Positions 1 to 64,000 of a stretch of 64,000 bases of DNA are shown here, in pieces; within the stretch, counting starts at the first letter, position 1; the number at the start of each line of letters is the position of its first letter. Position numbers and translations under genes: made by a program. This DNA is from Spirochaetales bacterium (GTDB lineage: Bacteria; Spirochaetota; Spirochaetia; UBA9216). A model generated the notes under the pieces. The model did not search any database and had not been told where the DNA came from. It saw nothing but the letters and a program-made list of their open reading frames with translations. The stretch lies in the NCBI GenBank assembly GCA_016342585.1, contig JAEINK010000002.1:62001-126000 (forward strand), read 5' to 3'.

Positions 1-1175
1 AGAAGGCTGAAGTTTCAGAGGGGCCTGTTTATACAGACGGAATCTATTTTGCTCAGGAAGCTGAATTTGCTGGAAACGGGTGGAAATATGTGGCTACAAT
101 TGAAGTCAAGGATGGTAAAATTGTAAAAGCCGATTGGAATGGAGCCAATATCAATGGTGGTGAGGATAAGAAATCCGTATCTGCCGGTGGAAGATATAAC
201 ATGGTTGCTTTCGGTGGTGCCCAGGCTGAATGGCATGTACAGGCTGGAGCTGCCGAAGCTTTTCTGCTGGAAAAACAGGATCCTGCAGCGATCTCCTACA
301 AGGATGATGAGGGGCATACCGACGATATTTCCGGTGTTTCAATTCATGTCATCGAGTTCTTTAAGCTTGCCGAAGAGGCACTGGCTGCCGGACCTGTTGG
401 ACGAGGTCCTTTTAAGGATGGGCATTTTCATGCTGAAGAAACCTCTTTTTCCGAATCAAACGGCTGGCGATATTGTGTTGATCTGACTGTCATCAATGGT
501 TTCATTGTTTCAGCAAACTGGAACGGCGGAAATGTAGGTGGTGGTGTTGATAAGAAGACAAGCTCAGCCTCCGGTGCCTATGGAATGGTTGCCTACAGTG
601 AAGCTACAAAAGAGTGGCATGAGCAGGCCATGGCTGCTGAAGCCTTCCTGCTTGAAAAACAGGACCCGACAGCCATCAGCTATAAGGATGATGCCGGTCA
701 TACCGATGATATTGCCGGAGTATCCATCCATGTGATTGAGTTCTTCAAGCTTGCTGAAGAGGCACTTGCCGCAGGTCCCGTATCTTCCGGCCCCTACGCC
801 AACGGAACCTACCATGCTGAAGAGCCTGCCTTTAACGAGAGAACTGGTTGGAAGAGTACCGTTGATATGACTGTTATCGATGGAAACATCTTTGCTGTTA
901 ACTGGAGTGCCGTAAATGCAGAGGGTCTGGATAAAAAGACCGCATCTAAAGAGGGCGCTTATGGAATGGTTGCCAATGGCGGTGCCCAGGCAGAATGGCA
1001 TGTTCAGGCTATGGCTACCGAGGCTTATTTGCTTAAAACTCAGGATCCGACTAAAATCAGCTACAAAGACGAAGATGGCCATACCGATGATATTGCCGGT
1101 GTTTCTGTTCATGTTAGTGATTTTTATACTCTTGTGGAGGCCGCATTGGCTGCAGGACCTGTGAAATCAGAATAA
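1..1175 (+). CDS. Triple FMN-binding-like repeat protein (5' end cut off)
   Basis: The reading frame is already open at the window edge; a GTG at 90 is only an internal codon, so the true start lies upstream. The protein has three tandem units of about 126-130 residues (roughly bases 21-398, 399-782 and 783-1172). Each contains a DGxYxAE start, a GWK/GWR turn, a GG-x-DKK segment, GxYxMV, AEWHxQA, a QDPxxISYKD stretch and a DDI(A/S)GVS-helix. This resembles the FMN-binding/major membrane immunogen family of spirochaetal envelope proteins, whose usual acceptor motif is Dxx(S/T)GAT; here all three units read GVS. Repeat sequences are nearly identical in places at protein level but differ at many synonymous sites. 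The envelope location is inferred, because the signal sequence is outside the window. Function unknown, possibly flavin carriage or extracellular electron transfer. Confidence 0.7.
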   Translation, partial: KAEVSEGPVYTDGIYFAQEAEFAGNGWKYVATIEVKDGKIVKADWNGANINGGEDKKSVSAGGRYNMVAFGGAQAEWHVQAGAAEAFLLEKQDPAAISYKDDEGHTDDISGVSIHVIEFFKLAEEALAAGPVGRGPFKDGHFHAEETSFSESNGWRYCVDLTVINGFIVSANWNGGNVGGGVDKKTSSASGAYGMVAYSEATKEWHEQAMAAEAFLLEKQDPTAISYKDDAGHTDDIAGVSIHVIEFFKLAEEALAAGPVSSGPYANGTYHAEEPAFNERTGWKSTVDMTVIDGNIFAVNWSAVNAEGLDKKTASKEGAYGMVANGGAQAEWHVQAMATEAYLLKTQDPTKISYKDEDGHTDDIAGVSVHVSDFYTLVEAALAAGPVKSE

Positions 1176-1203
1176 AATTTCCAGGATATTATGTTATTTA
1201 CAA

Positions 1204-1230
1204 CCGCCGGATCATTCCGGCGGTTTTATT
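1204..1230 (+). terminator. Rho-independent terminator
   Basis: A perfect 7-base stem, CCGCCGG/CCGGCGG with a 6-base loop, is followed by TTTTATT. It lies 29 bases after the stop of the FMN-binding-like gene and touches the end of the convergent membrane-protein gene. Confidence 0.85.
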
Positions 1231-1588
1231 AATGGGTTTCCTTAGTTATTCGAATTGTATTAAAGATTGAGAAAAATAGTAAAATTGCAAACATAAATAA
1301 AAATATCCAATCTCCAGATTGTGCGAAATATCCGGCGCTATTAACGACTGTATACGCCAGCATCCCCTGTGTATATATACAGATATAAATTTTCCATCTC
1401 TTCGGGTGTTTTAATAAATGAAAGACCAGGAGTAGCATTATTGCCGTTATTATTTCTATTGTGATATGGAATGAAATACTAATCGGAGCTGTTTTTATCT
1501 CTGGAACATTTTTAGTGAGAAGAAAGAAGATCCATTGAGAGATCATGCTTAATCCGATTATCAGTGATGATATTCTTACAAACTTCAT
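1229..1588 (-). CDS. Small hypothetical membrane protein, about four TM segments
   Basis: A 119-residue, strongly hydrophobic protein with four probable membrane spans (about residues 5-25, 36-58, 68-88 and 93-112) and short basic loops such as HPKRWK. I do not recognise the family. The start is supported by an AGGAGA ribosome-binding site about 7 bases upstream on the minus strand. It is monocistronic, converges on the FMN-binding-like gene and shares its terminator region. The basic HLLKHPKRWK loop between spans 2 and 3 suggests it faces the cytoplasm. Confidence 0.6.
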   Translation of the reverse strand: MKFVRISSLIIGLSMISQWIFFLLTKNVPEIKTAPISISFHITIEIITAIMLLLVFHLLKHPKRWKIYICIYTQGMLAYTVVNSAGYFAQSGDWIFLFMFAILLFFSIFNTIRITKETH

Positions 1589-1652
1589 AATTCATTCTCC
1601 TGATAAAATTACTTTTAGATTTGAATGAATTATAACATCATTTCCAGCGTGT

Positions 1653-1687
1653 TAAAAAAAAATTACCCCGTAAGGACTTACGGGGTA
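1653..1687 (-). terminator. Terminator of tRNA-Leu
   Basis: On the minus strand, an 11-base perfect inverted repeat (TACCCCGTAAG and complement) is followed by a run of eight T residues, directly downstream of the tRNA. Confidence 0.85.
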
Positions 1688-1695
1688 TGCTTCAA

Positions 1696-1779
1696 TACCG
1701 GTTCTCGGACTTGAACCGAGACGGGGTTGCCCCCAATAGATTTTGAATCTATCGTGTCTACCAATTTCACCAAACCGGC
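1696..1779 (-). tRNA. tRNA-Leu (anticodon CAA)
   Basis: An 84-base cloverleaf on the minus strand. The acceptor is GCCGGTT pairing with AACCGGT (G-U at the first pair). The anticodon stem is ATAGA/TCTAT with loop TTCAAAA, giving CAA. It has a long variable arm typical of leucine tRNAs, a T-arm with GGTTCAAGTCC, and discriminator A. The 3' CCA is not encoded (TTG follows). It decodes UUG. Confidence 0.93.
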
Positions 1780-1801
1780 AGGTAATGGTTATAAAAACTA
1801 A

Positions 1802-1843
1802 TTTACAACAGAACCCTGGTTGTTGCAAGGGGCCTGTTGTAAA
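1802..1843 (-). terminator. Probable terminator of the RND export operon
   Basis: A 10-base perfect inverted repeat, TTTACAACAG/CTGTTGTAAA with a 22-base loop, lies 30 bases beyond the stop of the beta-barrel gene. It is followed on the minus strand by TTAGTTTTTA and on the plus strand by GTTTTTT, so it could act in either direction. Confidence 0.6.
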
Positions 1844-1872
1844 GTTTTTTATGTGATCCTGTGGAAATACAG

Positions 1873-3246
1873 CTAAAAAATATACTTAAACTCCAGGGCA
1901 ATATTCCCGTTATCCTTCCACGTTTTATAGTGAGAATCCTTCTCTCCGCCGAAGAGCTGCCCTGATACACTTATTTCCATATCATCTACAGGGTAGTAGA
2001 AGAGCTCTTGAGTTGCCATCCAGCCGCCTGCCTCTACAAGATATACTCCTCCTATCCGCAGTTTAAATTTTTCTTTACCGAAAGGAAGATCCAATGCAGG
2101 AATGATATTGGTCGTGGTTGGTTTATCATCATAAGCGGCCAGAAAATCCACATCGGTGTCCGTAAGATCATTGTAATTAATTACATAGGTTTCTGTTGCC
2201 TGGATGGAGAAAAAAAGGTTTGTTCCCGGTAATGTAAAATCTACCCCCCCCAGGCATACCAGGCTGTTGTTGTATAATTCGGGTTGATCTCCTTTAAAAT
2301 CTTCGGTCAGCCAGTATCCCGCCTCGGCCCTGAAGGTGAAGGGACCTGCTGCCCAGCCGGCTTCCAGCCCGAAGAGGTGAGCTCGGGTGTAAACAAGCTC
2401 GGTGGATACGGTATAGTGGGTTGGATCATAGGGATCTGTTCCTGTGAATTCGCTTTCGACTTTATAACCTGGTTCAGGTTTATATCCATAATAGTACTGG
2501 CCCCCCAGATCCATGGAACCCAGGACAGTCGTATATCTGATTGCTCCGGTAAAATCTGCAATTCCTCCCCTTTCTCTGATCGTAAGGTTTGGGAAATCTG
2601 CCGGATTAACCAATGCCCAGCGCCCGTCATCCGCTATAGTGTAGCCCTCGAACATGGGGATATAGATAAATTCCGCCAGGCCGTTTGCACCGGTGTAGAG
2701 GTTCAACTTCACCATATTCATGGGATCTTTCATTTCATTGATATCCGGAACAATACCACCGGATTGATTTAAGGGGTTAATATTGTCAATCACATGGATA
2801 CCGTCTCCTTTTCCCCATTCTACTTTTTTAAGACCCGCTTCAAGGTAGCCAGCCGAAAAGAAATAGCGAAGGTACATCTCATCGATCATTTCTTCTGGTG
2901 CAACATCCGGATCAAGGGTCCAATCATCGACTTTAAAGGAGGCAAAACCTTCCAAATCTCCTGCAACAGGTGCAATATCAAGCTTCATTCGGGGGCTTGT
3001 GGTGAATTCGCTATTCAGACCCTCATTAAGATAACTTTTCATGGTGAGTCCAATTTCGCCTGAGATGTTGACATTTAGTACACCGGAGGTATATCCCCCA
3101 TCCGAAATAATATCCTCTTCCGATTCAACAGCTTCATCGGTTCCGAAAATATCGGTGAATCCATCCTCCTGGCCAAAGAGTACTCCTGTTGAAGTCATCA
3201 TGACCAAGAGTATCCATACTAGGCTTATAAAGATATTCCGTTTCAC
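1873..3246 (-). CDS. Outer-membrane beta-barrel protein of the RND export operon
   Basis: 457 residues with an N-terminal signal peptide (cleavage near FGQEDG). Alternating amphipathic strands rich in Tyr and Gly run to the C-terminal FKYIF, a classical terminal aromatic strand. It contains LKKVEWGKGDGIHVID followed by an INPL segment, which resembles the barrel proteins (DUF1302-like) found next to RND exporters in proteobacteria. The start codon is GTG and overlaps the preceding stop as TAGTG, so translation is probably coupled to the LolA-like gene. It is last in the operon exporter, carrier, barrel. I infer that it is the outer-membrane receiver or pore for whatever the exporter moves; the substrate is unknown. 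Confidence 0.72.
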   Translation of the reverse strand: MKRNIFISLVWILLVMMTSTGVLFGQEDGFTDIFGTDEAVESEEDIISDGGYTSGVLNVNISGEIGLTMKSYLNEGLNSEFTTSPRMKLDIAPVAGDLEGFASFKVDDWTLDPDVAPEEMIDEMYLRYFFSAGYLEAGLKKVEWGKGDGIHVIDNINPLNQSGGIVPDINEMKDPMNMVKLNLYTGANGLAEFIYIPMFEGYTIADDGRWALVNPADFPNLTIRERGGIADFTGAIRYTTVLGSMDLGGQYYYGYKPEPGYKVESEFTGTDPYDPTHYTVSTELVYTRAHLFGLEAGWAAGPFTFRAEAGYWLTEDFKGDQPELYNNSLVCLGGVDFTLPGTNLFFSIQATETYVINYNDLTDTDVDFLAAYDDKPTTTNIIPALDLPFGKEKFKLRIGGVYLVEAGGWMATQELFYYPVDDMEISVSGQLFGGEKDSHYKTWKDNGNIALEFKYIF

Positions 3247-4016
3247 TAGGGTCTCCCTGTCTGTAGAAAATTTGTTGTGAAATATCCCGGGTTAATCGGG
3301 ATGTTATATTTGACCTGTCTCATTTCCAGAATGGTCTGGTGGTTCGATGATAGGGTTTTCATGGTGGTCCTGGCGGCTGACCAGAAGCCATCCGTCTCTC
3401 GTAAACCCTCCATGGTTAATTCTTTTATTTGTGTGGTGCCGTCATCGTCATAGAACTCAACCTTCAAGGTCAGGTAGGTCTCCTTATCCACCCAGCTGAT
3501 AGTCTTCCCATAGTTTGACTCTTTCCCCTGTGCGGAAACCGATTGAATTACCCAGCAGGATCTACCAGAGAATATTTCATCCCGGAGAATTGTGAAATCT
3601 GAATGATCCAGATCATTACCTCCCATATCCGCATAGGTAAAGTCCGAGCCCATGAAGGAGCCGTCTCTCTCCCCCGAAGCGATCCTTTTTATTTTTCGCA
3701 GGGAGGGGAGGTAGATCCACTGATCATCATCCCTCCCGTCGTTCTGAACTGTAAGAAATCGTGTGTTTCGTACAGTCGCGGGTTCTAAAAAAAGAGTAAT
3801 GGTCTTTACCATTCCATTCTCTTCCATTGTCAGGGTCTGGATCCTCCGGGTACTTATATTTCCCCGGCTGTCTATCAGGTTCATTCGAATATCCATGGCC
3901 GAACTTGCGGGTTTTTGGTTGTCCATAACCTTCTCCATTATCTCCCTTCCCGTCTGTGCGGACAGGGGCAGCAGGAGGGCGAGGCCCATCAGGCCGTAGA
4001 GCAGCTTTCTTCCCAT
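3246..4016 (-). CDS. LolA-like outer-membrane lipoprotein-sorting protein
   Basis: 256 residues with a signal peptide (MGRKLLYGLMGLALLLPLSA) and a periplasmic domain of the outer-membrane lipoprotein-sorting family (COG2834, LolA fold). Recognisable stretches are WIYLPSLRKIKRI, a SFMGSDFTYADM segment, a central SCWVIQ strand and a C-terminal VKYNIPINPGYFTTNFL. It is about 50 residues longer than canonical LolA and matches the LolA-like proteins that accompany RND exporters. It starts inside the last codons of the exporter gene (28-base overlap) behind an AAGGAGAAAG site. Expected to bind lipid or lipoprotein cargo in the periplasm between exporter and barrel; cargo unknown. Confidence 0.82.
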   Translation of the reverse strand: MGRKLLYGLMGLALLLPLSAQTGREIMEKVMDNQKPASSAMDIRMNLIDSRGNISTRRIQTLTMEENGMVKTITLFLEPATVRNTRFLTVQNDGRDDDQWIYLPSLRKIKRIASGERDGSFMGSDFTYADMGGNDLDHSDFTILRDEIFSGRSCWVIQSVSAQGKESNYGKTISWVDKETYLTLKVEFYDDDGTTQIKELTMEGLRETDGFWSAARTTMKTLSSNHQTILEMRQVKYNIPINPGYFTTNFLQTGRP

Positions 4017-6784
4017 TCTTCTTTCTCCTTTGTCTTTATCTCTTTATCTATATTTTTGAAAGGTATTTTCATTCCATTGAGCAGCATTGGCAGGATGATC
4101 AAGGCCGATGAAGCGGCAAATACCATGGCTACAGCGAAGAGGATTCCCATTTGCCGTATGGGGATAAACCTTGAAAAGAGGAGTCCCAGAAACCCTAGGG
4201 CCACCGAAGAGGCATTGAATAGTATCGCTCTTCCTGTGGTCCGGTATACAGCGGTTAGAGGCGACAGGTTTCCTGTGATTAATTCCCTGCGGTATGCCGT
4301 CATGAAATGTATAGCGTAATCTACACCGATACCGACCGCCAGGGCTGCCAGGAGGGAGGTGACGATATCCAGATTAAATCCAAAAAGAACCATAAAGGTG
4401 AATATTCCGGATATGGCAAAGAAAACGGGGATCATCCCGATGGAGCCGGTTTTCACCGAACGGAAGAGTATGATCAGGATGACCCACACGATCAGAAGGG
4501 CCATACCGAGTGATATTAACTGGGATCTCGCTACCAGGTCCGATAGAACCACGTTGAATAGTGATTCTCCTGCAATCTCATAGGACCACCCCTCAGGTAG
4601 ATAATAGTCCCAGTAACCGCTTATCTCACGATTGACGGCTTTTATGTCCCTGCTCGATTCCGCGTTGGTCTGAATCGATATTAGGATCCTGTCCGGTTCC
4701 AAAGGATCGTTTAACATCATACTGAGCGACCCTGAATAGAGGATCATATATTGGGAGAGCATATTCTCGAGTTCTTCCCCCGATGAAAATCCATATTTAG
4801 CAGGCTCTTCGGGGATCTCATCGAAGGCGGCTCCTTCATAGTTCTTTATTGATAGAAACGCTTCCACGAGGGCTTCCGCAGTAATTTCGGGGTTCCTTCC
4901 GCTCTCTGCATCATTTACAGCACCGCTATTCAAAGCTTGTTTCAACATGGCGGCAATCTCCTGATAGATCAGGTCGGGATTATCAGTCAATATTGGTGTT
5001 TCCAAAAACCCGGTGCTATTCCCTGCCGGGAAATCACCCCGGAATCCGTTATTGGCTAAGGCTTTGCCTTCTGCTGAAACACTGTCATCAGTAAAAAAAC
5101 TATCTTCAGAAAAAAATCCCTCCTCGGCGAAGAAATCAATCGCTTCCTCTTCCCCTGTTTGCATCTCGTAGGGGATTCGGTCGTAATTCATGATCTTGTT
5201 CATCCGCTTTATCCCCGGGATTATAGATTGAACTTTGGTTACCTGCTCAGCCTGGTTCGGGAGCCATTTTTCAAAATTTTCAAGATTCGCCAGGAAGGGA
5301 GGATTCAGAACACCCCCTTTTTGGGGTGATCGGATAGCCAGAGATATGAATCCTGTCCCATTTAGTTTCTCATTGAATATTTCGGTATCTTGTACCATCT
5401 TCGAATCGGCCGTAAAAAATTCAATTAAATTTGTTCCGATTGTAATCCTGGGGATAAGGAGGAGCGTCGATCCGAAGAGGAGCATCGATAGAATAATAAT
5501 GGGCCATCTCCCTTTTTTTACGATTTTTTCCATTAACAGAAAGACTCCTGTACTGGAAGTCTTCTCATCCAATTCTTTCACTTCCCGGATCTTCCCGAAT
5601 TTCCGGGGATCCAGTCCGTTTGGGTATCGCAGTCGGATCATGGCTGGAATCAGGAAAAAAGTTAAAAGGAGGGAAAAGCATATCCCCGCCGCACTCATTA
5701 TTCCAAAAACACGGAAGGGCTCCAGCGGGCTTGAAAGTTGGGAAAGGAATCCCGCGGCGGTGGTTACTCCTGCCAGGATTACAGATATTCTGATTTTTCC
5801 GGTCTCCGATTCAAGCAGTTTGTTTAAGTGCATAGGATCTATCGGTTTATCCTCTGTGGCTAATGCCTCATAGAAATGGGCCATTATGTGAATACCATAG
5901 GCGCTTCCCACGACAAGGAGGAGTACCGGTATGAGGATGGAAGCCATAGAGAAGGTTATCTGCAAAAAACCCATCAGACCCATAACCCATATACAGGAAA
6001 CGGCCAGAGAGATAACCGGGAACAGGACTCCTTCAGGTTTTCGGAAGGAGAAGAAAAGAACCACTATAATAAGGAAGGCGGCGATGGGGACAAGAAAGAT
6101 AACATCCCTGAATACACTTCTGCTTATTTCCTTATTTATAACCGGTTTTCCCGCCATGGGAAAGCTTAGATCCTGGTCGCTGTACCCGGTGCCGTTGTAC
6201 TCAGCGCCGCTGTACTCAGCGCCGCTGTACTCAGCGACAAGCCCCTCCATATATTGATATATGGCCGCTGTTTCTTCTTCCGAAGCCCCTTTGTCCGGTT
6301 GGATGATTATGGCCGCAAGGCTTCCATCCCGGGATATAACCGTTCCCTCATACATTTGTCTCCAGTCATTCAACCGGTATCTAAAACTGGCCAGCTCCTC
6401 TTTTGAGAATCCCTCGAGTATCGAATGAACCTCCATCCCTTCGGCGGATGATTCGATAAATTCCATATTGGTAAGGGATATAACCTTATTTACCTTTGGA
6501 TATTCTTCCAGTTTCTGGGTGATTTCATCAATTATAATAAGGTTTTTCTCATCCAGAATAGAGGTGAATCTGGTTTCAATACCAAGAAGAATGGAATCTG
6601 AGGCACCAAATTCTCCTCTGATCTCATCATTAATCTCTCTTGTCTGGTTTTTCTCAGGGATGAACACTTCAATTGAACTATCGATATTAAGTTTTCCAAG
6701 TTGAACTGCGGCAAGGGCTGTCAGGATAATGACTACCGTGACAATTAGTAAATCAATTCCTCTTCGGACTTTCACACCTTTCAT
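3989..6784 (-). CDS. RND superfamily exporter (MMPL/HAE3 type)
   Basis: 931 residues with a duplicated RND design. There is one TM segment at residues 12-32, a periplasmic loop to about 225, a five- to six-helix cluster at about 228-390, a TM near 425-445, a second long periplasmic loop to about 730, and a final helix cluster at about 740-905 containing the GxxxDYAIHF signature typical of this family. This fits the HAE3/COG1033 exporters that move lipids or hydrophobic compounds using the proton gradient. The first loop carries a tandem AEYSG repeat (15-base unit, three copies, about 6197-6241). The second loop has an acidic, Phe-rich insert near residues 545-570. Transcribed with the LolA-like and barrel genes; the LuxR-type regulator lies upstream. 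Confidence 0.88.
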   Translation of the reverse strand: MKGVKVRRGIDLLIVTVVIILTALAAVQLGKLNIDSSIEVFIPEKNQTREINDEIRGEFGASDSILLGIETRFTSILDEKNLIIIDEITQKLEEYPKVNKVISLTNMEFIESSAEGMEVHSILEGFSKEELASFRYRLNDWRQMYEGTVISRDGSLAAIIIQPDKGASEEETAAIYQYMEGLVAEYSGAEYSGAEYNGTGYSDQDLSFPMAGKPVINKEISRSVFRDVIFLVPIAAFLIIVVLFFSFRKPEGVLFPVISLAVSCIWVMGLMGFLQITFSMASILIPVLLLVVGSAYGIHIMAHFYEALATEDKPIDPMHLNKLLESETGKIRISVILAGVTTAAGFLSQLSSPLEPFRVFGIMSAAGICFSLLLTFFLIPAMIRLRYPNGLDPRKFGKIREVKELDEKTSSTGVFLLMEKIVKKGRWPIIILSMLLFGSTLLLIPRITIGTNLIEFFTADSKMVQDTEIFNEKLNGTGFISLAIRSPQKGGVLNPPFLANLENFEKWLPNQAEQVTKVQSIIPGIKRMNKIMNYDRIPYEMQTGEEEAIDFFAEEGFFSEDSFFTDDSVSAEGKALANNGFRGDFPAGNSTGFLETPILTDNPDLIYQEIAAMLKQALNSGAVNDAESGRNPEITAEALVEAFLSIKNYEGAAFDEIPEEPAKYGFSSGEELENMLSQYMILYSGSLSMMLNDPLEPDRILISIQTNAESSRDIKAVNREISGYWDYYLPEGWSYEIAGESLFNVVLSDLVARSQLISLGMALLIVWVILIILFRSVKTGSIGMIPVFFAISGIFTFMVLFGFNLDIVTSLLAALAVGIGVDYAIHFMTAYRRELITGNLSPLTAVYRTTGRAILFNASSVALGFLGLLFSRFIPIRQMGILFAVAMVFAASSALIILPMLLNGMKIPFKNIDKEIKTKEKEEWEESCSTA
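6197..6241 (-). repeat. 15-base tandem repeat inside the RND exporter
   Basis: Three copies of a 15-base unit (plus-strand GTACTCAGCGCCGCT, the last copy with changes) encode AEYSG repeats in the first periplasmic loop. The unit is a multiple of three, so copy-number change would alter loop length without a frameshift. Confidence 0.85.
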
Positions 6785-6855
6785 GATGCCTCCTTAAATT
6801 TCAGGATAGTCCTTGGGGGTATGATTTTAAATCACACGAGGGGAGTATATTTTAT

Positions 6856-6894
6856 CACCTTAGGAGGTGTTTCTCGGCTTCACCTAACCGGGTG
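6856..6894 (-). promoter_or_regulatory. Pair of 14-base palindromes upstream of the exporter operon
   Basis: Two related dyads read CACCTTAGGAGGTG (6856-6869) and CACCTAACCGGGTG (6881-6894). They are spaced 25 bases centre to centre, in the gap between the LuxR-type regulator and the RND exporter. On the transcribed strand both fit CACCYSSTWAGGTG. A weak -10 candidate (TAAAAT) lies just downstream without a good -35, the layout expected of an activator-dependent promoter. The adjacent LuxR-type protein is the obvious candidate ligand (inference). Confidence 0.5.
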
Positions 6895-6920
6895 ATGTGT
6901 TTCGGGGATGGCTTTCTGGT

Positions 6921-7859
6921 TCAAATGGTCCGGGTTTTATTAATAAGTTGTATTCTATTGGTAACCTTCAGTTTCGCGTAAATATTCTTTATATGGGTTT
7001 TTACCGTATTGATTGATATAAACAGTTCTTCACCGATCTCCTTATTCGTTTGTCCTTTTATGACAAGACTGATTATCTCTATTTCGCGCTTTGAAAATCC
7101 AGCTTGTATCAGTCTATCGGATTGGGGCTCCAGATTGCCAGGTTCCGGCTCATATTTTCTAATGTAATGCCTGCTTATAAAGAGGTAGATATTTACACAG
7201 AAAGTGGCGTAGGAGAGGTAGGTCAGTTTGAAGGCCATCCCCTTGAAAAAGAGCATATCCAGGGTGAAAAAAGGGAGGAGGGGGAGAAATGTAATGGCAA
7301 TCCCCCTGAGCATGTTCTCCTGCTCCCTGTTTTCGGCATATTTCAGATAGAAGAGGGATGTGATCCCGTGGGCCGAAAGGAGAAAGCTGCCGGTTAGGAA
7401 GAGATCCTCAAGTACCAGGTCCATAGCGGATAACCAGTCCCCTTCATTTATAAAGAAGACGGCAAAGAGGCAGGATAGTAGATATATAAAACTTATGACA
7501 TTGATGATCCTGTACGCCAAAACTTTTTGTTTCCTCGGGATTGGCAGGAGTTCGGTCAGGTATCTGCTTAGAAAGAAGAGTATGGCTGCAGAACACAATA
7601 TAGATGTGAAGGTCGCCAGGAGTGCAAAAGTTAAATAGGAGGAACCATTGCTGAGGAGAGGAATTTTCACCCGATTCATATAGGTTTTAATCATATTCAG
7701 ACCCGACTGAATCATGAGAGGAAACAGTACCCCCAGAAATCCTTTTAAATACTTGTCGGAAACTCTATGATAGAGAAGAACGCAGAGTATGGTTATCGAG
7801 AAAATCAGGGCAGTAGTAATAAATAGTAGAAAATCCAGGGTTATTGTAATTACCGGCAA
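6921..7859 (-). CDS. Membrane-anchored LuxR-family transcription regulator
   Basis: 312 residues. The N-terminal two thirds hold about seven hydrophobic segments, suggesting a membrane-embedded sensor. After a short linker the C-terminus (about 245-312) is a clear LuxR/GerE helix-turn-helix: FSKREIEIISLVIKGQTNKE, then EELFISINTVKTHIKNIYAK and a KLKVTNRIQLI tail. There is no phosphoacceptor receiver domain. It is directly upstream of the RND exporter on the same strand with a 136-base gap that holds two palindromes, so it probably controls that operon in response to a membrane or lipophilic signal (inference). Confidence 0.8.
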   Translation of the reverse strand: MPVITITLDFLLFITTALIFSITILCVLLYHRVSDKYLKGFLGVLFPLMIQSGLNMIKTYMNRVKIPLLSNGSSYLTFALLATFTSILCSAAILFFLSRYLTELLPIPRKQKVLAYRIINVISFIYLLSCLFAVFFINEGDWLSAMDLVLEDLFLTGSFLLSAHGITSLFYLKYAENREQENMLRGIAITFLPLLPFFTLDMLFFKGMAFKLTYLSYATFCVNIYLFISRHYIRKYEPEPGNLEPQSDRLIQAGFSKREIEIISLVIKGQTNKEIGEELFISINTVKTHIKNIYAKLKVTNRIQLINKTRTI

Positions 7860-7872
7860 ATTATGGTTACCT

Positions 7873-7891
7873 CACTATAATAATTTTAGTG
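7873..7891. promoter_or_regulatory. Inverted repeat between LuxR-type and radical SAM genes
   Basis: CACTA and TAGTG flank a 9-base AT-rich centre containing a perfect TATAAT on the plus strand (7876-7881), in the divergent gap between the LuxR-type gene and the PflX-like gene. No convincing -35 is visible at the right distance. Confidence 0.3.
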
Positions 7892-7958
7892 TATGTATTG
7901 GGATTGTGCTATCAATTTTTATAATCGTCCCCTTTTCGGGTGTAAAAACAGGAGATTC

Positions 7959-8921
7959 ATGAACAGTTACAGGGAGCTATATAAATCGTGCCGACTGTGT
8001 CCCCGGGAGTGCCGGGTCGATAGAAGCGCCGGGGAGACGGGTTTCTGCGGTGAGTCTGATGAGATGCGGCTTGCCTGGGCTGGGCTCCATAAGGGGGAAG
8101 AACCTCCTGTTTCCGGTGCGAAGGGATCAGGAACCCTCTTTTTTACAGGATGTACCCTGCGGTGTGCCTTTTGCCAGAACCGGCAGTTGAGCCGGGGGGG
8201 AACCGGAAGGGTTGTCTCCCCCCGGGAGCTGAGCGATATTATGCTAAGCCTTCAGGATGAGGGGGCTGAAAATATCAACCTGGTAACAGGCAGTCAGTTT
8301 ATTCCCGGGATCCTGGAAGCCCTGAAATTGGGTGAAGAGGGGGGCCTTTCTTTACCCCTTGTCTGGAACACCTCCGGGTATGAAAAACCTGACTCCCTTA
8401 AACTCATGGAGGGGCGAATCAACCTCTGGCTCCCCGATATGAAAACCCTCGATTCCAACCTATCCAACAGCCTCTTTCATGCTCCGGATTATCCTGAATG
8501 GGCATCCCGCAGTATTCATTTCATGGCTGCGAGCGGGGTTTCCGGTCTTCCCTGGGAAGGAGCGTCTGTGAAGATGATCCTTCGCCATTTAATCCTTCCC
8601 GGCTTTTCGGATTCTACCGAAGAGGTGTTAAAATGGTATGCAAAACTCATGAAAAAGGGTGGTTCATTTCTCCTCTCCCTCATGACTCAATACACTCCTG
8701 TCCGGGGTGGAGATACTACCGCCCCCGGAAGGATGCTGACCGGGGATGAAGCCCTTATGGTGTATGATCTACTGGATGAATTGGGAATAGAAGAGGGATT
8801 CTTCCAGGGCCCCCCGGAAGAGGAGGTCCATGATGAAAATAATAATTGGGAACCGGATTTCAACAGGGACAATCCATTCCCGGAAGGATGGGCAAGATGT
8901 CTCTGGCACTGGAAGAATTAA
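7959..8921 (+). CDS. PflX-like radical SAM protein
   Basis: 320 residues from the ATG at 7959, chosen because GGAG sits five bases upstream and the protein then begins directly at the conserved Cys-rich N-terminus; an upstream in-frame start at 7893 has no such site. It begins with a four-Cys segment (SCRLCPRECRVDR, then GFCGE) before the radical SAM motif GCTLRCAFCQN (CxxxCxxC). Later parts include VWNTSGYEKPDSLKLM and PDMKTLDSNLSN. This is the architecture of COG1313 (PflX), relatives of pyruvate formate-lyase activases, whose substrates are generally unknown. Divergent from the LuxR-type gene; its last four bases overlap convergent rsmE. Confidence 0.85.
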   Translation: MNSYRELYKSCRLCPRECRVDRSAGETGFCGESDEMRLAWAGLHKGEEPPVSGAKGSGTLFFTGCTLRCAFCQNRQLSRGGTGRVVSPRELSDIMLSLQDEGAENINLVTGSQFIPGILEALKLGEEGGLSLPLVWNTSGYEKPDSLKLMEGRINLWLPDMKTLDSNLSNSLFHAPDYPEWASRSIHFMAASGVSGLPWEGASVKMILRHLILPGFSDSTEEVLKWYAKLMKKGGSFLLSLMTQYTPVRGGDTTAPGRMLTGDEALMVYDLLDELGIEEGFFQGPPEEEVHDENNNWEPDFNRDNPFPEGWARCLWHWKN

Positions 8922-9685
8922 TCCAATAGTCCCATTTCTGCCAGGCAGAGTGATACTCCCGTTACCGATGCTGTTTCGGTTCGAAGGACCCGCTTACCCA
9001 TACTCACAAGATTTATGTTCTTTTCACGGAAGAAGTTTCTCTCATCGGAGGACCAGCCCCGTTCGGATCCTATCCATAGAATAACCTCAGGCCGCCCCTT
9101 TCCGAAACTCAATTCGCTGCATATGAAACTCTTTAAAGAAGCTTCCGCCTCATAGTTATCCAGACAGGCACTGATTAGATTTCTCTGTTTATTCGGATCA
9201 TTTCCTTCCGAAATGAGTGTTTCTACAGCCCTTTTCAGTGTGTAATGGACCTTCACATCAGGCAGCCTGGTACAGAAAGCCTGCTGTGCTCCCTCTATAA
9301 GGAAGGGCTTGTAACTTTCTTCCTTATATATGGAGGAGTTCAGGTAGGCTTTCTCTCCCAGTTCCGTGCCGAAGAAGTGAATTTGACTAACGCCAAGCGC
9401 TGTGATCTCTTTCAGTATTTTTTTTGCTGTCTGTGGCCTCCCGGCACCAACAGCCAGAATTATGGATGGCAGGGGGGGAGGCGTTTCCTGAGGGATGAAC
9501 TCAAGGTTCAGGCCTTTTTCGGTTTCACCCGTAATTTTTGCCTTTCCCTTTTGTCCATTTATAATCCCGGCGTCGAAATCTTCAAAATGATCCCTTTTCA
9601 GGACCTTCTTGAGATGTTGAGCCCGGGGATCGGAATGGGGAAGGGGGGAGTCAAACTCCCCATCCTCAAATAGTATCAGGTTCAT
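8918..9685 (-). CDS. rsmE: 16S rRNA (uracil-1498-N3)-methyltransferase RsmE
   Basis: 255 residues, the usual family length. The SPOUT methyltransferase C-terminal half shows WIGSERGWSSDE and the trefoil-knot SAM-binding motif MGKRVLRTETA. The N-terminal half is a PUA-like RNA-binding domain (HLKKVLKRD). It methylates U1498 of 16S rRNA in the assembled small subunit. It lies 12 bases downstream of the UMP kinase-like gene on the same strand and is probably co-transcribed. It overlaps the PflX-like gene by four bases at its 3' end. Confidence 0.93.
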   Translation of the reverse strand: MNLILFEDGEFDSPLPHSDPRAQHLKKVLKRDHFEDFDAGIINGQKGKAKITGETEKGLNLEFIPQETPPPLPSIILAVGAGRPQTAKKILKEITALGVSQIHFFGTELGEKAYLNSSIYKEESYKPFLIEGAQQAFCTRLPDVKVHYTLKRAVETLISEGNDPNKQRNLISACLDNYEAEASLKSFICSELSFGKGRPEVILWIGSERGWSSDERNFFREKNINLVSMGKRVLRTETASVTGVSLCLAEMGLLD

Positions 9686-9697
9686 TCAGCTTTACAT

Positions 9698-10390
9698 CTA
9701 CTCTTCGATCAGAGTCCCCTCAAAGGCTCTTTCTTCAAGAAGCTCTTTAAGGTTTTCCAGATCTTTTCCGGCTGCGATGATAATTTTAAGATTAAGTTCG
9801 GTCGCTTTCTTTGTGGCGATGGGGTCAAAGGGAACATTTTTCCCGGGAACCCACTCATCACCAACAAGCTCCTGGAGTTGAGCATGGCTCATCTTATCGT
9901 AGGGAACGGCCGCCGGATCCAGTTTTGGATCTGCGGAATATACTTTTGCGATATTTGAAAGATTGATAACAGTTCCCCCTCCGAATTTTTCGGCGAGGAT
10001 AACAGCGTCAAAATCCGAGGAGAATCCGGGCTTCCACCCTGCGGCCACGAGGATCTTTCCCTTGAAATCGAAATCCAGGGTAGGATCAATAACCACATCA
10101 TTCGGACAAAGTCCTCCGAAGATTCCTTTTACTAAAGAGGCGTTTAATCTTGTCGCCGCTACACCAATCCAGTCCTGAGAATCGGCATCATGGTCGTTGC
10201 AGATATCCTTGTAGGCCTGCTGCCATGTCCTTGCCGGTCCGCCCCCGCCGGTGACGAAAATCAGCCGTCTGCTGTCATCTGCCTCTAAATACTCCAGGAT
10301 CATCTTCCTGAAACCTTTCAAAAACTCCGAATCGACCTTATCTGGTGCAACAATGGAGCCGCCTAATGAAATTACCTTAACGTTCTGCAT
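9698..10390 (-). CDS. pyrH: UMP kinase, archaeal/spirochaete type
   Basis: 230 residues from the ATG at 10390, which places VISLGGSIVAP at the N-terminus as in the amino-acid-kinase fold. A start at 10435 would add 15 residues with no family support, although neither has a strong ribosome-binding site. Motifs are GGGGPARTWQ (nucleotide binding), VGVAATRLNA-like helix, and INLSNIAKVYSADPKLDP, which resembles UMP kinase NLTDVDGVYxxDPK. The enzyme phosphorylates UMP to UDP in pyrimidine nucleotide synthesis. The shortened form without the bacterial allosteric loop matches the archaeal subgroup also found in spirochaetes. Followed 12 bases later by rsmE. Confidence 0.78.
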   Translation of the reverse strand: MQNVKVISLGGSIVAPDKVDSEFLKGFRKMILEYLEADDSRRLIFVTGGGGPARTWQQAYKDICNDHDADSQDWIGVAATRLNASLVKGIFGGLCPNDVVIDPTLDFDFKGKILVAAGWKPGFSSDFDAVILAEKFGGGTVINLSNIAKVYSADPKLDPAAVPYDKMSHAQLQELVGDEWVPGKNVPFDPIATKKATELNLKIIIAAGKDLENLKELLEERAFEGTLIEE

Positions 10391-10516
10391 GGGGCATATT
10401 ATATCTACCGAAGGGGGCTGCGTCCACAGGTCCATCTGTATATCAATTTTCGATATGCTGTAATTCTATCGAATTTTCACTTTGAAATAGACGTTCATCC
10501 TTCATCCCGCTATACT

Positions 10517-13141
10517 ATGGGCATGCTTTTCTTCAAGAAAAAACCCGAAACCGATCCTGATGATTTTATTCAGGAGCGCTGGACTGCCAAATTCCGGAAA
10601 ATTGAATCACAAAGATTTGAGATAGAGGACGGAGATGGATATTCCTCAGCTTATGAGGGGGATGATTTCATTCTAAAACTTAAAAGGGCGAATCTATTTG
10701 GCTGGGCCGGAAATCCATGGTTTCAGTACCGGGATTTTAACCTGGAAGCTGATTGTTCCTTCGGGGCGGCTAATGGGTATTCGGCCATGGGATTCTGTTT
10801 TCGTCAGATAAACGATGCCAACTACTACTATTTTCTTGTTTCCAACCGAGGTTATTTTAGATTTGATCTTGTTTTTAATAATACTCCCCAGGTTTTGATC
10901 CCCTGGACCCGGTTTACCTCTTCTGAAAAGCCTGAAAACTCACGGGATATTCATCTGCGAATTGTTGCCCGGGAGAATCGTTTTATCTTTCTCATTGACG
11001 AGGAGTGGGTTGGTGAGGCTGATGATGACTCAATCTCTTCCGGTCGTTTTGCCTGGGCCGGTCAAAACTATGATGAAGCGGTTGAGGCTGATTTTATTCT
11101 TCACAGCCTAACCCTCGACTCCCGTCCTCTGGAGGTGGAAGCCTCCTATTACCGTTGGGGTGAGTATGTTCCGGTTGATCCCTCCTTAAGGTTCCGCCTT
11201 GCTGAGAGCCTTTTCCTGCTGGGGGCGTACTCTCCTACACTCATTCAGCTTAAAAAGATACGCCGAAATAAGGATTTCTCTTTTGAAGAGAATCTTTTAG
11301 CCGCCAAGTCATTCCTTGGCTCCGCCTTTTATGAGGAGGCCCTCTCATCGGCTGAAAAATGCCTGAAGACGGAACCCGATAATATTGAGGCTATTCAGGT
11401 GGCAGGTACGGCATTGTATACACTGAACAGACTCCTTTTATTGAAAGAGCTCCTGGAAGAGAAGGGGGAACTCCTGAAAGGGTTCTCCTGGTACTGGGGG
11501 CTGGCCGGGAATGGCGAGTATGGGCTGGGTAACTGGGATACCGCTGTGCACTTTTATAAAAAGGCAGTTGAGTTTTTTCCTGAAGAACCCCTTTTTATAG
11601 AAAATCTTGCCCGGGCGGTGGCGAAGTCCGGTGGACACACCCAAAGTACCTCTCCTGATGTGGTCTCTGATTCCCTCAGTGCAGCAGACGCCGTTGAAGA
11701 GGGCATAGTTTCAGAGGATACAGTCTCAAAGGACATAGTTTTAGATGAAATTCCTGAAAATGGGGCTGAGGGGGTTGCCGAGACGCCTGCTGAGTTTGAA
11801 CTTCTTTCATCCCTGGAAGAGGCGGCAAAGCTTTATTTCAGGCAGGAAGAGTATGGACAGGTTCAGAGCCTGATTGAAAGCATTTGCCGAATTGACCCTG
11901 CCAATCCAACAGCGGCTATCCTGAAGGGAAAACTCCTGTTTTTTGAAGAGAAATGGGATGCGGCCATGGAGGTTTTTGCTCCCCTGGCAGAGGCCGGTGA
12001 CACTGAAGATTCCAGCGTCTATTTCTTATATGGATTACTGCTGGGGTTTCATGATCTCCGGGAACTTGCCGGCCGATATCTTGAGAAAGCTGCTGAAATG
12101 GAACCGGAAAGTTTCATTTATCAGTTTAAAGCTGCCGAATCCCTTCACCTTCGGGGGGAGGATATGGGGCCCTACATCGAAAATGCCATGATTCTTGAGC
12201 CCGAAGATATCTGGGCTAATAACCTCGCCGGACTCGATGCTCAGGAGAAGGGGAGGACAGATGCCGCTCTTGAATACCTCAGTAAAGGGTGGACCCTTTA
12301 TCAGGCGAACCGTGGAACAGAATCCGAAGGATCCGGTGGTGTCGATCTTTTAATCAACTATTCTCAGGTTCTCTTCGATGCGGGACGGAGTGATGAAGCC
12401 CTGAAACTTCTTGAAGATCATCCGGAGTCTGAGGTTTTTAATCATAAGGGAAACCTCCTTTCTGCTCTGGGTGATTTTCCCGGAGCCGTTGATGCCTATG
12501 AGAAGGCTGTTGCGGGTGCTAAGGAGAATCGTGTTTATATTTTGAATTGTGCTACTGCCTGTATTGAGGCTGACTTTGTCCTTCGGGCTGAAGAGCTTCT
12601 CCAGTTATCTGGTGAACAGGATGCTGAGGTAATTAACCTTTTGGGAAATCTGGCCCGTATCAAAGGAGAGTTTGCCCGGGCGGAAGCCGCCTATCTGGAG
12701 GCGTTGAAAAGTGAGCCTGAAAACAAGGTCTTTCTTCTTAATCTTGCAGAACTTCTTCATCAGCGGGGGAATCATGCAGAGGCCCTTGCTCTAATTGAGA
12801 AAATCCCGGAGGATGCGAACACTCGCCGGGGTAAAAGGTTATATACGTCGGTTAAGAATGCCATGGAGCAGCATCTTGAATGTTCATCTTGTGGTCATGA
12901 GTGGATTCTTCCCCGGGATATTTCAGATCAGGGAGGCCTGAAACTGCATGGTGAGATCCCTGATGATGCCCCTGCCGGCAGGTGTCCCTCCTGTGGAAAG
13001 CTCTATTGCGTCTCGTGTGCCGGCCATCCAGATACGGATGGGCGTTTTATCTGCTCTGAATGTGATGAAAAACTTCTGATTAATGAGAAAAAAATATTGT
13101 ATATCCTACGGAAACGCTTGGGATTTTCTGCTGAAAAATAA
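10517..13141 (+). CDS. LamG-like/TPR/zinc-ribbon protein
   Basis: 874 residues, no signal peptide. Residues about 10-200 form a beta-rich module with ANGYSAMGFCFRQINDANYY, RGYFRF and EADFILHSLTL segments, reminiscent of concanavalin-like glycan-binding (3-keto-disaccharide hydrolase-type) domains. Residues about 210-790 are TPR repeats, split by an acidic Val/Ser-rich linker near 390-420. The C-terminus holds paired CxxC knuckles: CSSCGHEW, CPSCGKLYCVSC and ICSECDEKLL, probably binding two zinc ions. I do not know this combination by name. The start has a weak ribosome-binding site; an alternative ATG lies two codons later. It is cytoplasmic by lack of export signals; role unknown, perhaps a scaffold. 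Confidence 0.7.
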   Translation: MGMLFFKKKPETDPDDFIQERWTAKFRKIESQRFEIEDGDGYSSAYEGDDFILKLKRANLFGWAGNPWFQYRDFNLEADCSFGAANGYSAMGFCFRQINDANYYYFLVSNRGYFRFDLVFNNTPQVLIPWTRFTSSEKPENSRDIHLRIVARENRFIFLIDEEWVGEADDDSISSGRFAWAGQNYDEAVEADFILHSLTLDSRPLEVEASYYRWGEYVPVDPSLRFRLAESLFLLGAYSPTLIQLKKIRRNKDFSFEENLLAAKSFLGSAFYEEALSSAEKCLKTEPDNIEAIQVAGTALYTLNRLLLLKELLEEKGELLKGFSWYWGLAGNGEYGLGNWDTAVHFYKKAVEFFPEEPLFIENLARAVAKSGGHTQSTSPDVVSDSLSAADAVEEGIVSEDTVSKDIVLDEIPENGAEGVAETPAEFELLSSLEEAAKLYFRQEEYGQVQSLIESICRIDPANPTAAILKGKLLFFEEKWDAAMEVFAPLAEAGDTEDSSVYFLYGLLLGFHDLRELAGRYLEKAAEMEPESFIYQFKAAESLHLRGEDMGPYIENAMILEPEDIWANNLAGLDAQEKGRTDAALEYLSKGWTLYQANRGTESEGSGGVDLLINYSQVLFDAGRSDEALKLLEDHPESEVFNHKGNLLSALGDFPGAVDAYEKAVAGAKENRVYILNCATACIEADFVLRAEELLQLSGEQDAEVINLLGNLARIKGEFARAEAAYLEALKSEPENKVFLLNLAELLHQRGNHAEALALIEKIPEDANTRRGKRLYTSVKNAMEQHLECSSCGHEWILPRDISDQGGLKLHGEIPDDAPAGRCPSCGKLYCVSCAGHPDTDGRFICSECDEKLLINEKKILYILRKRLGFSAEK

Positions 13142-13199
13142 GAAAATCGTATAGAAACGTGGCGTAAGTTGACAATAAACTCACTCAACGAGTCTTTCA

Positions 13200-13246
13200 T
13201 TGACTTATTAGTCGGTTTTTCTACAATATAGTAAAAATAGACTATA
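13200..13246 (+). promoter_or_regulatory. Candidate promoter and dyad of the liv operon
   Basis: TTGACT (13200-13205), 16 bases, then TACAAT (13222-13227) forms a good sigma-70-type promoter. TATAGT/ACTATA (13227-13232 and 13241-13246) forms a dyad overlapping the expected transcription start, a plausible repressor site. The liv start codon is about 70 bases further on, behind AGGAGA. Confidence 0.5.
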
Positions 13247-13316
13247 ACCTTGCAAAAACAGGATTCTACGTATATTCTTATTCATATCTACCCAAAGATT
13301 CAATAGGAGAATAAAA

Positions 13317-14459
13317 ATGAAAAAAACTGCCATAGTTTTTATGCTAATCCTGGCTTTTGCCTTAGCATTTACCGGTTGTCAGAAAAAAGAGGATGCAGGC
13401 GCAGCCGCAGCCGTTGATACATCCCCCATCGTAATTGGAGTTGCCGGTGCACATTCCGGAGACCTCGCTTCCTACGGTCTGCCTTCAGTAAATGCTGCCG
13501 AGCTTGTTGTTGAAATGTATAACGCTAAAGGCGGAGTACTTGGACGTCAGATTAAACTTGTCATTGAAGATGACCAGTGTAAAGAAGAAGTTGCTTCCAA
13601 TACTGCTGCCAAGGTTGTTGGAGAAGATGTTGTTGCCGTAATTGGTCACATCTGTTCCGGTGCTACCGAAGCTGCTTTAAGTATCTATAAAGATTCTGAA
13701 GTTATTGCGATTTCTCCTTCAGCTACCAAAACTTCCCTTACATTAGGTGGAACATATCCTAACTTCCTCAGAACCATCGCTCATGATGATGCTCAGGGCC
13801 TTCTTGCCGGAACATTTATTGTAGAAGAACTCGGACTTAAAAAAGTTGCCGTTCTCCACGATAAAGGTGCGTACGGAAAGGGATTTGCTGAAGTATGTAA
13901 GACCATCCTCGAGGATGCCGGTGTTGAAGTTGTTCTTTTTGAAGGACTTACAGTTGGTGCTCCCGATTACTCTGCTGCTATCAATAAAATCGGTAACTCC
14001 GGTGCCGAAGGTGTTGTTTGGGGCGGTTATCACCCCGAAGCTTCCAAACTTGTTACTCAGATGAGAAGCAAGGGAATGGACCTGCCCGTTGTCTCTGATG
14101 ACGGAATCAAAGATCCTACATTTATTGAAGTTGCAAAAGAAAATGCCGAAGGCGTTTATGCAACTGGTCCCCAGGATACAACATCCAATCCGATGGCTAT
14201 TGCCGCTAAAGAGGCTCATATAGCAAAATATGGTGAAGATTATGGTGCATTCTTCCTGAATGCATATGCTGCTACAATTGCTGTACTTAATGCGATTGAA
14301 AAAGCCGGATCTACCGATTATGACAAGGTTCTTGCTGCTCTTCAGTCAGAGTATGTAGAAACCCCCCTCGGAAAAATCAGTTTTGATGAAAAGGGTGACG
14401 TTATTGGATTCGGTTTCTCCGTATTCCAGGTAAAAGACGGCGTTTACGTAGAGCTTTAA
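13317..14459 (+). CDS. livK: Branched-chain amino acid ABC transporter substrate-binding lipoprotein
   Basis: 380 residues with a lipoprotein signal peptide ending FTGCQKK, so it is anchored to a membrane by Cys20. The mature part is a type I periplasmic binding protein (Leu/Ile/Val-binding, Peripla_BP_6): IVIGVAGAHSGDLASYG near the start, VIGHICSGATEAALSIY, SPSATKTSLT, and AVLHDKGAYGKGFAE in the second lobe. It binds branched-chain or related amino acids outside the inner membrane and delivers them to the LivHM permeases. First gene of a five-gene operon with AGGAG ribosome-binding site and its own promoter region. The exact ligand cannot be read from sequence; related proteins also bind amides or urea. 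Confidence 0.9.
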   Translation: MKKTAIVFMLILAFALAFTGCQKKEDAGAAAAVDTSPIVIGVAGAHSGDLASYGLPSVNAAELVVEMYNAKGGVLGRQIKLVIEDDQCKEEVASNTAAKVVGEDVVAVIGHICSGATEAALSIYKDSEVIAISPSATKTSLTLGGTYPNFLRTIAHDDAQGLLAGTFIVEELGLKKVAVLHDKGAYGKGFAEVCKTILEDAGVEVVLFEGLTVGAPDYSAAINKIGNSGAEGVVWGGYHPEASKLVTQMRSKGMDLPVVSDDGIKDPTFIEVAKENAEGVYATGPQDTTSNPMAIAAKEAHIAKYGEDYGAFFLNAYAATIAVLNAIEKAGSTDYDKVLAALQSEYVETPLGKISFDEKGDVIGFGFSVFQVKDGVYVEL

Positions 14460-14538
14460 TCAGAATCACATCTAAATCTGCCTCTTTCACGGGTAATACC
14501 TGTGGAAGAGGTTACTTTATTAATTCAGGTAAATTGGA

Positions 14539-15441
14539 ATGGAATATTTTATTCAGTTATTTATGAGTGGTACCGCAAAAGGTAGTATCTATGCGCTTAT
14601 AGCCCTGGGATACACCATGGTTTATGGTATTATTCAGCTTATCAATTTTGCCCATGGTGAAATTTACATGATTGGAGCATTCACCGCTCTTATACTGGGT
14701 GCTACTTTCGCCCAGATGGGGATGCATCCTGCTTTGATTCTTATACTCACCACACTGGCCGCTATGATTTATTCAGCAGCCTATGGTGTTACCATGGAGA
14801 AAATTGCCTATAAGCCTTTACGAAAGGCCCCCAGGCTTTCGGCGCTTATCTCGGCCATTGGAATGTCCATGTTTTTTCAGTACTATGTACTGTTATCCCA
14901 GACCGAGAAATTTCTACCTTATCCCTCCTTTCTTCCGGAGTTTGAATTTCTCAAGCCAATAAGGCATATAATTAATTCTACACAGTTCATTATCCTTATT
15001 ATTACAGCGATTGTAATGATTGCGCTGACCATACTTATCAAGTTCACAAAAACAGGTAAGGCTATGAGAGCCGCTTCACAGGACAAAGAGATGGCTCAGC
15101 TGGTTGGAATAAATGTTAACAGGATAGTATCGATCACCTTTGTTATTGGTTCGGCGACCGCCGCCCTGGGCGGAGTTCTTATCTGCTCCTACATGGGACA
15201 GATCAACTATTACATCGGTTTTATAGCTGGTATTAAAGCCTTCGTTGCCGCTGTTCTTGGTGGTATCGGAAGTATTCCCGGTGCTGTGCTTGGAAGTTTT
15301 GTCCTCGGATGGACTGAGAGTTTTGGTGCTGGATATATCTCCAGCGATTATGAGGACGCGTTTGCGTTCATCATTCTAATTCTTATCCTTATCTTCCGTC
15401 CTTCGGGAATCCTTGGAAGAAAAGAGAATAAGAAGGTTTAG
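14539..15441 (+). CDS. livH: LivH-type ABC permease
   Basis: 300 residues, eight predicted TM segments. It has the LivH signature GSIYALIALGYTMVYGIIQL followed by INFAHGEIYMIGA, and the cytoplasmic EAA-type loop TGKAMRAASQDKEMAQLVGI that contacts the ATPase. It forms the membrane channel with LivM. It lies 79 bases after the binding-protein gene; the next gene starts six bases after its stop. Confidence 0.95.
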   Translation: MEYFIQLFMSGTAKGSIYALIALGYTMVYGIIQLINFAHGEIYMIGAFTALILGATFAQMGMHPALILILTTLAAMIYSAAYGVTMEKIAYKPLRKAPRLSALISAIGMSMFFQYYVLLSQTEKFLPYPSFLPEFEFLKPIRHIINSTQFIILIITAIVMIALTILIKFTKTGKAMRAASQDKEMAQLVGINVNRIVSITFVIGSATAALGGVLICSYMGQINYYIGFIAGIKAFVAAVLGGIGSIPGAVLGSFVLGWTESFGAGYISSDYEDAFAFIILILILIFRPSGILGRKENKKV

Positions 15442-15446
15442 GAAGG

Positions 15447-16700
15447 ATGAAAACAATGAATTGGCTTCAAGAAATAAAGAAATCCTTTTTAACTTCCCTC
15501 TGGTTTATGTTTCTCACATTTCCTTTGATGGTTATGAAAGTCTCCACTATCGGTGATAATAACGTAACTTTATATAGATGGAAGAATATGGTTCTGGTCG
15601 GCGTCGGTGCTTTCTTTCTCTCCTTTCTCTGGAGATGGGCCTTGGACCGAAAAGAGAATGGATCCCGGAAAGAGGTGGATGAAGATAAAGAGACTCCTTT
15701 GGCACGTGTCAGGAGGATTTTTAATAAACCCAGGGTTAAGCTTCCAAGTATCAGTGGATTGATAATCCTGGTTGCTCTCTTTCCGTTTATAACCTCCATG
15801 TATCAAACGAATATTATGATCTCCGCCCTTATTTATATAATGCTGGGATTAGGTCTGAATATCGTTGTCGGACTTGGTGGACTCTTAAATCTCGGGTATG
15901 CGGCGTTTTATTCTGTAGGTGCCTATACTTATGGATTGATGTTCAGGTATTTAGCCGGCTTTTTAGGCGGAAATCTGGATGGTCTTCTTTTCTGGATTGC
16001 CCTGCCACTGGCGGGAATCACAACGGCAATCGCAGGTATTCTTCTTGCTTTACCGGTATTAAGGCTCCGTGGTGATTATCTCGCTATTGTAACCCTGGCT
16101 TTTGCTGAAATCGTCAGGATGCTCGAGACAAATCTTGATACGATAACACTGGGTCCTTCGGGTATTCCCGGTATTCCAAGACCCTGGTTTTTCGGTTTGA
16201 AGATGACCCCTATGAATGCCACAAAGGTAATCTATTTTATTATTATCGTCCTGGTTATACTCACGATTTTCATGGTCAGGCGGCTTGAAAACAGCCGTTT
16301 GGGAAGAGCCTGGGAGGCGAGACGTGAAGATGAAATCGCCTGTGAATCAATGGGTATTAATATTACCAAGGTTAAACTTTCGTCCTTTGCCCTCGGTGCT
16401 GTGTGGGCAGGTCTGGCAGGAGTCCTTCTTGCCGCAAAAACCACAGTTATCAATCCCAATAGTTTTACAATATGGGAATCTGTTATCGTTCTCTGTGTAA
16501 TTGTTCTTGGAGGAATGGGTTCGATTCCCGGTGTAATCACTGGTGCGCTCATTATTATCCTCCTGCCTGAATATCTTAGAGCTTTCTCTGAATATAGAAT
16601 GCTTATATTTGGAATTGTTTTAGTTGTAATGATGATTTTCCGACCGGGTGGATTCATCCCCAAGGTGCGAACGTTCTATAAGTTCAAGGAGGATGAATAG
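15447..16700 (+). CDS. livM: LivM-type ABC permease
   Basis: 417 residues with about ten TM segments. The first two (residues 13-70) and a highly charged loop near 70-100 form an N-terminal extension before the core permease. Core motifs are GLGLNIVVGLGGLLNLGYAAF, LRGDYLAIVTLAFAEIVR and the coupling loop SRLGRAWEARREDEIACESMGI. The LivM partner of LivH. Starts six bases after livH behind AGGA and ends one base before the livG start codon. Confidence 0.94.
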   Translation: MKTMNWLQEIKKSFLTSLWFMFLTFPLMVMKVSTIGDNNVTLYRWKNMVLVGVGAFFLSFLWRWALDRKENGSRKEVDEDKETPLARVRRIFNKPRVKLPSISGLIILVALFPFITSMYQTNIMISALIYIMLGLGLNIVVGLGGLLNLGYAAFYSVGAYTYGLMFRYLAGFLGGNLDGLLFWIALPLAGITTAIAGILLALPVLRLRGDYLAIVTLAFAEIVRMLETNLDTITLGPSGIPGIPRPWFFGLKMTPMNATKVIYFIIIVLVILTIFMVRRLENSRLGRAWEARREDEIACESMGINITKVKLSSFALGAVWAGLAGVLLAAKTTVINPNSFTIWESVIVLCVIVLGGMGSIPGVITGALIIILLPEYLRAFSEYRMLIFGIVLVVMMIFRPGGFIPKVRTFYKFKEDE

Positions 16701-16701
16701 C

Positions 16702-17481
16702 ATGGCGGATAATATACTTAAAGTATCCGATATGAGCATGGTCTTCGGTGGTCTTCGGGCTGTTGATACTATGAATGTTGAGATCAATAAGGGGGAGATC
16801 GTTGCTTTGATCGGCCCTAATGGTGCCGGAAAGACAACCTTCTTCAACTGTCTTACCGGTGTTTATAACCCTACCGAAGGTGAGGTTGTTATTACTCCTG
16901 ATGGTGGCGCTGGAAAGAAAATAAACGGTTTGCGCCCGGATATTATAAATGGGCTTGGTTTAGCAAGAACTTTTCAGAATATCAGGCTTTTTTCCAATAT
17001 GTCTGTTTTGGAAAACGTAATGATTGGCCGGCATCAGCTTCTAAAGGCTGGAATCTGGGGTGCTATTACCAGAAACAAGAAAACCAGGGAAGAGGAGGAG
17101 AAGGTCCTTCATGATTCATATGAGATCCTTAAGAAGATTAAACTTGAGAAATATGTAAATGATCTGGCAAAGAATCTTCCCTATGGTGCCCAGCGAAGGC
17201 TTGAGATTGCCCGTGCTATGGCAACCGACCCCTTCTTACTCCTGCTCGATGAACCAGCGGCTGGTATGAACCCTCAGGAAACACACGATCTTGTCGATAT
17301 GATCAACTGGATCAGAGATAATGAAGATATGACCATCCTGCTGATCGAGCATGATATGAGTCTTGTTATGACCCTGTCGGAAAATATCTACGTAATGGAT
17401 TACGGTAAGCTGATTGCTCAGGGGGCACCCGATGAGATCAAAAATAATCCTGCGGTTATCAAGGCTTATCTGGGAGAATAG
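16702..17481 (+). CDS. livG: LivG ABC transporter ATP-binding protein
   Basis: 259 residues from the ATG at 16702, chosen because AAGGAGG ends nine bases upstream; in-frame starts at 16648 and 16693 would lie inside livM or abut the ribosome-binding site. Walker A is GPNGAGKTTFF, signature LPYGAQRRLEIARA, Walker B LLLLDEPAAGMNP, H-loop IEHDMS. The C-terminal AYLGE tail is typical of LivG/LivF. Energises import of branched-chain amino acids. Its Walker region is followed by the long LivG-specific helical insert (MIGRHQLLKAGIWGAITRNK). Confidence 0.95.
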   Translation: MADNILKVSDMSMVFGGLRAVDTMNVEINKGEIVALIGPNGAGKTTFFNCLTGVYNPTEGEVVITPDGGAGKKINGLRPDIINGLGLARTFQNIRLFSNMSVLENVMIGRHQLLKAGIWGAITRNKKTREEEEKVLHDSYEILKKIKLEKYVNDLAKNLPYGAQRRLEIARAMATDPFLLLLDEPAAGMNPQETHDLVDMINWIRDNEDMTILLIEHDMSLVMTLSENIYVMDYGKLIAQGAPDEIKNNPAVIKAYLGE

Positions 17482-17484
17482 AAA

Positions 17485-18192
17485 ATGCTTAAACTTAATG
17501 ATGTTAAAACCTACTACGGCAATATACATGCCCTTAAGGGAATATCCCTTGATATAAATGAAGGTGAAATTATTACCCTGATTGGTGCCAATGGTGCTGG
17601 AAAGAGTACAACACTTATGTCTATCTGCGGAATTGTTCCCCCGCGGTCTGGCAGTATTGATTTTGAGGGGCATGAACTCACTACCATGGCTCCCGACAAG
17701 ATTGTCCAGCTTGGTGTTGTTCAGGTTCCTGAGGGACGACGGATTTTTCCGGATTTAACTGTTCAGGAGAATCTTGATATGGGGGCTTTCTTGAGAAATG
17801 ATAAGGATGCCATAAAGAATGAGCTTCAGTATATCTATGAACTCTTCCCTATCCTTGCCCAGAGGCGAAACCAGCCTGGTGGAACTTTAAGTGGGGGCGA
17901 ACAGCAAATGCTGGCCATCTCCCGAGCCCTCATGACCCAGCCAAAACTTCTGCTTCTGGATGAACCTTCATTGGGTTTAGCTCCCATAATTGTGCAGCAG
18001 ATTTTTGAGATTATCAAAAAGATCAACAAGGAGCAGGGTACAACGATATTTCTGGTTGAACAGAATGCCAACCAGGCCCTGAAGATCGCCCACAGGGGGT
18101 ATGTTATGGAGAATGGCGCCATTACCCTGACCGACACATCGGAAAAGCTTCTTGCCAATGATGAAGTGCGAAGAGCTTATTTGGGTATTTAA
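17485..18192 (+). CDS. livF: LivF ABC transporter ATP-binding protein
   Basis: 235 residues. Walker A GANGAGKSTTLM, signature TLSGGEQQMLAISRAL, Walker B LLLLDEPSLGLAP, H-loop VEQNANQAL. VPEGRRIFPDLTVQENL is characteristic of LivF. Starts three bases after livG, so the two ATPases are translated together as a heterodimer. Last gene of the liv operon, followed by a terminator. Confidence 0.95.
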   Translation: MLKLNDVKTYYGNIHALKGISLDINEGEIITLIGANGAGKSTTLMSICGIVPPRSGSIDFEGHELTTMAPDKIVQLGVVQVPEGRRIFPDLTVQENLDMGAFLRNDKDAIKNELQYIYELFPILAQRRNQPGGTLSGGEQQMLAISRALMTQPKLLLLDEPSLGLAPIIVQQIFEIIKKINKEQGTTIFLVEQNANQALKIAHRGYVMENGAITLTDTSEKLLANDEVRRAYLGI

Positions 18193-18225
18193 GATCATTC
18201 TTTAATATTTAAACTTTAAAATTAC

Positions 18226-18266
18226 AACCCTCCGAAACCCTTTTGGATTACCCGGAGGGTTTTTCT
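18226..18266 (+). terminator. Terminator of the liv operon
   Basis: AACCCTCCG and CGGAGGGTT form a 9-base stem with an 18-base loop, followed by TTTTCTTT, 34 bases after the livF stop. Confidence 0.85.
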
Positions 18267-18318
18267 TTATAAATGGTTATAATGGTAATGAGTATAATTT
18301 CTCGGGAGGATAATAATT

Positions 18319-19236
18319 ATGGATAAATACAAAACTATATATCAGGATATGAGAATCTCCCGTCTGGCCCTTGGCTGTATGCGGATTGCAGACCTTTCTT
18401 CATCACGGGTGGCAGAACTGATTAATTCAGCAATGGAGGTTGGAATAAACTTTTTCGATCATGCGGATATCTATGGGGGAGGGAAGTCGGAAGAGGTTTT
18501 TGCCGAGGCCTTTGGAATGACCCCCATTAAGAGAGAGGATGTTATTCTACAATCCAAATGCGGGATCTGTGACGGGTATTACGATTTTTCCCGGGAACAT
18601 ATTCTTGCCTCTATCGATGGCATCCTAAAAAGGCTTAAAACCGATTATCTTGATGTCCTGCTTCTCCATAGACCGGACACACTCATGGAACCCGAGGAGG
18701 TCGCTGCGGCCTTCGACCTTCTTCATAGTACCGGAAAGGTGAGATATTTCGGCGTCAGTAACCAGAATCCCATGCAGATAGAACTTCTTAAAAAATATGT
18801 TTCCCAGGATCTTCTGTTTAACCAGCTTCAGTTAAGTATTATGAGATCAGGAATGATCGATGCAGGCTTAAATGTGAATATGAAGGTTGAGAACTCTTAT
18901 GTTCATGATGGTGCTGTCCTTGATTACTGCCGGTTGAATGATATCACCATACAGGCCTGGTCCCCCTTCCAATATGGATTCTTTGAAGGGATCTTTTTGA
19001 ACAATGAGAAATTTCCGGACTTAAATAAGCGGATAGATGAACTCGCCGAAAAGTATAATGTAACCAATTCTGCAATCGCGGTCGCCTGGATTCTCCGCCA
19101 TCCTGCTGGAATTCAGGCTATTCTCGGATCAACAAACCCAGGCCGCATTTCTGATATGGCGAAGGCTCTGGATTTAAATCTGACCCGGCCCGAGTGGTAT
19201 GCTGTTTATCGGGCCGCGGGGAATAAGCTGCCATGA
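18319..19236 (+). CDS. Aldo/keto reductase
   Basis: 305 residues, a single TIM-barrel NADPH-dependent oxidoreductase. The catalytic tetrad is visible: Asp and Tyr in FDHADIYGGG, Lys in LQSKCG and His in LLHRPD. The cofactor segment reads AILGSTNPGRISDM. Closest in style to the YdhF/oxidoreductase subgroup (RLALGCMRIAD; MIDAGLNVNMKV). Starts behind GGGAGG. Monocistronic, directly after the liv terminator and converging on the ABC export operon. Physiological substrate unknown. Confidence 0.9.
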   Translation: MDKYKTIYQDMRISRLALGCMRIADLSSSRVAELINSAMEVGINFFDHADIYGGGKSEEVFAEAFGMTPIKREDVILQSKCGICDGYYDFSREHILASIDGILKRLKTDYLDVLLLHRPDTLMEPEEVAAAFDLLHSTGKVRYFGVSNQNPMQIELLKKYVSQDLLFNQLQLSIMRSGMIDAGLNVNMKVENSYVHDGAVLDYCRLNDITIQAWSPFQYGFFEGIFLNNEKFPDLNKRIDELAEKYNVTNSAIAVAWILRHPAGIQAILGSTNPGRISDMAKALDLNLTRPEWYAVYRAAGNKLP

Positions 19237-19241
19237 TTCTA

Positions 19242-20381
19242 TCAATATGAATATCCGGCCCCCACTGTGATAGACATCCCAGCCTGATTTTCCGGGTTGA
19301 ATATATCTGCCGATTCTCCGGTCTGGAAAGAGTAGTATCCGAAAAGATTCAGTTCTTCATAGATATTCCAACTGACACCCGCGGTTGTATTAGCCGAGAT
19401 ATCGATGGGTGAAATAATCGAACTGACTGTGAATACAGTAGTACTTCCCGGGATGAAACTGATCGAAGGGTAGAGGTAGAGACCATACTCTTCTGTTTCA
19501 TCGGCCTCCGCATTGTACTCTTCAAATTGAGCTGATGGTTTTAATAGAAATTCGAGTTGCCAGGATAGGGTTTTATCCCCTGTGTACCCAAGCATGTGGT
19601 CCCAGGAGGCTCCTCCGGTAATCTTGAGGCTCTCCTCCATCGAAGTGGTAGAAAAACCATTTAACTCAATTGTGGTCGAGGCGGAAAGGTGCCAGTTTAT
19701 CGGCATAATTCCTTCAAGGCTGATATAAGCCCGCTGTCCTGCGGTACCCAGGCCGGCAATGGCACTTCCTCTGTATAGGTAGCCAGCCTGAAGATTAAAG
19801 TCTCCTGCCTCGAAACTTACCCTCCCTCCGGCGGAACCATCACCGATCTTTGGAAGGACCGGTTCGGCTGGATCTGATAGATCAATACTTCCCGGGAGGA
19901 GGATTATCTCTAAAAAAGAGAAGTCTCCCAGAGGGAAATCGGCACCGGTTAGCCAGGCTGTTTCCGATCTTGGATCATTGGATCTTGTATCGAAACTGAT
20001 CGAATCTGATCCGAAGATGATATCCCCCGCATTGAAGGCAAATCCTGCTCCCCAGGTGGTTCTTGTTTTTCCCAGGAGTATGCGTACGTCACCGAAGTAG
20101 GGGCGGACATAGAGTTTTTTCAACCCCGGGAGCATTTGTCCTCCTGCTTCGCTGATATCCAGGGCGACCTCGCCTTTCACCTCCCTTGAGCCGGTGCTCC
20201 TGAATGAGAGGCCGGCTTTTCCATACATTATATAGCTCCACTCCTTTTCGATGCCGTTGAGGCTGTAGAGGCTGTTGTAGAACTCTGTGTCTGCCGAAAT
20301 CCTGATTTCTGCCGTTAGCATCGCGGTAGCTATAAGTGAGAAGAGCGAAAATAATACTGTTTTTAAAAAAAGTCTGTTCAT
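19242..20381 (-). CDS. Outer-membrane beta-barrel protein of the ABC export operon
   Basis: 379 residues with a signal peptide (cleavage near TAEIR), amphipathic beta strands throughout and a C-terminal aromatic strand (TVGAGYSY). It contains LGKTRTTWGAGFAFNAGD, strikingly like the LKKVEWGKGDGIHVID stretch of the barrel in the RND operon, so the two may be distant relatives. It is the last gene of the five-gene ABC operon, starting four bases after the permease stop. Inferred to be the outer-membrane partner of that exporter; strand count and function are not established. Confidence 0.7.
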   Translation of the reverse strand: MNRLFLKTVLFSLFSLIATAMLTAEIRISADTEFYNSLYSLNGIEKEWSYIMYGKAGLSFRSTGSREVKGEVALDISEAGGQMLPGLKKLYVRPYFGDVRILLGKTRTTWGAGFAFNAGDIIFGSDSISFDTRSNDPRSETAWLTGADFPLGDFSFLEIILLPGSIDLSDPAEPVLPKIGDGSAGGRVSFEAGDFNLQAGYLYRGSAIAGLGTAGQRAYISLEGIMPINWHLSASTTIELNGFSTTSMEESLKITGGASWDHMLGYTGDKTLSWQLEFLLKPSAQFEEYNAEADETEEYGLYLYPSISFIPGSTTVFTVSSIISPIDISANTTAGVSWNIYEELNLFGYYSFQTGESADIFNPENQAGMSITVGAGYSY

Positions 20382-20385
20382 ATGA

Positions 20386-21654
20386 TCAGTCCATCCTCAG
20401 ATTGTCCGGTATATCTTTTTTAAGCATCCGATGCGTAGGAAAATAGGCGGCTAAAGAGCTTACAATGATGGCTAAAACTCCTCCGGTAAGAAAGGATTTC
20501 GGTGACCAGACTCCTTTCATATGAGAATCAATCACTATGTTTCCAAAATTAATAAAATCATCTGTTACATTCATCATTGCCCCATAATTGAGTCCATGAT
20601 TAACCATAAAAATATTTAAAAGAGCTCCGAGAATAAGACCCGCAAGCGTACCGACAATCCCTATTCCACCCGCCTCCAGGAAAAACATGAGTTGAATTGT
20701 CCTGTCTGTTACTCCCTGGGCCCTGAGCATCCCGATCTCTCTTCGGCGTTCAAAAATAGCCATCATCATTGTGTTGGAGATTCCAACTGCTGCTATCAGA
20801 AAAATCAGGAACAGAAAGAGGGTGACAAAACTGTCTTCCATCTCCTGCATGGCCATGAAATCCGACGCTATCTCTTCATACCCCAGAAGTTCGTACTCAT
20901 CGGGGAGTTTTTCTTTTAACTCTTCCAGCCTGACTATGCCGCTTCTCCCGGCGGGAACCTTGATCGAGTAGCTCGTGACAGAGCCATCCATCTCAAGGTA
21001 GTAGTCTGCTGCATCTATGGCAAGGAATACACCTTTTATATTTATCAGGTGATTCTCTGTTTTAATGATGCCGATCACTTTTGTACTCAGCACCTCCTGA
21101 TACCCCATTTTCCCCGAGAATTGGAGTCTCACCGGATATCCGATTTCGATCCCAAGCTTGTTTGCCAGAACATTCCCCACTATAATCCCGTCATCTCCCT
21201 CTTTCAGGAATTCACCCCGGCTGTATTCATTGTTTATGGAATCAGCCAGCTTAAAGATATCGCCGTCTCTTACCGGATCCACTGCGGTTATCCTTGTGGG
21301 ATAAACCCCGTCCTCGGGGAAGGGATCCTTATAGAAGACAAGATCCGCCAAAAATTCCGTTCTGGGAGTATATTCAATTTCCAGTTCATCAAGGAGAGCG
21401 GTTATCGATTCTGTATCCTCAATTGATTGACTTAAAGGGAGCCTCTCTTTTTCAGTCCACCAGCTCTTCTTTACTATCTTTCCTGAGGCCACTTCGTAAT
21501 CCATATACTGTTGATAGGTTTTTCCATACCATCCTTCCAGGAGAGAATCCATGAAGATGTAGAATATGAGGCCAATAGCAATGGCAACGGCGGTTATCAG
21601 GGTTCTTTTCTTATATCGCAGCAGGTTTTTTACAGCCATTTTCAAAATAAGCAT
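20386..21654 (-). CDS. FtsX-type ABC permease (second subunit)
   Basis: 422 residues with the MacB/LolC-E layout. One TM is at residues 18-38, then a periplasmic domain of about 220 residues, then three TM segments near 275-295, 325-350 and 385-405. ISNTMMMAIFERRREIGMLRA is the conserved FtsX cytoplasmic segment that touches the ATPase. It pairs with the other FtsX permease of the operon, giving a LolCE-like heterodimer. Separated from the LolA-like gene by 11 bases. Likely moves lipoproteins or lipids out of the inner membrane; cargo unknown. Confidence 0.87.
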   Translation of the reverse strand: MLILKMAVKNLLRYKKRTLITAVAIAIGLIFYIFMDSLLEGWYGKTYQQYMDYEVASGKIVKKSWWTEKERLPLSQSIEDTESITALLDELEIEYTPRTEFLADLVFYKDPFPEDGVYPTRITAVDPVRDGDIFKLADSINNEYSRGEFLKEGDDGIIVGNVLANKLGIEIGYPVRLQFSGKMGYQEVLSTKVIGIIKTENHLINIKGVFLAIDAADYYLEMDGSVTSYSIKVPAGRSGIVRLEELKEKLPDEYELLGYEEIASDFMAMQEMEDSFVTLFLFLIFLIAAVGISNTMMMAIFERRREIGMLRAQGVTDRTIQLMFFLEAGGIGIVGTLAGLILGALLNIFMVNHGLNYGAMMNVTDDFINFGNIVIDSHMKGVWSPKSFLTGGVLAIIVSSLAAYFPTHRMLKKDIPDNLRMD

Positions 21655-21665
21655 GGTTTCCTCCT

Positions 21666-22394
21666 TTATCTGGTTAATTCCCTTCTGGTGAATTTACTAT
21701 CAGGGATCGGAATATTCAGTTCGACTTTATCGATGAAGATTTCCGAACTGACTCCCCGTCGGACATCATCTGTCAGGATGATATCCGTGGCCATTAAGTG
21801 CCCATTAAACTCATCGACCTGTCGGATTACCATTGTCTTCAAAGGCTGGTTACTTCTGGTGAACATTTCTATCCTACGCATTATGAAGGTCTCTTTTTCG
21901 ATCCACACTATCTGAACCGGATAGGCGACCCTCTTCCTTCTTTTTACCTTCATGGCGATCCTGTAGCAGAGTATACCTTCCAGGTTTTCCTCCCCTTCGA
22001 GGGTCACATCGTAATTCTCCAGCATCCCGGATTCGTCGGTCACATCTTCATAGGAAATCAGCCCTGCAATCGAATCTCCCTTGCTCTTGGTAAAGATTGC
22101 CTCTGAATCCGGAAAAAAGTGGTATATCCGGTCTTCTGTCCTGAGGATCTTTTGTCCGTACTCTGCATCACTGGTAAATTCCATCAGGAAGTTGGTTCCC
22201 TCAGACCAGGCTGAATAGGCAATGGTTTTTGTGCCGAATCTGTCGGTGTTCACCATTCTTGATTCGGTGTAGGCACTTTCGTAATTCATCATTTCATCCG
22301 TTCGTGCAACTATCTCCTCGGCAGATTGGGCTGTCACTGTCTGGAAAGCGGCTATAAGGATAATTGATAGTATTAATATGATAGTTCTTTTCAT
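21666..22394 (-). CDS. LolA-like outer-membrane lipoprotein-sorting protein
   Basis: 242 residues: signal peptide (to about VTAQS) and the LolA-fold domain of COG2834, with the family-type helix AEEIVARTDEMM, strands YHFFPDSEAIF and VAYPVQIVWIEKETFIMRRIE, and a C-terminal VELNIPIPDSKFTRREL. The tail parallels that of the LolA-like protein at 3246-4016 (VKYNIPI...FTTNFL). It sits between the two FtsX permeases in the operon, which suggests it takes cargo from them across the periplasm. Cargo unknown. Confidence 0.82.
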   Translation of the reverse strand: MKRTIILILSIILIAAFQTVTAQSAEEIVARTDEMMNYESAYTESRMVNTDRFGTKTIAYSAWSEGTNFLMEFTSDAEYGQKILRTEDRIYHFFPDSEAIFTKSKGDSIAGLISYEDVTDESGMLENYDVTLEGEENLEGILCYRIAMKVKRRKRVAYPVQIVWIEKETFIMRRIEMFTRSNQPLKTMVIRQVDEFNGHLMATDIILTDDVRRGVSSEIFIDKVELNIPIPDSKFTRRELTR

Positions 22395-22406
22395 AATAAG
22401 GCTCCT

Positions 22407-23666
22407 TTATGTTGATCTAATGGCTTCAACCGGTTCGATTGTTGCCGCCTTTCTGCAGGGAATAAGTGTTACCATGGCGGAAATTATGATCGTATAGATG
22501 GTCATTAAAATCACATGATATGCTTTAAGGTCCGGGTATATTATATTGGAGACCTCCATATCCATCGATCCCATGGCTGAGGAGAAATCGAGTCCTGTTT
22601 TTTCTGCCGCAAGGATGATGATGACTCCCAGGCTTACTCCAATAACTGCGCTTATTATTCCGGCAAAGAGTGATTCCAGGAAGAAGAGTCTAACCAGATC
22701 ATTGGGTGGCATCCCCATGGCTCCCAGAATCCCTATCTCCCTGTATCTTTCATAAATCACCATCATTGTTGTATTAATGATTACAGTGGCTCCCATAAGG
22801 AGGAAGAATATTATCATAAAGTTATACGTGATTTCGGCGATACCCATCATTCCATAGAAATCACCCTGATCCTTCCAAAGGGCGGTATCCAGATAATTTA
22901 AACTGCTGTCTGCCGAAAGGATTTTATCTATATTTGCCAACTGAATTTCCGCTGTCTCCGGATCTTCGGTCATTATAATGATTTCCTGAGCACCCCCTTT
23001 CATCTGCATCAGGTCCTGCATTACATCAAAGGGTAGAATGAAGTGGGTGTTGTTCATACTTCCCATGGGGAAATCGACAATCCCTGTAATCTCGAGGGTC
23101 ATGGCATTTACCCCGCGGGATGCTGTGGCAGTCATAAACGAAAATTTATCTCCAGGACCAAGGCCCGTTTTTTCAGCCAGTTTATACCCAATGATGGTTT
23201 CTCTCCGCCCTTTCAGGGGAAGCCTTCCCCCTATCAGAAGTGAACCGGGATCAAGTATGTTTTTTTCCTCATCGATATTTATACCCATTCCCACGGCGAT
23301 ATACTCCTCCCCCGGTTCATCATCCAGGGGGGTATCATCAATATAGATTTTACCTCCGGCAGTGGTTCTCCCCAGTGCCTGGCTTACTCCCTCTATTTTT
23401 AACAGCTCCCTTCGGACTTCCTTTTCATTTTCTACATAGAGATGGACAGGGTTCAGATAATCATATTTTCCATAATCCCTGTGACGGATCTGAATGGCAC
23501 CGGTATAGTAAGCCAGAATATTTCTTTTCATATCGGTTTTCATCCCTGTAACAAGGGCTAACATGAAAATCCCCAGAATACAGGCCAGCACAATCGTTGA
23601 AATGGAGAGGACCGTTCGTTTTTTGTTTCTGGCAAGGTTCCTGAAGGCAATTGTTGATAACCTCAT
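22407..23666 (-). CDS. FtsX-type ABC permease (first subunit)
   Basis: 419 residues from the ATG at 23666, one base after the ATPase stop; a further upstream in-frame codon would run into the ATPase gene. Layout as in LolC/E: MRLSTIAFRNLARNKKRTVLS, TM near 20-42, a large periplasmic domain, then TM segments near 270-290, 320-345 and 385-408. INTTMMVIYERYREIGILGAM is the FtsX contact segment. Forms the exporter with the other FtsX permease and the ATPase. Confidence 0.87.
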   Translation of the reverse strand: MRLSTIAFRNLARNKKRTVLSISTIVLACILGIFMLALVTGMKTDMKRNILAYYTGAIQIRHRDYGKYDYLNPVHLYVENEKEVRRELLKIEGVSQALGRTTAGGKIYIDDTPLDDEPGEEYIAVGMGINIDEEKNILDPGSLLIGGRLPLKGRRETIIGYKLAEKTGLGPGDKFSFMTATASRGVNAMTLEITGIVDFPMGSMNNTHFILPFDVMQDLMQMKGGAQEIIIMTEDPETAEIQLANIDKILSADSSLNYLDTALWKDQGDFYGMMGIAEITYNFMIIFFLLMGATVIINTTMMVIYERYREIGILGAMGMPPNDLVRLFFLESLFAGIISAVIGVSLGVIIILAAEKTGLDFSSAMGSMDMEVSNIIYPDLKAYHVILMTIYTIIISAMVTLIPCRKAATIEPVEAIRST

Positions 23667-23667
23667 A

Positions 23668-24354
23668 TTACGCCCCCTCTTTGACCGTATCTTCGGTAAC
23701 AAGACCATCGTGAAGAAGGACAAGCCGCCTGGCGTAATCCATAACCATCCTGTCGTGGGTCGAAAAAATAAAAGTGGTCTGGTGTTTTTCGTTCATCTCT
23801 TTCATCAGTTTGAGTATATCTTCCCCGGTATGAGAGTCCAGGTTCGCGGTAGGTTCATCGGCCAGGATAATCTTCGGATTCTTGATAAGAGCCCTGGCAA
23901 TCGCCACCCTCTGTTGCTGCCCTCCCGAGAGGCGTGAAGGCCTTCTGTCCTCCATCCCTTCAAGACCTACCTCTCTCAGGAGGGCCAGGGTCTTCTCTTT
24001 GACCTCTTTCTTGTTTTTGTTGATAAGAGAGAGGGCGAAGGATACATTTTCAAAGGCGGAGAGGACAGGGATCAAATTGTAGCTCTGGAAAATAAACCCC
24101 AGTTCATTTCTTCTGAATGCCGCCTTTTCGAGTTTGGACAGATCACCCACATTCTGCCCCTCAATGGAAACTTTTCCTCCATCCAGTTTATCGATGCATC
24201 CAATGATATTCAGGAGGGTCGTCTTTCCCGAGCCTGAGGGGCCGGCAATGGAGATGAACTCTCCCTTCTTAATCAAAAGATCTACACCCCGGAGGGCTTC
24301 GACTTTTAAATCTCCCGCAATGTATGTGCGCTTAACGTTTTCAACATTGATCAT
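23668..24354 (-). CDS. LolD/MacB-type ABC transporter ATP-binding protein
   Basis: 228 residues. Walker [13 protein letters not shown], signature [16 protein letters not shown], Walker [14 protein letters not shown]-loop STHD. The [22 protein letters not shown]-loop segment is typical of the LolD/MacB group. First gene of a five-gene operon (ATPase, FtsX, LolA-like, FtsX, barrel), with a strong promoter and operator immediately upstream. Powers cargo extraction from the inner membrane. I avoid naming it lolD because the operon could handle a specialised cargo. Confidence 0.92.
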
Positions 24355-24425
24355 AATTCTCTCCTATAAGGTTAGGATAATCGATCTCTTCCTTCATATG
24401 TATTTTTCTTTTGTAACTATGTTTT

Positions 24426-24454
24426 ATTGTACTAATAGAATAGTACAATGTCAA
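24426..24454 (-). promoter_or_regulatory. Promoter with built-in operator for the ABC export operon
   Basis: On the minus strand TTGACA (24449-24454) is followed by exactly 17 bases and TACAAT (24426-24431). The perfect inverted repeat ATTGTACTA-6-TAGTACAAT (24426-24449) fills the spacer and covers the -10. A dimeric repressor bound here would block polymerase. No TetR-, MarR- or PadR-like gene is nearby. Confidence 0.8.
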
Positions 24455-24461
24455 GTTTTAT

Positions 24462-24510
24462 AAAATCTGTAGATTTTAAACTGAATAAGAATTATATTAT
24501 AATCCTTATT
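24462..24510. promoter_or_regulatory. Two further palindromes before the 195-residue hypothetical gene
   Basis: TAAAATCT-gt-AGATTTTA lies at 24461-24478, and AATAAGAATTATA-t-TATAATCCTTATT (one mismatch in 13 pairs) at 24484-24510. The second contains TATAAT (24498-24503) at the position expected for a -10 of the plus-strand gene, so it may be its operator. Confidence 0.45.
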
Positions 24511-24521
24511 AGGGAGGAACA

Positions 24522-25109
24522 ATGGATATATTAAGCTCTTTGACGACCTGGTTGATGGTTGTATTACTGCAGGTAGCCCCTGTTCAGGATATGAATGTTG
24601 GCGACACTTTAAGTTATAAAAACATTGAATATGATATGGGGATCGAATTTGAACTGACCGAAGTCCCTGCTGAAGATTACTGGATTGTCGCCGGCCGTTT
24701 TTTTACTCCTGAGGATAGGACAATCCTTGCTGAATATGAAGCAGCAGGATATTTTGATGATTTTCTGAATCAACTCTTTTATTTAAAAGAGGGGGAAGAT
24801 GATTCTGCTTTTTACCATTTTTCAGTGAATGAAGCGGGCTTTCCCCTTCCACTGAGCATCTCTCTTGGTGAAGATTCGGAATTATATGTGAATGGTGGTT
24901 ACAGCATGCCTTTCATCGATGCTGATACCTTTGAATTCATGGGTGGAGAGGATGAGACATATCACTATTCCGACGGTGATCTGGATGTTTATATTACAAG
25001 TAAAACCTATTCAAACAGCAAGGCTTCAGAATTGTCTGCCATTACCATAAATTATGAGATGGCTGGTATACATGGAAAATTCTTCCAGGTTCCCGGGGGA
25101 CTGGAGTAG
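24522..25109 (+). CDS. Hypothetical protein, 195 residues
   Basis: Not recognised. It starts at an ATG behind a strong AGGGAGG site. Residues 5-20 (SSLTTWLMVVLLQVAP) are hydrophobic and could be a signal peptide or anchor; the rest is acidic and beta-rich with many aromatic residues (EDYWIVAGRFF, GEDETYHYSDGDLDVYI), which fits an exported protein. It diverges from the ABC export operon and the shared 168-base gap is full of palindromes, so the two may be co-regulated. No catalytic motif seen. Confidence 0.55.
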   Translation: MDILSSLTTWLMVVLLQVAPVQDMNVGDTLSYKNIEYDMGIEFELTEVPAEDYWIVAGRFFTPEDRTILAEYEAAGYFDDFLNQLFYLKEGEDDSAFYHFSVNEAGFPLPLSISLGEDSELYVNGGYSMPFIDADTFEFMGGEDETYHYSDGDLDVYITSKTYSNSKASELSAITINYEMAGIHGKFFQVPGGLE

Positions 25110-25149
25110 GGGAAGAGAAGAGGAATAATCTCTGAATTTGAGGAAGAGG

Positions 25150-25626
25150 TCAGTTCAGCAGGATAAAGCAGGATTTTAATTCTGAATACACCTTTTCCAG
25201 CCTTTCCAGATTGTGCGGAAATGTGTAGATAAACATGGATTTCATGGCTTTAATTGTGCGGGCCTCTTCATTATTGACAAAGGCCGGACGAAATCCGGAG
25301 ACTCCCATCAGATCTCTCAGGAAAGGTTGTATGTACCGTTTCGTAAAATCCAGAAAGAAGGCAAGGCTTTCAAGGCCATTGTGAATGGTGGAGAGATCCT
25401 CCAGGGATACATCGGGGTGAGCGGCCATCAACCTTAGATCCCGCAGGGCAGAAGCGTCGAAGGCTGTCTTATCAAGAACTGAATTAAACCATCCCGTATC
25501 GAAATTGTTTTCGAATACATCCTTGAATTCCTCGAGGGTTCCCCGTAACTCCTGGACGACCAGGGGGTTGTATGGGGTTCGTACTAATGTTCCGGTATAG
25601 GCTGTCTGATACATTAATAACATCAT
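25150..25626 (-). CDS. Hypothetical protein, 158 residues
   Basis: Not recognised. Mostly helical, soluble-looking, with segments VVQELRGTLEEFKDVFENNF, ALRDLRLMAAHPDVSLEDLS and FLDFTKRYIQPFLRDLMG. No signal peptide. The start (ATGATG) has no clear ribosome-binding site, so the real start could be elsewhere or the gene could be 5'-truncated. It lies 27 bases downstream of the AlaX gene on the same strand and could be co-transcribed with it. Its length and helical pattern recall small four-helix signalling-associated domains, but nothing specific supports that. Confidence 0.45.
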   Translation of the reverse strand: MMLLMYQTAYTGTLVRTPYNPLVVQELRGTLEEFKDVFENNFDTGWFNSVLDKTAFDASALRDLRLMAAHPDVSLEDLSTIHNGLESLAFFLDFTKRYIQPFLRDLMGVSGFRPAFVNNEEARTIKAMKSMFIYTFPHNLERLEKVYSELKSCFILLN

Positions 25627-25653
25627 CGGTATTAGACCGCCATAATCTTTAAT

Positions 25654-26880
25654 TTATAAGAAGAAGTTCTTCCAGGCCGATAAAAACGCTGCCTCTTCAT
25701 GAAGGGTGAGTCCGCCTCCCTGCCACAGGGGGGCTCTTCCTCCACCCCGGACCTTCAATGGATTAAGAAGTGTTTCTCTTATCCGGTTGAAATCAAGTTC
25801 AACTCCCTTTCCATGGCCGATAATCCATTGAATTGAATCCTCACCCCTGTTCAGGATACAAAACCGGATTTTATCATATTCACTTAACGCCAGACCGAGA
25901 TTTCGGAATCCATCCTTATCCATACCATCTAAGACCTCCGAGGCAACAGGGGCTTCGTCAGTCAGTGTTAATTTTCGATAGATGCCTTCAGCCTGAAAGC
26001 CGGCCATCTTTAAACCCATCTCTTTAAGGGTCTGATCCTTTTTAACCGACTCCTCGGTTAATTTCCGGACTCCCTCCTCTATCTTTTCCAGAGGAACCGA
26101 AAGTTTTTTTGAAAGCTCAGACGTAATATCCGTTTTTTGCCGGTAATCCAGGAGGGTCCGCTTTCCTATCTTCCAGAAGGTACGCATATTTCCCCGGATC
26201 TTTGCGGTCGCTGTCAGTTTGATAAAGCCCGTTTGACCTGTAGTGGAGAGGTGGATCCCGCCGCAGGCCACCGTATCGATCCCGTCAATCTCAACGATTC
26301 TTATGTTTTCCTTCTGCTTGGCGGGGCGTCGTAGTTTAAACTCCTCAAGTCCCTCCTCGTCTGTCCAGTGAGTCTTTATTTCCTTATTTTCACACACAAT
26401 CTCATTGGCTCTCTCTTCAGCCCTGAATAAAAACTCATCATCTATGCCGGGGGTTGCGAACTCAATAGTTGTGTAATCTTCTCCCTGATGAACCGAGACG
26501 GTGGCATATTCCCCTAACGCCATGAAAACCGCCGAGAGGATATGCTGACCCGTATGCTGCTGCTGATAATCCAGGCGATGGTCGGCATCCACTTTGCCTT
26601 CAACTTCATCTCCCGGGGTGAGGGACTCGATGGTGAGATTTTCACCAGTCAGATAGTGCCAAATCTCACCCTCATCTTTTTTTACATGGACTACAGAGAA
26701 GTTTCCCAGAGTGCCTAGATCAGCAGGCTGCCCCCCGCCTTCCGGGTAGAAGGCCGTCTTATCAAGCTGAACACGGATTTTTCCCGGATACTTTTTATCG
26801 GAAACTTGTTCAATATTTATTATATTCGCCTTGAAAGAAAGGAGGGCATTGTCGTTGTAATAGAGGGGTTCTGTCTTCAT
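25654..26880 (-). CDS. Alanyl-tRNA editing protein AlaX, long form
   Basis: 408 residues, the size of AlaX-L. The N-terminal barrel shows VQLDKTAFYPEGGGQPAD. The editing (SAD) domain carries the zinc motif HTGQH (HxxxH) and CGGIH (CxxxH). The C-terminal DHHA1-type part contains GGGRAPLWQGGG and LHEEAAFL. It hydrolyses mischarged Ser- or Gly-tRNA(Ala) free in the cytoplasm, without a synthetase domain. Upstream of the 158-residue hypothetical gene; start ATG at 26880 has no obvious strong ribosome-binding site. Confidence 0.9.
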   Translation of the reverse strand: MKTEPLYYNDNALLSFKANIINIEQVSDKKYPGKIRVQLDKTAFYPEGGGQPADLGTLGNFSVVHVKKDEGEIWHYLTGENLTIESLTPGDEVEGKVDADHRLDYQQQHTGQHILSAVFMALGEYATVSVHQGEDYTTIEFATPGIDDEFLFRAEERANEIVCENKEIKTHWTDEEGLEEFKLRRPAKQKENIRIVEIDGIDTVACGGIHLSTTGQTGFIKLTATAKIRGNMRTFWKIGKRTLLDYRQKTDITSELSKKLSVPLEKIEEGVRKLTEESVKKDQTLKEMGLKMAGFQAEGIYRKLTLTDEAPVASEVLDGMDKDGFRNLGLALSEYDKIRFCILNRGEDSIQWIIGHGKGVELDFNRIRETLLNPLKVRGGGRAPLWQGGGLTLHEEAAFLSAWKNFFL

Positions 26881-26938
26881 AGTTTCAGGTTATCAGATTT
26901 GAATCCATTAAGGAAGGGAACAGAAATAAAATATAATT

Positions 26939-27793
26939 CTAGTCTGTCGGTATTCCAGTGTCGCTGAAAAGGCCATATTGATAGATATTATACAGCTCTA
27001 GATCCTTTATATCGTAGTTGGTCTTTCCGAACTCCCAGGTGAAATCCTGATATGAAAAACAATGTACCTGGTCATAATACTTTTTTCGTACCAATAATCC
27101 TTTTTCATCATAGGTATAGGCGGCCTGAACATAGTAGGAGGTTGATCCATAGGTTCGATAGTCTCTGAGAAGGGTACACTGGTTCTTGTCGTTGTATGTG
27201 AAGGTTCGGTAGTGTTCTGAATCAACTGATCGTCTGGTAAGGAGTCCCTCATGCCAGTTGAATGTGGCACTGGGGGAACTTGCCTCTCCATATCGAATCA
27301 ACTGGCCCTCTTCGTCATAGGCGTATTCAGTAGGGCCACCGGAGGAGTATATGGAGCTACTGTTTGAGACACTGACGACTTTTCCTGACTCATTGTAGTT
27401 ATAGGTATTGGATGAATTGTACGGGGAGCCGCTTGAATTTCCCTCTGAATCGTACTCCTGATAGGAGCGATTTTTCTTTGCTATTCGGTTATCTTCATCA
27501 TATTCGAAGGTGAAGGTTACTACATAATCCACATTCCCGCTGCCGTAGAGTATTGTCCTGACTTCAGACATCAAATTCCCCTGGTCATCATACTCATACA
27601 CCCCTCTGCCGAATTCCTGGTCCACCGAGATATCCCGAACGGTCCAGGAGGCTGGCCGCATTACATCTTCTGTCAGCAGCTCTTCCGGAATACCCAAAGG
27701 AACGCAGGAGGAGAGCAATATGGTCATGAATATTGCCATAGATATGGCCAGGCAAGAAAAGATTCGGTTGGTAAAAAATCTTGCGGTTCTCAT
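26939..27793 (-). CDS. YD-repeat lipoprotein
   Basis: 284 residues. The signal peptide ends LLSSCVP, so it is a lipoprotein. The body is made of YD/Rhs-like beta repeats: VYEYDDQGNLMSEVRT, FEYDEDNRIAKKNR, YNYNESGKVVSVSN, YAYDEEGQLIRYGE, FTYNDKNQCTLLRD and YTYDEKGLLVRKKY. There are about six repeats, far too few for an Rhs toxin shell, and no toxin tail. Its ATG overlaps the stop of the preceding small barrel gene (ATGA, four bases), so the two are coupled. Probably exposed in the periplasm or on the surface; function unknown. Confidence 0.7.
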   Translation of the reverse strand: MRTARFFTNRIFSCLAISMAIFMTILLSSCVPLGIPEELLTEDVMRPASWTVRDISVDQEFGRGVYEYDDQGNLMSEVRTILYGSGNVDYVVTFTFEYDEDNRIAKKNRSYQEYDSEGNSSGSPYNSSNTYNYNESGKVVSVSNSSSIYSSGGPTEYAYDEEGQLIRYGEASSPSATFNWHEGLLTRRSVDSEHYRTFTYNDKNQCTLLRDYRTYGSTSYYVQAAYTYDEKGLLVRKKYYDQVHCFSYQDFTWEFGKTNYDIKDLELYNIYQYGLFSDTGIPTD

Positions 27794-28428
27794 TTATTTT
27801 CTCCAGTGAATACAGGTTTATGTATGGTGATAGAAACTGGTATGTTGATGAAGGTTCGCGGGGTGGAATCTATGAAGTCAATCTGATAACACAGATCTAT
27901 ATTCATCATGAAAAGCGGTGAATCCAGAAAAACACCTCCGCCAAGCTGGATGTAATAGGCGTTTAATGGTTTATAGTTCTTATTGGCATTCAACCAATAA
28001 TTGATAATACCGGTTCCCGCGGCCAGGGATGCTGCCGCACCCACCCTGTAAGGTCCGGAATCGGGTCTCTTAAAGAGGGTGGTCATGATCGATAAAATAT
28101 TCTTTTCAGGGTCATCATAACTCCAGATTTCGCCCCATCCTTTAAGGTTGAGCAATAAGTCCACCTCTGTTTGAACCTCTGCCCCCATTCCCTGTAATGA
28201 TACTGTAGTAGCTCCATAGATTTTGAAATCATCAAACAACCTTAGGGGTAGAAGTAATCCAAAATCCAATGCTGTGCCGAAGCCGGCAGAATAAAATTGA
28301 GGTTCTACTGTTCCTGTGTATTCGATTTTTTCGACCAGTTTATTGATAAAGCTTTCATCCGCAGTGATGACTGCCGGTATTATTAACTGTGTTAATAACA
28401 AGGTGATAATTAAGATACGACATTTCAT
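27790..28428 (-). CDS. Exported small beta-barrel-like protein
   Basis: 212 residues, signal peptide cleaved near VITADES, then alternating amphipathic strands (FGTALDFGLLLPLRLFDDFK, YYIQLGGGVFLDSPLFMMNI) that suggest a small outer-membrane barrel. The family is not recognised. First gene of a pair with the YD-repeat lipoprotein, overlapping by four bases. The two probably act together at the outer membrane, for example barrel as anchor or conduit for the lipoprotein (inference). Confidence 0.55.
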   Translation of the reverse strand: MKCRILIITLLLTQLIIPAVITADESFINKLVEKIEYTGTVEPQFYSAGFGTALDFGLLLPLRLFDDFKIYGATTVSLQGMGAEVQTEVDLLLNLKGWGEIWSYDDPEKNILSIMTTLFKRPDSGPYRVGAAASLAAGTGIINYWLNANKNYKPLNAYYIQLGGGVFLDSPLFMMNIDLCYQIDFIDSTPRTFINIPVSITIHKPVFTGENK

Positions 28429-28583
28429 TCGGACATATTAGTGATTAATTAAGGATGTGTACAATCAAAAAAATATTTTATGTGTCGTACCATGATGAGG
28501 TTTTCTATTCCTCAAAGTATGGGGATGAAGAGGTTTCCGGTAAACTCATTGAAAGATCCTGCAACTCTGTTTATTATGGTCCC

Positions 28584-28967
28584 ATGGGAAAACATATCTT
28601 ACCGACCTTTACTATAGTAATCTTTCTGTCAACGGTGATCGGGTTTTCTTCCTGCAGTAACCGGGAGGAGTATTCCGTAAACTATCTTTTCGCATCCCAC
28701 TGTAATTCCTGCACAGACACGGAGAAGCGTTTAGTGGGTGTTGATTCGGAATTTCGGAAAAATAATTCTGATTATGCACTTAAGATCACCATGCTGAATG
28801 TGATGATCCCCGCCCAGTATGACCCCGCTATGGAAATTATCGATTCAATGGATATCCCCTCATCAGCTAAAAACCTGCCCCTCCTGATTTCAGGAGACCA
28901 CTGGTTCTATGGGGAAGACGATATTAACGCGGCTATTTCTTCTCTCGAAGCCGGCCGCCTTCCCTGA
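28584..28967 (+). CDS. Thioredoxin-like lipoprotein
   Basis: 127 residues if it begins at the ATG at 28584, chosen because it gives a lipoprotein signal peptide (MGKHILPTFTIVIFLSTVIG, then FSSCSN). A longer frame opens at 28455 but its first 43 residues look unrelated. The mature part has YLFASHCNSC, a CxxC in the position of a thioredoxin active site, then a beta-alpha pattern (ITMLNVMIP, LPLLISGDHWFYGEDDI) ending as in thioredoxin-like glutaredoxin folds. Probably a periplasm-facing thiol-disulfide protein; partner unknown. Confidence 0.6.
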   Translation: MGKHILPTFTIVIFLSTVIGFSSCSNREEYSVNYLFASHCNSCTDTEKRLVGVDSEFRKNNSDYALKITMLNVMIPAQYDPAMEIIDSMDIPSSAKNLPLLISGDHWFYGEDDINAAISSLEAGRLP

Positions 28968-28973
28968 TAATTT

Positions 28974-29004
28974 ATTGCTCCCTGTCTTCACGGGCGGGAG
29001 CAAT
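28974..29004. terminator. Hairpin between convergent genes
   Basis: ATTGCTCCC and GGGAGCAAT (9-base perfect arms, 13-base loop) lie between the thiol lipoprotein and the activase gene. T-runs on either side are poor, so this is only a probable bidirectional terminator. Confidence 0.45.
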
Positions 29005-29023
29005 TGATCGATCTGCTTGATCG

Positions 29024-32000
29024 TTACCCTTTCATTTCTGCAGTGGCGAATTTAAGATATGGGGTTAAAAGATCATTTTTCGATGCTCCTGTTCCGTCAT
29101 AGGTCAGGGAAACCATGGGGATCCCTGTCAGCTCTTCAATTTTACTTCCCATAGCTTCGGTGACCAGGGAGGGGCAGCAGAAGGCCGGATTAGCCTGAAC
29201 CAGGAGATTTATATCCGGGTGTTCATTCATAAGGTGGATAATTTTAAGGAGGTTTTCCTTGGATTCTCCCTCCTGTTCCATTTTTATGGAATAGGTTTCA
29301 AGGGCCCTGGCTGTTGATCCGCTTTGCCGGGTAAATGGTTTTCCAAGCATTTCATCGAATGGTTTGTGGAGCCCCTTTTCCAGAAGTTCCATGACCGCCA
29401 GCAGGCCTTTGAATTTAAGATAATCTCCATATTTTTTCTGTTTTCGCCATTTATCAAAGTAGGTTCCTGCTATGATTTTCACATAATCATTGTAGGGAGT
29501 TATGATGGCCTCCCCGCCATTTTTTTCTATGAATCTGACCAGATCCTGGTTTATGACTGGATTATCCCTCGTATATAGATCGCCGAAAATCGCTACCTTT
29601 GGTTTACGGGCAGGCTCTATCTCCACATTATCGAAGAGCATCTTTATCTTTTTTGAAGCATCCAGATAACCGGAATCCTTCTCGAACGCTTCTATAAGGA
29701 TCTTTCCGGCTATTTCGATCTGCTGATCGGTGCTTCCTTTTATGGTTTCATAGGGGCGCAGTGCACATCCCACCTTACGAAGAATTCCCGAAAGGAGGTA
29801 GGCGACATAGGCCTTAATGCTCATTTGGGGTGAGAACTCGATGTAGGAGATTTCCCCCCAGTATACATTGGCCTTCTCCATGCCTTCCGCTTCCAGAAGG
29901 CTCTTTATATAGTAGGGGTAGAGGTGGATATTACAGGCCCATTGGCATTTGCTCATCCACAGGGCTGTCTTTTCGGGTGCCAGTCCCTCATTCCTGATGA
30001 CATTCATATACTCCTGGGCAATAACATTCACAGGAATACACTGGCCGGTATTCATTGTCATACTCGCACGAATCGCCTCATCTGTCTCATCAAGTACCCG
30101 GGTCCTGTATCCCAGGCCGTTCAGGGCGGCTGCGATTAAGGGGATGGCCATGGGATCCCAATTGGGCAGGAAGATGGTTTTATCGGTTAGATCCCTGATT
30201 AATTTCGGTGAATATAGATTCCTGCCCCATCCCCCCGGGACAGATAAATCGGCTTCCCGGTTATGATGGTTTCTAAAAGCTCTGACTCCGGCTTCTATCC
30301 GTGTTTCATAACCAACCGAGGAGTCGTGATCATCCAGCTGGAGGATCAGATAGGGTTTTTCGTATCGGTTCATGATCCTCTGGTAATATTCAATGAGAAA
30401 TGAATCAGGGCCGCATTTAAAGGATGTAACCAATATCGGGTACAGTCCCGGGGTTCTGGCGCATTGGAGGGTTGTCCTTAATATTCGGGCGGCATAATTC
30501 CAATGGAAGGCCGATAGAAGATCCCCAATCTCATTCTCTTCATACTCTGCCGGCGGAATCTGATCCATGGCGAGGGATTCGATATTCAGATCGGCGATTA
30601 TCTCCGGAATATGACTGTTGAGTTTTTTATCAAGAATTGTATAGGGGCGGCCCAGAATACCAATTCGGATATCCTTTTTGAACTCAGTTGATTGCTCATC
30701 CTTTATATCAAAGTGTGATAAAAGCTCCACCTTGTATATGTCATAGAGCTTCTTCGCCTTTTGGTAGGCTTTTTGAACCTCCTGAAGCGAGTATCTCCTT
30801 CTCATTTGTTTATTAAGATGAATGTAAAGTTCCTGTACTGTTTTTTGATCATTCTGATTATTCATCACAACAGGCGTCATAACCCCGGCCCGATCTTCAA
30901 GATCCCGGATCATAAGGGCCAGGGTCGGCGCAAACTGGGTGTAGTAGCAGTACTTTCTTACCCTTTCAGATCTATTTGATCCGGGAGCTGAACTCCTCTC
31001 CTGTTCGAGGTAGTGGGGGAGGAATATTGTATCACTGATATCTGCCAGATAATCCACATGGCCATAGAGTGCATGAATCGGAGAACAGAACTCGGCTCCT
31101 GCCAGGGCCTTACCACGCTTTATCGGATTTTCAAGATCCCGGCTTGTAATAACCGGGATCTCAAGTTCTTCGAAAAATGTTTTCCAAAGGTGAAGTTCCT
31201 CTGATAATTGAAGCGCCAGGGGGATACCGACAATCTTTTCCTTGGTTCTCTGTTTTCCCCTGTCTGGAAATATATCCTTAATGACCTCATCTCTCTCTTC
31301 AAGAAGAGACCTCTTTTTCTTAAGTTTAACAAACTTTTTCGTCTGATAATCCCTGCCGCAGAGGAATCCAAAGGCACATGTTTCTCCATTTATTTCGGCA
31401 ATTCGAAGCCGGCAGTGATTGCCGCAGAGGTTGCATTGCTCTTTCCTTACCGGTATTTCTTCTCTGAAAAGCCCCTTTCCCCGGAATTTACTTTCTGATT
31501 TTATCTCTTCCCTGACGGTGAGCGCCACACCCATGGCGCCTGTTAAATGGCAGTAGGGGGAGACATGAATGGGTTTTTTCAGTTTTTCCTCAAATGCGGC
31601 AACCAGCGCTTTGTTTTTTGCCGTAGCTCCCTGAAAACAGATCTTTTCCCCTATATTGCCAGTGGAGGCCACTTTCTGAAGATAGTTCTCTCTCACCGAA
31701 TGGAGGACCGCCGCCAGGATTTCTTCAACCTTATAGCCCCTGTTCAGGTAGTGGTTTAAATCCCTCTCCATGAACACGGTACATCGATCACTCGCCCTGG
31801 GTGCTTTGGCCTTCATCGCCATTTCGGCATAATCGGAGAGTTGAACACCCAATTGCTGAGCCTGTTCTTCTATAAAACTTCCGGTTCCTGCGGCACATAC
31901 CGTATTCATCTGTGAAAAGGTGACCATCCCCTTATTCATGGTGGTGAATTTGCTATCCTGACCGCCAATTTCGATGATAGTATCGATTCCGGGGTCCAGC

Positions 32001-33295
32001 TCGTAGGCGGCTCTGGCGTGGGCGCTTATCTCATCCAGAATTATATCGGCGCCCATCAGGCTGCCCAGAAACTTTCTTCCAGAACCTGTCGATCCTGCCC
32101 CTGTTATCTGAAAAACGATATCCTCCCGCTCTTCCATATCGTGGATTGTTTCGAGGATTCCCCTGAAGGCCGCTAAGGGTTGCCCCTGGGTTCGGGTGTA
32201 AAAGCCGGCCACCATTTTTCCGTTTATATCGAGGAGGGCTGCCTTCGTGGATGTTGAGCCTATATCAAGCCCGAAATAAACCTTGAAATTTTTGCGGTCA
32301 GCCTGTTCCGGCCGGCTATAGAGATCTGTCTCTACTCCCGGACATCTATCGACGATTTCAGGTTGAAAAGTGTAATGAAGGATTCCCTTAAAATCCGGAT
32401 AGAAAGATTGTTTTAGTATTAGGGGAGGGAAGTGGTACTGCCTCTCAGATGGTTCTCCTGCCATTAGTTCGGGGAGATCCGAAATCATAAGTTCTGCTAT
32501 CTCATCTGTGGTAGTTCCTTTTACCCATTCATTTTTTGATAGAAGCGCTGCTCCTAATGCTCCACAAACCTCTGGGTGGGGATGGATGAGCATTTTTTCC
32601 CCTAAAAGAGTTTCAAGGCTGCGGGCGACAGCCCCATTCAGGGCGACGCCACCTGAAAAGACCAGGGGTGAATTGAAATCATTATCGGGAAAGAGGGTTT
32701 CACCCAGGTTTTCCGCCACACCTTTACAAAGTCCTGCGCATATTTCCTCCCGGGTATAACCCTCCTGCTGGGAGTGAATCAGATCTGTTTTGGCAAATAC
32801 CGAGCATCTGCTGGCAATTTTGGGTGGATTCTCCGGGTTTTCAAGGGCCAGCCGGCTAAGTTCTGAACTGTCGTTCAAACCCAATCTTCTTGCCTGCTGA
32901 TCGAGGAAGCCCCCGGTTCCCGCTGCACAGGAGGTATTCGCTCTTGTTCTCCGGTAATCGCCCGCCGGTGAAAAAAGCGTCAGTGAGAACTTTTCTCCTC
33001 CGACATTCATGAGGGAGCCCATCTCCGGGAAGAATTTTTTTGCTCCGGTTATCGTGCATACCTGAGGATCAAAGTGTTTTATTTTTTCTGATTTATTCTC
33101 TTCGGCCGAAGCCGATCCCGCCCCGGTGATGGTGTAACCTTTCCAGCTCGAAAGGAGTTTTTCAAGTTCGGCCATGGTTTTACCATTGTGAAATCCATAT
33201 CGTGAGTCAATAAGATTTCCATTCGCGTCAACCAAAGCCATACTGATCGATACCGACCCGATATCAATTCCTAAGAAGAGCGGGGAAGGGGACAT
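29024..33295 (-). CDS. Large acyl-CoA dehydratase activase (BadF/HgdC type)
   Basis: 1423 residues. Two ASKHA ATPase domains in tandem (about 1-270 and 335-600), each starting with a LGIDIGS-like phosphate loop and each with a Fe-S cysteine motif, NTSCAAGTGGF and NTVCAAGTGSF, plus a second conserved Cys (ASRCSVF; SDRCTVF). Then come a CNLCGNHCRLRI cysteine cluster, a DUF2229-like part, and a C-terminal part related to 2-hydroxyglutaryl-CoA dehydratase subunits (COG3580/3581; GPDSFLIEYY, WDPMAIPLI). Small activases drive ATP-dependent electron transfer to hydroxyacyl-CoA dehydratases. This fused version is widespread in anaerobes but its substrate is unknown. No separate dehydratase subunits are adjacent. 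Confidence 0.88.
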   Translation of the reverse strand: MSPSPLFLGIDIGSVSISMALVDANGNLIDSRYGFHNGKTMAELEKLLSSWKGYTITGAGSASAEENKSEKIKHFDPQVCTITGAKKFFPEMGSLMNVGGEKFSLTLFSPAGDYRRTRANTSCAAGTGGFLDQQARRLGLNDSSELSRLALENPENPPKIASRCSVFAKTDLIHSQQEGYTREEICAGLCKGVAENLGETLFPDNDFNSPLVFSGGVALNGAVARSLETLLGEKMLIHPHPEVCGALGAALLSKNEWVKGTTTDEIAELMISDLPELMAGEPSERQYHFPPLILKQSFYPDFKGILHYTFQPEIVDRCPGVETDLYSRPEQADRKNFKVYFGLDIGSTSTKAALLDINGKMVAGFYTRTQGQPLAAFRGILETIHDMEEREDIVFQITGAGSTGSGRKFLGSLMGADIILDEISAHARAAYELDPGIDTIIEIGGQDSKFTTMNKGMVTFSQMNTVCAAGTGSFIEEQAQQLGVQLSDYAEMAMKAKAPRASDRCTVFMERDLNHYLNRGYKVEEILAAVLHSVRENYLQKVASTGNIGEKICFQGATAKNKALVAAFEEKLKKPIHVSPYCHLTGAMGVALTVREEIKSESKFRGKGLFREEIPVRKEQCNLCGNHCRLRIAEINGETCAFGFLCGRDYQTKKFVKLKKKRSLLEERDEVIKDIFPDRGKQRTKEKIVGIPLALQLSEELHLWKTFFEELEIPVITSRDLENPIKRGKALAGAEFCSPIHALYGHVDYLADISDTIFLPHYLEQERSSAPGSNRSERVRKYCYYTQFAPTLALMIRDLEDRAGVMTPVVMNNQNDQKTVQELYIHLNKQMRRRYSLQEVQKAYQKAKKLYDIYKVELLSHFDIKDEQSTEFKKDIRIGILGRPYTILDKKLNSHIPEIIADLNIESLAMDQIPPAEYEENEIGDLLSAFHWNYAARILRTTLQCARTPGLYPILVTSFKCGPDSFLIEYYQRIMNRYEKPYLILQLDDHDSSVGYETRIEAGVRAFRNHHNREADLSVPGGWGRNLYSPKLIRDLTDKTIFLPNWDPMAIPLIAAALNGLGYRTRVLDETDEAIRASMTMNTGQCIPVNVIAQEYMNVIRNEGLAPEKTALWMSKCQWACNIHLYPYYIKSLLEAEGMEKANVYWGEISYIEFSPQMSIKAYVAYLLSGILRKVGCALRPYETIKGSTDQQIEIAGKILIEAFEKDSGYLDASKKIKMLFDNVEIEPARKPKVAIFGDLYTRDNPVINQDLVRFIEKNGGEAIITPYNDYVKIIAGTYFDKWRKQKKYGDYLKFKGLLAVMELLEKGLHKPFDEMLGKPFTRQSGSTARALETYSIKMEQEGESKENLLKIIHLMNEHPDINLLVQANPAFCCPSLVTEAMGSKIEELTGIPMVSLTYDGTGASKNDLLTPYLKFATAEMKG

Positions 33296-33459
33296 TTATA
33301 TCTCCATATGTAAAAAATTGTAAATGCAATAGTAATTTTACTCCGTCGGGCTCCCTTTCGCAAGAGCATTAATCCAGTATGCTTCTATTTGACATGTATA
33401 GCGTATTAATAATCTGGAAGATTGAAAAAGGGGTGAAAAGCTGATATCTTTCTAAAATT

Positions 33460-34017
33460 ATGAGCTTACTTGAAATTATTGGTCTTGCCCTGGCCCTGGC
33501 AGCGGATGCCTTCGCTGTTTCTATAAGCAATGGAGTAACAATAAAGGAAAACAGGGTCTTTCATGCCATCAGGATCTCTTTCTTCTTTGGTCTCTTTCAG
33601 GGTGTGATGCCGGTTCTCGGCTGGCTTGGCGGGCGGAGTCTGCGCGGCGTAATCGGTGGGCTTGCCCCCTGGATCGGCTTTGGATTGCTTGTATTCATCG
33701 GGAGCCGGATGATTCATGAAGCCAGGCAAATGGGCAAACATGAATGTAAGGATTGCTCCCACCTTCCGACCCTCTTCCTTCTTTCAATTGCGACCAGCAT
33801 CGATGCCCTGGCTGTGGGTATCAGTTTTGCTGTGATGACCGTGCACATCATACTCCCTGCGGTGATTATCGGGATAATTACCTTTGGCACCTCTTTCGCC
33901 GGGATCAATTTAGGTTATAGAATCGGGCATATTTCGGAAGAGCGATTTGAACTGATTGGTGGGGTTATCCTGATCGGGATCGGCCTTAAGATAATCGCAG
34001 AACACCTGTTTTTCTAA
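33460..34017 (+). CDS. mntP: Manganese efflux pump MntP
   Basis: 185 residues with six TM segments, the MntP (YebN) family. Duplicated three-helix halves carry the characteristic Asp motifs: LAADAFAVSISNGV in the first and ATSIDALAVGISFAV in the second. HECKDCSHLP sits in the central loop. Exports Mn(II) across the inner membrane. I looked for a yybP-ykoY manganese riboswitch in the 164-base upstream gap and did not see one; a TTGACA near 33393 may belong to its promoter. Last four bases overlap the convergent ArsR gene. Confidence 0.92.
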   Translation: MSLLEIIGLALALAADAFAVSISNGVTIKENRVFHAIRISFFFGLFQGVMPVLGWLGGRSLRGVIGGLAPWIGFGLLVFIGSRMIHEARQMGKHECKDCSHLPTLFLLSIATSIDALAVGISFAVMTVHIILPAVIIGIITFGTSFAGINLGYRIGHISEERFELIGGVILIGIGLKIIAEHLFF

Positions 34018-34364
34018 ACCTGGTTCATCTTTGCAGATTTGGAGCAGGAGAGCCTGTCTATCCCGGTAATAAATTTTCGATCATGTTCAAGGATTGTTCT
34101 ATCAATAATATCCTTCTCCAGTGATCTTAAGAACTCTCGTGTCGCCTCATCCTTGAGTGCATACAAAATCCATCTACCCTCTTTATTCTGATCAATAAGG
34201 TCGGCATTTTTGAGGATCTTAAGGTGGTTTGAGAGGGTCCCTCCTGCAATGTCCAGCACTTCGAGAATTTCGCAGACACAAAGATCCCTCTCGGTAAGCA
34301 TCATGAGAATCCGGAACCTGTTTGTATCACTGAGGGCTTTTAATCTATTAATCATCATATCCAT
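34014..34364 (-). CDS. ArsR/SmtB-family metal(loid)-sensing repressor
   Basis: 116 residues, winged helix-turn-helix: KALSDTNRFRILMMLTERDL, recognition helix GGTLSNHLKILKNADLIDQ and wing EGRWILYAL. Cys29 and Cys31 (DLCVCEIL) form the classic thiol box for As(III), Sb(III) or Cd(II), and another Cys sits near the C-terminus (LSCSK). Divergent from the permease/mini-thioredoxin pair, which it very likely represses until a soft metal(loid) binds. A TTGA-4-TCAA dyad lies in the shared gap. Confidence 0.9.
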   Translation of the reverse strand: MDMMINRLKALSDTNRFRILMMLTERDLCVCEILEVLDIAGGTLSNHLKILKNADLIDQNKEGRWILYALKDEATREFLRSLEKDIIDRTILEHDRKFITGIDRLSCSKSAKMNQV

Positions 34365-34387
34365 ACAAAGAAAATAACATATTCCTC

Positions 34388-34399
34388 TTGAATAATCAA
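34388..34399. promoter_or_regulatory. Possible ArsR operator
   Basis: TTGA-ATAA-TCAA dyad in the AT-rich 87-base gap between the divergent ArsR and permease genes. Short, and the half-sites are in the opposite order to the usual ArsR/SmtB site, so low certainty. Confidence 0.3.
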
Positions 34400-34451
34400 T
34401 TTAAAGATACTATATTTAGCTAAAGAACGAAATAAAGGAAGGGGTGTCAAC

Positions 34452-35450
34452 TTGTTAAGGATTTTTACATATATTGCAGATCTTCTCACCTGGCAGCTAT
34501 TCAATCTGGAAGCAGGTTCCCGAATCGGGGAGGCGGTGCACTTCTTTATTGAAGATGTGACAAAGATCTATTTTTTACTTTTCCTGATGATTTATGTGAT
34601 TGCCCTGTTTCGGGCCGGATTGGATACCGAAAGGGTTCGGGCTTATCTCTCCGGAAAAAACCGTTTTGTAGGTTACTTTCTGGCGACAATCTTCGGCTCG
34701 GTTACTCCCTTCTGTTCCTGCTCGAGTATCCCTCTTTTTCTGGGATTTACTTCTGCCGGTATCCCCCTGGGAATCACAATGGCTTTTCTGATCACATCAC
34801 CCATGATAAACGAGGTTGCCGTGGTTCTTCTCGGATCCATGCTTGGGGTGAAGTTTCTGGTCCTCTATGTGGTAACCGGAATTCTGGCGGGAGTCATCGG
34901 AGGCGCCCTGATTGATTTGCTGAAAGCGGACCGCTACCTGACACCCATTGGGAAGAGGGCTGCCGGAATGGGGGCTGATAATATAAACGTTGAAGGTCTT
35001 CCTGAAAATGGGAGTGCCTTGAAAATCAAACTTTCTATGAAAGAACGGCATGTTTTTGCCTGGGATGAGTTAAAAAGCATTTTCTCACGGGTATGGAAAT
35101 GGGTTCTTATCGGTGTTGGTCTGGGTGCGGCTCTCCATGGGTTTATCCCGGATGGGTGGATAACAGCTCACCTGGGAAGTGGAGCCTGGTGGTCCGTTCC
35201 CGGTGCCGTTCTCCTCGGTATCCCTCTTTATTCAGGAGCCAGCGGTGTTATCCCTGTCATAGAATCTCTGCTTAATCATGGGCTGCCCGTAGGAACGGCC
35301 ATGGCCTTTATGATGTCGGTGGTCGCCGCCAGTTTTCCCGAATTTATGATGTTAAAGCAGGTAATGAAACCCAAACTGCTTATCATGTTTTTTATAATGC
35401 TTCTGGTCTTTTTTACACTGGCCGGTTGGTTGTTCAACGTTTTATACTAA
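34452..35450 (+). CDS. COG0701 permease (ArsP-like)
   Basis: 332 residues with about eight to nine TM segments. It carries the family motif TPFCSCSSIPLFLGF and, in the second half, YSGASGVIPVIESLLNHGLP. Start codon is TTG at 34452, behind GGAAGGGG. The family includes ArsP, which exports trivalent organoarsenicals, and other soft-metal permeases. Divergent ArsR and the downstream mini-thioredoxin support a metal(loid) or thiol-reactive substrate. The next gene starts 22 bases after its stop. Confidence 0.85.
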   Translation: MLRIFTYIADLLTWQLFNLEAGSRIGEAVHFFIEDVTKIYFLLFLMIYVIALFRAGLDTERVRAYLSGKNRFVGYFLATIFGSVTPFCSCSSIPLFLGFTSAGIPLGITMAFLITSPMINEVAVVLLGSMLGVKFLVLYVVTGILAGVIGGALIDLLKADRYLTPIGKRAAGMGADNINVEGLPENGSALKIKLSMKERHVFAWDELKSIFSRVWKWVLIGVGLGAALHGFIPDGWITAHLGSGAWWSVPGAVLLGIPLYSGASGVIPVIESLLNHGLPVGTAMAFMMSVVAASFPEFMMLKQVMKPKLLIMFFIMLLVFFTLAGWLFNVLY

Positions 35451-35472
35451 TACCTATTAAAGGAGATAATTA

Positions 35473-35703
35473 ATGAAGATTGAAGTACTTGGCATGGGGT
35501 GTCCTAAATGCAAACAGCTTGAGGCCAATGCAAGGGAAGCGGCCGAAAATGCAGGAATTGATGCGGAGTTTGAGAAAATTGCCGATATGGACAAGATCCT
35601 GGATTATGGTGTGCTTTCAACCCCGGCTCTGGTGGTGGATGGAAAAGTTGTCAGTTCCGGAAAGCTCCTCTCCCCGGAAGATATTAAAGCTTTTCTTGCT
35701 TAA
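35473..35703 (+). CDS. Small thioredoxin-like protein (redox-active disulfide family)
   Basis: 76 residues with a CPKC active site at residues 10-13 (VLGMGCPKCKQLEANA) and the cis-Pro loop STPALVVDGKVV. This is the mini-thioredoxin fold often encoded beside COG0701 permeases. Cytoplasmic, no signal. Strong AGGAGA site. It may reduce or hand over a metal(loid) or thiol-bound substrate for the permease (inference from context). Confidence 0.88.
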   Translation: MKIEVLGMGCPKCKQLEANAREAAENAGIDAEFEKIADMDKILDYGVLSTPALVVDGKVVSSGKLLSPEDIKAFLA

Positions 35704-35760
35704 AGCTCTTTTTTAATGAGTTTTTGAATCAGGAGCACATTTCTGCCGGTCTAATAGTGT

Positions 35761-36432
35761 ATGAACACAATCGTTGCAGAAATTAAAGAGTTACCAACAA
35801 GCCTCCGGCCTCGAGAACTTCTCCAGGCTCAGGGGGCTTCCTATCTTTCGGATATTCAGCTTCTGGCCGTCCTGCTTGGCTCCGGAAGCCGGGGGCGGGG
35901 TGTTTTCTCTGTTTCCCGGGATCTGCTTGCCCTGCTTGAGGCCGAGGGTTTTGATGTGGATATTGATTCCCTCACATCCATCCCCGGTTTAGGCCGCGCC
36001 AAGGCGGGGCTAATACTCGCCGCCTTTGAATTTACACGTCGCTGTCTCCACCCCAACAAGAAAAAGATCACATCCCCCGGGGATATCTATCCTATGATTA
36101 GCCACTACGGTGACCGTAACCAGGAGTATTTTTTATGCCTGTCCTTAAATGGGGCTCATGAGGTTCTGGCTATTCGTGTTGTCTCGATTGGCCTGGTCAA
36201 TCGGGCTATGGTCCACCCCCGGGAGGTCTTTGCCGAGCCTATAGCACAGCGTTGTGCCGCCATAGCGGTCGCCCATAATCACCCTTCCGGAATCCTCAAA
36301 CCCAGTCCCGAGGACAAAGAGGTCACCCGGCGTCTCAAAGAGGCTGGCGAGATTCTGGGGATTCCCCTACTGGATCATGTTATCTTTTCAGATTCGGGGT
36401 TTTACAGTTTTATGGAGGCGGGGGAGCTGTGA
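35761..36432 (+). CDS. radC: RadC-family JAMM protein
   Basis: 223 residues. N-terminal UPF0758 region (LRPRELLQAQG, LLAVLLGSGSRG), a helix-hairpin-helix (SIPGLGRAKA) and a C-terminal JAB/MPN domain with the zinc motif AHNHPSGILKPSPED and the upstream ALNGAHE-like LSLNGAHEVL. Despite the name its role in repair is not established; many copies are linked to mobile DNA. Complete and apparently intact. A decayed fragment of a second copy of the same domain lies 700 bases downstream. Confidence 0.9.
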   Translation: MNTIVAEIKELPTSLRPRELLQAQGASYLSDIQLLAVLLGSGSRGRGVFSVSRDLLALLEAEGFDVDIDSLTSIPGLGRAKAGLILAAFEFTRRCLHPNKKKITSPGDIYPMISHYGDRNQEYFLCLSLNGAHEVLAIRVVSIGLVNRAMVHPREVFAEPIAQRCAAIAVAHNHPSGILKPSPEDKEVTRRLKEAGEILGIPLLDHVIFSDSGFYSFMEAGEL

Positions 36433-36555
36433 GCGGTTCTTATAAATATTTCCCCGGTATAATTGACCATTTTTAAAAGGCTCCGAACTTCTTCACTCGG
36501 CATATTCAGGGGGAAATGATCTGTTTAGTTCAATTGAAACCATCTCTATTTTAAG

Positions 36556-36576
36556 CTTCCCTAAGAACCAGGGAAG
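36556..36576 (+). promoter_or_regulatory. Inverted repeat before the NTF2-like lipoprotein gene
   Basis: CTTCCCT-7-AGGGAAG, perfect arms, followed by TATAAA, about 40 bases upstream of the start codon. No T-run follows, so an operator is more likely than a terminator. Confidence 0.35.
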
Positions 36577-36614
36577 TGATATAAAATAGTAAGAATTTAT
36601 AATTGAGGTGTTTC

Positions 36615-37130
36615 ATGAAAAATAGTTTCAGGTTCAAATTTATCCTTTCTCTCTTTATCTGCTTTCTCTGCTTTCTCTGCTTTCTCTGTTTTGGATGTCA
36701 GGACCCCCCTGTTGTGGTTCTTACTGATGAAGCTTTAATCGAACAGGTAATGGATAAGGAGATCACAGCCTTCAATCAGGGGGAAATGTCATCGTTTCGA
36801 CAGATCTATGCAGATGATGCCGTACTGACCCTTACTGCCAATACTGCGGATACATCAGATGATATTATTTCCACCGGCAATCCCATTCTTAATATATATG
36901 AAGGGTATCATATTAAACACTCCAATATTCAACAGACTGTTTCACTTACCGAAATGGTGATTACGGGGAATACTGCGACCCTGGTGAAATCCGGAACAAT
37001 AAGGGCCACATTCGATGCAAGCGGAATTGAAACGTCTGTTGAGATTACTCCTGATGTTTGGGAACTTGAAAAGCGTGATGGCACCTGGCTGATAACAACG
37101 GGCTGGTGGAATATGGCGAAATGGTGGTAG
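36615..37130 (+). CDS. NTF2/SnoaL-like lipoprotein
   Basis: 171 residues from the ATG at 36615 (GAGGTG upstream; an upstream TTG at 36603 lies on the ribosome-binding site). The signal peptide is extended by repeated FLC units and ends FGCQDPP, so lipidation at that Cys is likely, though the many cysteines make the exact site uncertain. The mature domain resembles the NTF2-like/DUF4440 fold: VMDKEITAFNQGEMSSFRQI, YADDAVLT, a central strand pair and TPDVWELEKRDGTWLIT ending in WWNMAKWW. Such domains often act in binding or polyketide chemistry; no catalytic set is clear here. Confidence 0.68.
   Translation: MKNSFRFKFILSLFICFLCFLCFLCFGCQDPPVVVLTDEALIEQVMDKEITAFNQGEMSSFRQIYADDAVLTLTANTADTSDDIISTGNPILNIYEGYHIKHSNIQQTVSLTEMVITGNTATLVKSGTIRATFDASGIETSVEITPDVWELEKRDGTWLITTGWWNMAKWW
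36653..36688 (+). repeat. 9-base tandem repeat in a signal peptide
   Basis: CTTTATCTG followed by three exact copies of CTTTCTCTG encodes FLC repeats in the hydrophobic core of the lipoprotein signal. Slippage would change the core by three residues per unit without frameshift. Confidence 0.85.
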
Positions 37131-37225
37131 CTGCTGTTGCCCATAATCATCCCGAGCGCAGGTAACCGTTCTGAAGGATAAATACTTTACCTGCGACTTT
37201 CAGTTGTTGGGAAACAAAAGGCAGG
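37129..37225 (+). pseudogene. Decayed RadC fragment
   Basis: Immediately after the lipoprotein stop, one frame reads VAAVAHNHP, the RadC JAMM zinc motif. After a one-base shift the next frame gives PSAGNRSEG. Further shifts give DKYFT and RLSVVGKQ, in the order found in intact RadC (AHNHPSG...PS..DK..T.RL..AG). There are at least three frame breaks and stops, so it cannot be translated as one protein. It ends near the 3' end of the FecR-domain gene. A 9-base inverted repeat (37157-37165 and 37187-37195) lies inside it and could double as a terminator. Confidence 0.6.
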
Positions 37226-37236
37226 TTTCTTTTAAA

Positions 37237-38154
37237 TCACCTCTTGTTCCTGTTCAGAAACTCCTGGAAGGCATCCATCTCACTTTTGTAGGCATCCTTC
37301 TCCTCCTGTAGAGATTCCTGGAGGGCATCTTCCTCTTCCTGAAGCACTCTCTGAAAATCTTCCATCTCCTGGCTGTAATAATCCCGGAATCTATCCATGT
37401 ACTCTTTGTAATCATCGAAGAAGTCATCATCTGAAAAATATTCAAGATAGGCCTCTCGTTCGAGATCCTTGAAATATTCAAAATCATTATAATACTCTTC
37501 GAAGTCATAATGGGGGACATCTTTCGGGTTCAGGTTTCGGAATCTGAACCTGTTGGTGATCCTTGCCACCTCTTCTGCCTCATCTTCCATGATTGTAAGG
37601 ATCTGGTGTTTGGCCTTGGCAACTTCACCCTCAATTATTTCCATGGATGAACCGGTCTGAGGGTTATAAATGTCAACAATACCAGTATTTACGGCAACAG
37701 CAGCCCCTTCCCGGTTATCAACTTCGACAATGAAATCGGTACCTCTAACCCCCAGAGCCATGGAAGGAGTCTGGATGGAGTAGTTATTCCCCTGTACCCT
37801 GGCTGCGATAACCCTCAGCTTCCCTTTTGTTTGAACTATGGTGTTCTGTCTTGTTCCCGATACCCCCTGAAGTTCCTTCAGTTTTATAAAGGTATGAGGA
37901 TAGAGGTTGAGGATGGAACCATTGGGTTCGAGTCTCAACTCTGCATAAGAGTTTTCTGTTTGTATTCCATAGCCGATAAGCAATTCGGTGCCGAAATCAA
38001 AATCATCGATCACCTCTCCGGTAAAATCATAGATGGTAATTTCCCAGGGATCGTCAAAATATTCCAGAATGGCAACAGGAAGTTCCTCACAAAAAAGGCT
38101 CATCCCAGAGAGTAAAAAAAGAAAAGTACATATTGAAACTGTAATTCTGCTCAT
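37237..38154 (-). CDS. FecR-domain protein with acidic coiled-coil tail
   Basis: 305 residues. The signal peptide is cleaved near LFCEELP. Residues about 45-180 are a FecR domain with ELRLEPNGSILNLYPHTFIK and the hallmark SIQTPSMALGVRGTDFIVEV. The C-terminal third is very acidic and aromatic (DDFFDDYKEYMDRFRDYY), then a Glu/Gln coiled coil (EDFQRVLQEEEDALQESLQE). FecR domains in spirochaetes occur on exported proteins without a sigma factor, so this is not a classical FecI regulator. Divergent from the barrel/transglutaminase gene with 189 bases between. Role unknown, possibly an envelope scaffold. Confidence 0.75.
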   Translation of the reverse strand: MSRITVSICTFLFLLSGMSLFCEELPVAILEYFDDPWEITIYDFTGEVIDDFDFGTELLIGYGIQTENSYAELRLEPNGSILNLYPHTFIKLKELQGVSGTRQNTIVQTKGKLRVIAARVQGNNYSIQTPSMALGVRGTDFIVEVDNREGAAVAVNTGIVDIYNPQTGSSMEIIEGEVAKAKHQILTIMEDEAEEVARITNRFRFRNLNPKDVPHYDFEEYYNDFEYFKDLEREAYLEYFSDDDFFDDYKEYMDRFRDYYSQEMEDFQRVLQEEEDALQESLQEEKDAYKSEMDAFQEFLNRNKR

Positions 38155-38343
38155 AACTTTACATTGTAGATCAAGTGCCCATTTTTAACTACTTTTTTAT
38201 AAAAGTTACAAGAAAAATTATGACATTGACGCAATAAATCGGGTCTTCAACCATCTTATGTGATAAATTCAGTATATGAAAATTAAAATGTGACTGTTAT
38301 ACTAAGACTTGGATAATATCGGGATAATATATGGGGGAGCGTC

Positions 38344-40464
38344 ATGACCAGGAAAATAACACTTATTATAGTATTTCTACCAATATTCTTATTTAACAGC
38401 TGGAGTCAGTCGATAGAAGATTTTGCCGTACATTTCAGGCCGGGTGTAGAAATCCCAATTGGTGAAAAAAGTGTACTCACTGACCAGAATGGCACATATA
38501 AAATCGGTGGTTCCACCGGGATCTTCGGTCAGTATATTTTTCCCAGACTCCCCCTTCTCTATCTTGAAGGACATATCAACGTTGGACTCCATCCCACACC
38601 GGCTCAGGATATCCTGGCTCTTACCTCTGCCGGGATGGGGCTTGGTTTTGATTTAAGGGTTGCCGACGCATTAAGTATTCAGCTTGGGGGAGAAGCCGGG
38701 GGAAGCCTGGGTTTTTTTGGTTCCAATGAGGCTGCAGGGAATCCCTATTTTGGCGGCACAGCCGGTGTCATCCTCGATTTATCACCGGGATTTGCCATCT
38801 CAGCGGGAGGTTCCTACCGATACCATATGGGGTGGGATGAGACAGCAGAGTCATATACCGACCTGTATCAAGGGGTTGCCGGGTGGCTGGGAACGGTTTT
38901 AAGGTTTAACCCCGAATCAGGGAGACAGAAACTTCAGGTTTTAGATATAAAGACCGAACCGATCTTCCCTGTATTTTTCGGATACTATGAGGATAACTCC
39001 TTTGGTACCCTCACCATAAAAAACCTGGAAAACTCTTCAATTTCCAATGTTGATGTCTATTTTGATGTTGGTGAATATATGGAGCAGCCGGTTCTCACCG
39101 AATCGATAAGTTCAATAGGCCGGAATGAAGAGGCTGATATAGATTTGAAAGCCCTTTTTACAAGCCGGGTCATGAATCTGACCGAGAGTGCCAAGGTTTC
39201 ATCGGAAATCCGAATTGATTATACTTACCTTGGAGAACGCTTTTCATATACCTATCCTCATACCGTCAGGATTCTGGATAGAAATTCCATGACCTGGGAT
39301 GATGATAGAAAAGCCGCCTCCTTTGTAACATCCCGTGATCCTTCGGTTTTAATTTTCTCAAAGAATACGGCCGGTATTATTCGAGATCTTGGTAAAAACC
39401 CTTTGAACCTCAATTTTCGAATTGCTATGGGGCTTTTTGAAACCTTAAAAATATACGGAATGAATTATGTCATCGATCCCCAATCCTCCTTTGTGGAGGC
39501 CTCCCAGGATGCCCTTTTCCTGGATTATCTCCAGTTTCCATCCCAGTCCCTTATCTATAGAGCGGGTGATTGCGATGACCTTTCAATTCTTTTTGCGGCA
39601 CTCCTGGAGTCTGTCGGGATCGAAACTGCTTTTATAACTGTTCCCGGCCACATCTTCATGGCTTTCTCTCTGGGCCTATCCCCCAATGAGGCCGTTAAGG
39701 AGTTTACAAATACCGATGATTTTATTTTTATTGAAGATGGAACCTGGGTTCCCCTTGAAACAACCATGATTCAGGAGGGATTTTTGAAGTCTTTCAGAAC
39801 CGGCGCCAAACAGTGGCGTGATGCTGTCGCCAAAGAGGTGAATGGCTTTTTCCCCATTCATAGGGCTTGGGAAACCTATCAGCCGGTGGGATTCAATAGC
39901 GGTGCTCTATCACTCCTTTTTCCCGATCCCGATGATATCATTGAAAACTACACAACCAATCTTGATGCCTACGTAAGTCAGGAGATTCGGGCACAGGTTG
40001 AATACTTTGAGTCCCGAATCAGAAATCGTGGGGATAAACCGGGGATCCGAAACAGTTTTGGGATCCTCTATGCCCGGTATGGTCTTTTTGATAAAGCGGA
40101 AGAACAGTTCCTGGCAGCTATCAATTTGAACAGGAGTGCCCACAATACCATGGTAAACCTTGGGAATCTCTATTTCCTGCAGGATGATATGCATGGTGCC
40201 CTCGAATGGTATGAAAAGGCCGCCGCCCTTGCCCCGGATAACCACCTCGTTATTGCCGGCATAGCCCGGGCAAAGTTTGAGCTTGAAGATTATCAGGCTG
40301 CTCAGGATGAGTATAGCCGTCTGGCAGAAGTTAACCCGGAGATGGCGGCTAACTATTCTTATATTGGAAATACAAACAGCTCTATTGTTCGCGCTGCTTC
40401 CGCTATGGATAAGGGAAAGACCTTCTGGGAAGATGATGAAGAGAACGAAGAAGGCGAGGAATAA
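38344..40464 (+). CDS. Beta-barrel/transglutaminase-like/TPR exported protein
   Basis: 706 residues, signal peptide cleaved near SWSQ. Residues about 25-190 look like an outer-membrane barrel-type domain (GHINVGLHPTPAQDILALTS, GGTAGVILDLSPGFAISAGG). Residues about 200-330 form a beta-sandwich (CARDB-like, LTIKNLENSSISNVDVYFDV). A transglutaminase-like cysteine peptidase domain follows at about 350-500 with the triad regions YRAGDCDDLS, VPGHIFMAF and WVPLETT. TPR repeats follow (NTMVNLGNLYFLQDDMHGAL). The tail is acidic. It is followed after 12 bases by the 2000-residue Ig lipoprotein, so it may process or anchor that protein (inference). Confidence 0.75.
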   Translation: MTRKITLIIVFLPIFLFNSWSQSIEDFAVHFRPGVEIPIGEKSVLTDQNGTYKIGGSTGIFGQYIFPRLPLLYLEGHINVGLHPTPAQDILALTSAGMGLGFDLRVADALSIQLGGEAGGSLGFFGSNEAAGNPYFGGTAGVILDLSPGFAISAGGSYRYHMGWDETAESYTDLYQGVAGWLGTVLRFNPESGRQKLQVLDIKTEPIFPVFFGYYEDNSFGTLTIKNLENSSISNVDVYFDVGEYMEQPVLTESISSIGRNEEADIDLKALFTSRVMNLTESAKVSSEIRIDYTYLGERFSYTYPHTVRILDRNSMTWDDDRKAASFVTSRDPSVLIFSKNTAGIIRDLGKNPLNLNFRIAMGLFETLKIYGMNYVIDPQSSFVEASQDALFLDYLQFPSQSLIYRAGDCDDLSILFAALLESVGIETAFITVPGHIFMAFSLGLSPNEAVKEFTNTDDFIFIEDGTWVPLETTMIQEGFLKSFRTGAKQWRDAVAKEVNGFFPIHRAWETYQPVGFNSGALSLLFPDPDDIIENYTTNLDAYVSQEIRAQVEYFESRIRNRGDKPGIRNSFGILYARYGLFDKAEEQFLAAINLNRSAHNTMVNLGNLYFLQDDMHGALEWYEKAAALAPDNHLVIAGIARAKFELEDYQAAQDEYSRLAEVNPEMAANYSYIGNTNSSIVRAASAMDKGKTFWEDDEENEEGEE

Positions 40465-40476
40465 GGAGATTATATC

Positions 40477-43400
40477 ATGAAAAAAATCAGCACCATTTGG
40501 AAAGTTCTATCATTATCTATGCTCCTGTTTGTCATCATTTTCGGATGCCGAAATTCTCTTGTAAATATTATAGAGGATGAGGTTGCGGTTGCGGTAACTG
40601 CTCCTGAAGTTCTTTCTATCTACCCGACTGTCGCCGCCGAAGATATACCTATCTCCTTAAGTACGATTACAGCGACTCTTTCAAAACCGATTGAAGAGTC
40701 CTCTGTTAAAGTATCTACTTTCTTCGTGACGGATCCATCCGGTACCATTATCAATGGTTCGAGACAAGTTGATAACGAGACAATAACATTTACCCCCGTC
40801 TCTTCTCTGATGGTGGGCACTGAATATGCGGTAACTATTGATGGTGTAACCGATAAAGATGGAAATGTAATCTCTGAATTATATACCTGGAGTTTTACCA
40901 CCGGGATAATTGGGGATACTGTTGTTCCTGTTATCTCAGAGGTGACGCTCAATGAGGGGGCTGAATGGACTAACAGCCAAACTGTGGATGTGTTTATCGC
41001 GGCTTCGGATAACTTCGGTATTGCCCAGATGAATGTTTCAACTACAGGGAACTTTTCAGATGCTGGCTGGAATACATGGACCCCGTTATTAAGTGTTGAA
41101 TTCCCTGATGGGGATGGGGCAAAAACCCTTTATGTAAAGGTTAAAGATGGATCCGGTAATGTTTCTGAGGGTATTGCTTCGGCAGTAATCGGCCTTGATA
41201 CTACGGCTCCAATTGTAAATTCATTTGTTATTGATGGTGGGAAAAGTGGTACCCGGAAGGATAATGTAACTGTTGATATTCTCGCCAGTGATGAAGACGC
41301 TGGAAGCGGGATATTTGATTACCGGATTCGTCTTCACGGCGGAGAAGTTTGGACGGTTGATGACTGGACTACTCTTCCGGAGAGTGGTATTTTTATTCCG
41401 GTTTATTCTTTAAGTGTAAGTGCCGATGAAACAGAAATTATTGAGCTTCAGGTCAGAGATCGTGCTGGAAATGAATCTCTTGTTATTGATAGATCAATAA
41501 CAAGAGATTTCACTCCACCCTCAATTAATCTGGGACTTTCTAATCCTATACCCAATTCTGATGACAATAAGACAAAATCTTATGTAAAAATCGCTTTTGA
41601 TGGTGAGATGAATACCTCTACATTTAGTGGAGAAAGTATTAATATTTCAAAAGGAGCTGATCAAATTTCTTCAGACATCTATGAAATTGTTGATGGAAAA
41701 TCTGCTCTTGAATTTACAGAATTTCAGATTTGGGATGTCTCTGAAGGTGATTATGTTGAATATTTCCTTGAACAAAACGTTTCATATACAGTATTTATAA
41801 GCAGTTCTGTATCCGATGTCGCCGGTAATACCTTCGAAGGTGATTACTCTTACTCTTTTTCCAATGGCGCTTTTTTAGATGAAACAGCACCAATTGGTTT
41901 TGTTGTTTTGGATCTTGATGACATTAATTTAAATGCGACTCCAATTTCGAGCTTTGATCTGGAGATCAAAGCGGAAGATGATTATAACGGTGTTCGAGCT
42001 GTGAAGATTTGGGGTGATAATAATAACACTGAGGCTCTTTTTGAGAGTGAGGCGACCTGGGCTCTTTATTCAGAGGGTGCAACTACACCTGAAAATATCA
42101 GTTATATGAGCTATTCACCTGTGATTGGAAATGCATGGCCCCTGCCGATTACCGATGGTGATTATTTTATTTATTATAAGTTTGTTGATTATGCCAATAA
42201 TGAATCTGATGTTCCTGGAATATTGAGGGTCAGTCTGGATACGACAGAACCGGTTATTAATAATATTTTTACAGATGGAGGAACAGGCTATTCTAATAAT
42301 TTTGATGATACAATTAATATAATTTTCGATGCAGAAGATGCTGGTTCTGGTCTTAAGGAAATGTGGTTTTCTGTAGAAGCAAGTGATACTCTGAATCTTC
42401 CAGCAACAAAGGCTTTTGATGCAATTGAATGGCAGGAGTGGTCTTCGATTATAAGCGATTATACCCTTGATTCAGGGGAAGGGAAGTATTTCATCTATGG
42501 AGAGGTTAAGGATCATGTAGATTGGCAGTCCGGAGATACTTCAGGTGTCGCCGATTATACTACAGTTATATTGGACTATACTCCACCGGAAATAGGATTT
42601 GAACTCACTGATCTTGTAGAGACAAACAGAATCGCGCTTCAAACATCAACTATTGTTGATAATCATCCTGATGGCAGCCTTGGGTACCAGATTCCTTCAG
42701 GTGTTGATTCTTACTCCTGGGAGCAAGTTGATGAAGAGGGGACCGGTCCAGGTTTAATTCGGTTTTTTATCGAGGCATCAGGGGAAACTGCTGATTCTAC
42801 TGTTGAAGAACCATATATTGCTGTAGGTGATGAAGAAAATAATTCTATCACGGATGGTTCTGTTGATGGAACCTACATTATAAAAGTAGTAGCCGAGGAT
42901 AATGCCGGTAATAGTGCAGAGAGCAGTGTAGAATTTGTATGGGATACTTTAGATCCAAATGATGTTGGCACTTTAACTGCCTTTGTTGATGTCGTTGTAG
43001 ATGAAGCAACTGGTGAAACTCAACAAACGCAGTTCACTACATCGGATAACTTGGAAATCGAATATATAAACTATTCTCAACCATATATATCCTGGGATTC
43101 TCCTAATGGAGCTGATTTCTTTACTATCATGCCTTCCTCGGATGTTCAGACTCCTAATACACCTCCCGGAGTAGCTGAAAGTGACCCTGCATGGTATTCC
43201 TACTGGGATGATCCTGCAATTGACTGGGCGGATTCTGCCACATATGATAATGCAAATAAGTATTTCATCCGCAGTGAAGATCCCATTGTCTCTCCTCGAT
43301 CACCCACATACACGGGGCAAAATGATGGTTTAGCTTATTTATATATAGCAGCATGGGATAATGCGGGAAATAGATCAAATCGAACGACTGATCAGGTTGT

Positions 43401-46400
43401 CAAATTCTGGATTGATACCTTGGCTCCTATTATTACTACTTTGCAGGAACATTCACCCATCAATTCAACTCTGACTCTGGATTACCATAATGGTGATAAT
43501 TTAGGTGACGGCAGAGTTTATGATCAGCTAACGAGTAACGATCCTTCACCAGACAATCGGGGTAGTGGAATACAATCTTATTTCTGGGCTCAGACGGATG
43601 GCCCCGGTACTTTGACGATTACTAATGGTGATACCCTTACACCTTCGATTTCGGCACCTGATGATGGTTCTGAGGATGGTCAATATGAGGTTTCTCTCAC
43701 TGTAACTGATTTCGCCGGTAATTCAGCTACTGGCTATTATGCATTCGAGTGGGATACGACTCCACCGAATGTTCCAGTGTTAACTGCTTTGGATCACACC
43801 CCTAACCTAAGTCCTACCTGGTCTTTTACCAGTGGTGGAAATGGTAATGGTACATATCGATACAGGATCGATAGGATCGGTCGTTATAATTGGAATGATC
43901 CTGATGAATCCACTGGAGGAGCATATTATGGTTCCTCTGAGGTTGTTCTAGGCTGGAATAATATTACTGAACTATTCCTGAACCATGGTGTTTTAACAGA
44001 CGGATATGAGTATACCCTTTTTGTTCAGGAGCAGGATGACGCGGGGAACTGGTCTGACTCTGATTCCCTGGCTATCTGGATAGATGCAGAATGGACATCA
44101 GCACCTTCTGTTACCAGGGAAGGTGCCTATTTAAGAAATGGTGATGCAGGAGCCCGGGAAGTAACATGGAACTGGACAACGGGAACCGGAACAACCGGAG
44201 TACAGCGATATCGGGTTCGATTGAAAAATCAAAGCGGATCTGTTGAACCCGGTTATGACTGGACGGATCTGGTAGATGATGATCTTGATTACTTTATTGA
44301 CTTTTCCCCTTCCGGTGAAAATCTGGATGATGGAACCTATACCCTGGAAGTGGAAGAATATAATATGAGTGATCCTGAAGATCCTCCACTTGTAGGAAAG
44401 GTTGGTACCAGCAGTGTTCAAATCGATTCGATAGCACCTGATGCCCCAATATTAAATTCTAAACCTGGATATTTATATTCAGGGCAGGATGATCCTGACT
44501 GCTATTTGACTAACGATACAACCCCTTATTTCCGTTGGTCCACCGGAGGTAATGGTGGTAGTGGAGATTATCGATGGAGATTTGATGCAGATGCTTGGAC
44601 CTATACCCGAACCTACTATATGTCGCCATCCAAGGCGGAAGGAGTTTATATATTCGAGGTTCAGGAACGCGATTCCGCTGGAAACTGGTCTGATGGGATT
44701 ACTCATGAGTTTGAGATTGACGCTACCGGTCCGACTTTAAGTGGAATAACCTTAAGAAACAGAGCTACAAATCCATATAACAACTACTATTTTACTACAT
44801 CCACTTCAATCAATATTGATGTCTCTGGTTCCGGTTCCAATAATCAGACGTTTACATCAGATGATGTTCGGTATATGCGGTTCTGGAATGAAGGTGGGAC
44901 AAAATCAACTTACTATTTTAATTCAACTATGGCGGGCTGGAATTTTTCAAACGGTGGTGCTTCTGCAGCGGATGGTTCAAAGACTGTCTATTGTGAGCTT
45001 GTCGATTACGCCGGAAATGTCTCCCTAACTAATGTTTCCGATTATATAACTTTGGATACTTCTGCACCTACAATTACAAATTTGAACCTGGATAATGGAG
45101 CGGAAGTAGCTACCTCTACATATGTTTATCTGAATAGCACTCTTGGTGAGGGTGCTTATAAGATGAGAGCGAGTAACGACAACGGAGATTCCTGGTCCTC
45201 CTGGTACAGTGATGATGAGGACTTAAGATTAAATATTCTCTCCTCAGGAAATGGAGCTAAGAATATAATTGTCCAGGTTACTGATATCGCTGGTTATTAC
45301 TGTAGAAACATTTCGACGCAGGTGGCATCACATTATTCTTCTGCAGAAGATGCCATTTTCTATGGGACTCCTGTTATAGAGAATGGAACCAAGGGATTAT
45401 ATTCATATGGTCTAATTGGTGTATATTACGATACTTATCCAACTGCTACTGGTTTATCGACTAATACATATGAACTCTGGGCGTCTACAACTCCGGGTGG
45501 CACTAAGACCAAAATGGGAGAGACTACAAACAGCTCTTACTACAGTATCGATGTTGATACAATAACAACTGACAATTTTGAACGCGGTCAGGCGTATTAT
45601 GTTTACCTTAAGGTCTCCAATCCTGATATTGGTGAGACCTTTTTCAGCAGTAACTATGCACTTGCATTTACTTCGGATATGACTATCATTTATAATGATG
45701 CTGATGCCGATGACACAACTCTTGCCAGCTATTTAAAGACCTGGATAAAAAGAGATTGGGCCTCAGACTATTCTTCATACTTTGATTTTAGATATGGTTC
45801 ATTTTTAGAATATTCGGTTACTCTTGTTCCTCAGGATGAGATTGCTGATACATGGTATGACGAAGGCACTAACGAGACTATAATTTACGGTAATCCCATT
45901 ATTACCACACCAGCCAGTGAACTTACCTACAGTTCTGTGAATGATTATGCTATTCCCAGGAACATAATTATGGGCGCCAAGGGGCTTATGGGAATGCATT
46001 ACAATGGTTGGAGGATGTTTCAAGTACCCACTATCCGTGTGGCGGATGTTGCCACGAATTGGGGATATACCGAACAGTTACCCGTCGATCTTGATTATGC
46101 TTATGATAACGGAACTACACAGCAGATGGGAACGAAAGAATGGGATGCTGATTTTGAGTATCAGTGGTATCGATACTTGAAACACAAGAGTACATATGAT
46201 AATTACAGATATGAACCTGATCACAATGTTACGACATTTTTTACAAGTTCAACTAATATGATATTTGGAACAGCCCATAGATGGTCTTTATCTGTTAATT
46301 CGACTGCAGGAGAGCGAGATTGTTCTTATTGGGCAGATGACCCACTCTATTCAAACTCGGCAACAGTAGCCCGGCAAGGTGAGTTTGTGTACTGGGGATA

Positions 46401-46479
46401 TGATCGACTGCCAATTTATTATTCGGCGGCAGTACCCCTCCTGTACAACACAGTGCGTTATTTGAATACATATTACTAA
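40477..46479 (+). CDS. Giant Ig-like-repeat surface lipoprotein (2000 residues)
   Basis: Exactly 2000 residues, with a lipoprotein signal ending IIFGCRN. Residues about 42-143 form a Big_5/SbsA-type Ig domain (YPTVAAEDIPISLSTITATL). About eleven to twelve further Ig-like modules follow, each marked by a D-x-(T/S)-x-P linker such as DTTAPIVN, DTTEPVINN, DYTPPEIG, DTLAPIITT, DTTPPNVPV, DSIAPDAPI and DTSAPTITN, with DxAGN turns. From about residue 1640 the sequence changes to a non-Ig, aromatic-rich domain ending RYLNTYY. Some 60-base stretches (for example near 42241) are only about one third G+C, lower than neighbouring genes. Probably surface adhesin or matrix protein; encoded 12 bases after the transglutaminase-like gene. 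Confidence 0.75.
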   Translation: MKKISTIWKVLSLSMLLFVIIFGCRNSLVNIIEDEVAVAVTAPEVLSIYPTVAAEDIPISLSTITATLSKPIEESSVKVSTFFVTDPSGTIINGSRQVDNETITFTPVSSLMVGTEYAVTIDGVTDKDGNVISELYTWSFTTGIIGDTVVPVISEVTLNEGAEWTNSQTVDVFIAASDNFGIAQMNVSTTGNFSDAGWNTWTPLLSVEFPDGDGAKTLYVKVKDGSGNVSEGIASAVIGLDTTAPIVNSFVIDGGKSGTRKDNVTVDILASDEDAGSGIFDYRIRLHGGEVWTVDDWTTLPESGIFIPVYSLSVSADETEIIELQVRDRAGNESLVIDRSITRDFTPPSINLGLSNPIPNSDDNKTKSYVKIAFDGEMNTSTFSGESINISKGADQISSDIYEIVDGKSALEFTEFQIWDVSEGDYVEYFLEQNVSYTVFISSSVSDVAGNTFEGDYSYSFSNGAFLDETAPIGFVVLDLDDINLNATPISSFDLEIKAEDDYNGVRAVKIWGDNNNTEALFESEATWALYSEGATTPENISYMSYSPVIGNAWPLPITDGDYFIYYKFVDYANNESDVPGILRVSLDTTEPVINNIFTDGGTGYSNNFDDTINIIFDAEDAGSGLKEMWFSVEASDTLNLPATKAFDAIEWQEWSSIISDYTLDSGEGKYFIYGEVKDHVDWQSGDTSGVADYTTVILDYTPPEIGFELTDLVETNRIALQTSTIVDNHPDGSLGYQIPSGVDSYSWEQVDEEGTGPGLIRFFIEASGETADSTVEEPYIAVGDEENNSITDGSVDGTYIIKVVAEDNAGNSAESSVEFVWDTLDPNDVGTLTAFVDVVVDEATGETQQTQFTTSDNLEIEYINYSQPYISWDSPNGADFFTIMPSSDVQTPNTPPGVAESDPAWYSYWDDPAIDWADSATYDNANKYFIRSEDPIVSPRSPTYTGQNDGLAYLYIAAWDNAGNRSNRTTDQVVKFWIDTLAPIITTLQEHSPINSTLTLDYHNGDNLGDGRVYDQLTSNDPSPDNRGSGIQSYFWAQTDGPGTLTITNGDTLTPSISAPDDGSEDGQYEVSLTVTDFAGNSATGYYAFEWDTTPPNVPVLTALDHTPNLSPTWSFTSGGNGNGTYRYRIDRIGRYNWNDPDESTGGAYYGSSEVVLGWNNITELFLNHGVLTDGYEYTLFVQEQDDAGNWSDSDSLAIWIDAEWTSAPSVTREGAYLRNGDAGAREVTWNWTTGTGTTGVQRYRVRLKNQSGSVEPGYDWTDLVDDDLDYFIDFSPSGENLDDGTYTLEVEEYNMSDPEDPPLVGKVGTSSVQIDSIAPDAPILNSKPGYLYSGQDDPDCYLTNDTTPYFRWSTGGNGGSGDYRWRFDADAWTYTRTYYMSPSKAEGVYIFEVQERDSAGNWSDGITHEFEIDATGPTLSGITLRNRATNPYNNYYFTTSTSINIDVSGSGSNNQTFTSDDVRYMRFWNEGGTKSTYYFNSTMAGWNFSNGGASAADGSKTVYCELVDYAGNVSLTNVSDYITLDTSAPTITNLNLDNGAEVATSTYVYLNSTLGEGAYKMRASNDNGDSWSSWYSDDEDLRLNILSSGNGAKNIIVQVTDIAGYYCRNISTQVASHYSSAEDAIFYGTPVIENGTKGLYSYGLIGVYYDTYPTATGLSTNTYELWASTTPGGTKTKMGETTNSSYYSIDVDTITTDNFERGQAYYVYLKVSNPDIGETFFSSNYALAFTSDMTIIYNDADADDTTLASYLKTWIKRDWASDYSSYFDFRYGSFLEYSVTLVPQDEIADTWYDEGTNETIIYGNPIITTPASELTYSSVNDYAIPRNIIMGAKGLMGMHYNGWRMFQVPTIRVADVATNWGYTEQLPVDLDYAYDNGTTQQMGTKEWDADFEYQWYRYLKHKSTYDNYRYEPDHNVTTFFTSSTNMIFGTAHRWSLSVNSTAGERDCSYWADDPLYSNSATVARQGEFVYWGYDRLPIYYSAAVPLLYNTVRYLNTYY

Positions 46480-46506
46480 GTTTAGCATGGCTCCTAAAGA
46501 ATTTTG

Positions 46507-46541
46507 CCCGGTCTCCATTATTCATGGTTGCCGGGTTTTTT
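46507..46541 (+). terminator. Terminator after the Ig lipoprotein
   Basis: CCCGG and CCGGG, with an inner CCA/TGG extension, followed by TTTTTT. The ATG at 46524 lies inside this hairpin, which argues that the polymerase gene starts later. Confidence 0.75.
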
Positions 46542-46571
46542 ATTGTTCAGTATTTGGAGTATTATAATTTA

Positions 46572-49070
46572 ATGAGTTTAGGTTTCGCTTCCCGCACAGC
46601 TTACGTTGTAGACGTATACTCCACCGACTCCCGTACTGGTTCAAGTCAGGTAAATATCCTTACCCTATGTTGTCTGGATGGAGAAGGATACTTTGAGGTC
46701 GAGGTTCCAAATAATAGATTAGTCTTCTTTATTGAAAGGATTGCCAATATTCCAGAACTCCGGGGAATGACACGCCGGCAGGTTGGTCTTGTTGACTTCA
46801 ACGGCAAAGCGCTTGATGGTCTCTATTTTAGCTCAGTCTCCGCATTTCGTGAAGGTGCAAAAGGTCTGAGAGAGAGAGGGGTTAATATTCTGGAATCGGA
46901 TGTTCAGCCGGATGAACGATTTCTGATGGAACATTTTATTTTCCGTGGTCTCTCTTTTTCATACAGCTCTATATCTGATTCCTCTAAGGTTCAAAAGGGT
47001 AACTATCAACCCTTTCCTGTCTATAAACTGGAAAGAATAGAACCTGCGGATTATTCCCCTGAATTCAGGATCCTGTCTTTCGACATTGAAACAGGGCAGG
47101 ACGGCAGTCTTTACTGCTGCGGCTTTCACCTTTCCGGACGGGGAGGTGAGAATATGGTTTGTTTCATGTTTGATCCTGCGGTGAATACATCTGAAGGGGG
47201 CGGAGAAAACACAGCCCACAGTGATATGGCTCTTCCATCAGGAGATTCATTCACATACATCTCAGTCCCTACAGAGAAAGAACTTCTTATCCAGACCCTG
47301 AAATATATCAGTGATTCCGATCCTGATATTATAATCGGCTGGAATGTTATCGGTTTTGATTTTACCTTCATGGAGAACAAATGCAGGCAGTTTAACCTCC
47401 CTTTCAGCATCGGTAGACGAGGACAGGCCGCAAAAATTTATAAAAAGAGAAGCGGTCTGTTTTCTGCTGAAGCCTTTGGCAGGCTGGTCATAGACGGTCC
47501 TGTAAACTTGCGCGGCGGATTCCACAGCTTTGAAGATTACAGGCTGGAGACCGTAGCCCGGGAACTCCTGGGGGAAGGGAAGGCCATCTCCGGCCATGCC
47601 GAGAGTGATGAAAAGATAAAGGAGATCGAAGAGCGTTTCAGGAGTGATAAACCTGCCCTTGCCCTTTATAATATCCTCGATTGTGTGCTAGTCACGCGTA
47701 TCTTCAAAAAGACAGCACTCATCGAACAGTTGGTGACCAGGAGCAGGCTCACCGGTCTCAGGATGGATAAGGTTAACCAGTCCGTAGCGGCTTTTGATTT
47801 TTTCATGCTTCCAAAGCTTCACCGGGCGGGTTATGCCGCCCCGGATGTGGCGGATATCAAAGGTGGTGCCCATGCTGCCGGGGGGTTGGTCTTTACATCG
47901 GCTCCCGGCCTCTACGAAAACATACTGGTCATGGATTTCTTAAGTCTCTATCCCTCGATAATAAGAACCTTTATGATAGATCCCCTTTCAAGGTTGAGTG
48001 CTGAACGGTTCCCCGGGAGTCCCTCTTTCGACACTCCCCCGGGTATTCGCTTTTCCCGGGACACACACATCCTTCCCGATCATGTCGGTCATTTGATGGA
48101 GAGCCGGGCGAAAGCGAAGAGGGATGGGGATGGCCCCCTAAGCCAGGCTGTAAAGATCCTGATGAACTCCTACTATGGTGTTATGGGGACAACCGGCTGC
48201 CGCTTCTATCATCCTGATCTTCCAACAGCCATTACAGGAACCGGTCAGTGGATCCTGAGAACAACCTCTGAATTCATACGGAAGAAGGGTTTTCGGGTCA
48301 TTTACGGGGACACTGATTCGGTTTTCGTCGAGATTAAAGCGGACCGTCCTGATTCAGATAACGACAAAACTGTAGATCAAGGTTCATGCTTAGATAACGA
48401 CAAAACCGTAGATCCACCCCGGGATCCCAGGGCGATCGGCAAAGATCTTGCCCTGGAGATCAATGACTATTTCAACCAAAAATTAAAAGATGAGTTCGGT
48501 GTCGAATCCAAACTCGTTCTGGAGGTGGAGAAACTCTATTCCCGTTTCTTTTTGCCCCCCATGCGGGGAACTTCGGAAGGTTCACGAAAAAAGTATGCCG
48601 GTTTGATAGCCGGATCTGAAGAGATTGAGATAAAGGGGCTTGAATATGTCCGTTCTGACTGGACGGACCTTGCCAAGGATTTTCAGATGGAGCTCTTTCG
48701 AAGGTTTTTTCATAATGAAGAGATCCCCTCCTGGATAAAGGAACAGATCATCCTTATTCGTAATGGTGAGTTTGATGATAAACTGGTGTACAAAAAGCGG
48801 CTCACCAAACCGGCCGAAGAGTATGTTAAAAATATCCCTCCCCATGTGAAGGCTGCCCGCCTCCTTGATCCAGACGGGAAAAGGGGAGTACGGCGAATCT
48901 CCTATGTCATGACCTTTCGCGGTCCGATTCCCACCGCTTTTGACCATATGGATATTGATTATTCACATTACATTGAGAAGCAGATTGTACCTCTGGCCGA
49001 TACGGTTCTTCCTTTTATCGGAACAAGCTATGATGAGATCATTGACGGCCGGCAGGGAGAACTCTTTTAA
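46572..49070 (+). CDS. polB: Family B DNA polymerase (Pol II-like)
   Basis: 832 residues from the ATG at 46572; an earlier in-frame ATG at 46524 lies in a terminator. Exonuclease motifs: Exo I FDIETGQ, Exo II IIGWNVIGFDF, Exo III YNILDC. Polymerase motifs: A DFLSLYPSII, B KILMNSYYGVMG, C YGDTDSVFVE. The full set predicts an active proofreading polymerase, most like bacterial Pol II, used for repair or translesion work. Between motif C and the thumb is an insert holding two copies of DNDKTVD. The start has only a distant GGAG. Followed by a convergent MBL gene. Confidence 0.93.
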   Translation: MSLGFASRTAYVVDVYSTDSRTGSSQVNILTLCCLDGEGYFEVEVPNNRLVFFIERIANIPELRGMTRRQVGLVDFNGKALDGLYFSSVSAFREGAKGLRERGVNILESDVQPDERFLMEHFIFRGLSFSYSSISDSSKVQKGNYQPFPVYKLERIEPADYSPEFRILSFDIETGQDGSLYCCGFHLSGRGGENMVCFMFDPAVNTSEGGGENTAHSDMALPSGDSFTYISVPTEKELLIQTLKYISDSDPDIIIGWNVIGFDFTFMENKCRQFNLPFSIGRRGQAAKIYKKRSGLFSAEAFGRLVIDGPVNLRGGFHSFEDYRLETVARELLGEGKAISGHAESDEKIKEIEERFRSDKPALALYNILDCVLVTRIFKKTALIEQLVTRSRLTGLRMDKVNQSVAAFDFFMLPKLHRAGYAAPDVADIKGGAHAAGGLVFTSAPGLYENILVMDFLSLYPSIIRTFMIDPLSRLSAERFPGSPSFDTPPGIRFSRDTHILPDHVGHLMESRAKAKRDGDGPLSQAVKILMNSYYGVMGTTGCRFYHPDLPTAITGTGQWILRTTSEFIRKKGFRVIYGDTDSVFVEIKADRPDSDNDKTVDQGSCLDNDKTVDPPRDPRAIGKDLALEINDYFNQKLKDEFGVESKLVLEVEKLYSRFFLPPMRGTSEGSRKKYAGLIAGSEEIEIKGLEYVRSDWTDLAKDFQMELFRRFFHNEEIPSWIKEQIILIRNGEFDDKLVYKKRLTKPAEEYVKNIPPHVKAARLLDPDGKRGVRRISYVMTFRGPIPTAFDHMDIDYSHYIEKQIVPLADTVLPFIGTSYDEIIDGRQGELF
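48356..48414 (+). repeat. 36-base imperfect repeat in the polymerase gene
   Basis: AGATAACGACAAAAC(T/C)GTAGATC occurs at 48356-48378 and again at 48392-48414, one base different, encoding DNDKTVD twice just after catalytic motif C. Confidence 0.85.
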
Positions 49071-49144
49071 TTGGTCTTTATCGATTCAACGACCCCGGAA
49101 GCCATATCTTTTTCACAGCATAAGGGATTTGATATAAAAAAGAT

Positions 49145-49849
49145 TTAATGAACACTCATCATGGCCCGCCACCTGAGGTAGGGTGTATCAAGACTCATTT
49201 TTAAACCGGACCTGTACGCATCCAGCTTGGAATCATTGAATCTGATAAAAGGGTTAACCTTCAGTTCCATTTCCAGGGTAGAGACGACCAGGTTCTTATC
49301 ATATTTCGATCGGTACAATGATAGAAACTGGTTTTCAGGATCTATCTTTTTTGCTACACCAAGGCTGTAATCGACAATGTCATGTCCGGCAAATATTTTT
49401 GTGCCGGGAGGAAAAGACAGGACTTTTTCGAGGGAATTAAAATAGGTTTCATAATCACCCGAGTAACAATTCCCTACCGTGCCGTTAAAGAGTGTGTCTC
49501 CTGTAATCAGCCATCCTGAGTGTTTGAAGACAATCGAATCTTCGGTATGCCCCGGAGTGGCAAAGACCTCTACACTCTCATCCCCCAGGTGAAACTGTTT
49601 CATTTTTACAAGACCGGCAGGTGCAATAAACTCTACACTGTTTATTTTCAGGAGCCTTTCATTCCCCGGAGTATGATCATGATGCTCATGGGTGTTCAGT
49701 ACATATTTTAAGCGGAGATTCTGTGTTTTAATGAAATCAAGGATCTCCTCTGGGGCACCCCCATCAATGGCAGCAGCCTCACCGCCTGAATAGATGAGGT
49801 AGGCCAGGTTTGTATCACCATATCTGAACTGTTTTATTTCCATATGCAT
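49145..49849 (-). CDS. Metallo-beta-lactamase-fold hydrolase (glyoxalase II-like)
   Basis: 234 residues. Metal-binding motif NTHEHHDHTPGN (HxHxDH), then FATPGHTEDSI, the LITGDTLF Asp and IFAGHDIVDYS His complete a di-metal site. The layout matches hydroxyacylglutathione-hydrolase-like MBL proteins, which cleave thioesters. Cytoplasmic, no signal. Monocistronic between the polymerase gene and the divergent B12/radical SAM gene. The actual substrate cannot be told from sequence. Confidence 0.88.
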   Translation of the reverse strand: MHMEIKQFRYGDTNLAYLIYSGGEAAAIDGGAPEEILDFIKTQNLRLKYVLNTHEHHDHTPGNERLLKINSVEFIAPAGLVKMKQFHLGDESVEVFATPGHTEDSIVFKHSGWLITGDTLFNGTVGNCYSGDYETYFNSLEKVLSFPPGTKIFAGHDIVDYSLGVAKKIDPENQFLSLYRSKYDKNLVVSTLEMELKVNPFIRFNDSKLDAYRSGLKMSLDTPYLRWRAMMSVH

Positions 49850-49935
49850 AGCTCCTGCCTTCTATAGTTGCCTATATTGGTTTTTTGGTACACCCCTATT
49901 CTGGACTAAGGGAATCTTTGGCTGTATTATTCCCC

Positions 49936-51543
49936 ATGCTTCTTATAAACCCGCCCGTTGTGCGAATCTGTGAACCACCTCCGGGGATAGTCAAACTTGC
50001 CAGTTTCCTCCGTGAACGAAATGTGGAGTGCCGCATCCTCGACGCGGGGCTGGAGGGGATCCTGGATATCTTTCAATCACCTTCAATTAAAACTCTTACT
50101 TCCCTTCCCTCCGAAACCTGGTCCCGCCGGGCTGTGAAGGGGGTAGACCGGAACTTAGCCTTGTTAAAATCCGAACGGGGATACACAAATTTCGACAGGT
50201 ACAGCCGGGCAGTCAATGACCTGCAGAAGGCCCTGTCCATCATGGGGCGTGGAACGGTCTCCAGCCGTCCGGGGATTAAAATCGGCCTGGCCAACTATGA
50301 GGATGAACACTATTCACCCCTCTCCGCAGCCGAACTGGCCGGTGCCGCCGAAGATTTTCGTGCCAATCCATTCTACACCTACTATAAAAAGCGAATCCCC
50401 GAGGTCCTTGCGGATTTTAACTGTGAAGTAATTGGCCTTTCGATTAACTTTTTAAGCCAGGTGGTCTGTGCCTTTGCCCTCATTGGGTACTTAAGGGATG
50501 CCTATCCCCATAAAAAAATTATACTCGGCGGTGGGCTTGTGACCTCCTGGATTCGTCAGGGGATAATCCCTGAAGAGCATAATTTCGGAGGCCTGGTAGA
50601 TGGTATGCTCCCGGGACGGGGGGAGGAGACCCTTATGGGCTGGCTGGGACTTAAGGATGAATCTGCCGGTCAATCTGATAAGAGAATAGACCGTAACTCT
50701 TCCGGAACCCTTCATCTTCCTCCTTTTGACGAGCTTCCTTTGGACTCTTACCTCTCTCCCGGGCGAACCCTTCCCTGGAATCTCACTTCCGGCTGTGCCT
50801 GGCGCAGGTGTACATTTTGTCCGGAGAAGGCAGAAGGAACATGCTTTTATTCAGAACCTTTAAAAAGGGGGATAGAAGCGCTGGGTGATATGAGTTCCAT
50901 CCTGCGTCCTGCTCTCATTCACCTTACCGATAATGAGATCCCTCCCGCCTTCCTTAAGGAGCTTATCCGCCGTCCTCCCGGAGCCGGATGGTACGGCTTC
51001 TGCCGGTTTAACTCCCTCCTGGAGGACCCGGGGTTCTGCCGTGACCTGGCCGCCTCGGGCTGTGTTATGCTTCAGTTAGGCCTTGAATCGGGTGAGCAGT
51101 CGGTTCTTGATGCCCTGGCCAAGGGAACCCGGGTGGAAAATAACATTAAAATTCTGGAAAATCTTAAAGTGGCCGGGATTGGGACTTTTGTTTACCTGCT
51201 CTTCGGCACACCTGCCGAGGATCTTCGAGCCGCCCGAAAAACCCTGGCGCTCGTACAATCGAATATCGATTTGATGGATTTTTTGAATCTTGCGATTTTC
51301 AATCTGCCGATATCCAGTGAGCTTGCGTCAGAACTGGATACAAACGAGTTTTATGCGGGCGATCTCTCCCTGTATTCTGAGTTTGTGCATCCGGGAGGGT
51401 GGAACCGGGGAGATGTCCGCCGGTTCCTGTCGGGGGAGTTCATGGCGGACCCGAAGGTGCGGAAAACGGTAAACGCCACACCGCCGGTATTCACCTCCAA
51501 TCACGCTCCCTTCCTGCTTAAGGCTGTCAGTCCAGTTCCATAA
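49936..51543 (+). CDS. B12-binding radical SAM protein
   Basis: 535 residues from the ATG at 49936, where the typical MLLINPPVVRI start of a B12-binding Rossmann domain begins; a frame start at 49885 gives an atypical N-terminus. Neither has a clear ribosome-binding site. The N-terminal domain is cobalamin-type (GLSINFLSQVVCAFALIGYL, KKIILGGGLVTSW). The radical SAM core has GCAWRRCTFCPE, a CX4CX2C form of the cluster motif. It then shows MLQLGLESGEQSVLDAL and FVYLLFGTPAED. Likely methylates or rearranges an unactivated carbon; substrate unknown. Last 17 bases overlap the convergent transporter. Confidence 0.8.
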   Translation: MLLINPPVVRICEPPPGIVKLASFLRERNVECRILDAGLEGILDIFQSPSIKTLTSLPSETWSRRAVKGVDRNLALLKSERGYTNFDRYSRAVNDLQKALSIMGRGTVSSRPGIKIGLANYEDEHYSPLSAAELAGAAEDFRANPFYTYYKKRIPEVLADFNCEVIGLSINFLSQVVCAFALIGYLRDAYPHKKIILGGGLVTSWIRQGIIPEEHNFGGLVDGMLPGRGEETLMGWLGLKDESAGQSDKRIDRNSSGTLHLPPFDELPLDSYLSPGRTLPWNLTSGCAWRRCTFCPEKAEGTCFYSEPLKRGIEALGDMSSILRPALIHLTDNEIPPAFLKELIRRPPGAGWYGFCRFNSLLEDPGFCRDLAASGCVMLQLGLESGEQSVLDALAKGTRVENNIKILENLKVAGIGTFVYLLFGTPAEDLRAARKTLALVQSNIDLMDFLNLAIFNLPISSELASELDTNEFYAGDLSLYSEFVHPGGWNRGDVRRFLSGEFMADPKVRKTVNATPPVFTSNHAPFLLKAVSPVP

Positions 51544-53872
51544 CCCTGGCACTACGCACAAAAAGGGTTGCCGGCAGATTCTTGTAGTTGTTGATCTCCC
51601 GTGTGAAGAAAAACTCATCCAATTTGAAGATTGAGCCGCGTATGGGCATAAACCTGCCGTTTCCATTCTCCTGCTTTCCCGCATTCCCCTCATAGTTTCC
51701 CGGGAGGCCCATCATCACCATGGCCGAAGATTCGGATTCACTCTTCAAGGTTTCAAGAAACTTTTCGTCGGATTTCGTCAGTACTTTTATCTCTCCATGG
51801 AGTCTGGCCCGATCGAGGAGGGCGTTCAGCTCCTCTCTTGCTTTTTCTTCAGTCTCCTCTCCGGAAAGTTTTCGGATTATTCGGATATCGTAGGGCTCCT
51901 TCCGGCTTTCCCGGCGGGAGATATTAATTATGTAGGCCAGGAGTACCATCAGGTTTCCGTTTCGCTCTCCTCGCCACCAGATGTCGATAGTCCCGCTCTC
52001 CTTCATAAGGTGTCCCTCTTTCAGATAGAGGATATTTTTATTCATCTCCAGAGCCTTCTGGAGGAAGCTTACATTTTCAACCTTGGGATGGTACTGAATA
52101 AGCAGGGTGTTTGAATCAACTCCGCTGTTTCCGTTAGCCTGTATAAGGGTCAAAATGGACTGATTCGGTTCGGATGTCTCTATAACCGAGGCGGGGATTA
52201 GAATTTTTTTGGTGTCTACATCAGAGTTGAATTTACGGGCTGTTTTGATCAGATGAAGATTTACCAGTCCCTGATAGAACGCAAGGCTTTCTGCCAACTT
52301 GCCGATCACTTCCCAGCCATCCTCTTCATCACAGAAACCAACGGCGGTAACTACGGGTCTCCAGTTGTGGCTTCCCTGGACGATCTTTCGCAGTCTCCGC
52401 AAGCCGCTCTGTATGGCTGAAAACTGGACACCCCACCAGATTCCTTCCAGCCTGTTGTGGGATTTATAGCGGAGGATGAGCCAGAAAAGGATGAACTGGG
52501 AGGCAAAAACCAGGATCCCCACCTGCCAGCTGAAAAGAGAAATGGCAACCAGACAGGCCAGCGTACCATAGAGGGATATAAGCCAGTGCCCTTTGAACGT
52601 TGGTCTGAACGAGGGGTTTTTGCTTACCCTCTCAAGAAATGTTGCCCCGTTCATCCAGGCATAAACCACCAGGAAGAGGATACCGACAACCGTTGCGGCA
52701 AAGCTTATATCACCCATCCATATTATTGATCCGCCAAGGAAGAAGGTGAGTAAAAGGGCATATCGCGGTTCTGTTCCCTCTTTTTTGAAATCCCTTTTGA
52801 AGAAATACATGAAACGCGGGAGGATCCCGTCCCTGGCCAGAAACTGTAGGGTCCGCGGGCCTGTCATAAACATACTCAAGGCTGATGAACAGGTGGCGAA
52901 AAGGATCCCGAGAAGGATTAAGATTCCCGGAAGGTTCCCCGGGAACTCTTTTGCTATACCATAAAGTTCGGTCAGAAGTTTGGGATTCCCCGAATCATCA
53001 TAGGCTGTGATCGGATTTAAAAAGGCAAAGACCAGGTTTGCGAAGATGTAAATGATTAGGGTAATAAGGATGGCCGAAAAGGTTCCTTTTACGATGCTCT
53101 TTTGTGGTGTTGCCAGGTCTCCGCTCATCCCGACACCGGAACTGATTCCTGTAACAGCCGGGAAAAACTGGGCAAACATTATAAAAAAGAGGGGGATGGA
53201 GAGTGCGGTGGTTCCCCGCAGGTTGAGCGCTCCTGTGAAGATTTTCATAGCCGGGTTCACCGCTTCTGTCGTGGTTGAACCCGAGGCGGCCGCTGCCATG
53301 GTGCCGGAGGTTAATCCCAGGAGCGGACCGGCAAGTATTGTGATAACACTTATCCCCAACACCACAAGGATGTAGATTTGTATTTTTAAAGTGAAGTCTG
53401 CTCCTGCCATGACGATCAGGAAGAAGAGAACAAAGAAAAAAGAGGCGATTATCTGTTTCTGTAAAAGGACAGTTTCAGGGCCGGTTCCCTGAAACCAGGG
53501 TAGAAAGTCCAGGAGGGGGACCAGCAGGGGCTGAAGAGGTTCCGCAAAACCGATACAGTAAAACCCCACAGATACCGCCTGGGCAAGGTAAAGCTGTATT
53601 CCGATGGCTCCCCCCATGGCATTACCGAGGCTCTTTTTAGAAAGGGCGTAGAGTCCGCCTCCCTCTATTTTTGTCAGGTTTGTGGCGGCATCGGCCATGG
53701 AGGAGGAGGTTGCCAGGGTGACCGAATGGGCCAGGAGGACAACAGCCAGCATGGGAAGAAAGCCTCCCTGGATAACCAGGTGAGGCATAAGCAGAAAGAG
53801 GACTGTCCCGAGGATAGCCTCCGTAGAGGGGACGAAAACCCCTTTGAAAGTTCCAAATTTTTTCTTCATCAT
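51527..53872 (-). CDS. SLC12-type amino acid/cation-chloride transporter
   Basis: 781 residues. About twelve TM segments occupy residues 10-460, beginning GTFKGVFVPSTEAILGTVLF, an APC-superfamily start, with TKIEGGGLYALSKKSLGNAM. The remaining 320 residues are a cytoplasmic domain with IDIWWRGERNGNLMVLLAYI, LNALLDRARLHGEIKVLTKS and SAMVMMGLPG, as in cation-chloride cotransporters of the SLC12 family. Probably moves K, Na or Cl together, or an amino acid. Starts 128 bases downstream of the rlmKL stop, behind an unusual cluster of AATTCC inverted repeats. Confidence 0.82.
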   Translation of the reverse strand: MMKKKFGTFKGVFVPSTEAILGTVLFLLMPHLVIQGGFLPMLAVVLLAHSVTLATSSSMADAATNLTKIEGGGLYALSKKSLGNAMGGAIGIQLYLAQAVSVGFYCIGFAEPLQPLLVPLLDFLPWFQGTGPETVLLQKQIIASFFFVLFFLIVMAGADFTLKIQIYILVVLGISVITILAGPLLGLTSGTMAAAASGSTTTEAVNPAMKIFTGALNLRGTTALSIPLFFIMFAQFFPAVTGISSGVGMSGDLATPQKSIVKGTFSAILITLIIYIFANLVFAFLNPITAYDDSGNPKLLTELYGIAKEFPGNLPGILILLGILFATCSSALSMFMTGPRTLQFLARDGILPRFMYFFKRDFKKEGTEPRYALLLTFFLGGSIIWMGDISFAATVVGILFLVVYAWMNGATFLERVSKNPSFRPTFKGHWLISLYGTLACLVAISLFSWQVGILVFASQFILFWLILRYKSHNRLEGIWWGVQFSAIQSGLRRLRKIVQGSHNWRPVVTAVGFCDEEDGWEVIGKLAESLAFYQGLVNLHLIKTARKFNSDVDTKKILIPASVIETSEPNQSILTLIQANGNSGVDSNTLLIQYHPKVENVSFLQKALEMNKNILYLKEGHLMKESGTIDIWWRGERNGNLMVLLAYIINISRRESRKEPYDIRIIRKLSGEETEEKAREELNALLDRARLHGEIKVLTKSDEKFLETLKSESESSAMVMMGLPGNYEGNAGKQENGNGRFMPIRGSIFKLDEFFFTREINNYKNLPATLFVRSARVMELD

Positions 53873-53891
53873 TCATCCTTAAAACACGGAA

Positions 53892-53952
53892 TTCCTATCC
53901 GGAATTCCCGGATAGGAAGTTTTGATCCTCAATTCCGGAACTGGAATTTCCT
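53892..53952 (-). promoter_or_regulatory. Cluster of AATTCC inverted repeats upstream of the SLC12-type gene
   Basis: TTCCTATCCGG-5-CCGGATAGGAA (53892-53918, perfect 11-base arms) is followed by AATTCC-6-GGAATT further along (about 53931-53948). No T-run follows directly on the minus strand, so operator or transcript structure is possible as well as a terminator for rlmKL. Confidence 0.4.
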
Positions 53953-54000
53953 GTCGACCTTTTAAGAACTAATTTAAAAGGAGTTCCGTTTTTATCAATA

Positions 54001-56181
54001 TTATTTTTCGTTTTTGCCTGCTTTCTTTATTTCCCAGCACCTGTGGATCGATTTTCTTCTGGTAAAATCCTCGGGTACTGTCTTTTCAGTCAATTCTGTA
54101 AAATCCCAATTTTCGAAATAGGATAAGTCCAGTCGGAACTTTCGGTAATTATTTGAAAAGATCAGGGTTCCACCGGGGTTCAAAAGGGCCAGGGTGGTCG
54201 TCAGCAGCTTCACATGACCTGTCTGAATATCGAAGGTCTCTTCTCTGCTTTTCGAGTTTGAAAAGGTGGGCGGATCCAGAAAAATAAGATCCCACTTTTC
54301 CTTTGTCTCCTCGATCCACTTCAGGCAGTCTGCCTTGATAAACCTGTGTTTCTTTCTGTAATCGGCCTCTTTTGTGAATCCATTTACACCCATATTTTCT
54401 TCGGCCCATCCAAGATAGGTCCCGCTTGCATCGACTGTGGTGGTTGTGGCTGCCCCGCCATCCGCCGCATAAACCGTGGCACTGCCTGTGTAGGCAAAGA
54501 GATTCAGGAATGTTTTTCCTCCCGCCCGTTCACGGATCAGATTCCGGGTGATCCGGTGATCCAGGAAGATTCCCGTATCGAGGTAGTCGGTGAAATTCAC
54601 AAGGAAATTCAACCCCCCCTCCCGGATGATTACTTTTTCACCCTTTTCGGAAAGCCGGGAATACTGATCGGAACCCCGCTTTTTTTCCCGGGTTTTGAAA
54701 AAGATATCTTTTTTCGGGAGTCCCAGGGCGGCGGGCAAACCGTCGATCATCTCTTTTCGGCGTTTTAGTACTTTGTTGGGATCCACTTTCCCGTGTGGGG
54801 GGGCATACTCCTGCACATGGGCCCAGGTTCCCTCGTAGAGGTCCACTGCGGCCGAGTATTCGGGCATATCAGCATCATAGAGTCTGTAGGATGTTACTCC
54901 CGATTTTTTTGCCCATTTTCGCCTCTGTTTCAGGTTTTTAATCAGACGGTTCGCAAACATCTCCGCCCCGGGGGATAAGGTTTTAACCCTTTCGGTAAAG
55001 GTCTGTCGTTCCTGTTTCGAGAAGAGGGTATAACGGTTTAATACACATTCAAGGGGCCCGTTGTAGATGGTATTTGATTTGTCCGGTTTCAGGCCCACCT
55101 CTTTTGCCAGTTCTTCGCTGCTGGTGATCATTACCGCTTTCCAGCCGGGAAAGTTCTCTTTCAGCTTATCTCCGAAGAGGCGGTAGAGGGGAGATAGAAG
55201 GGCATTCTCTTCAAGCCGTTTACCATAGGGCGGGTTTACGGCGATCAGACCCGGTTTCTCCATGGCTGCTGTGGGTTTTAGGTTGATAAGATCCTGTTTT
55301 TCAACATGGATCCACCTTTCAAGCCCGGCATTTCTGATATTCTCCCAGGCGGCTGCCACAACTACTGGATCCTTGTCGAATCCGCGGATGGGTGGCAGCT
55401 GTTTTGCTCCCTTGGCTTTTCGTCGCTCGGCCTCTCCCAAAAGGACCTTCCATAATTTTTCATCATGGCCGGTCCAGCCGTTAAAACCGTAATTTTTATG
55501 ATACAGTCCCGGGGCTATATCTCCAGCCATCATGGCCCCTTCAATAAGCAGAGTCCCTGATCCGCACATGGGATCCAGTAAGGAGCCTCCGGCTTCGGCG
55601 ATTGTCTCCCAGCCCGCTCTCATGAGCATGGCCGCTGCGGCATTCTCCTTCAGTGGTGCCGGACCGGTGGCGGATCGATACCCCCGCTTGTGGAGGCCGT
55701 CACCCGCAAGGTCGATACTGATCACAACCTGTTTGTCTCGAACGTTCAGATTTAATCGAATATCCGGTGATTCGGGATCGATTTCGGGACGGTCTCCCGT
55801 CTTTTTCCGAAAGGAGTCGACGATGGCATCCTTTAATTTCAGGGATGTGAAACGGTTATCGGTAAAACTGCTCCCCCTGGTAGCCGAGTCTATGGCGAAG
55901 GAGGCATCTGGTTTTATATAATCCTGCCATGGGAATTTGACTGCCTTTTTATAAAGGTCGTCCGGTCCTTCCGATTCAAGTTCATAGAAAGGGATAAGAA
56001 TCCTGCTTGCGATTCGTGACCATAAACAGAGCCGGTAGCCGGTTTCCAGGGTTCCGGAGAACCCAATCCCCGTTCTGTGGATACGTTTAATCTCTCCGCC
56101 GCAAGACTTTATCTCTTTTTCGAGAAGGTCTTCCATATTCAGGGGCGCCGGAGCAAAGAATGATAGATTGTTATTACTCAT
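54001..56181 (-). CDS. rlmL: 23S rRNA methyltransferase RlmKL fusion
   Basis: 726 residues from the ATG at 56181 (MSNNNLSFFAPAP); upstream in-frame codons add a hydrophobic stretch unlike the family. The N-terminal half has a THUMP domain and the RlmL methyltransferase with DPMCGSGTLLIEGA and VNPPYG. The C-terminal half is RlmK with LNLFAYTGSATVYAADGG, FLDPPTFSNS and the LIFSNNYRKFRL end. It makes m2G2445 and m7G2069 in 23S rRNA. Usual length for the fused enzyme. No close partner; the transporter lies 128 bases downstream. Confidence 0.93.
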   Translation of the reverse strand: MSNNNLSFFAPAPLNMEDLLEKEIKSCGGEIKRIHRTGIGFSGTLETGYRLCLWSRIASRILIPFYELESEGPDDLYKKAVKFPWQDYIKPDASFAIDSATRGSSFTDNRFTSLKLKDAIVDSFRKKTGDRPEIDPESPDIRLNLNVRDKQVVISIDLAGDGLHKRGYRSATGPAPLKENAAAAMLMRAGWETIAEAGGSLLDPMCGSGTLLIEGAMMAGDIAPGLYHKNYGFNGWTGHDEKLWKVLLGEAERRKAKGAKQLPPIRGFDKDPVVVAAAWENIRNAGLERWIHVEKQDLINLKPTAAMEKPGLIAVNPPYGKRLEENALLSPLYRLFGDKLKENFPGWKAVMITSSEELAKEVGLKPDKSNTIYNGPLECVLNRYTLFSKQERQTFTERVKTLSPGAEMFANRLIKNLKQRRKWAKKSGVTSYRLYDADMPEYSAAVDLYEGTWAHVQEYAPPHGKVDPNKVLKRRKEMIDGLPAALGLPKKDIFFKTREKKRGSDQYSRLSEKGEKVIIREGGLNFLVNFTDYLDTGIFLDHRITRNLIRERAGGKTFLNLFAYTGSATVYAADGGAATTTTVDASGTYLGWAEENMGVNGFTKEADYRKKHRFIKADCLKWIEETKEKWDLIFLDPPTFSNSKSREETFDIQTGHVKLLTTTLALLNPGGTLIFSNNYRKFRLDLSYFENWDFTELTEKTVPEDFTRRKSIHRCWEIKKAGKNEK

Positions 56182-56308
56182 TAAGAGCAGAATCGTATAT
56201 ATGCACGAAAGGATCAAGAGGATGGAAACCGGAAAGATCTGAATATCTTTTCCCTGTTTACCCGGCTGAGGTATGACAAATTCAGGATTGCACAATTATT
56301 CTTTTGGC

Positions 56309-56336
56309 TTGCTTTAAAAAAAAAGGCTGTTATAAT
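56309..56336 (+). promoter_or_regulatory. Promoter of the CBS-domain gene
   Basis: TTGCTT (56309-56314), 16 bases, perfect TATAAT (56331-56336). The start codon of the CBS gene lies 54 bases further on. Confidence 0.65.
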
Positions 56337-56390
56337 TTATATATAGCCTGGTTTGCCAGAGTCTTATACTAAAGGTTTGAGGAGTTTATT

Positions 56391-56828
56391 ATGAAATTAG
56401 GACGTTTATCACAGAAAAAAGGTGGGGATGTAGCTACTATTCGAACAACGGACACATTTACTTCTGCCTTAAAAGAAATGAACAGCAGGAAGATCGGATC
56501 CCTGGTAGTTCTCGATGAAGCTGGAAAAGTCGCGGGTATTCTTACCGAAAGAGACCTTATTATTAACATTGACGGGTATGCGAAAAATTCTCCCGTTTCT
56601 GAAATTATGACTCCCAGAGCCAAACTCATCCTGGCTAAACCCGACGATGTTCTCGAGTATGCCATGAGTATCTTTACTGAAAAAAGAATTCGGCACCTTC
56701 CTGTTCTTGATGGAGAGAAGTTGATTGGTATCGTTTCCATCGGGGATACGGTTAAAGAACTCCTGGATGCCGCGAAAGAAGAAAACCGGCACCTGAAGGA
56801 TTACATCCTCGGGCAGGAGATCCTTTAA
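56391..56828 (+). CDS. Two-CBS-domain protein
   Basis: 145 residues, two CBS domains: the first around SALKEMNSRKIGSLVVLDEA and VAGILTERDLI, the second around DVLEYAMSIFTEKRIRHLPV and LIGIVSIGDTVKEL. Stand-alone pairs of this kind bind adenine nucleotides (AMP, ATP or S-adenosyl compounds) and act as small energy sensors. Cytoplasmic. Transcribed from its own promoter, 121 bases before the paaK-type gene, which has a separate promoter. Confidence 0.9.
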   Translation: MKLGRLSQKKGGDVATIRTTDTFTSALKEMNSRKIGSLVVLDEAGKVAGILTERDLIINIDGYAKNSPVSEIMTPRAKLILAKPDDVLEYAMSIFTEKRIRHLPVLDGEKLIGIVSIGDTVKELLDAAKEENRHLKDYILGQEIL

Positions 56829-56878
56829 GGACAGATTGAAGTTAAGCTTTAATAAATATACTTAATTCACACTGTATC

Positions 56879-56908
56879 TTGACGGAACAAATTCTTAACT
56901 TGTATACT
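56879..56908 (+). promoter_or_regulatory. Promoter of the paaK/ACT operon
   Basis: TTGACG (56879-56884), 18 bases, TATACT (56903-56908), about 40 bases upstream of the start codon. Confidence 0.6.
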
Positions 56909-56949
56909 GATATCTAATATTATTTAGATTGAAGTGTAAGGAGAATAGA

Positions 56950-58251
56950 ATGATTTGGAATAGTCAGGCTGAGTGTATGGGCCAGAGAGAACGTGAAGCC
57001 GGACAGGTTGAGAGCTTGCGAAAGCTGGCCGAACATGTTTATAAAAATGTTCCCTTTTATAAAAATAAATTTGACCAGATGGGAGTCAAGCCGGCAGACA
57101 TTCAGTCTATCTCCGATATTGTAAAACTTCCGTTTACATCAAAGGATGAACTGCGGGAAACCTATCCGTATGGACTCCTTGCTGTTGATGAGTCGGAGCT
57201 TGTTGAGATTCACATGTCGTCGGGAACCACAGGAACGCCCGTTCTTGAGGCCTATACCCAGAAAGATATTGATACATGGTCCGAGGCTATGGCGCGTTGT
57301 TTAACCATGGCCGGGGTTGGAAAGGGTGATGTTATCCAGAATGCCTATGGTTATGGCCTTTTTACCGGTGGCCTTGGGGTCCACTATGGTGCCCGGGCCG
57401 TCGGTGCTAACCTTATACCTATCTCCGGAGGAAATACACAGAAACAGCTTCAGGTTATGCAGGATTTTAATTCAACTTTTTTAACCTGTACGCCCTCTTA
57501 CTCTCTCTTTATTGCGGAGTATGCCCGGGAGAATGGTTATGATATGAGTAAGATGGCCCTCAGGGGGGGCGCTTTTGGTGCTGAGCCCTGGACAGATGAT
57601 ATGCGAAAAGAGATGGAGGTTCAGCTTCACCTGAAGGCATACGATATTTATGGTTTGACCGAAATAACAGGACCGGGTGTGGCCAATGAGTGTGAATGTC
57701 AGGATGGGCTCCATGTTCAGGAGGATTTCTTCTACCCGGAGATTATCAACCCCGAAACAGGTGAACCCGTTGCCGATGGCGAGAAGGGGGAACTGGTTTT
57801 CACAACCCTCCTGAAGACAGGTACGCCACTGATCCGATACAGAACCCGGGATATAACAACGCTTTCACGGGGAACCTGCTCCTGCGGCAGAACCACCGTA
57901 AAGATGCACCGGCTCATGGGACGAACGGATGATATGCTCATCATACGTGGAGTTAATGTTTTCCCCACTCAGATTGAAGAGATCCTTGTGCAGCTTGAAG
58001 AGACTGAACCTCACTATCAGATTGTTGTCGACAGGGGACAGACCCACCTGGATGAGATCGAAGTATGGGTAGAGATCAAGGAGAAGTTTTTCTTTGATGA
58101 AACCAAGGGAATGGAACACCTTAGAACCAAGATTAAGGGTGAGATGAAGAGCCGGCTTGGTATTAATCCGATCATAAAGCTGGTTGAACCGAAAACCATC
58201 GAACGAAGTATTGGAAAGGCCAAAAGAGTTATTGATAAAAGAAACCTTTAG
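56950..58251 (+). CDS. paaK: Phenylacetate-CoA ligase-type enzyme
   Basis: 433 residues from the ATG at 56950 (AAGGAG upstream), typical for PaaK. Adenylate-forming motifs: MSSGTTGTPVLEAYTQKD, GAFGAEPWTDDMRKEM, YGLTEITGPGVANEC and GRTDDMLIIRGVNVFPTQIE. It activates an aryl- or arylacetic acid with ATP and CoA; in anaerobes such genes often serve indolepyruvate or phenylpyruvate breakdown. Ten bases before the ACT-domain gene, a very common pair. Confidence 0.9.
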   Translation: MIWNSQAECMGQREREAGQVESLRKLAEHVYKNVPFYKNKFDQMGVKPADIQSISDIVKLPFTSKDELRETYPYGLLAVDESELVEIHMSSGTTGTPVLEAYTQKDIDTWSEAMARCLTMAGVGKGDVIQNAYGYGLFTGGLGVHYGARAVGANLIPISGGNTQKQLQVMQDFNSTFLTCTPSYSLFIAEYARENGYDMSKMALRGGAFGAEPWTDDMRKEMEVQLHLKAYDIYGLTEITGPGVANECECQDGLHVQEDFFYPEIINPETGEPVADGEKGELVFTTLLKTGTPLIRYRTRDITTLSRGTCSCGRTTVKMHRLMGRTDDMLIIRGVNVFPTQIEEILVQLEETEPHYQIVVDRGQTHLDEIEVWVEIKEKFFFDETKGMEHLRTKIKGEMKSRLGINPIIKLVEPKTIERSIGKAKRVIDKRNL

Positions 58252-58261
58252 GAGGGGAGAT

Positions 58262-58678
58262 ATGCCTTTAAAACAAATTTCTGTATTTCTTGAAAACAAA
58301 TCCGGCCGACTTGCCGAAGTAACTGAGATCCTCGGTAAAGGAGGTATTAACCTGCGGGCTTTGAGTATCGCTGATACTGCTGATTTTGGTATCTGTCGAT
58401 TAATCGTCAATAATCCGGATAAGACTTTAAAACTTCTGGAGGATGCCGGTTTCACCGCTAAGGAGACCGACGTTCTTGGTGTGGAAGTTCCGGACCGCCC
58501 CGGTGGACTTGCCGAAGTAATGAAGGTTTTTAATGAAAATGGAGTCAATATTGAATACCTCTATGCCACCCTGGAAATGAAGGAAGATAAGGCTGTTGTT
58601 ATTTTCCGTGTTGAAGATTTACCTCTGGGGCTTAAGATCATAGAGGAGCATGGCTGGAAAGGTGTGGTTGAGGTTTAA
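58262..58678 (+). CDS. Tandem ACT-domain protein
   Basis: 138 residues from the ATG at 58262 (GGAGGGG upstream). Two ACT domains: LKQISVFLENKSGRLAEVTE and GVEVPDRPGGLAEVMKVFNE. ACT domains bind amino acids. Stand-alone tandem forms follow paaK-type genes in many anaerobes and probably tune the ligase to aromatic amino acid supply (inference from context). Followed by a terminator. Confidence 0.9.
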   Translation: MPLKQISVFLENKSGRLAEVTEILGKGGINLRALSIADTADFGICRLIVNNPDKTLKLLEDAGFTAKETDVLGVEVPDRPGGLAEVMKVFNENGVNIEYLYATLEMKEDKAVVIFRVEDLPLGLKIIEEHGWKGVVEV

Positions 58679-58739
58679 TTTAGATTAAAAGAATCGCATC
58701 ATACATTCTATGAATGCGGGTACCGTCGTTTTTTCTCCG

Positions 58740-58772
58740 GGCTGTCTGATATCATTTCAGACAGCCTTTTTC
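58740..58772 (+). terminator. Terminator of the paaK/ACT operon
   Basis: GGCTGTCTGA and TCAGACAGCC, a 10-base perfect stem with a 7-base loop, then TTTTTCTTT. Confidence 0.9.
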
Positions 58773-58788
58773 TTTGGAGGATACAATA

Positions 58789-58817
58789 TTGACAACCTTC
58801 CCTTTATCAAATATCAT
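58789..58817 (+). promoter_or_regulatory. Promoter of the iolB-like gene
   Basis: TTGACA (58789-58794), 17 bases, TATCAT (58812-58817), 23 bases before the start codon, with AGGAGG between them. Confidence 0.75.
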
Positions 58818-58840
58818 AATATCAGACAAATAGGAGGTCT

Positions 58841-59650
58841 ATGATGATAGTAAAACAGCAGGGAAATTTCCCTAAGGGATACACTGCGGTAACTGAACAA
58901 CATGGAAAACATAATGATATTCTTCTTGATTTTGGAATTCTGAAGATGGAGGCCGGGGATACAGAGGTTTCGGCTCCCGGCAGGGAGAGGGCCTGGCTGC
59001 TTATCGGCGGTACCGTGACTTTCAGCTGGGAAGGTAAGAGTGAGACCGTAACCAGGAGATCCTGTTTTGAAGAGACTCCCTTTGTGCTTCATGTTTCCAA
59101 AGAGACTGAAGTAACCATCTCCACAGATTCTGAATGCGAACTCTGTGTGGAGCAGTGCGACAATGAAACTCCTTTTCCATCAAAATTGTATCGGCAGGAG
59201 GATATCCGTTCCGACATCTTCGGTGGCGGCGTTTTGGATAATACCTCCATGAGAACAGTACGTACTGTATTTGACGGTGAAATAAATCCAGATTCGAATA
59301 TGGTGATGGGTGAAGTAATTAACCACCCGGGGAAGTGGTCATCCTATCCTCCCCATGATCATCCCCATCCGGAGATCTATCACTATAGACTATTTCCCGA
59401 ACAGGGATTTGGTATCTCCATGCTCGATAATGATGCCTTTGTGGTTAAAAACGGTGATACCTGCCTTATTTCACCGGATAAAACCCACTCTCAGGTGGCT
59501 GGTGCGGGGTATGCCATGTATTATATATGGATGATCCCTCACCTTCCGGGTGATAAATGGCTCCCCACAACACGGTATTTCAGGGATGAGCATAAATGGA
59601 TGCTGAAAGAAGATGTTAAAATCTGGCCCGAACTTAAACACGGGAAGTAA
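58841..59650 (+). CDS. iolB: 5-deoxy-glucuronate isomerase (IolB)
   Basis: 269 residues, bicupin. The metal site is PPHDHPHPEIYHYR, with further ligands in VINHPGKWSSYP and the His of CLISPDKTHSQVAG. The YYIWMIPHLPGDKWLPTTR end is characteristic of IolB, which isomerises 5-deoxy-glucuronate in inositol breakdown. No other iol gene is in the window; the neighbours belong to cellobiose use. Own promoter and strong AGGAGG site. It could serve a related uronate rather than inositol. Confidence 0.85.
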   Translation: MMIVKQQGNFPKGYTAVTEQHGKHNDILLDFGILKMEAGDTEVSAPGRERAWLLIGGTVTFSWEGKSETVTRRSCFEETPFVLHVSKETEVTISTDSECELCVEQCDNETPFPSKLYRQEDIRSDIFGGGVLDNTSMRTVRTVFDGEINPDSNMVMGEVINHPGKWSSYPPHDHPHPEIYHYRLFPEQGFGISMLDNDAFVVKNGDTCLISPDKTHSQVAGAGYAMYYIWMIPHLPGDKWLPTTRYFRDEHKWMLKEDVKIWPELKHGK

Positions 59651-59653
59651 ACA

Positions 59654-59674
59654 GCCGGGCTTAAAAAGCCCGGC
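59654..59674. terminator. Bidirectional hairpin between iolB and cellobiose phosphorylase
   Basis: GCCGGGCTT-3-AAGCCCGGC, perfect 9-base stem, between convergent genes. T-rich sequence (AATAATTT) on the plus side. Confidence 0.7.
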
Positions 59675-59680
59675 AATAAT

Positions 59681-62113
59681 TTACATAATTATTTCGATGT
59701 AATACTCTCCGCCTTTTTTGCCGGCGGGGATTATATTACCTTCAATTTTCTTATCATCTACAGTCATGGCAGTTATTCCTGAAGTTTTTCCATCAGGATT
59801 CTTAATAGAAATATTGTACCAGGCCTCCCTGAAGTATCGCTTTACCTTGAAGCTCTTCCAGTCGGCGGGGATGGCCGGGGCAATTCGCAGTCCTGAATAT
59901 TCAGGAATGATTCCCAGGATATACTGACTGACAGCCACAAAATTCCAGGCTGCGGTTCCTGTCAGCCATGAGTTTTTTGCCTCTCCGTGGCTTGGTGCAT
60001 CCTTTCCTGCGATCATCTGGGCATAGACATAGGGTTCAAGTTTATGGATATCACTGATCTCTTCCAGGTATGCCGGGGCTATCCTGCTGTAGTAATCAAA
60101 AGCCTTTTCTCCCCGTCCGGCAATCGACTCGCCTATGATTATCCAGGGGTTGTTATGACAGAATATGCCTGCATTCTCTTTATATCCCGGGGGATAGGAG
60201 GAAATCTCTCCCAGGTTCAGTTTATATCCGGAAAAGGCTGGCTGCTGAAGAACTATTCCATACCTTGTCGCCAGGTGTTTCTCCACCGAATCAAGAGCTT
60301 TTACCGGGAATCCCGATTTTTTACCGATCTCTGCCATGGAGCAGAATCCCTGTGATTCAATAAAGATCTTCCCCTCTTCATTTTCATCACTGCCAACCTT
60401 ATCCCCGTTGGCGTCGTAGGCCCGAAGGTACCACTCCCCGTCCCAGCCGGATTTGATCACCGTCTCTTCCATCAGTGTAAGCTCTTTTTCTGCCCAGGCG
60501 GCGTCACCTTTTTTCCCCGATCTGGCGGCCATCTCAAAGTAATCTTTTCCGTAGAAGACAAAAAGACCGGCTATGAATATCGATTCAGCTCTTTTCCCAT
60601 CCATATTGGTACAGGTCTGGAAAGATTCATTCGGTTCGGTGGAGTAGCAGTTCAGGTTCAGACAATCATTCCAGTCGGCCCTTCCAATTAAGGGGAGACC
60701 GTTAGGTCCTTTGTTTTCAACGACATGTTTCATTGAAGCTGTCAGGTGATCGAAGAGGGTTGTCTCCGGATTTTTATCATCATCGAAGGTAACCTTCTCA
60801 TCAAGTAGATCCCACTCGCCTGTCTCTTTGATATAGGAGGCCACCGATGCGATAAGCCAAATAGGATCATCATTGAAATTTCCACCAAGAGCATGGTTTC
60901 CCTGTTTGGTCAGGGGCTGATACTGGTGATAACAGCCGCCATCACTGAACTGGGTGGCCGCGACATCGAGTATCCTCTGTTTTGTCCTTTCGGGAACCAT
61001 GTGAACAAAGCCTAACTGGTCCTGGCTTGTATCCCGGAACCCCAGTCCTCGTCCCACCCCGGATTCAAAGTAGGAGGCAGATCGGGCCAGGTTAAAGGTC
61101 ACCATACACTGATACTGATTCCATATATTAACCATTCTGGATAGTTTTTCATCCTCATGTTCAAGCTGATAATGGCTCAGTAGTTCTCCCCAATAGGCTT
61201 TAAGTTCGGCGAGGGCTTCCCTTACAGTCTCGGGCTTTGCGAACTTCGCCGCCATTTTTCGTGCCGGGGCCTTGTTTATCACTCCCGGCCCTTCCCATTT
61301 CTCTTCATCGGGCAGTTCTACATAACCCAGGGTGAAAACCAGTTCCCGGCTCTCTCCCGGAAGGAGTTTTAACTGATAGGAGTGGGAGGCAATGGGAGAC
61401 CAGCCATGAGCTACTGAATTCCCGGATTTGCCTTCGTGTACACGGGCAGGAGCCTCGAAGCCGTTGTACATACCAAGGAAACTCTCTCTGTCGGTATCAA
61501 AACCTTCAAAGGGGGTATTGGCACTGTAAAATGCATAGTGATTCCTTCGTTCACGGTATTCGCTTTTATGATAGATGATCTTACTATCTATCTCCACTTC
61601 GCCGATCGAAAGGTTGCGTTGGAAGTTTGTCATATCATCACTGGCATTCCAAAGACAGAATTCAGTCATGTTGAAGAGGGAAAACTCTTTTGGTTGGTCG
61701 GAATCATTGGTTAATTTTAAAAGCTGAACCTCTCCATTAAAATCAAGGGGAACAAAAAATGTAAGTTCTGTGCTTAACTTATTTAAGGATGAGTTAAATT
61801 GGGTATAACCCATCCCATGCCGACACTCATATGAATCAAGTTTTGTTTTCGAAGGTTTCCAGCCTGGATTCCAGACCTTCCCTCCTTCATTGATATAGAA
61901 GTAGCGACCACCATCATCCATGGGGACATTGTTATATCTGTATCTGGTAATTCTACGGAAAGAGGCATCTTTATAGAAGGAGTACCCTCCTGCTGTATTC
62001 GAAATAAGGGAAAAGAAATCTGTATTTCCCAGGTAGTTAATCCAGGGATAGGGGGTCTGCGGGGTGGTGATCACATACTCCCTGTTTTTATCATCAAAAT
62101 GTCCGTATTTCAT
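59681..62113 (-). CDS. Cellobiose phosphorylase (GH94)
   Basis: 810 residues, the usual GH94 length. N-terminal beta-sandwich ([20 protein letters not shown]), then an alpha/alpha barrel with RADWNDCLN, the catalytic general acid region, [20 protein letters not shown] and [20 protein letters not shown]. It splits cellobiose with phosphate to glucose 1-phosphate and glucose in the cytoplasm. No export signal. It starts inside the last codons of the ROK regulator gene (20-base overlap), so the pair is co-transcribed. Related enzymes act on other beta-glucosides or chitobiose; cellobiose is the likeliest. Confidence 0.92.
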
Positions 62114-63242
62114 CTAATTTCTCCTTAAAAATGAACTTTGCATCGAATCGGCCTGATAGATTGAAGAAATTTTCAATTACCAGATAGGCAGCACCCATTG
62201 AAACGGCTCCTTTGCCGAATATTGAGGGGACTGTCGAAATTTTGCGGGTTTCAGGATAGCTGTGATTTTTATAGATTTCACTGTCCATAAGTTTAAACCA
62301 CTCTTTCTCGAAAGAATGGAAGAAACCTCCCATAACTATTTTGTTTAAATTCAGTACATTTGCTATTAATGCTACATTACGGCCAAGTTCTTCCATAACC
62401 TGCGTTCTAATTGCCGGGTCTGAAAAGAAACGCGCCATTTCCTCTTTGGAGAGTGAGAATTGGCATTCCGAATCACCTTTATTCAGAATACTTTTAAACT
62501 CTCCGGCTCCAAAACCGGGACCATGATAGACCTTGTTGTCCAGGGCCAGCCCCATGCCTATTCCGGGACCCGGGATAAAAGTCCCATCTCCCTTTAAGTG
62601 TTCTCTGGATTCACCAAGAACATAGAGAAAATCATTTCCGGAAGGCTCTTTATTTGTGATTATCTCTCCCCAGCAACAGCAGTTTGCATCATTTTCAATG
62701 AAAACAGGGCAGGGGATTAGATTGGTAAGCTCTTTTGTTAAGTCATAATCTGACTGGATCTTTAAAGGAATGGAACGCAGGATTGTCCCGGCATTGCAGT
62801 CTACCATACCCGGAACACCTATCCCCAGACCGAGGATCTTTTTATTCCAGGTTTCTTTTCTTAATATATCCACCGCATATGCCGCTGTTTCCGATAGATT
62901 GGCTATATCTGTTGTTCTCTCCTTTTCAAGGAAGGCGACCTCCTTGCCTGAAAAATCGATGCAGGATATCTCCAGACTACTTTCGGTTATCTCTATTCCT
63001 GCAAAAACCCCCCAGTCAGGATTGAGCTCAAGTGAAACCGGTTTTCTTCCCCCCTGAGGTCCCGGAATTCCTTCATCACCGGTTATTACCATGTTGGAAT
63101 CGAGAAGCTCTTGAGTGATCTTTGTTATGGAGGATTTGTTGAGACCCAGGGCCGAGGCAATCCCTATCCGGCTCACACCGGGATTGAGCCATATCTCTCT
63201 GAGTACTCTGGTTTTATTTATATCCGAAACCGGAATTGCCAT
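62094..63242 (-). CDS. ROK-family transcription repressor
   Basis: 382 residues. The N-terminal winged helix-turn-helix ([36 protein letters not shown]) is followed by a ROK sugar-kinase-like domain with [12 protein letters not shown]-type ([11 protein letters not shown]), [10 protein letters not shown] (with the family zinc-site region altered) and [13 protein letters not shown]. Of the NagC/XylR type, it should bind a glucoside and release DNA. It precedes and overlaps the cellobiose phosphorylase gene. A perfect palindrome overlaps its own promoter, so it probably represses itself and the phosphorylase. GAG near FGAGEFKS lacks the usual CxCGxxGC zinc cluster. Confidence 0.88.
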
Positions 63243-63255
63243 TGAATCTCCTGTT

Positions 63256-63301
63256 AGTTGGTTCTGTAAACCAACTTACCATGAGAAGGGGGCTCTGTCA
63301 A
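63256..63301 (-). promoter_or_regulatory. Promoter and operator of the ROK/cellobiose phosphorylase operon
   Basis: On the minus strand TTGACA (63296-63301), 17 bases, TAAGTT (63273-63278). The perfect repeat AGTTGGTT-5-AACCAACT (63256-63276) overlaps the -10, 14 bases upstream of the start codon: a classic repressor position. Confidence 0.72.
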
Positions 63302-63419
63302 TATAAGTTTTGAACTATCTCCGGTTTCTATCAGAATATAAAACATATTTCCATATAGCTTAATTAATGTGTTGAAATCCTGGTGGTTTTGGATGACATT
63401 TATACTATAGGGGGAGATT

Positions 63420-64000
63420 ATGACAGATAATATTCGAAAGACCTTTGTAATTGATACCAATGTTCTGATTCACCGGCCCGATGCGATCCTCTCATTTCGG
63501 GATAACGATGTTATTGTTCCTCTCTGGGTTCTTGAAGAGCTGGATAAATTAAAATCATCCAGTGATGAAAAGGGGCGCAGCGCACGGCATGCCATCCGTT
63601 TTATGGATGAACAGAGCCGTAAGGGTGATCTGAGTAAGGGGGTCAAGATTGCCAATGGGATTGTTTTAAGGGTGGTAATGACCGAGGTAAACGATGCCAG
63701 CGGTCAGCTTCTGTTCAATAAAATCGACAATAAGATAATTCTGGCCGCCGCTGTTTTACAAAAAGATGGAAAGAATGTTTTCTTTGTTTCCAAGGATATA
63801 AACGCAAGGGTTAAAGCCAAGGCACTTGGTATCCATGCTGTTGATTATGAAACGCAGAAGGTAAATATCGATGAACTCTATACAGGATGGAGAAAAATTA
63901 CCATTTCCAATGAAAACTTGAAGGAATTTAAGACCCATCGAAAAATAGAAATCCAGGAGAAACTTACCCCAAACGAATTTGTGGTTTTCAGCCATGGGAA
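63420..64000 (+). CDS. PIN-PhoH family protein (3' end cut off)
   Basis: The first 193 codons of a longer gene that runs off the window. Start ATG at 63420 behind GGGGGAG. The N-terminal PIN domain shows TFVIDTNVLIHRPD, VLEELDKLKSS, NKIILAAAV and FVSKDINARVKAKA, the acidic residues of the PIN nuclease site. PIN joined to a PhoH ATPase is the YlaK/PhoH2 arrangement, implicated in RNA processing. The ATPase part is inferred because it lies beyond the window. Confidence 0.82.
   Translation, partial: MTDNIRKTFVIDTNVLIHRPDAILSFRDNDVIVPLWVLEELDKLKSSSDEKGRSARHAIRFMDEQSRKGDLSKGVKIANGIVLRVVMTEVNDASGQLLFNKIDNKIILAAAVLQKDGKNVFFVSKDINARVKAKALGIHAVDYETQKVNIDELYTGWRKITISNENLKEFKTHRKIEIQEKLTPNEFVVFSHG

Follow-up and report, generated by a model that had tools for sequence, protein, structure and literature searches.

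Two putative envelope export operons of a Spirochaetales bacterium combine unrelated engines with homologous carriers and outer-membrane barrels

A 64,000-nucleotide stretch of a Spirochaetales genome (the window) carries two operons, each encoding an inner-membrane engine, a LolA-like periplasmic protein and an outer-membrane barrel. One engine is an RND exporter and the other an ABC transporter. The question raised by the locus is whether the outer parts of the two operons are the same and, if so, whether they can serve either engine. The first-pass annotation had leaned towards yes on both, and had suggested an interchangeable lipid or lipoprotein pathway in spirochaetes. Its gene content for 1873-6784 (exporter, LolA-like protein, barrel) was confirmed, all three genes lying on the minus strand. 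At 19242-24354 the ATPase, two FtsX permeases, LolA-like protein and barrel it listed are all present, with the amendments that the carrier gene lies between the permease genes and that the start of the first permease was corrected. The genes are as follows.

1873..3246, minus strand: outer-membrane barrel of the RND set, 457 aa; 18 strands predicted by AlphaFold2 (pLDDT 84.8), C-terminal F
3246..4016, minus strand: LolA-like periplasmic carrier of the RND set, 256 aa; PF17131 2e-61, DUF1329 4.5e-11
3989..6784, minus strand: RND/MMPL exporter, HAE3/HpnN-like, 931 aa; Pfam MMPL 7e-38
19242..20381, minus strand: outer-membrane barrel of the ABC set, 379 aa; 18 strands predicted by AlphaFold2 (pLDDT 83.9), C-terminal Y
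20386..21654, minus strand: second FtsX/LolC-E-type permease, 422 aa; FtsX 5e-22
21666..22394, minus strand: LolA-like periplasmic carrier of the ABC set, 242 aa; PF17131 8e-36
22407..23666, minus strand: first FtsX/LolC-E-type permease; FtsX 3e-17, MacB_PCD 1e-9
23668..24354, minus strand: ABC ATPase of LolD/MacB type, 228 aa; Pfam ABC_tran 4e-34, Walker A GPSGSGKT, signature LSGGQ

The RND exporter carries the motifs GSAYGIH in TM4 and GVDYAIH in TM10. Its top NCBIfam model is HAE3 (TIGR00921; 214 bits, below the cut-off of 352) and its nearest solved relative is HpnN. The carrier of this set has a signal peptide without a lipobox; its gene overlaps the exporter gene by 28 bases, and the GTG start of the barrel gene overlaps the carrier stop. 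A LuxR-type regulator with a multi-helix membrane domain is encoded at 6921-7859, and the RND operon starts just downstream on the same strand. The operon encodes neither a periplasmic adaptor nor a TolC-type duct, its carrier being LolA-like and its barrel 18-stranded. As adaptor and duct are missing from both operons, an AcrAB-TolC (HAE1 tripartite) pump was ruled out for the RND set. MacAB-TolC was likewise ruled out for the ABC set, which has a separate ATPase, two permeases, a LolA-like carrier and a barrel.

In the ABC set, translation of the first permease gene most likely begins at ATG 23666, immediately after the stop codon of the ATPase gene, rather than at TTG 23723 where the open reading frame begins. 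The nearest solved relatives of this permease are LolF, LolC and LolE, followed by MacB. The Lol models are matched below their cut-offs: the ATPase scored 225 bits against LolD (TIGR02211, cut-off 308) and the permeases 94 and 104 bits against LolC/E (TIGR02212, cut-off 362), the second permease giving the 94. The position of the carrier gene between the permease genes (20386-22394) is apparently shared by the closest relatives, L105 and L106; the usual order in other ABC sets is ATPase, permease, permease, carrier, barrel. The ABC sets L101, L081, L084, L088 and L098 encode not two but three or four FtsX permeases.

LolA-fold carriers are known binders of hydrophobic cargo. Both window carriers exceed the curated PF17131 cut-off of 30 bits, at 207 and 124 bits; the family is widespread, yet PF17131 is named in a single paper of the open literature searched. 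The two proteins share 25% identity across half their length, and comparison of their family profiles (hhalign E 3e-46 over 240 columns) establishes homology. The tail pattern noticed at first sight is real and belongs to PF17131 (F-T/S-x-x-x-L in both families); the GSDxxYxDM core is the stronger shared motif. Solved relatives of the RND-set carrier are 9tp6 and 3bk5. The RND-carrier profile is the better match for these two and for 4z48, and the ABC-carrier profile for 3buu.

For the barrels, pairwise comparison was insufficient. BLASTP of the two window proteins gave E 0.15, which is not significant, a Pfam search of both gave no match, and the LptD (PF04453) and FadL (PF03349) models matched nothing. 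Homology was therefore settled by family profiles with controls, Omp85 being taken as control barrel since the FadL model had no matches. The profiles align end to end, and the mature parts scored 70.5 in hhalign (E 9e-9). Including the signal peptides inflates the score (E 5.8e-13), so the weaker figure was used. Comparisons of both families with BamA barrels and reversed profiles scored at most 23, which is background. The similar barrel motif of the first-pass annotation, not significant in the pair alone, holds in the families: the W-G of W-G-x-G is invariant at the same place, after the fifth strand, among the 27-29 relatives of each. AlphaFold2 predicts 18 strands for both barrels, in models that draw on 29 and 27 relatives (mean pLDDT 84 and 85). 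Profile comparison and predicted folds, the check suggested at the outset, thus gave homologous 18-strand barrels and not unrelated folds. The claim that two unrelated engines share common carrier and barrel families is borne out by the two profile comparisons with controls at background.

The barrel relationship extends to other genomes, in which RND-set and ABC-set barrels match each other directly (to 3e-10). One phmmer cluster takes 53 of 58 set barrels (27 RND, 24 ABC), and the window families are also bridged by ABC-set relatives such as L084-L096 (E 5e-18 and 3e-10). The last residue is F, Y or W in 51 of the 58, against 13% of other open reading frames. Several RND barrels of the family pass the DUF1302 cut-off, up to 7e-18 for a barrel on contig C78 of the same genome; the window RND barrel has no DUF1302 match itself, and comparison of its family with the DUF1302-positive RND barrels gave E 8e-40. 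The barrel family is therefore placed near AmeA of Castellaniella.

Conservation of the gene sets was then apparent from their neighbourhoods. Of the eight PF17131 genes of the own genome, RND sets hold five and ABC sets two; one is an orphan. The 12 kb spacing of the two window operons is correct and not special, since six further carrier copies lie on other contigs, five of them in engine sets. The orphan (L014:8282-9112, contig C9) adjoins a response regulator and a sensor kinase, with no pump and no barrel. PF17131 is present in 92 of 120 genomes of the phylum; the Borrelia-sized genomes among those searched had no match. Among 67 spirochaete PF17131 loci, 61 adjoin an engine (30 RND-linked, 31 ABC-linked) and 6 have none; both engine kinds occur in 12 of 26 spirochaete genomes. 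A barrel lies alongside in 28 of the 30 RND loci and 26 of the 31 ABC loci. Homologs of the ABC-set barrel were found in 77 of 198 class genomes and of the RND-set barrel in 81 of 198; wherever the fetched flank was long enough, carrier or permease adjoin the former, and RND and carrier the latter. The spirochaete survey thus found conserved neighbourhoods. Restricting the design to spirochaetes was too narrow: about 13 other phyla have ABC sets, and the gene content is unchanged in those of Aminicenantes, Bacteroidota, Thermodesulfobacteriota, Myxococcota, Cloacimonadota, Fidelibacterota, KSB1 and further groups; the barrel is recognisable in only some of these non-spirochaete sets. TetR_N proteins stand beside sets of both kinds (9 of 10 chosen neighbours tested).

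The barrels might instead be ordinary porins or uptake channels that sit in these operons by chance, the carriers delivering directly to the outer membrane. Foldseek gave MOMP, porins, Wzi and AlgE for the ABC-set barrel, and porins and AlgE for the RND-set barrel, with MOMP and Wzi also among the best solved folds. Likeness to all four is about equal, so that an import or pore role is possible. Genome G056 (1,139,633 bases), the size of that of T. pallidum, encodes an RND and PF17131 carrier pair (L058:7360-10821) and no barrel of the set family anywhere; the barrel is therefore not always required. Against chance placement, carrier and barrel are neighbours in almost all RND and ABC sets, and the barrel family, with its DUF1302 relatives, is specific to such sets. 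We consider this explanation quite unlikely.

Whether the engines are interchangeable was addressed with trees of the two common parts. The homology of carriers and of barrels favours a plug-in design in which both accept either motor. On the tree of 61 labelled spirochaete carriers the label changes once, against a shuffled mean of about 22, and in the bootstrapped tree a branch supported at 92/83 sets the ABC carriers apart. The count remains one among 102 labelled carriers after addition of 41 ABC-linked carriers from other phyla, which came through an ABC query. None of 80 loci drawn by the ABC-carrier profile has an RND engine alone beside the carrier, the non-spirochaete loci in such a draw being biased to ABC. 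The barrel tree also splits by engine, with two changes: an RND set on contig C11 falls within the ABC barrels, and two long-branch ABC barrels are placed, weakly, close to the RND side. The C11 set (L013:6366-11338, own genome, with a TetR gene) has a barrel that matches only ABC-set barrels (to 3e-10), and favours free exchange as a possible cross-engine hybrid and exception to fidelity; searches with its barrel gave weak relatives only, so it stays a lead. These results make an exchangeable design very improbable, and as regards evolution the sequences largely refute it; the interchangeability proposed at first was not upheld, given the single change on the carrier tree and barrels that sort by engine apart from few exceptions. 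The best reading of the trees is that each engine has been tied to its own carrier and barrel subfamily since before the spirochaete phylum diversified, as the one change on the carrier tree is nearly repeated on the barrel tree.

A separate history of function must also be considered. On this view the ABC set works as an auxiliary Lol pathway for lipoproteins, the RND set effluxes hydrophobic compounds, the cargoes are unrelated and the likeness of the outer-membrane ends is historical. The permeases are nearest to LolF/LolC/LolE, the ATPase to LolD and the RND to HpnN/HAE3; there has been no engine swap since the ancient split, and accessory Lol-like sets have been proposed in Borrelia (PMC13078400). 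The outer-membrane end, however, is a porin-type barrel, neither LolB-like nor Slam-like, and several ABC-set copies per genome would require several lipoprotein classes. Canonical LolC-D-E on contig C95 and LolA on contig C33 exist besides; the better C95 pair is also under the NCBIfam Lol cut-offs, at 226 and 199 bits. The same genes rule out the ABC set as the housekeeping lipoprotein route, and a lipoprotein pathway as the general role, one of the two options first suggested, thereby becomes unlikely. We hold the auxiliary Lol explanation to be unlikely as well.

Both operons are probably trans-envelope shuttle exporters of hydrophobic or amphiphilic cargo, two specialised branches of one design whose engines are not swapped at will. 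The proposed direction of export, the hand-over and the kind of cargo are modelled on LolA, HpnN and AmeD. The engine, either an RND pump driven by protons or a LolCDE-like ABC transporter of type VII, would extract the cargo from the inner membrane and load it into the hydrophobic half-barrel of the dedicated soluble PF17131 carrier. The loaded carrier would cross the periplasm, and the 18-strand barrel of the same operon would take the cargo from it and release it into the outer membrane or conduct it across. The cargo may be a lipid, a lipopeptide or a hydrophobic small molecule. Carriers and barrels of both kinds descend from common ancestors and occur in several copies per genome, often next to TetR regulators. 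In Porphyromonas/Prevotella, iron starvation raises the expression of operons with MMPL, an outer membrane lipoprotein-sorting protein and TetR 13- to 223-fold (PMC10434189). TetR neighbours in both set kinds and the induction of these similar operons suggest that the sets are used conditionally and do not serve a constant housekeeping role.

Each known system shares only part of this arrangement. AmeABCD of Castellaniella consists of an HAE3 RND, a LolA-superfamily DUF1329 protein and a DUF1302 outer-membrane protein (PMC6394551); the window RND set agrees in its HAE3-kind exporter and its LolA-superfamily carrier, and several RND barrels of its barrel family match DUF1302. It differs in that its carrier is PF17131 and not full DUF1329, its own barrel has no DUF1302 match, and AmeC, a second periplasmic protein, is absent from the three-gene operon. 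AmeD and HpnN are RND pumps for monoterpenes and hopanoids, respectively (PMC6394551). HpnN resembles the window exporter in subfamily and in a lipid cargo bound for the outer membrane, but works with no carrier or barrel from these families encoded alongside. Borrelia BBJ23-29 comprises a type VII ABC transporter, a LolA-like protein, an Omp85 barrel and TPR proteins (PMC13078400), and is likewise a spirochaete operon that combines a LolE-type ABC engine with a LolA-like carrier and a barrel. Its barrel is Omp85/BamA-like whereas that of the window is porin/DUF1302-like and at background against BamA profiles, so the systems are distinct; the window ABC set also has two different permeases and no TPR proteins. 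LolCDE-LolA shares the LolD-type ATPase, LolC/E-type permeases and LolA-superfamily carrier, and differs in the sub-cut-off scores of the window proteins, its separate genes in the genome and the dedicated barrel. The Porphyromonas/Prevotella operons agree, by their description (PMC10434189), in an MMPL-type RND, a 'lipoprotein-sorting' protein and TetR; they belong to Bacteroidota and hold extra ABC ATPase genes. A set of ABC transporter, PF17131 carrier and porin-type barrel was not found described as such in the open-licence papers searched.

The comparison also bears on Treponema. T. pallidum TP0790 has been modelled as an AcrB-type drug pump (PMC8407342), and its neighbour TP0789 is among the highly abundant proteins (PMC5015957). 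The RND of L058 has motifs like those of the window exporter (GSAYGIH/GVDYTIH), at odds with the AcrB assignment of TP0790 (PMC8407342). This suggests that TP0790 is a lipid-type RND working with the neighbouring LolA-like protein rather than an AcrB-type drug pump. AmeABCD-like RND sets, 'lipoprotein-sorting' ABC sets and TP0789/TP0790-like pairs come together here as one design with two engines, the choice of engine being ancient and stable. More tentatively, and with rather less than even confidence, the sets may represent an unrecognised export superfamily of many phyla, in which one outer half of carrier and 18-strand barrel was coupled in deep time to RND and type VII ABC engines as a general route by which lipids or lipid-like molecules cross the outer membrane with no bridge spanning the periplasm. 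The shared design would offer a testable way to the cargo of the PF17131 carriers.

Follow-up and report, generated by a model that had tools for sequence, protein, structure and literature searches.

A perfect 9-6-9 inverted repeat in the promoter of an uncharacterised envelope transporter operon is, as far as comparison of genomes can tell, very probably (at about 0.83 by our estimate) the operator of a GntR-family repressor of the YtrA subfamily that would act in trans, from a gene on a different contig (C104) of the same draft genome. The operon lies in the window, by which we mean the whole stretch of 64,000 nucleotides that was analysed, and its features are collected in Table 1. A first-pass annotation of this DNA had looked to a distant regulator, and the ytrA gene on the other contig makes that likely; the families it had in mind (TetR, MarR or PadR) are not supported, as the regulator found is a GntR/YtrA protein.

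Table 1. Features of the window operon, the divergent gene and the intergenic region between them
Feature	Position	Strand	Basis
Predicted outer-membrane beta-barrel, last gene of the operon	19242..20381	-	Structure model and homology to the barrel of the ytrA operon
FtsX/MacB_PCD permease b	20386..21654	-	Pfam FtsX 5.1e-22
LolA_like periplasmic protein (PF17131)	21666..22394	-	Pfam 7.9e-36
FtsX/MacB_PCD permease a (LolC/E-like), start codon uncertain	22407..23723	-	FtsX 3.4e-17, MacB_PCD 1.1e-9
LolD/MacB-like ABC ATPase, first gene of the operon	23668..24354	-	Pfam ABC_tran 3.7e-34
-10 hexamer TACAAT, ABC operon promoter	24426..24431	-	Made by operator half-site
Candidate YtrA-type operator ATTGTACTA-N6-TAGTACAAT, A flank class	24426..24449	-	9-6-9 repeat
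9-6-9 inverted repeat, perfect	24426-24434/24441-24449		Inverted-repeat scan
-35 hexamer TTGACA, ABC operon promoter	24449..24454	-	Promoter scan
8-2-8 repeat, perfect	24461-24468/24471-24478 (24461..24478)	.	Chance-level for an AT-rich stretch
13-1-13 repeat, 92% complementary	24484-24496/24498-24510	+	Overlaps the divergent gene's -10
Divergent orphan gene, 195 aa, possible signal peptide (by eye)	24522..25109	+	

The window operon, presumably transcribed as a single unit, brings together an ATPase, two permeases, a LolA-like protein and a predicted barrel, a combination that suggests the movement of lipids or lipoproteins between membranes. Its ATPase falls short of the NCBIfam LolD equivalog cut-off (225 of 308 bits), as its permeases do of the LolC/E cut-off (104 and 94 of 362 bits), and the barrel has no Pfam match at 0.01; the structure model of the barrel has an N-terminal helix and 18 strands of at least three residues (mean pLDDT 75). 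The divergent gene has no Pfam or NCBIfam match at 0.01 and no relative at 1e-4 among the 247 other genomes sampled from the class; as a candidate member of the regulon it was set aside, because with no relative in those genomes it offers no comparative test. Elsewhere in the window (29024-33295) lies a 1423-aa protein that by eye resembles a BcrAD/BadFG-type (CoA-activase) ATPase with two activase-like halves.

The three palindromes of the first-pass annotation (9-6-9, 8-2-8 and 13-1-13) are all recovered at its positions by an inverted-repeat scan, and the near-consensus promoter that it had assigned to the ABC operon is borne out as TTGACA-17-TACAAT on the minus strand, with 11 of 12 consensus bases. 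The 9-6-9 repeat had been said to fill the 17-base spacer of this promoter; it does cover the whole spacer, but it also takes in the last base of the -35 hexamer and the entire -10 hexamer. The 13-1-13 repeat indeed overlaps the TATAAT of the divergent gene, which stands at 24498-24503 inside the repeat and belongs to a plus-strand promoter, TTTAAA-17-TATAAT (10/12). Promoter-like matches alone mean little, because the four such sites found by the scan of positions 23800-25000 are near the shuffle mean of 2.5 (standard deviation 1.5). A search for RNA elements with Rfam across 23000-26000 gave no match at the gathering score.

We assessed the repeats against 2000 dinucleotide shuffles of the 167-bp intergenic region (25% GC), allowing loops of 0-10; the shapes of the repeats were picked post hoc, and the shuffle figures are therefore lenient. 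At least one perfect 9-bp arm appeared in 66 of the 2000 shuffles and a 13-bp arm with no more than a single mismatch, the rarer of the two, in 10, while perfect 8-bp arms occurred at a mean of 0.124 per shuffle, so that the 8-2-8 repeat by itself does not stand out. Across the 64 kb of the window there are seven 8-2-8 repeats, three 13-1-13 repeats with one mismatch or none, and 22 listed places with perfect 9-bp arms. Because shuffling makes the 9-6-9 repeat only mildly unlikely, the case for it rests on comparison. The 13-1-13 repeat has no second copy in the 5.0-Mb genome at three or fewer mismatches and was rejected, as a single-copy element, as the site of a genome-wide regulator; it is a possible separate operator for the divergent gene.

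The 9-6-9 pattern was searched across the genome of origin (5.0 Mb in 127 contigs) at up to three mismatches in 18 positions, together with a reversed control, and gave four sites against none for the control. All four are upstream of ABC-system genes. The best second copy, with one mismatch in 18, is directly upstream of a 133-aa ytrA gene on C104, so the regulator's own gene carries the same motif as the window; the C92 site precedes a YtrB-like ATPase-permease-YtrA operon, and the C2 site a Yip1-TolC-HlyD-MacB run. A YtrA gene stands in the same gene run at two of the sites (C104 and C92) and at neither of the other two (the window and C2). Looking near the palindrome's copies for TetR, MarR or PadR genes, as had been suggested, we found transporter, metabolic and GntR/YtrA genes as neighbours of the four sites (judged by eye, with Pfam on some). 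The window sequence TGTACTA-N6-TAGTACA has the GT-N14-AC placed far from the centre that is expected of YtrA operators. We discounted a fifth, core-like match at C105:42246 as chance; it falls within a reading frame.

Contamination of the draft bin is put at 5.35%, and the regulator and its proposed target are on different contigs. In tetranucleotide make-up, stretches of the three other site contigs correlate with the window at 0.935 (C104), 0.947 and 0.960, against a range of 0.45-0.90 for stretches of four other genomes; this closeness supports, and does not prove, an origin in one organism.

By its sequence and its structure model, the C104 regulator is a GntR-family protein of the YtrA subfamily, a group with a reduced C-terminal domain (PMC4494728). 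It is 133 aa long, and its residues 22-84 match PF00392 (GntR; 2e-15, above the curated cut-off), which makes its N-terminal domain a GntR winged helix-turn-helix. Two C-terminal helices (93-111 and 118-132) follow this domain in the model (mean pLDDT 76), a reduced two-helix domain of about 50 residues of the kind reported for the subfamily. The best structure matches from sequence and fold searches were 4ham, 3by6, 3neu, 4r1h, 6sbs and 2du9, of which 6sbs is the YtrA of Sulfolobus acidocaldarius; whole-chain rmsd in these matches is about 5-9, and the placing of the two domains relative to one another is therefore unsure.

On C104 the gene order is ytrA-SPFH-lolD-ftsX-ftsX-lolA-barrel, all reading the same way and closely spaced or overlapping, and the regulator gene probably shares an operon with the ABC transporter genes. 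The last five of these parts recur in a different order in the window operon, which has neither a regulator nor an SPFH gene. Identity between the two operons is 71.6% for the ATPase, 40% and 39% for the permeases, 37% for the LolA-like protein and 35% for the barrel, and on this sequence comparison the C104 operon is a paralog of the window operon. The better preservation of LolD than of the permeases (in this genome, 72% versus 39-40% from one operon to the other; in genome G165, 65% versus 38-39%) was considered as proof that the ATPase is shared and was rejected, because plain orthologs show a similar contrast (65-75% versus 43-52%).

Across relatives the sites divide into two flank classes, A (C104-type) and B (C92-type), which have a 14-base core in common and differ in their outer flanks (AT..AT in A, AG..CT in B). 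At orthologs of the A regulator, scanned over the 250 bp before the regulator start and the first 30 bp after it, the core is present with at least 12 of 14 bases at 70 of 75 loci, the genome of origin included (76 loci were given, and L208 was dropped because it has no upstream sequence; with L208 counted, the upstream reading left out 14 of the 89 genomes with a regulator ortholog). At orthologs of the C92-type ATPase, for which 30 of the 88 YtrB genomes were read upstream, the same threshold is reached at 23 of 30 loci, again with the genome of origin included, or at 24 of 30 if stretches that start slightly further out are admitted; the flank counts below use the 23. The reversed pattern reaches at most 11 of 14 bases in the same upstream stretches, and letter shuffles of the C104-type stretches reached 12 of 14 in only 3 of 1500 cases.

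The bases immediately outside the core separate the classes. Position -1 is T in 63 of 70 A sites versus none of 23 B sites, position +1 is A in 59 of 70 versus none of 23, and the T..A pair occurs in 55 A sites and no B site; conversely, the G..C pair is found at 22 of the 23 B sites and 1 of the 70 A sites. Exceptions in the A class are the 7 sites without T and the 11 without A, and in genome G023 the site at an A-type regulator is flanked much as in class B. The window site, flanked by T and A, falls in class A, and the C2 site, flanked by G and C, in class B, which marks a second pair of ABC operons (C92 and C2). These counts bear on the best-surviving alternative, namely that the window site belongs to the C92 YtrA paralog or is shared by both proteins without discrimination. 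Such sharing would suit the common core, the HTH stretch NPNT that both paralogs have, and a weak separation by co-occurrence (the C92-type ATPase occurs in 40 of the 60 genomes with an A site, and the C104-type regulator in 24 of the 32 with a B site), but the flanks split the classes almost completely, with the window on the T..A side, and we consider it unlikely. Rather, the C92 YtrA would be kept to its own sites by the bases just outside the core, with discrimination presumably exerted at the level of the protein.

We then scored a class sample of 248 genomes with the A- and B-extended patterns at no more than one mismatch, together with reversed controls. The A pattern was found in 60 genomes and the B pattern in 32, with none for either control; G191 was matched by both patterns, and 4 of the 32 B-site genomes are without a C92-type ATPase at 1e-60. 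The C104-type regulator is present in 58 of the 60 A-site genomes versus 89 of 248 overall, an association that is partly built in, because the regulator gene is itself where most A sites are found. The bare 14-base core, at no more than one mismatch, gave 38 forward versus 17 reversed sites (summed over 41 genomes, the genome of origin and 40 relatives) and alone is weak evidence.

By our own count the A-extended search comprises 68 sites in the 60 genomes, and 17 of them, in 16 genomes, are away from the start of a C104-type ytrA gene (judged by eye); the C104-type regulator is encoded in 14 of the 16. Exporter-type genes adjoin 12 of the 17 (the window, L293, L294, L295, L297, L300, L301, L302, L304, L305, L092 and L069), three are some 45 bases or less from the end of a contig (L298, L303 and L068), and at two (L296 and L299) no transporter was seen. 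A weaker YtrA-like frame (35-37% identity) lies beyond the exporter genes at L301 and L302, and the sites there may answer to that protein.

Several of these loci have arrangements of their own. At L301 (G207:C648), L302 (G124:C117) and L092 (G040:C20) the A operator stands before large MMPL-type exporter genes (called by Pfam for L301 and by eye for the other two), which at L301 and L302 are followed by LolA-like genes. At L305 (G111:C14, 4983-6230) and L306 (G150:C122, 850-3468), extra copies of permease b lie directly upstream of ytrA, one of them preceded by a second operator core.

The first-pass annotation had staked its reading on conservation of the palindrome upstream of orthologous operons, and here the outcome is divided: the palindrome is absent in G165 and G005, and perfect in G120, G101 and G129. 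Close orthologs of the window operon occur in three genomes, G165, G080 and G005 (60-64% identity in permease a). The G080 contig begins inside lolD, and its upstream region is thus not readable; before the G165 and G005 operons, both of the readable close orthologs, the operator was not found at two or fewer mismatches in 14. The site at the ytrA gene of G165 is itself poor (best 11/14), and the G005 operon has no lolD, with the ytrA end of that genome's other operon off the contig read. G120, G101 and G129, which belong to another family, each have a second FtsX operon that has no YtrA gene and carries an 18/18 site; these operons were found through the site search and so give no rate. The site-bearing operon of G129 is also without an ATPase gene.

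In a tree of both permeases the G120, G101 and G129 proteins group with the window clade (support 100/99 and 100/95). We extended the permease a tree by 46 sequences, made up of 26 of the 30 loci of the permease a search and 20 further places drawn from more than 130 listed; the window clade stayed at seven members (support 99/92) and gained no further site-less member, and none of the 20 further places had an A site in the roughly 3 kb read upstream where the contig allowed. The site is thus present in four of the six readable operons of the window clade, a count biased by the sister operons having been found through the site, and it was either lost twice or gained more than once.

Two window-type FtsX operons, L294 (G129:C12, site at 10938) and L127 (G005:C397, 6544-7803), are without a LolD of their own. 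The ATPase of the ytrA operon may serve them too, and co-control may in this way allow orphan permease pairs to share it.

The absence of the site from the two closest readable orthologs, and an AT-rich region in which 66 of 2000 shuffles produce a perfect 9-bp arm, are what might be expected if the 9-6-9 repeat were a chance likeness or a remnant with no binding protein, left for example by duplication of the ytrA promoter. This we regard as very improbable, because the window site matches at 18/18, better than the 17/18 of ytrA's own site, differs from the latter in covering the -10 instead of following it, and recurs in three sister operons. G165 also offers the one observation that favours a distant TetR, MarR or PadR repressor, since upstream of its orthologous operon lies a TetR-type regulator split over two overlapping frames (L125, G165:C96, 8650-9200), possibly a broken gene or a sequencing error; yet the operon that bears these frames is without the palindrome, and across the class the palindrome goes with YtrA genes, leaving a repressor of those families with very little likelihood.

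Equally slight are the prospects of joint action by all three palindromes, through one regulator, on both divergent promoters: they do lie within 85 bp, but they have no half-site in common (by eye), the 13-1-13 repeat is not found again in the genome, and divergent regulation is described as very rare for YtrA-subfamily regulators (PMC4494728). Nor do we find support for the two-way control that the first-pass annotation had favoured: besides this rarity, the 9-6-9 site stops 25 bp short of the divergent -35, and the gene on that side is an orphan.

The class-wide association with YtrA and the overlap with the promoter agree with the earlier proposal that the 9-6-9 repeat is an operator acting on the ABC operon promoter, here as a prediction from sequence. 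In the YtrA reading, a dimer at 24426-24449 would cover the spacer and the -10 and would deny RNA polymerase access to the promoter of the LolD-FtsX-LolA-FtsX-barrel operon; the same protein would repress its own ytrA-SPFH-lolD-ftsX-ftsX-lolA-barrel operon, and an envelope signal that inactivates YtrA would release both envelope transporters together. Binding, repression, co-induction and the signal are all steps that we infer. Among promoters scoring at least 9/12, the -10 starts 11 bases upstream of the core in 48 of 62 of the C104 type and 19 of 20 of the C92 type, and the operator would therefore cover the start site. The window layout differs in that the operator contains the -10, an arrangement shared by 5 of the 62 scored C104-type promoters, which have TTGACA, and by G120, G129 and G101, whose -35 hexamers are weaker. 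Either position fits simple steric repression.

A broader picture, which we hold tentatively and regard as rather doubtful for now, is that spirochaetes have two insulated YtrA regulons built on one shared core, with the outer bases choosing the repressor and each repressor repeatedly recruiting extra envelope exporters in trans (LolD-FtsX paralogs, ATPase-less permease pairs such as that of G129, and MMPL exporters with LolA-like proteins).

Control by YtrA of its own operon and one distant membrane-protein operon is already known from Bacillus subtilis (PMC8060467) and S. acidocaldarius (PMC6746942). In B. subtilis the site AGTGTA-13-TACACT stands before ytrGABCDEF and a second operon, ywoBCD (PMC8060467), and the YtrA operons respond to cell-wall antibiotics (PMC12772383). 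The system described here resembles it in having a YtrA-subfamily repressor, a long AGTGTA-N-TACACT palindrome, and its own ABC operon together with one distant membrane-protein operon as targets; the C92-type site, AGTGTA-12-TACACT, is one spacing base away from that of B. subtilis. It differs in its spacing of 12 rather than 13 bp, in the window flanks (AT/AT versus AG/CT), and in that the distant target is a paralog of the regulator's own operon, Lol/MacB-like and with an outer-membrane barrel. YtrASa of S. acidocaldarius is likewise a small GntR protein with two C-terminal helices that represses its own operon and, at a distance, one membrane-protein locus; it differs in being archaeal and in its 14-bp core motif with flanking half-sites over the start site (PMC6746942). 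PmtR of Staphylococcus aureus is also a YtrA-type repressor at the promoter of an ABC exporter operon, whereas its gene heads the operon under its control and the available account describes no distant paralogous target (PMC5080381). The YtrA groups of Suvorova et al. 2015 (PMC4494728) have in common with our sites long palindromes with GT/AC far from the centre, mostly as single sites before ABC operons; they differ in that most of their regulons consist of one operon, and the table of that study is without spirochaetes.

To this the present analysis adds a spirochaete case (a literature search of open-licence papers found none for YtrA), a paralogous target and the flank split. An uncharacterised envelope transporter operon gains a proposed regulator, and the outline of a regulon emerges across the spirochaete class, which lies outside the comparative YtrA motif study as represented by its table (PMC4494728). 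The two repressor paralogs, possibly avoiding cross-talk through the flanks of their operators, offer a natural test case, and the shared control of Lol/MacB-like transporters, if it holds, would be a lead to what these transporters respond to.

Follow-up and report, generated by a model that had tools for sequence, protein, structure and literature searches.

Recurrent pairing of a putative transglutaminase-like cysteine enzyme gene with genes for tagged lipoproteins in Spirochaetota

LapG, of which the catalytic triad is Cys-His-Asp (PMC4359373), is a free periplasmic protein under the control of the LapD receptor (PMC13090378; PMC4359373). The substrates of LapG-type enzymes are non-lipidated, secreted by a T1SS or by the type Vb route, and possess a [T/A/P]AAG site (PMC13090378; PMC4359373). 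DvhG binds calcium through the acids that neighbour its Cys (PMC13090378). A barrel and TPRs encoded beside a lipoprotein are the layout of Slam (PMC5449769; PMC9090332). Here we analyzed a window of 64,000 nucleotides from a Spirochaetales bacterium (contig JAEINK010000002.1, positions 62,001 to 126,000), in which a gene for a barrel- and TPR-bearing protein with a transglutaminase-like (Tgl) domain, hereafter the enzyme, is followed by the gene of a giant lipoprotein (Table 1). We found no description of such a unit in the open-licence literature, and an earlier notice elsewhere is possible.

Table 1. Features of the enzyme-lipoprotein locus and the divergent neighbour (positions in the window)
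Feature	Coordinates	Strand	Basis
Divergent FecR-domain protein, 305 aa, neighbour only	37237..38154	-	FecR PF04773, E 4.8e-11
Enzyme partner, barrel/Ig/transglutaminase-like/TPR protein, 706 aa	38344..40464	+	ORF; Pfam; AlphaFold2; paralogues; 365 GTDB relatives
Signal peptide, residues 1-22 (approximate)	38344..38409	+	Hydrophobic core between basic N-terminus and small residues ahead of 23; model helix 2-20
8-stranded OmpA/NspA-like outer-membrane barrel (predicted), residues 27-187	38422..38904	+	AlphaFold2 strands; Foldseek 1p4t, 1bxw/OmpA
Ig-like beta-sandwich domain, residues 197-310	38932..39273	+	AlphaFold2; region inside NCBIfam NF058533 match
Tgl cysteine-enzyme domain, residues 321-510	39304..39873	+	Transglut_core 38/38 members; ProA 38/38; LapG 3/38
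Putative nucleophile Cys410 in GDCDD	39571..39573	+	Invariant 89/89
Putative catalytic His436 in PGHI	39649..39651	+	Invariant 89/89
Putative catalytic Glu472 in WxPxExT	39757..39759	+	Invariant 89/89
TPR domain, residues 529-670	39928..40353	+	Pfam TPR; AlphaFold2; Foldseek CTPR and HSP90-peptide-binding TPRs
C-terminal tail RAAS...W(D/E)xE, residues 683-706	40390..40461	+	Pattern in 78/89 relatives
Ig-repeat lipoprotein, cognate partner, 2000 aa	40477..46479	+	ORF; Big_5/Big_13; lipobox; adjacency statistic
N-terminal tag after lipidated Cys24, CRNSLVNIIEDEVAVAVTAPEV, residues 24-45	40546..40611	+	Orthologue identity; shared motif
Big_5 Ig-like domain beside tag, residues 40-142	40594..40902	+	Pfam 2.9e-18
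Conserved C-terminal region of lipoprotein, residues 1561-2000	45157..46476	+	Aligned across 11 orthologues

A sequence-only reading of the window had placed a barrel-like domain, a Tgl domain and TPRs in a single polypeptide and suggested structure prediction as a check. The AlphaFold2 model of the enzyme (59-row alignment) agrees with this reading and is confident (mean pLDDT 90.2, pTM 0.77); it is laid out as a barrel, an Ig-like beta-sandwich, an alpha/beta Tgl domain, TPR helices and a weakly ordered tail. The predicted barrel fold is of high confidence, has 8 strands in the AlphaFold2 model and, by Foldseek, resembles OmpA as well as NspA (1p4t, target-normalised TM 0.80). Matches to the TPRs and the barrel dominated the Foldseek search with the whole model, and the proteins matched by the TPR helices included HSP90-peptide-binding ones. 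Pfam detected TPRs and a weak transglutaminase-like match in the ORF.

The Cys, His and acidic residues that had looked intact in the window proved to be invariant in the family, as Cys410, His436 and Glu472 were found with their motifs in all of the 89 relatives. Asp409 and Asp411 flank the Cys in 87 of the 89. The invariance of the three residues argues for a working enzyme, and, judging from this alignment, the Tgl domain looks like an active one. When the Tgl domains were searched in isolation (set A5, 38 sequences), Transglut_core (PF01841) matched all 38 family members with a best E of 1e-5; the window domain alone is below the threshold (20.4 bits, with the cut-off at 23). The PF01841 profile and the conserved Cys and His, which together define the Transglutaminase-like superfamily, are thus both present in the family. 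All 38 domains were also matched by the ProA model NF058533, on which we found nothing relevant in the literature. The analogy to LapG drawn in the sequence-only reading held in part: few relatives of the Tgl domain could be detected, and LapG is one of them (the NCBIfam LapG model matched 3 of 38, best E 4.5e-4), but PF06035 (LapG/Peptidase_C93) did not match the window enzyme at E up to 1, and no PF06035 protein was found in the source genome or in 149 Spirochaetota genomes. The best PDB match of the Tgl domain, albeit non-significant (E 0.15), was 4u65_E (LapG of the LapD-LapG complex), and it aligned GDCDD with GDCED. At the sequence level, the Tgl domain is related to LapG weakly and partially.

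The ORF, the 12-base gap behind the enzyme gene, the lipobox (FVIIFG followed by C) and the Big_13/Big_5 repeats detected by Pfam all bear out the Ig-repeat lipoprotein described at first sight. AlphaFold2 gave no usable fold for its C-terminal region (residues 1561-2000; pLDDT 46) and no significant PDB relative was found; a Rossmann-like domain suspected there by eye was dropped on these grounds. Directly after the lipoprotein gene lies a family B DNA polymerase gene, 46524-49070(+), with no apparent link to the unit. According to Pfam, the bodies of 48 partner lipoproteins comprise Big_5, Big_13, FG-GAP and NHL propellers, Listeria-Bacteroides and InlB-like repeats, HYDIN-type Ig and cadherin-like domains, and one penicillin amidase. 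The partner bodies are variable and of adhesin type, and the lipoproteins, which are of surface type, may be exposed on the cell.

We scored adjacency over the 83 enzyme genes that left a neighbour room of 900 bases or more, counting a neighbour if it was on the same strand, carried a lipobox, was at least 200 aa long or cut by a contig end, and started at -130 to +250 of the stop. A lipoprotein gene was found directly downstream in 67 of the 83 and upstream in 3 more, against 24 of 557 (4.3%) for the remaining ORFs of 200 aa or longer in these loci. Homologues that are never adjacent in other genomes had been named as an outcome that would refute the initial reading, and the observed counts are the opposite. 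The resulting 84% is a lower estimate, because the strict lipobox and length rules missed tagged lipoproteins: the cases scored as none hold at least six more tagged partners (L043, L049, L053, L073, L095 and L103). Among the downstream pairs, 39 of 70 overlap the enzyme gene and 26 of 70 are within 25 bases. The source genome possesses about ten paralogues of the enzyme, and all nine copies with a readable neighbour adjoin a large lipoprotein gene, including the one on C105, at which the gene order is reversed. One further copy is split over the ends of contigs C1 and C109, with a lipoprotein following the C109 half. The two halves (L014 and L018; at the start of C1 and at the end of C109) are probably one gene, close to the copy on C48 and with similar neighbours, and the assembly probably broke at this recent duplicate. 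Altogether, the enzyme and the lipoprotein form a genuine pair that recurs widely in Spirochaetota.

The pairs also appear to be faithful. Where the enzyme cores are at least 60% identical, the lipoprotein bodies are alike in 85-94% of the comparisons, versus 0-4% where the cores are less than 50% identical. As the likeness of the bodies tracks the identity of the enzyme cores, cognate pairs seem to stay together, and this comparison of sequences shows the enzyme and the lipoprotein to be co-inherited.

The lipoproteins share a tag directly after the lipidated Cys, C-x-[NDS]-P-L-L-x-x-I-x-x-E-[VI] or, roughly, C-x-[NDS]-P-L-L-x2-I-x3-[VI], although their bodies are mostly unrelated. Positions 5, 6, 9 and 13 are hydrophobic, as they would be along one side of a helix. 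So that descent of the whole proteins from a common ancestor could be excluded, we used greedy sets in which no pair of bodies exceeded 45 bits (sets at 45-80 bits were made), which replaced single-linkage clustering, since the latter chained nearly all bodies into one group via their repeats. A loosened version of the motif fitted 15 of the 20 lipoproteins with unrelated bodies, versus 6 of 45 for other lipoproteins (p 2e-6); with shuffled segments, the count was 3.6 on average and 9 at most. In the orthologue group of the window lipoprotein, the mean identity is 50% in the tag versus approximately 30% along most of the body. The enzymes share an acidic tail, for nearly every C-terminus reads RA[SA]...W[DE]E, and the pattern RA[SAG]-x(4-14)-[WF]-x(0-8)-end was found in 78 of the 89 relatives but in 4 of 958 other ORFs. 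We composed both the tag and the tail pattern with the sequences in view, so that their statistics flatter the motifs. In the overlapping pairs, the codons of the tail also hold the start of the lipoprotein gene. The tail nonetheless persists in L010, L047 and L048, in which the lipoprotein gene is upstream, and thus is not only a by-product of the overlap.

When each GTDB species was represented by one genome, 365 relatives were confirmed, and 79 of their loci, nearly all titled Spirochaetota, were kept; in a sample of the phylum, strong relatives were present in 36 of 296 genomes. One contig labelled Planctomycetota (L073, VRUG01000142.1) carries a copy that is placed among the spirochaete ones on the tree, and the label is probably a binning error. 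We found no relatives in plasmid or phage records and rejected a mobile or phage origin of the unit on this basis. The nine source-genome copies are scattered on the tree of 84 enzyme cores, of which the well-supported branches force at least 4 label changes; this scatter suggests that much of the paralogy is old. The barrel is replaced in five loci, by a papain and a lectin in L054, TPR arrays in L084 and L088 (the former assigned from repeated TPR-region matches of one gene), a beta-helix in L102 and laminin G in L057; of the five, L054 alone adjoins a clearly tagged lipoprotein. This leaves the Ig-like domain, the Tgl domain, the TPRs and the tail as the common core, and, as the barrel is dispensable in some members, the core may work on either side of the membrane. 

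Several variants deserve separate mention. In L054, 7709-11773(+), a papain-family (C1) protease and a lectin-like domain are fused before the Ig/Tgl/TPR core, so that a polypeptide with two cysteine-enzyme domains is encoded beside a tagged lipoprotein. Two enzyme-like genes stand in tandem before or after the lipoprotein in L113, L117 and L118. Between the two enzyme-like genes of L118, which lack the tail, 11640-12077(-) encodes a 145-aa protein ending in ARASDAAEEYPVTEE, the family tail alone; apparently, the part that bears the tail became detached and now forms a gene of its own. The second enzyme of L113, 9676-13281(+), and the lipoprotein of L122, 2194-7680(-), each end in a hydrophobic helix and basic residues (LFIAKKRKEK and FILLMKKMSGT, respectively), and these ends resemble a C-terminal membrane or sorting signal in sequence.

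The divergent FecR-domain gene had initially been counted into a three-gene system. The gene is present and divergent, but a search with the window FecR protein found no relative beside any other enzyme copy; the only weak match was a 771-aa protein in another context (L096, E 7e-4). We therefore rejected the FecR gene as a third component. The search for a conserved three-gene neighbourhood thus recovered the enzyme-lipoprotein pair and not the FecR gene.

To the following reading we give a nearly even chance: a dedicated cysteine enzyme tethered to the outer membrane acts on its cognate lipoprotein by recognising and processing the tagged N-terminus. The enzyme would be anchored in the outer membrane by the 8-stranded barrel. 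In OmpA, the parts that follow an even-stranded barrel face the periplasm, and by analogy the Ig-like domain, the Tgl domain, the TPRs and the tail may be periplasmic. Being next to the lipid anchor, the tag would be located at the membrane, where the enzyme could reach it, and the TPRs or the Tgl cleft may bind the tag of the enzyme's own partner. The pairing and the tag are observed, and the step in which the Cys enzyme processes the lipoprotein near the tagged end is our inference. Cutting appears the more likely chemistry than cross-linking, and it would control the retention or release of the lipoprotein body. The adjacency, the invariant Cys/His/Glu, the shared tag, the faithful pairing, the barrel and the kinship to LapG and ProA support a processing enzyme. 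On the other hand, the weakness of the LapG kinship, the dispensable barrel, Glu in place of Asp and the four of five barrel-less forms without a typical tagged neighbour count against it, as does the fact that a scaffold or chaperone would explain the pairing and the tag with no need for catalysis.

The last point amounts to an alternative, which we regard as unlikely, that the barrel/TPR protein is mainly a chaperone or assembly factor receiving the tag by a Slam-like logic and helping the lipoprotein to reach or stay on the surface, with the Tgl domain secondary. The tag directly after the lipidated Cys, the faithful pairing and the barrel and TPRs beside a lipoprotein, as in Slam (PMC5449769; PMC9090332), fit this alternative. 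Nevertheless, an 8-stranded barrel is too narrow for a Slam-type translocon, the Slam models gave no match above the cut-off, and the three residues invariant in 89 of 89 relatives would be left unexplained. It is improbable that the Tgl domain is a transamidase that forms a covalent link from the lipoprotein, or from the enzyme's own tail, to some other component of the envelope: the fold superfamily includes true transglutaminases and the conserved end of the enzyme, otherwise unexplained, could be an acceptor or donor, but neither ProA nor LapG, the closest curated relatives, is named a transglutaminase and no conserved Gln or Lys was seen in the tag. Finally, secreted-protein genes are often neighbours and barrel-less members often stand alone, but the adjacency of 84% versus 4%, the overlapping starts, the pairing maintained in flipped order and the shared tag make it very improbable that the pair is a matter of chance or bookkeeping and that the enzyme acts on an unrelated target, such as peptidoglycan or another protein.

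Tentatively, and with doubt slightly prevailing, we propose that the units constitute a previously undescribed, phylum-wide surface-display system of spirochaetes, in which interchangeable adhesin-like lipoproteins with the short N-terminal tag are each served by their own Tgl/TPR enzyme, built into the outer membrane. If this is true, approximately ten cognate pairs would operate per cell, with release or anchoring set separately. For the question of how spirochaetes sort and hold large surface lipoproteins, the unit is a concrete, testable candidate; many natural enzyme-lipoprotein pairs are available in one cell, and the tag could serve to recognise such lipoproteins in genomes.

Among the known systems, OmpA shares with the window enzyme an 8-stranded barrel followed by a C-terminal part. 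However, the peptidoglycan-binding C-terminal domain of OmpA was unmatched in Pfam, and the window enzyme possesses the enzyme domain and the TPRs instead. The N-terminal part of ProA (14-305 of NF058533) aligns with the Ig-like domain and the Tgl core (E 3.5e-12), but the model spans 1903 aa with a cut-off of 1500 bits, and the match is one domain block of 44.6 bits at residues 222-509. We saw no phage-defence context around the unit and rejected phage defence via ProA, as the match is at the domain level only. 

The window enzyme is similar to Slam in combining an outer-membrane barrel with TPRs and in the gene adjoining that of a lipoprotein, which in Slam is the client; across the family as well, a lipoprotein is encoded next door, and its role as a client is putative. 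In contrast, the Slam barrel has 14 strands versus 8, the domain order of Slam is the reverse of that in the window enzyme, and the window enzyme has the enzyme domain in addition. In Pfam, only a sub-threshold TPR_Slam match was found, with no Slam/DUF560 match above the cut-off. Identity with Slam was therefore rejected, given the 8-stranded barrel and the lack of a Slam domain above the cut-off.

As in LapG/LapA and DvhG/DvhA, a cysteine enzyme of the Tgl fold is encoded near a giant repeat protein of surface type, and acids flank the Cys in the window enzyme (GDCDD), a possible counterpart of GDCED in the calcium site of LapG. The window enzyme differs from LapG in carrying its own barrel and TPRs and in its third residue, which is Glu in 89 of 89 family members and Asp in LapG, and its partner is lipidated (signal peptide and lipobox), whereas LapG acts on adhesins of the T1SS or type Vb route that have a retention module and an AAG cleavage site. 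The absence of PF06035 from 149 Spirochaetota genomes, the lipidated partner and the Glu led us to reject identity with LapG. If the enzyme trims its partner, the unit would be an independent solution to the problem that Lap solves for secreted adhesins, with the substrate and the enzyme locked together in one operon.
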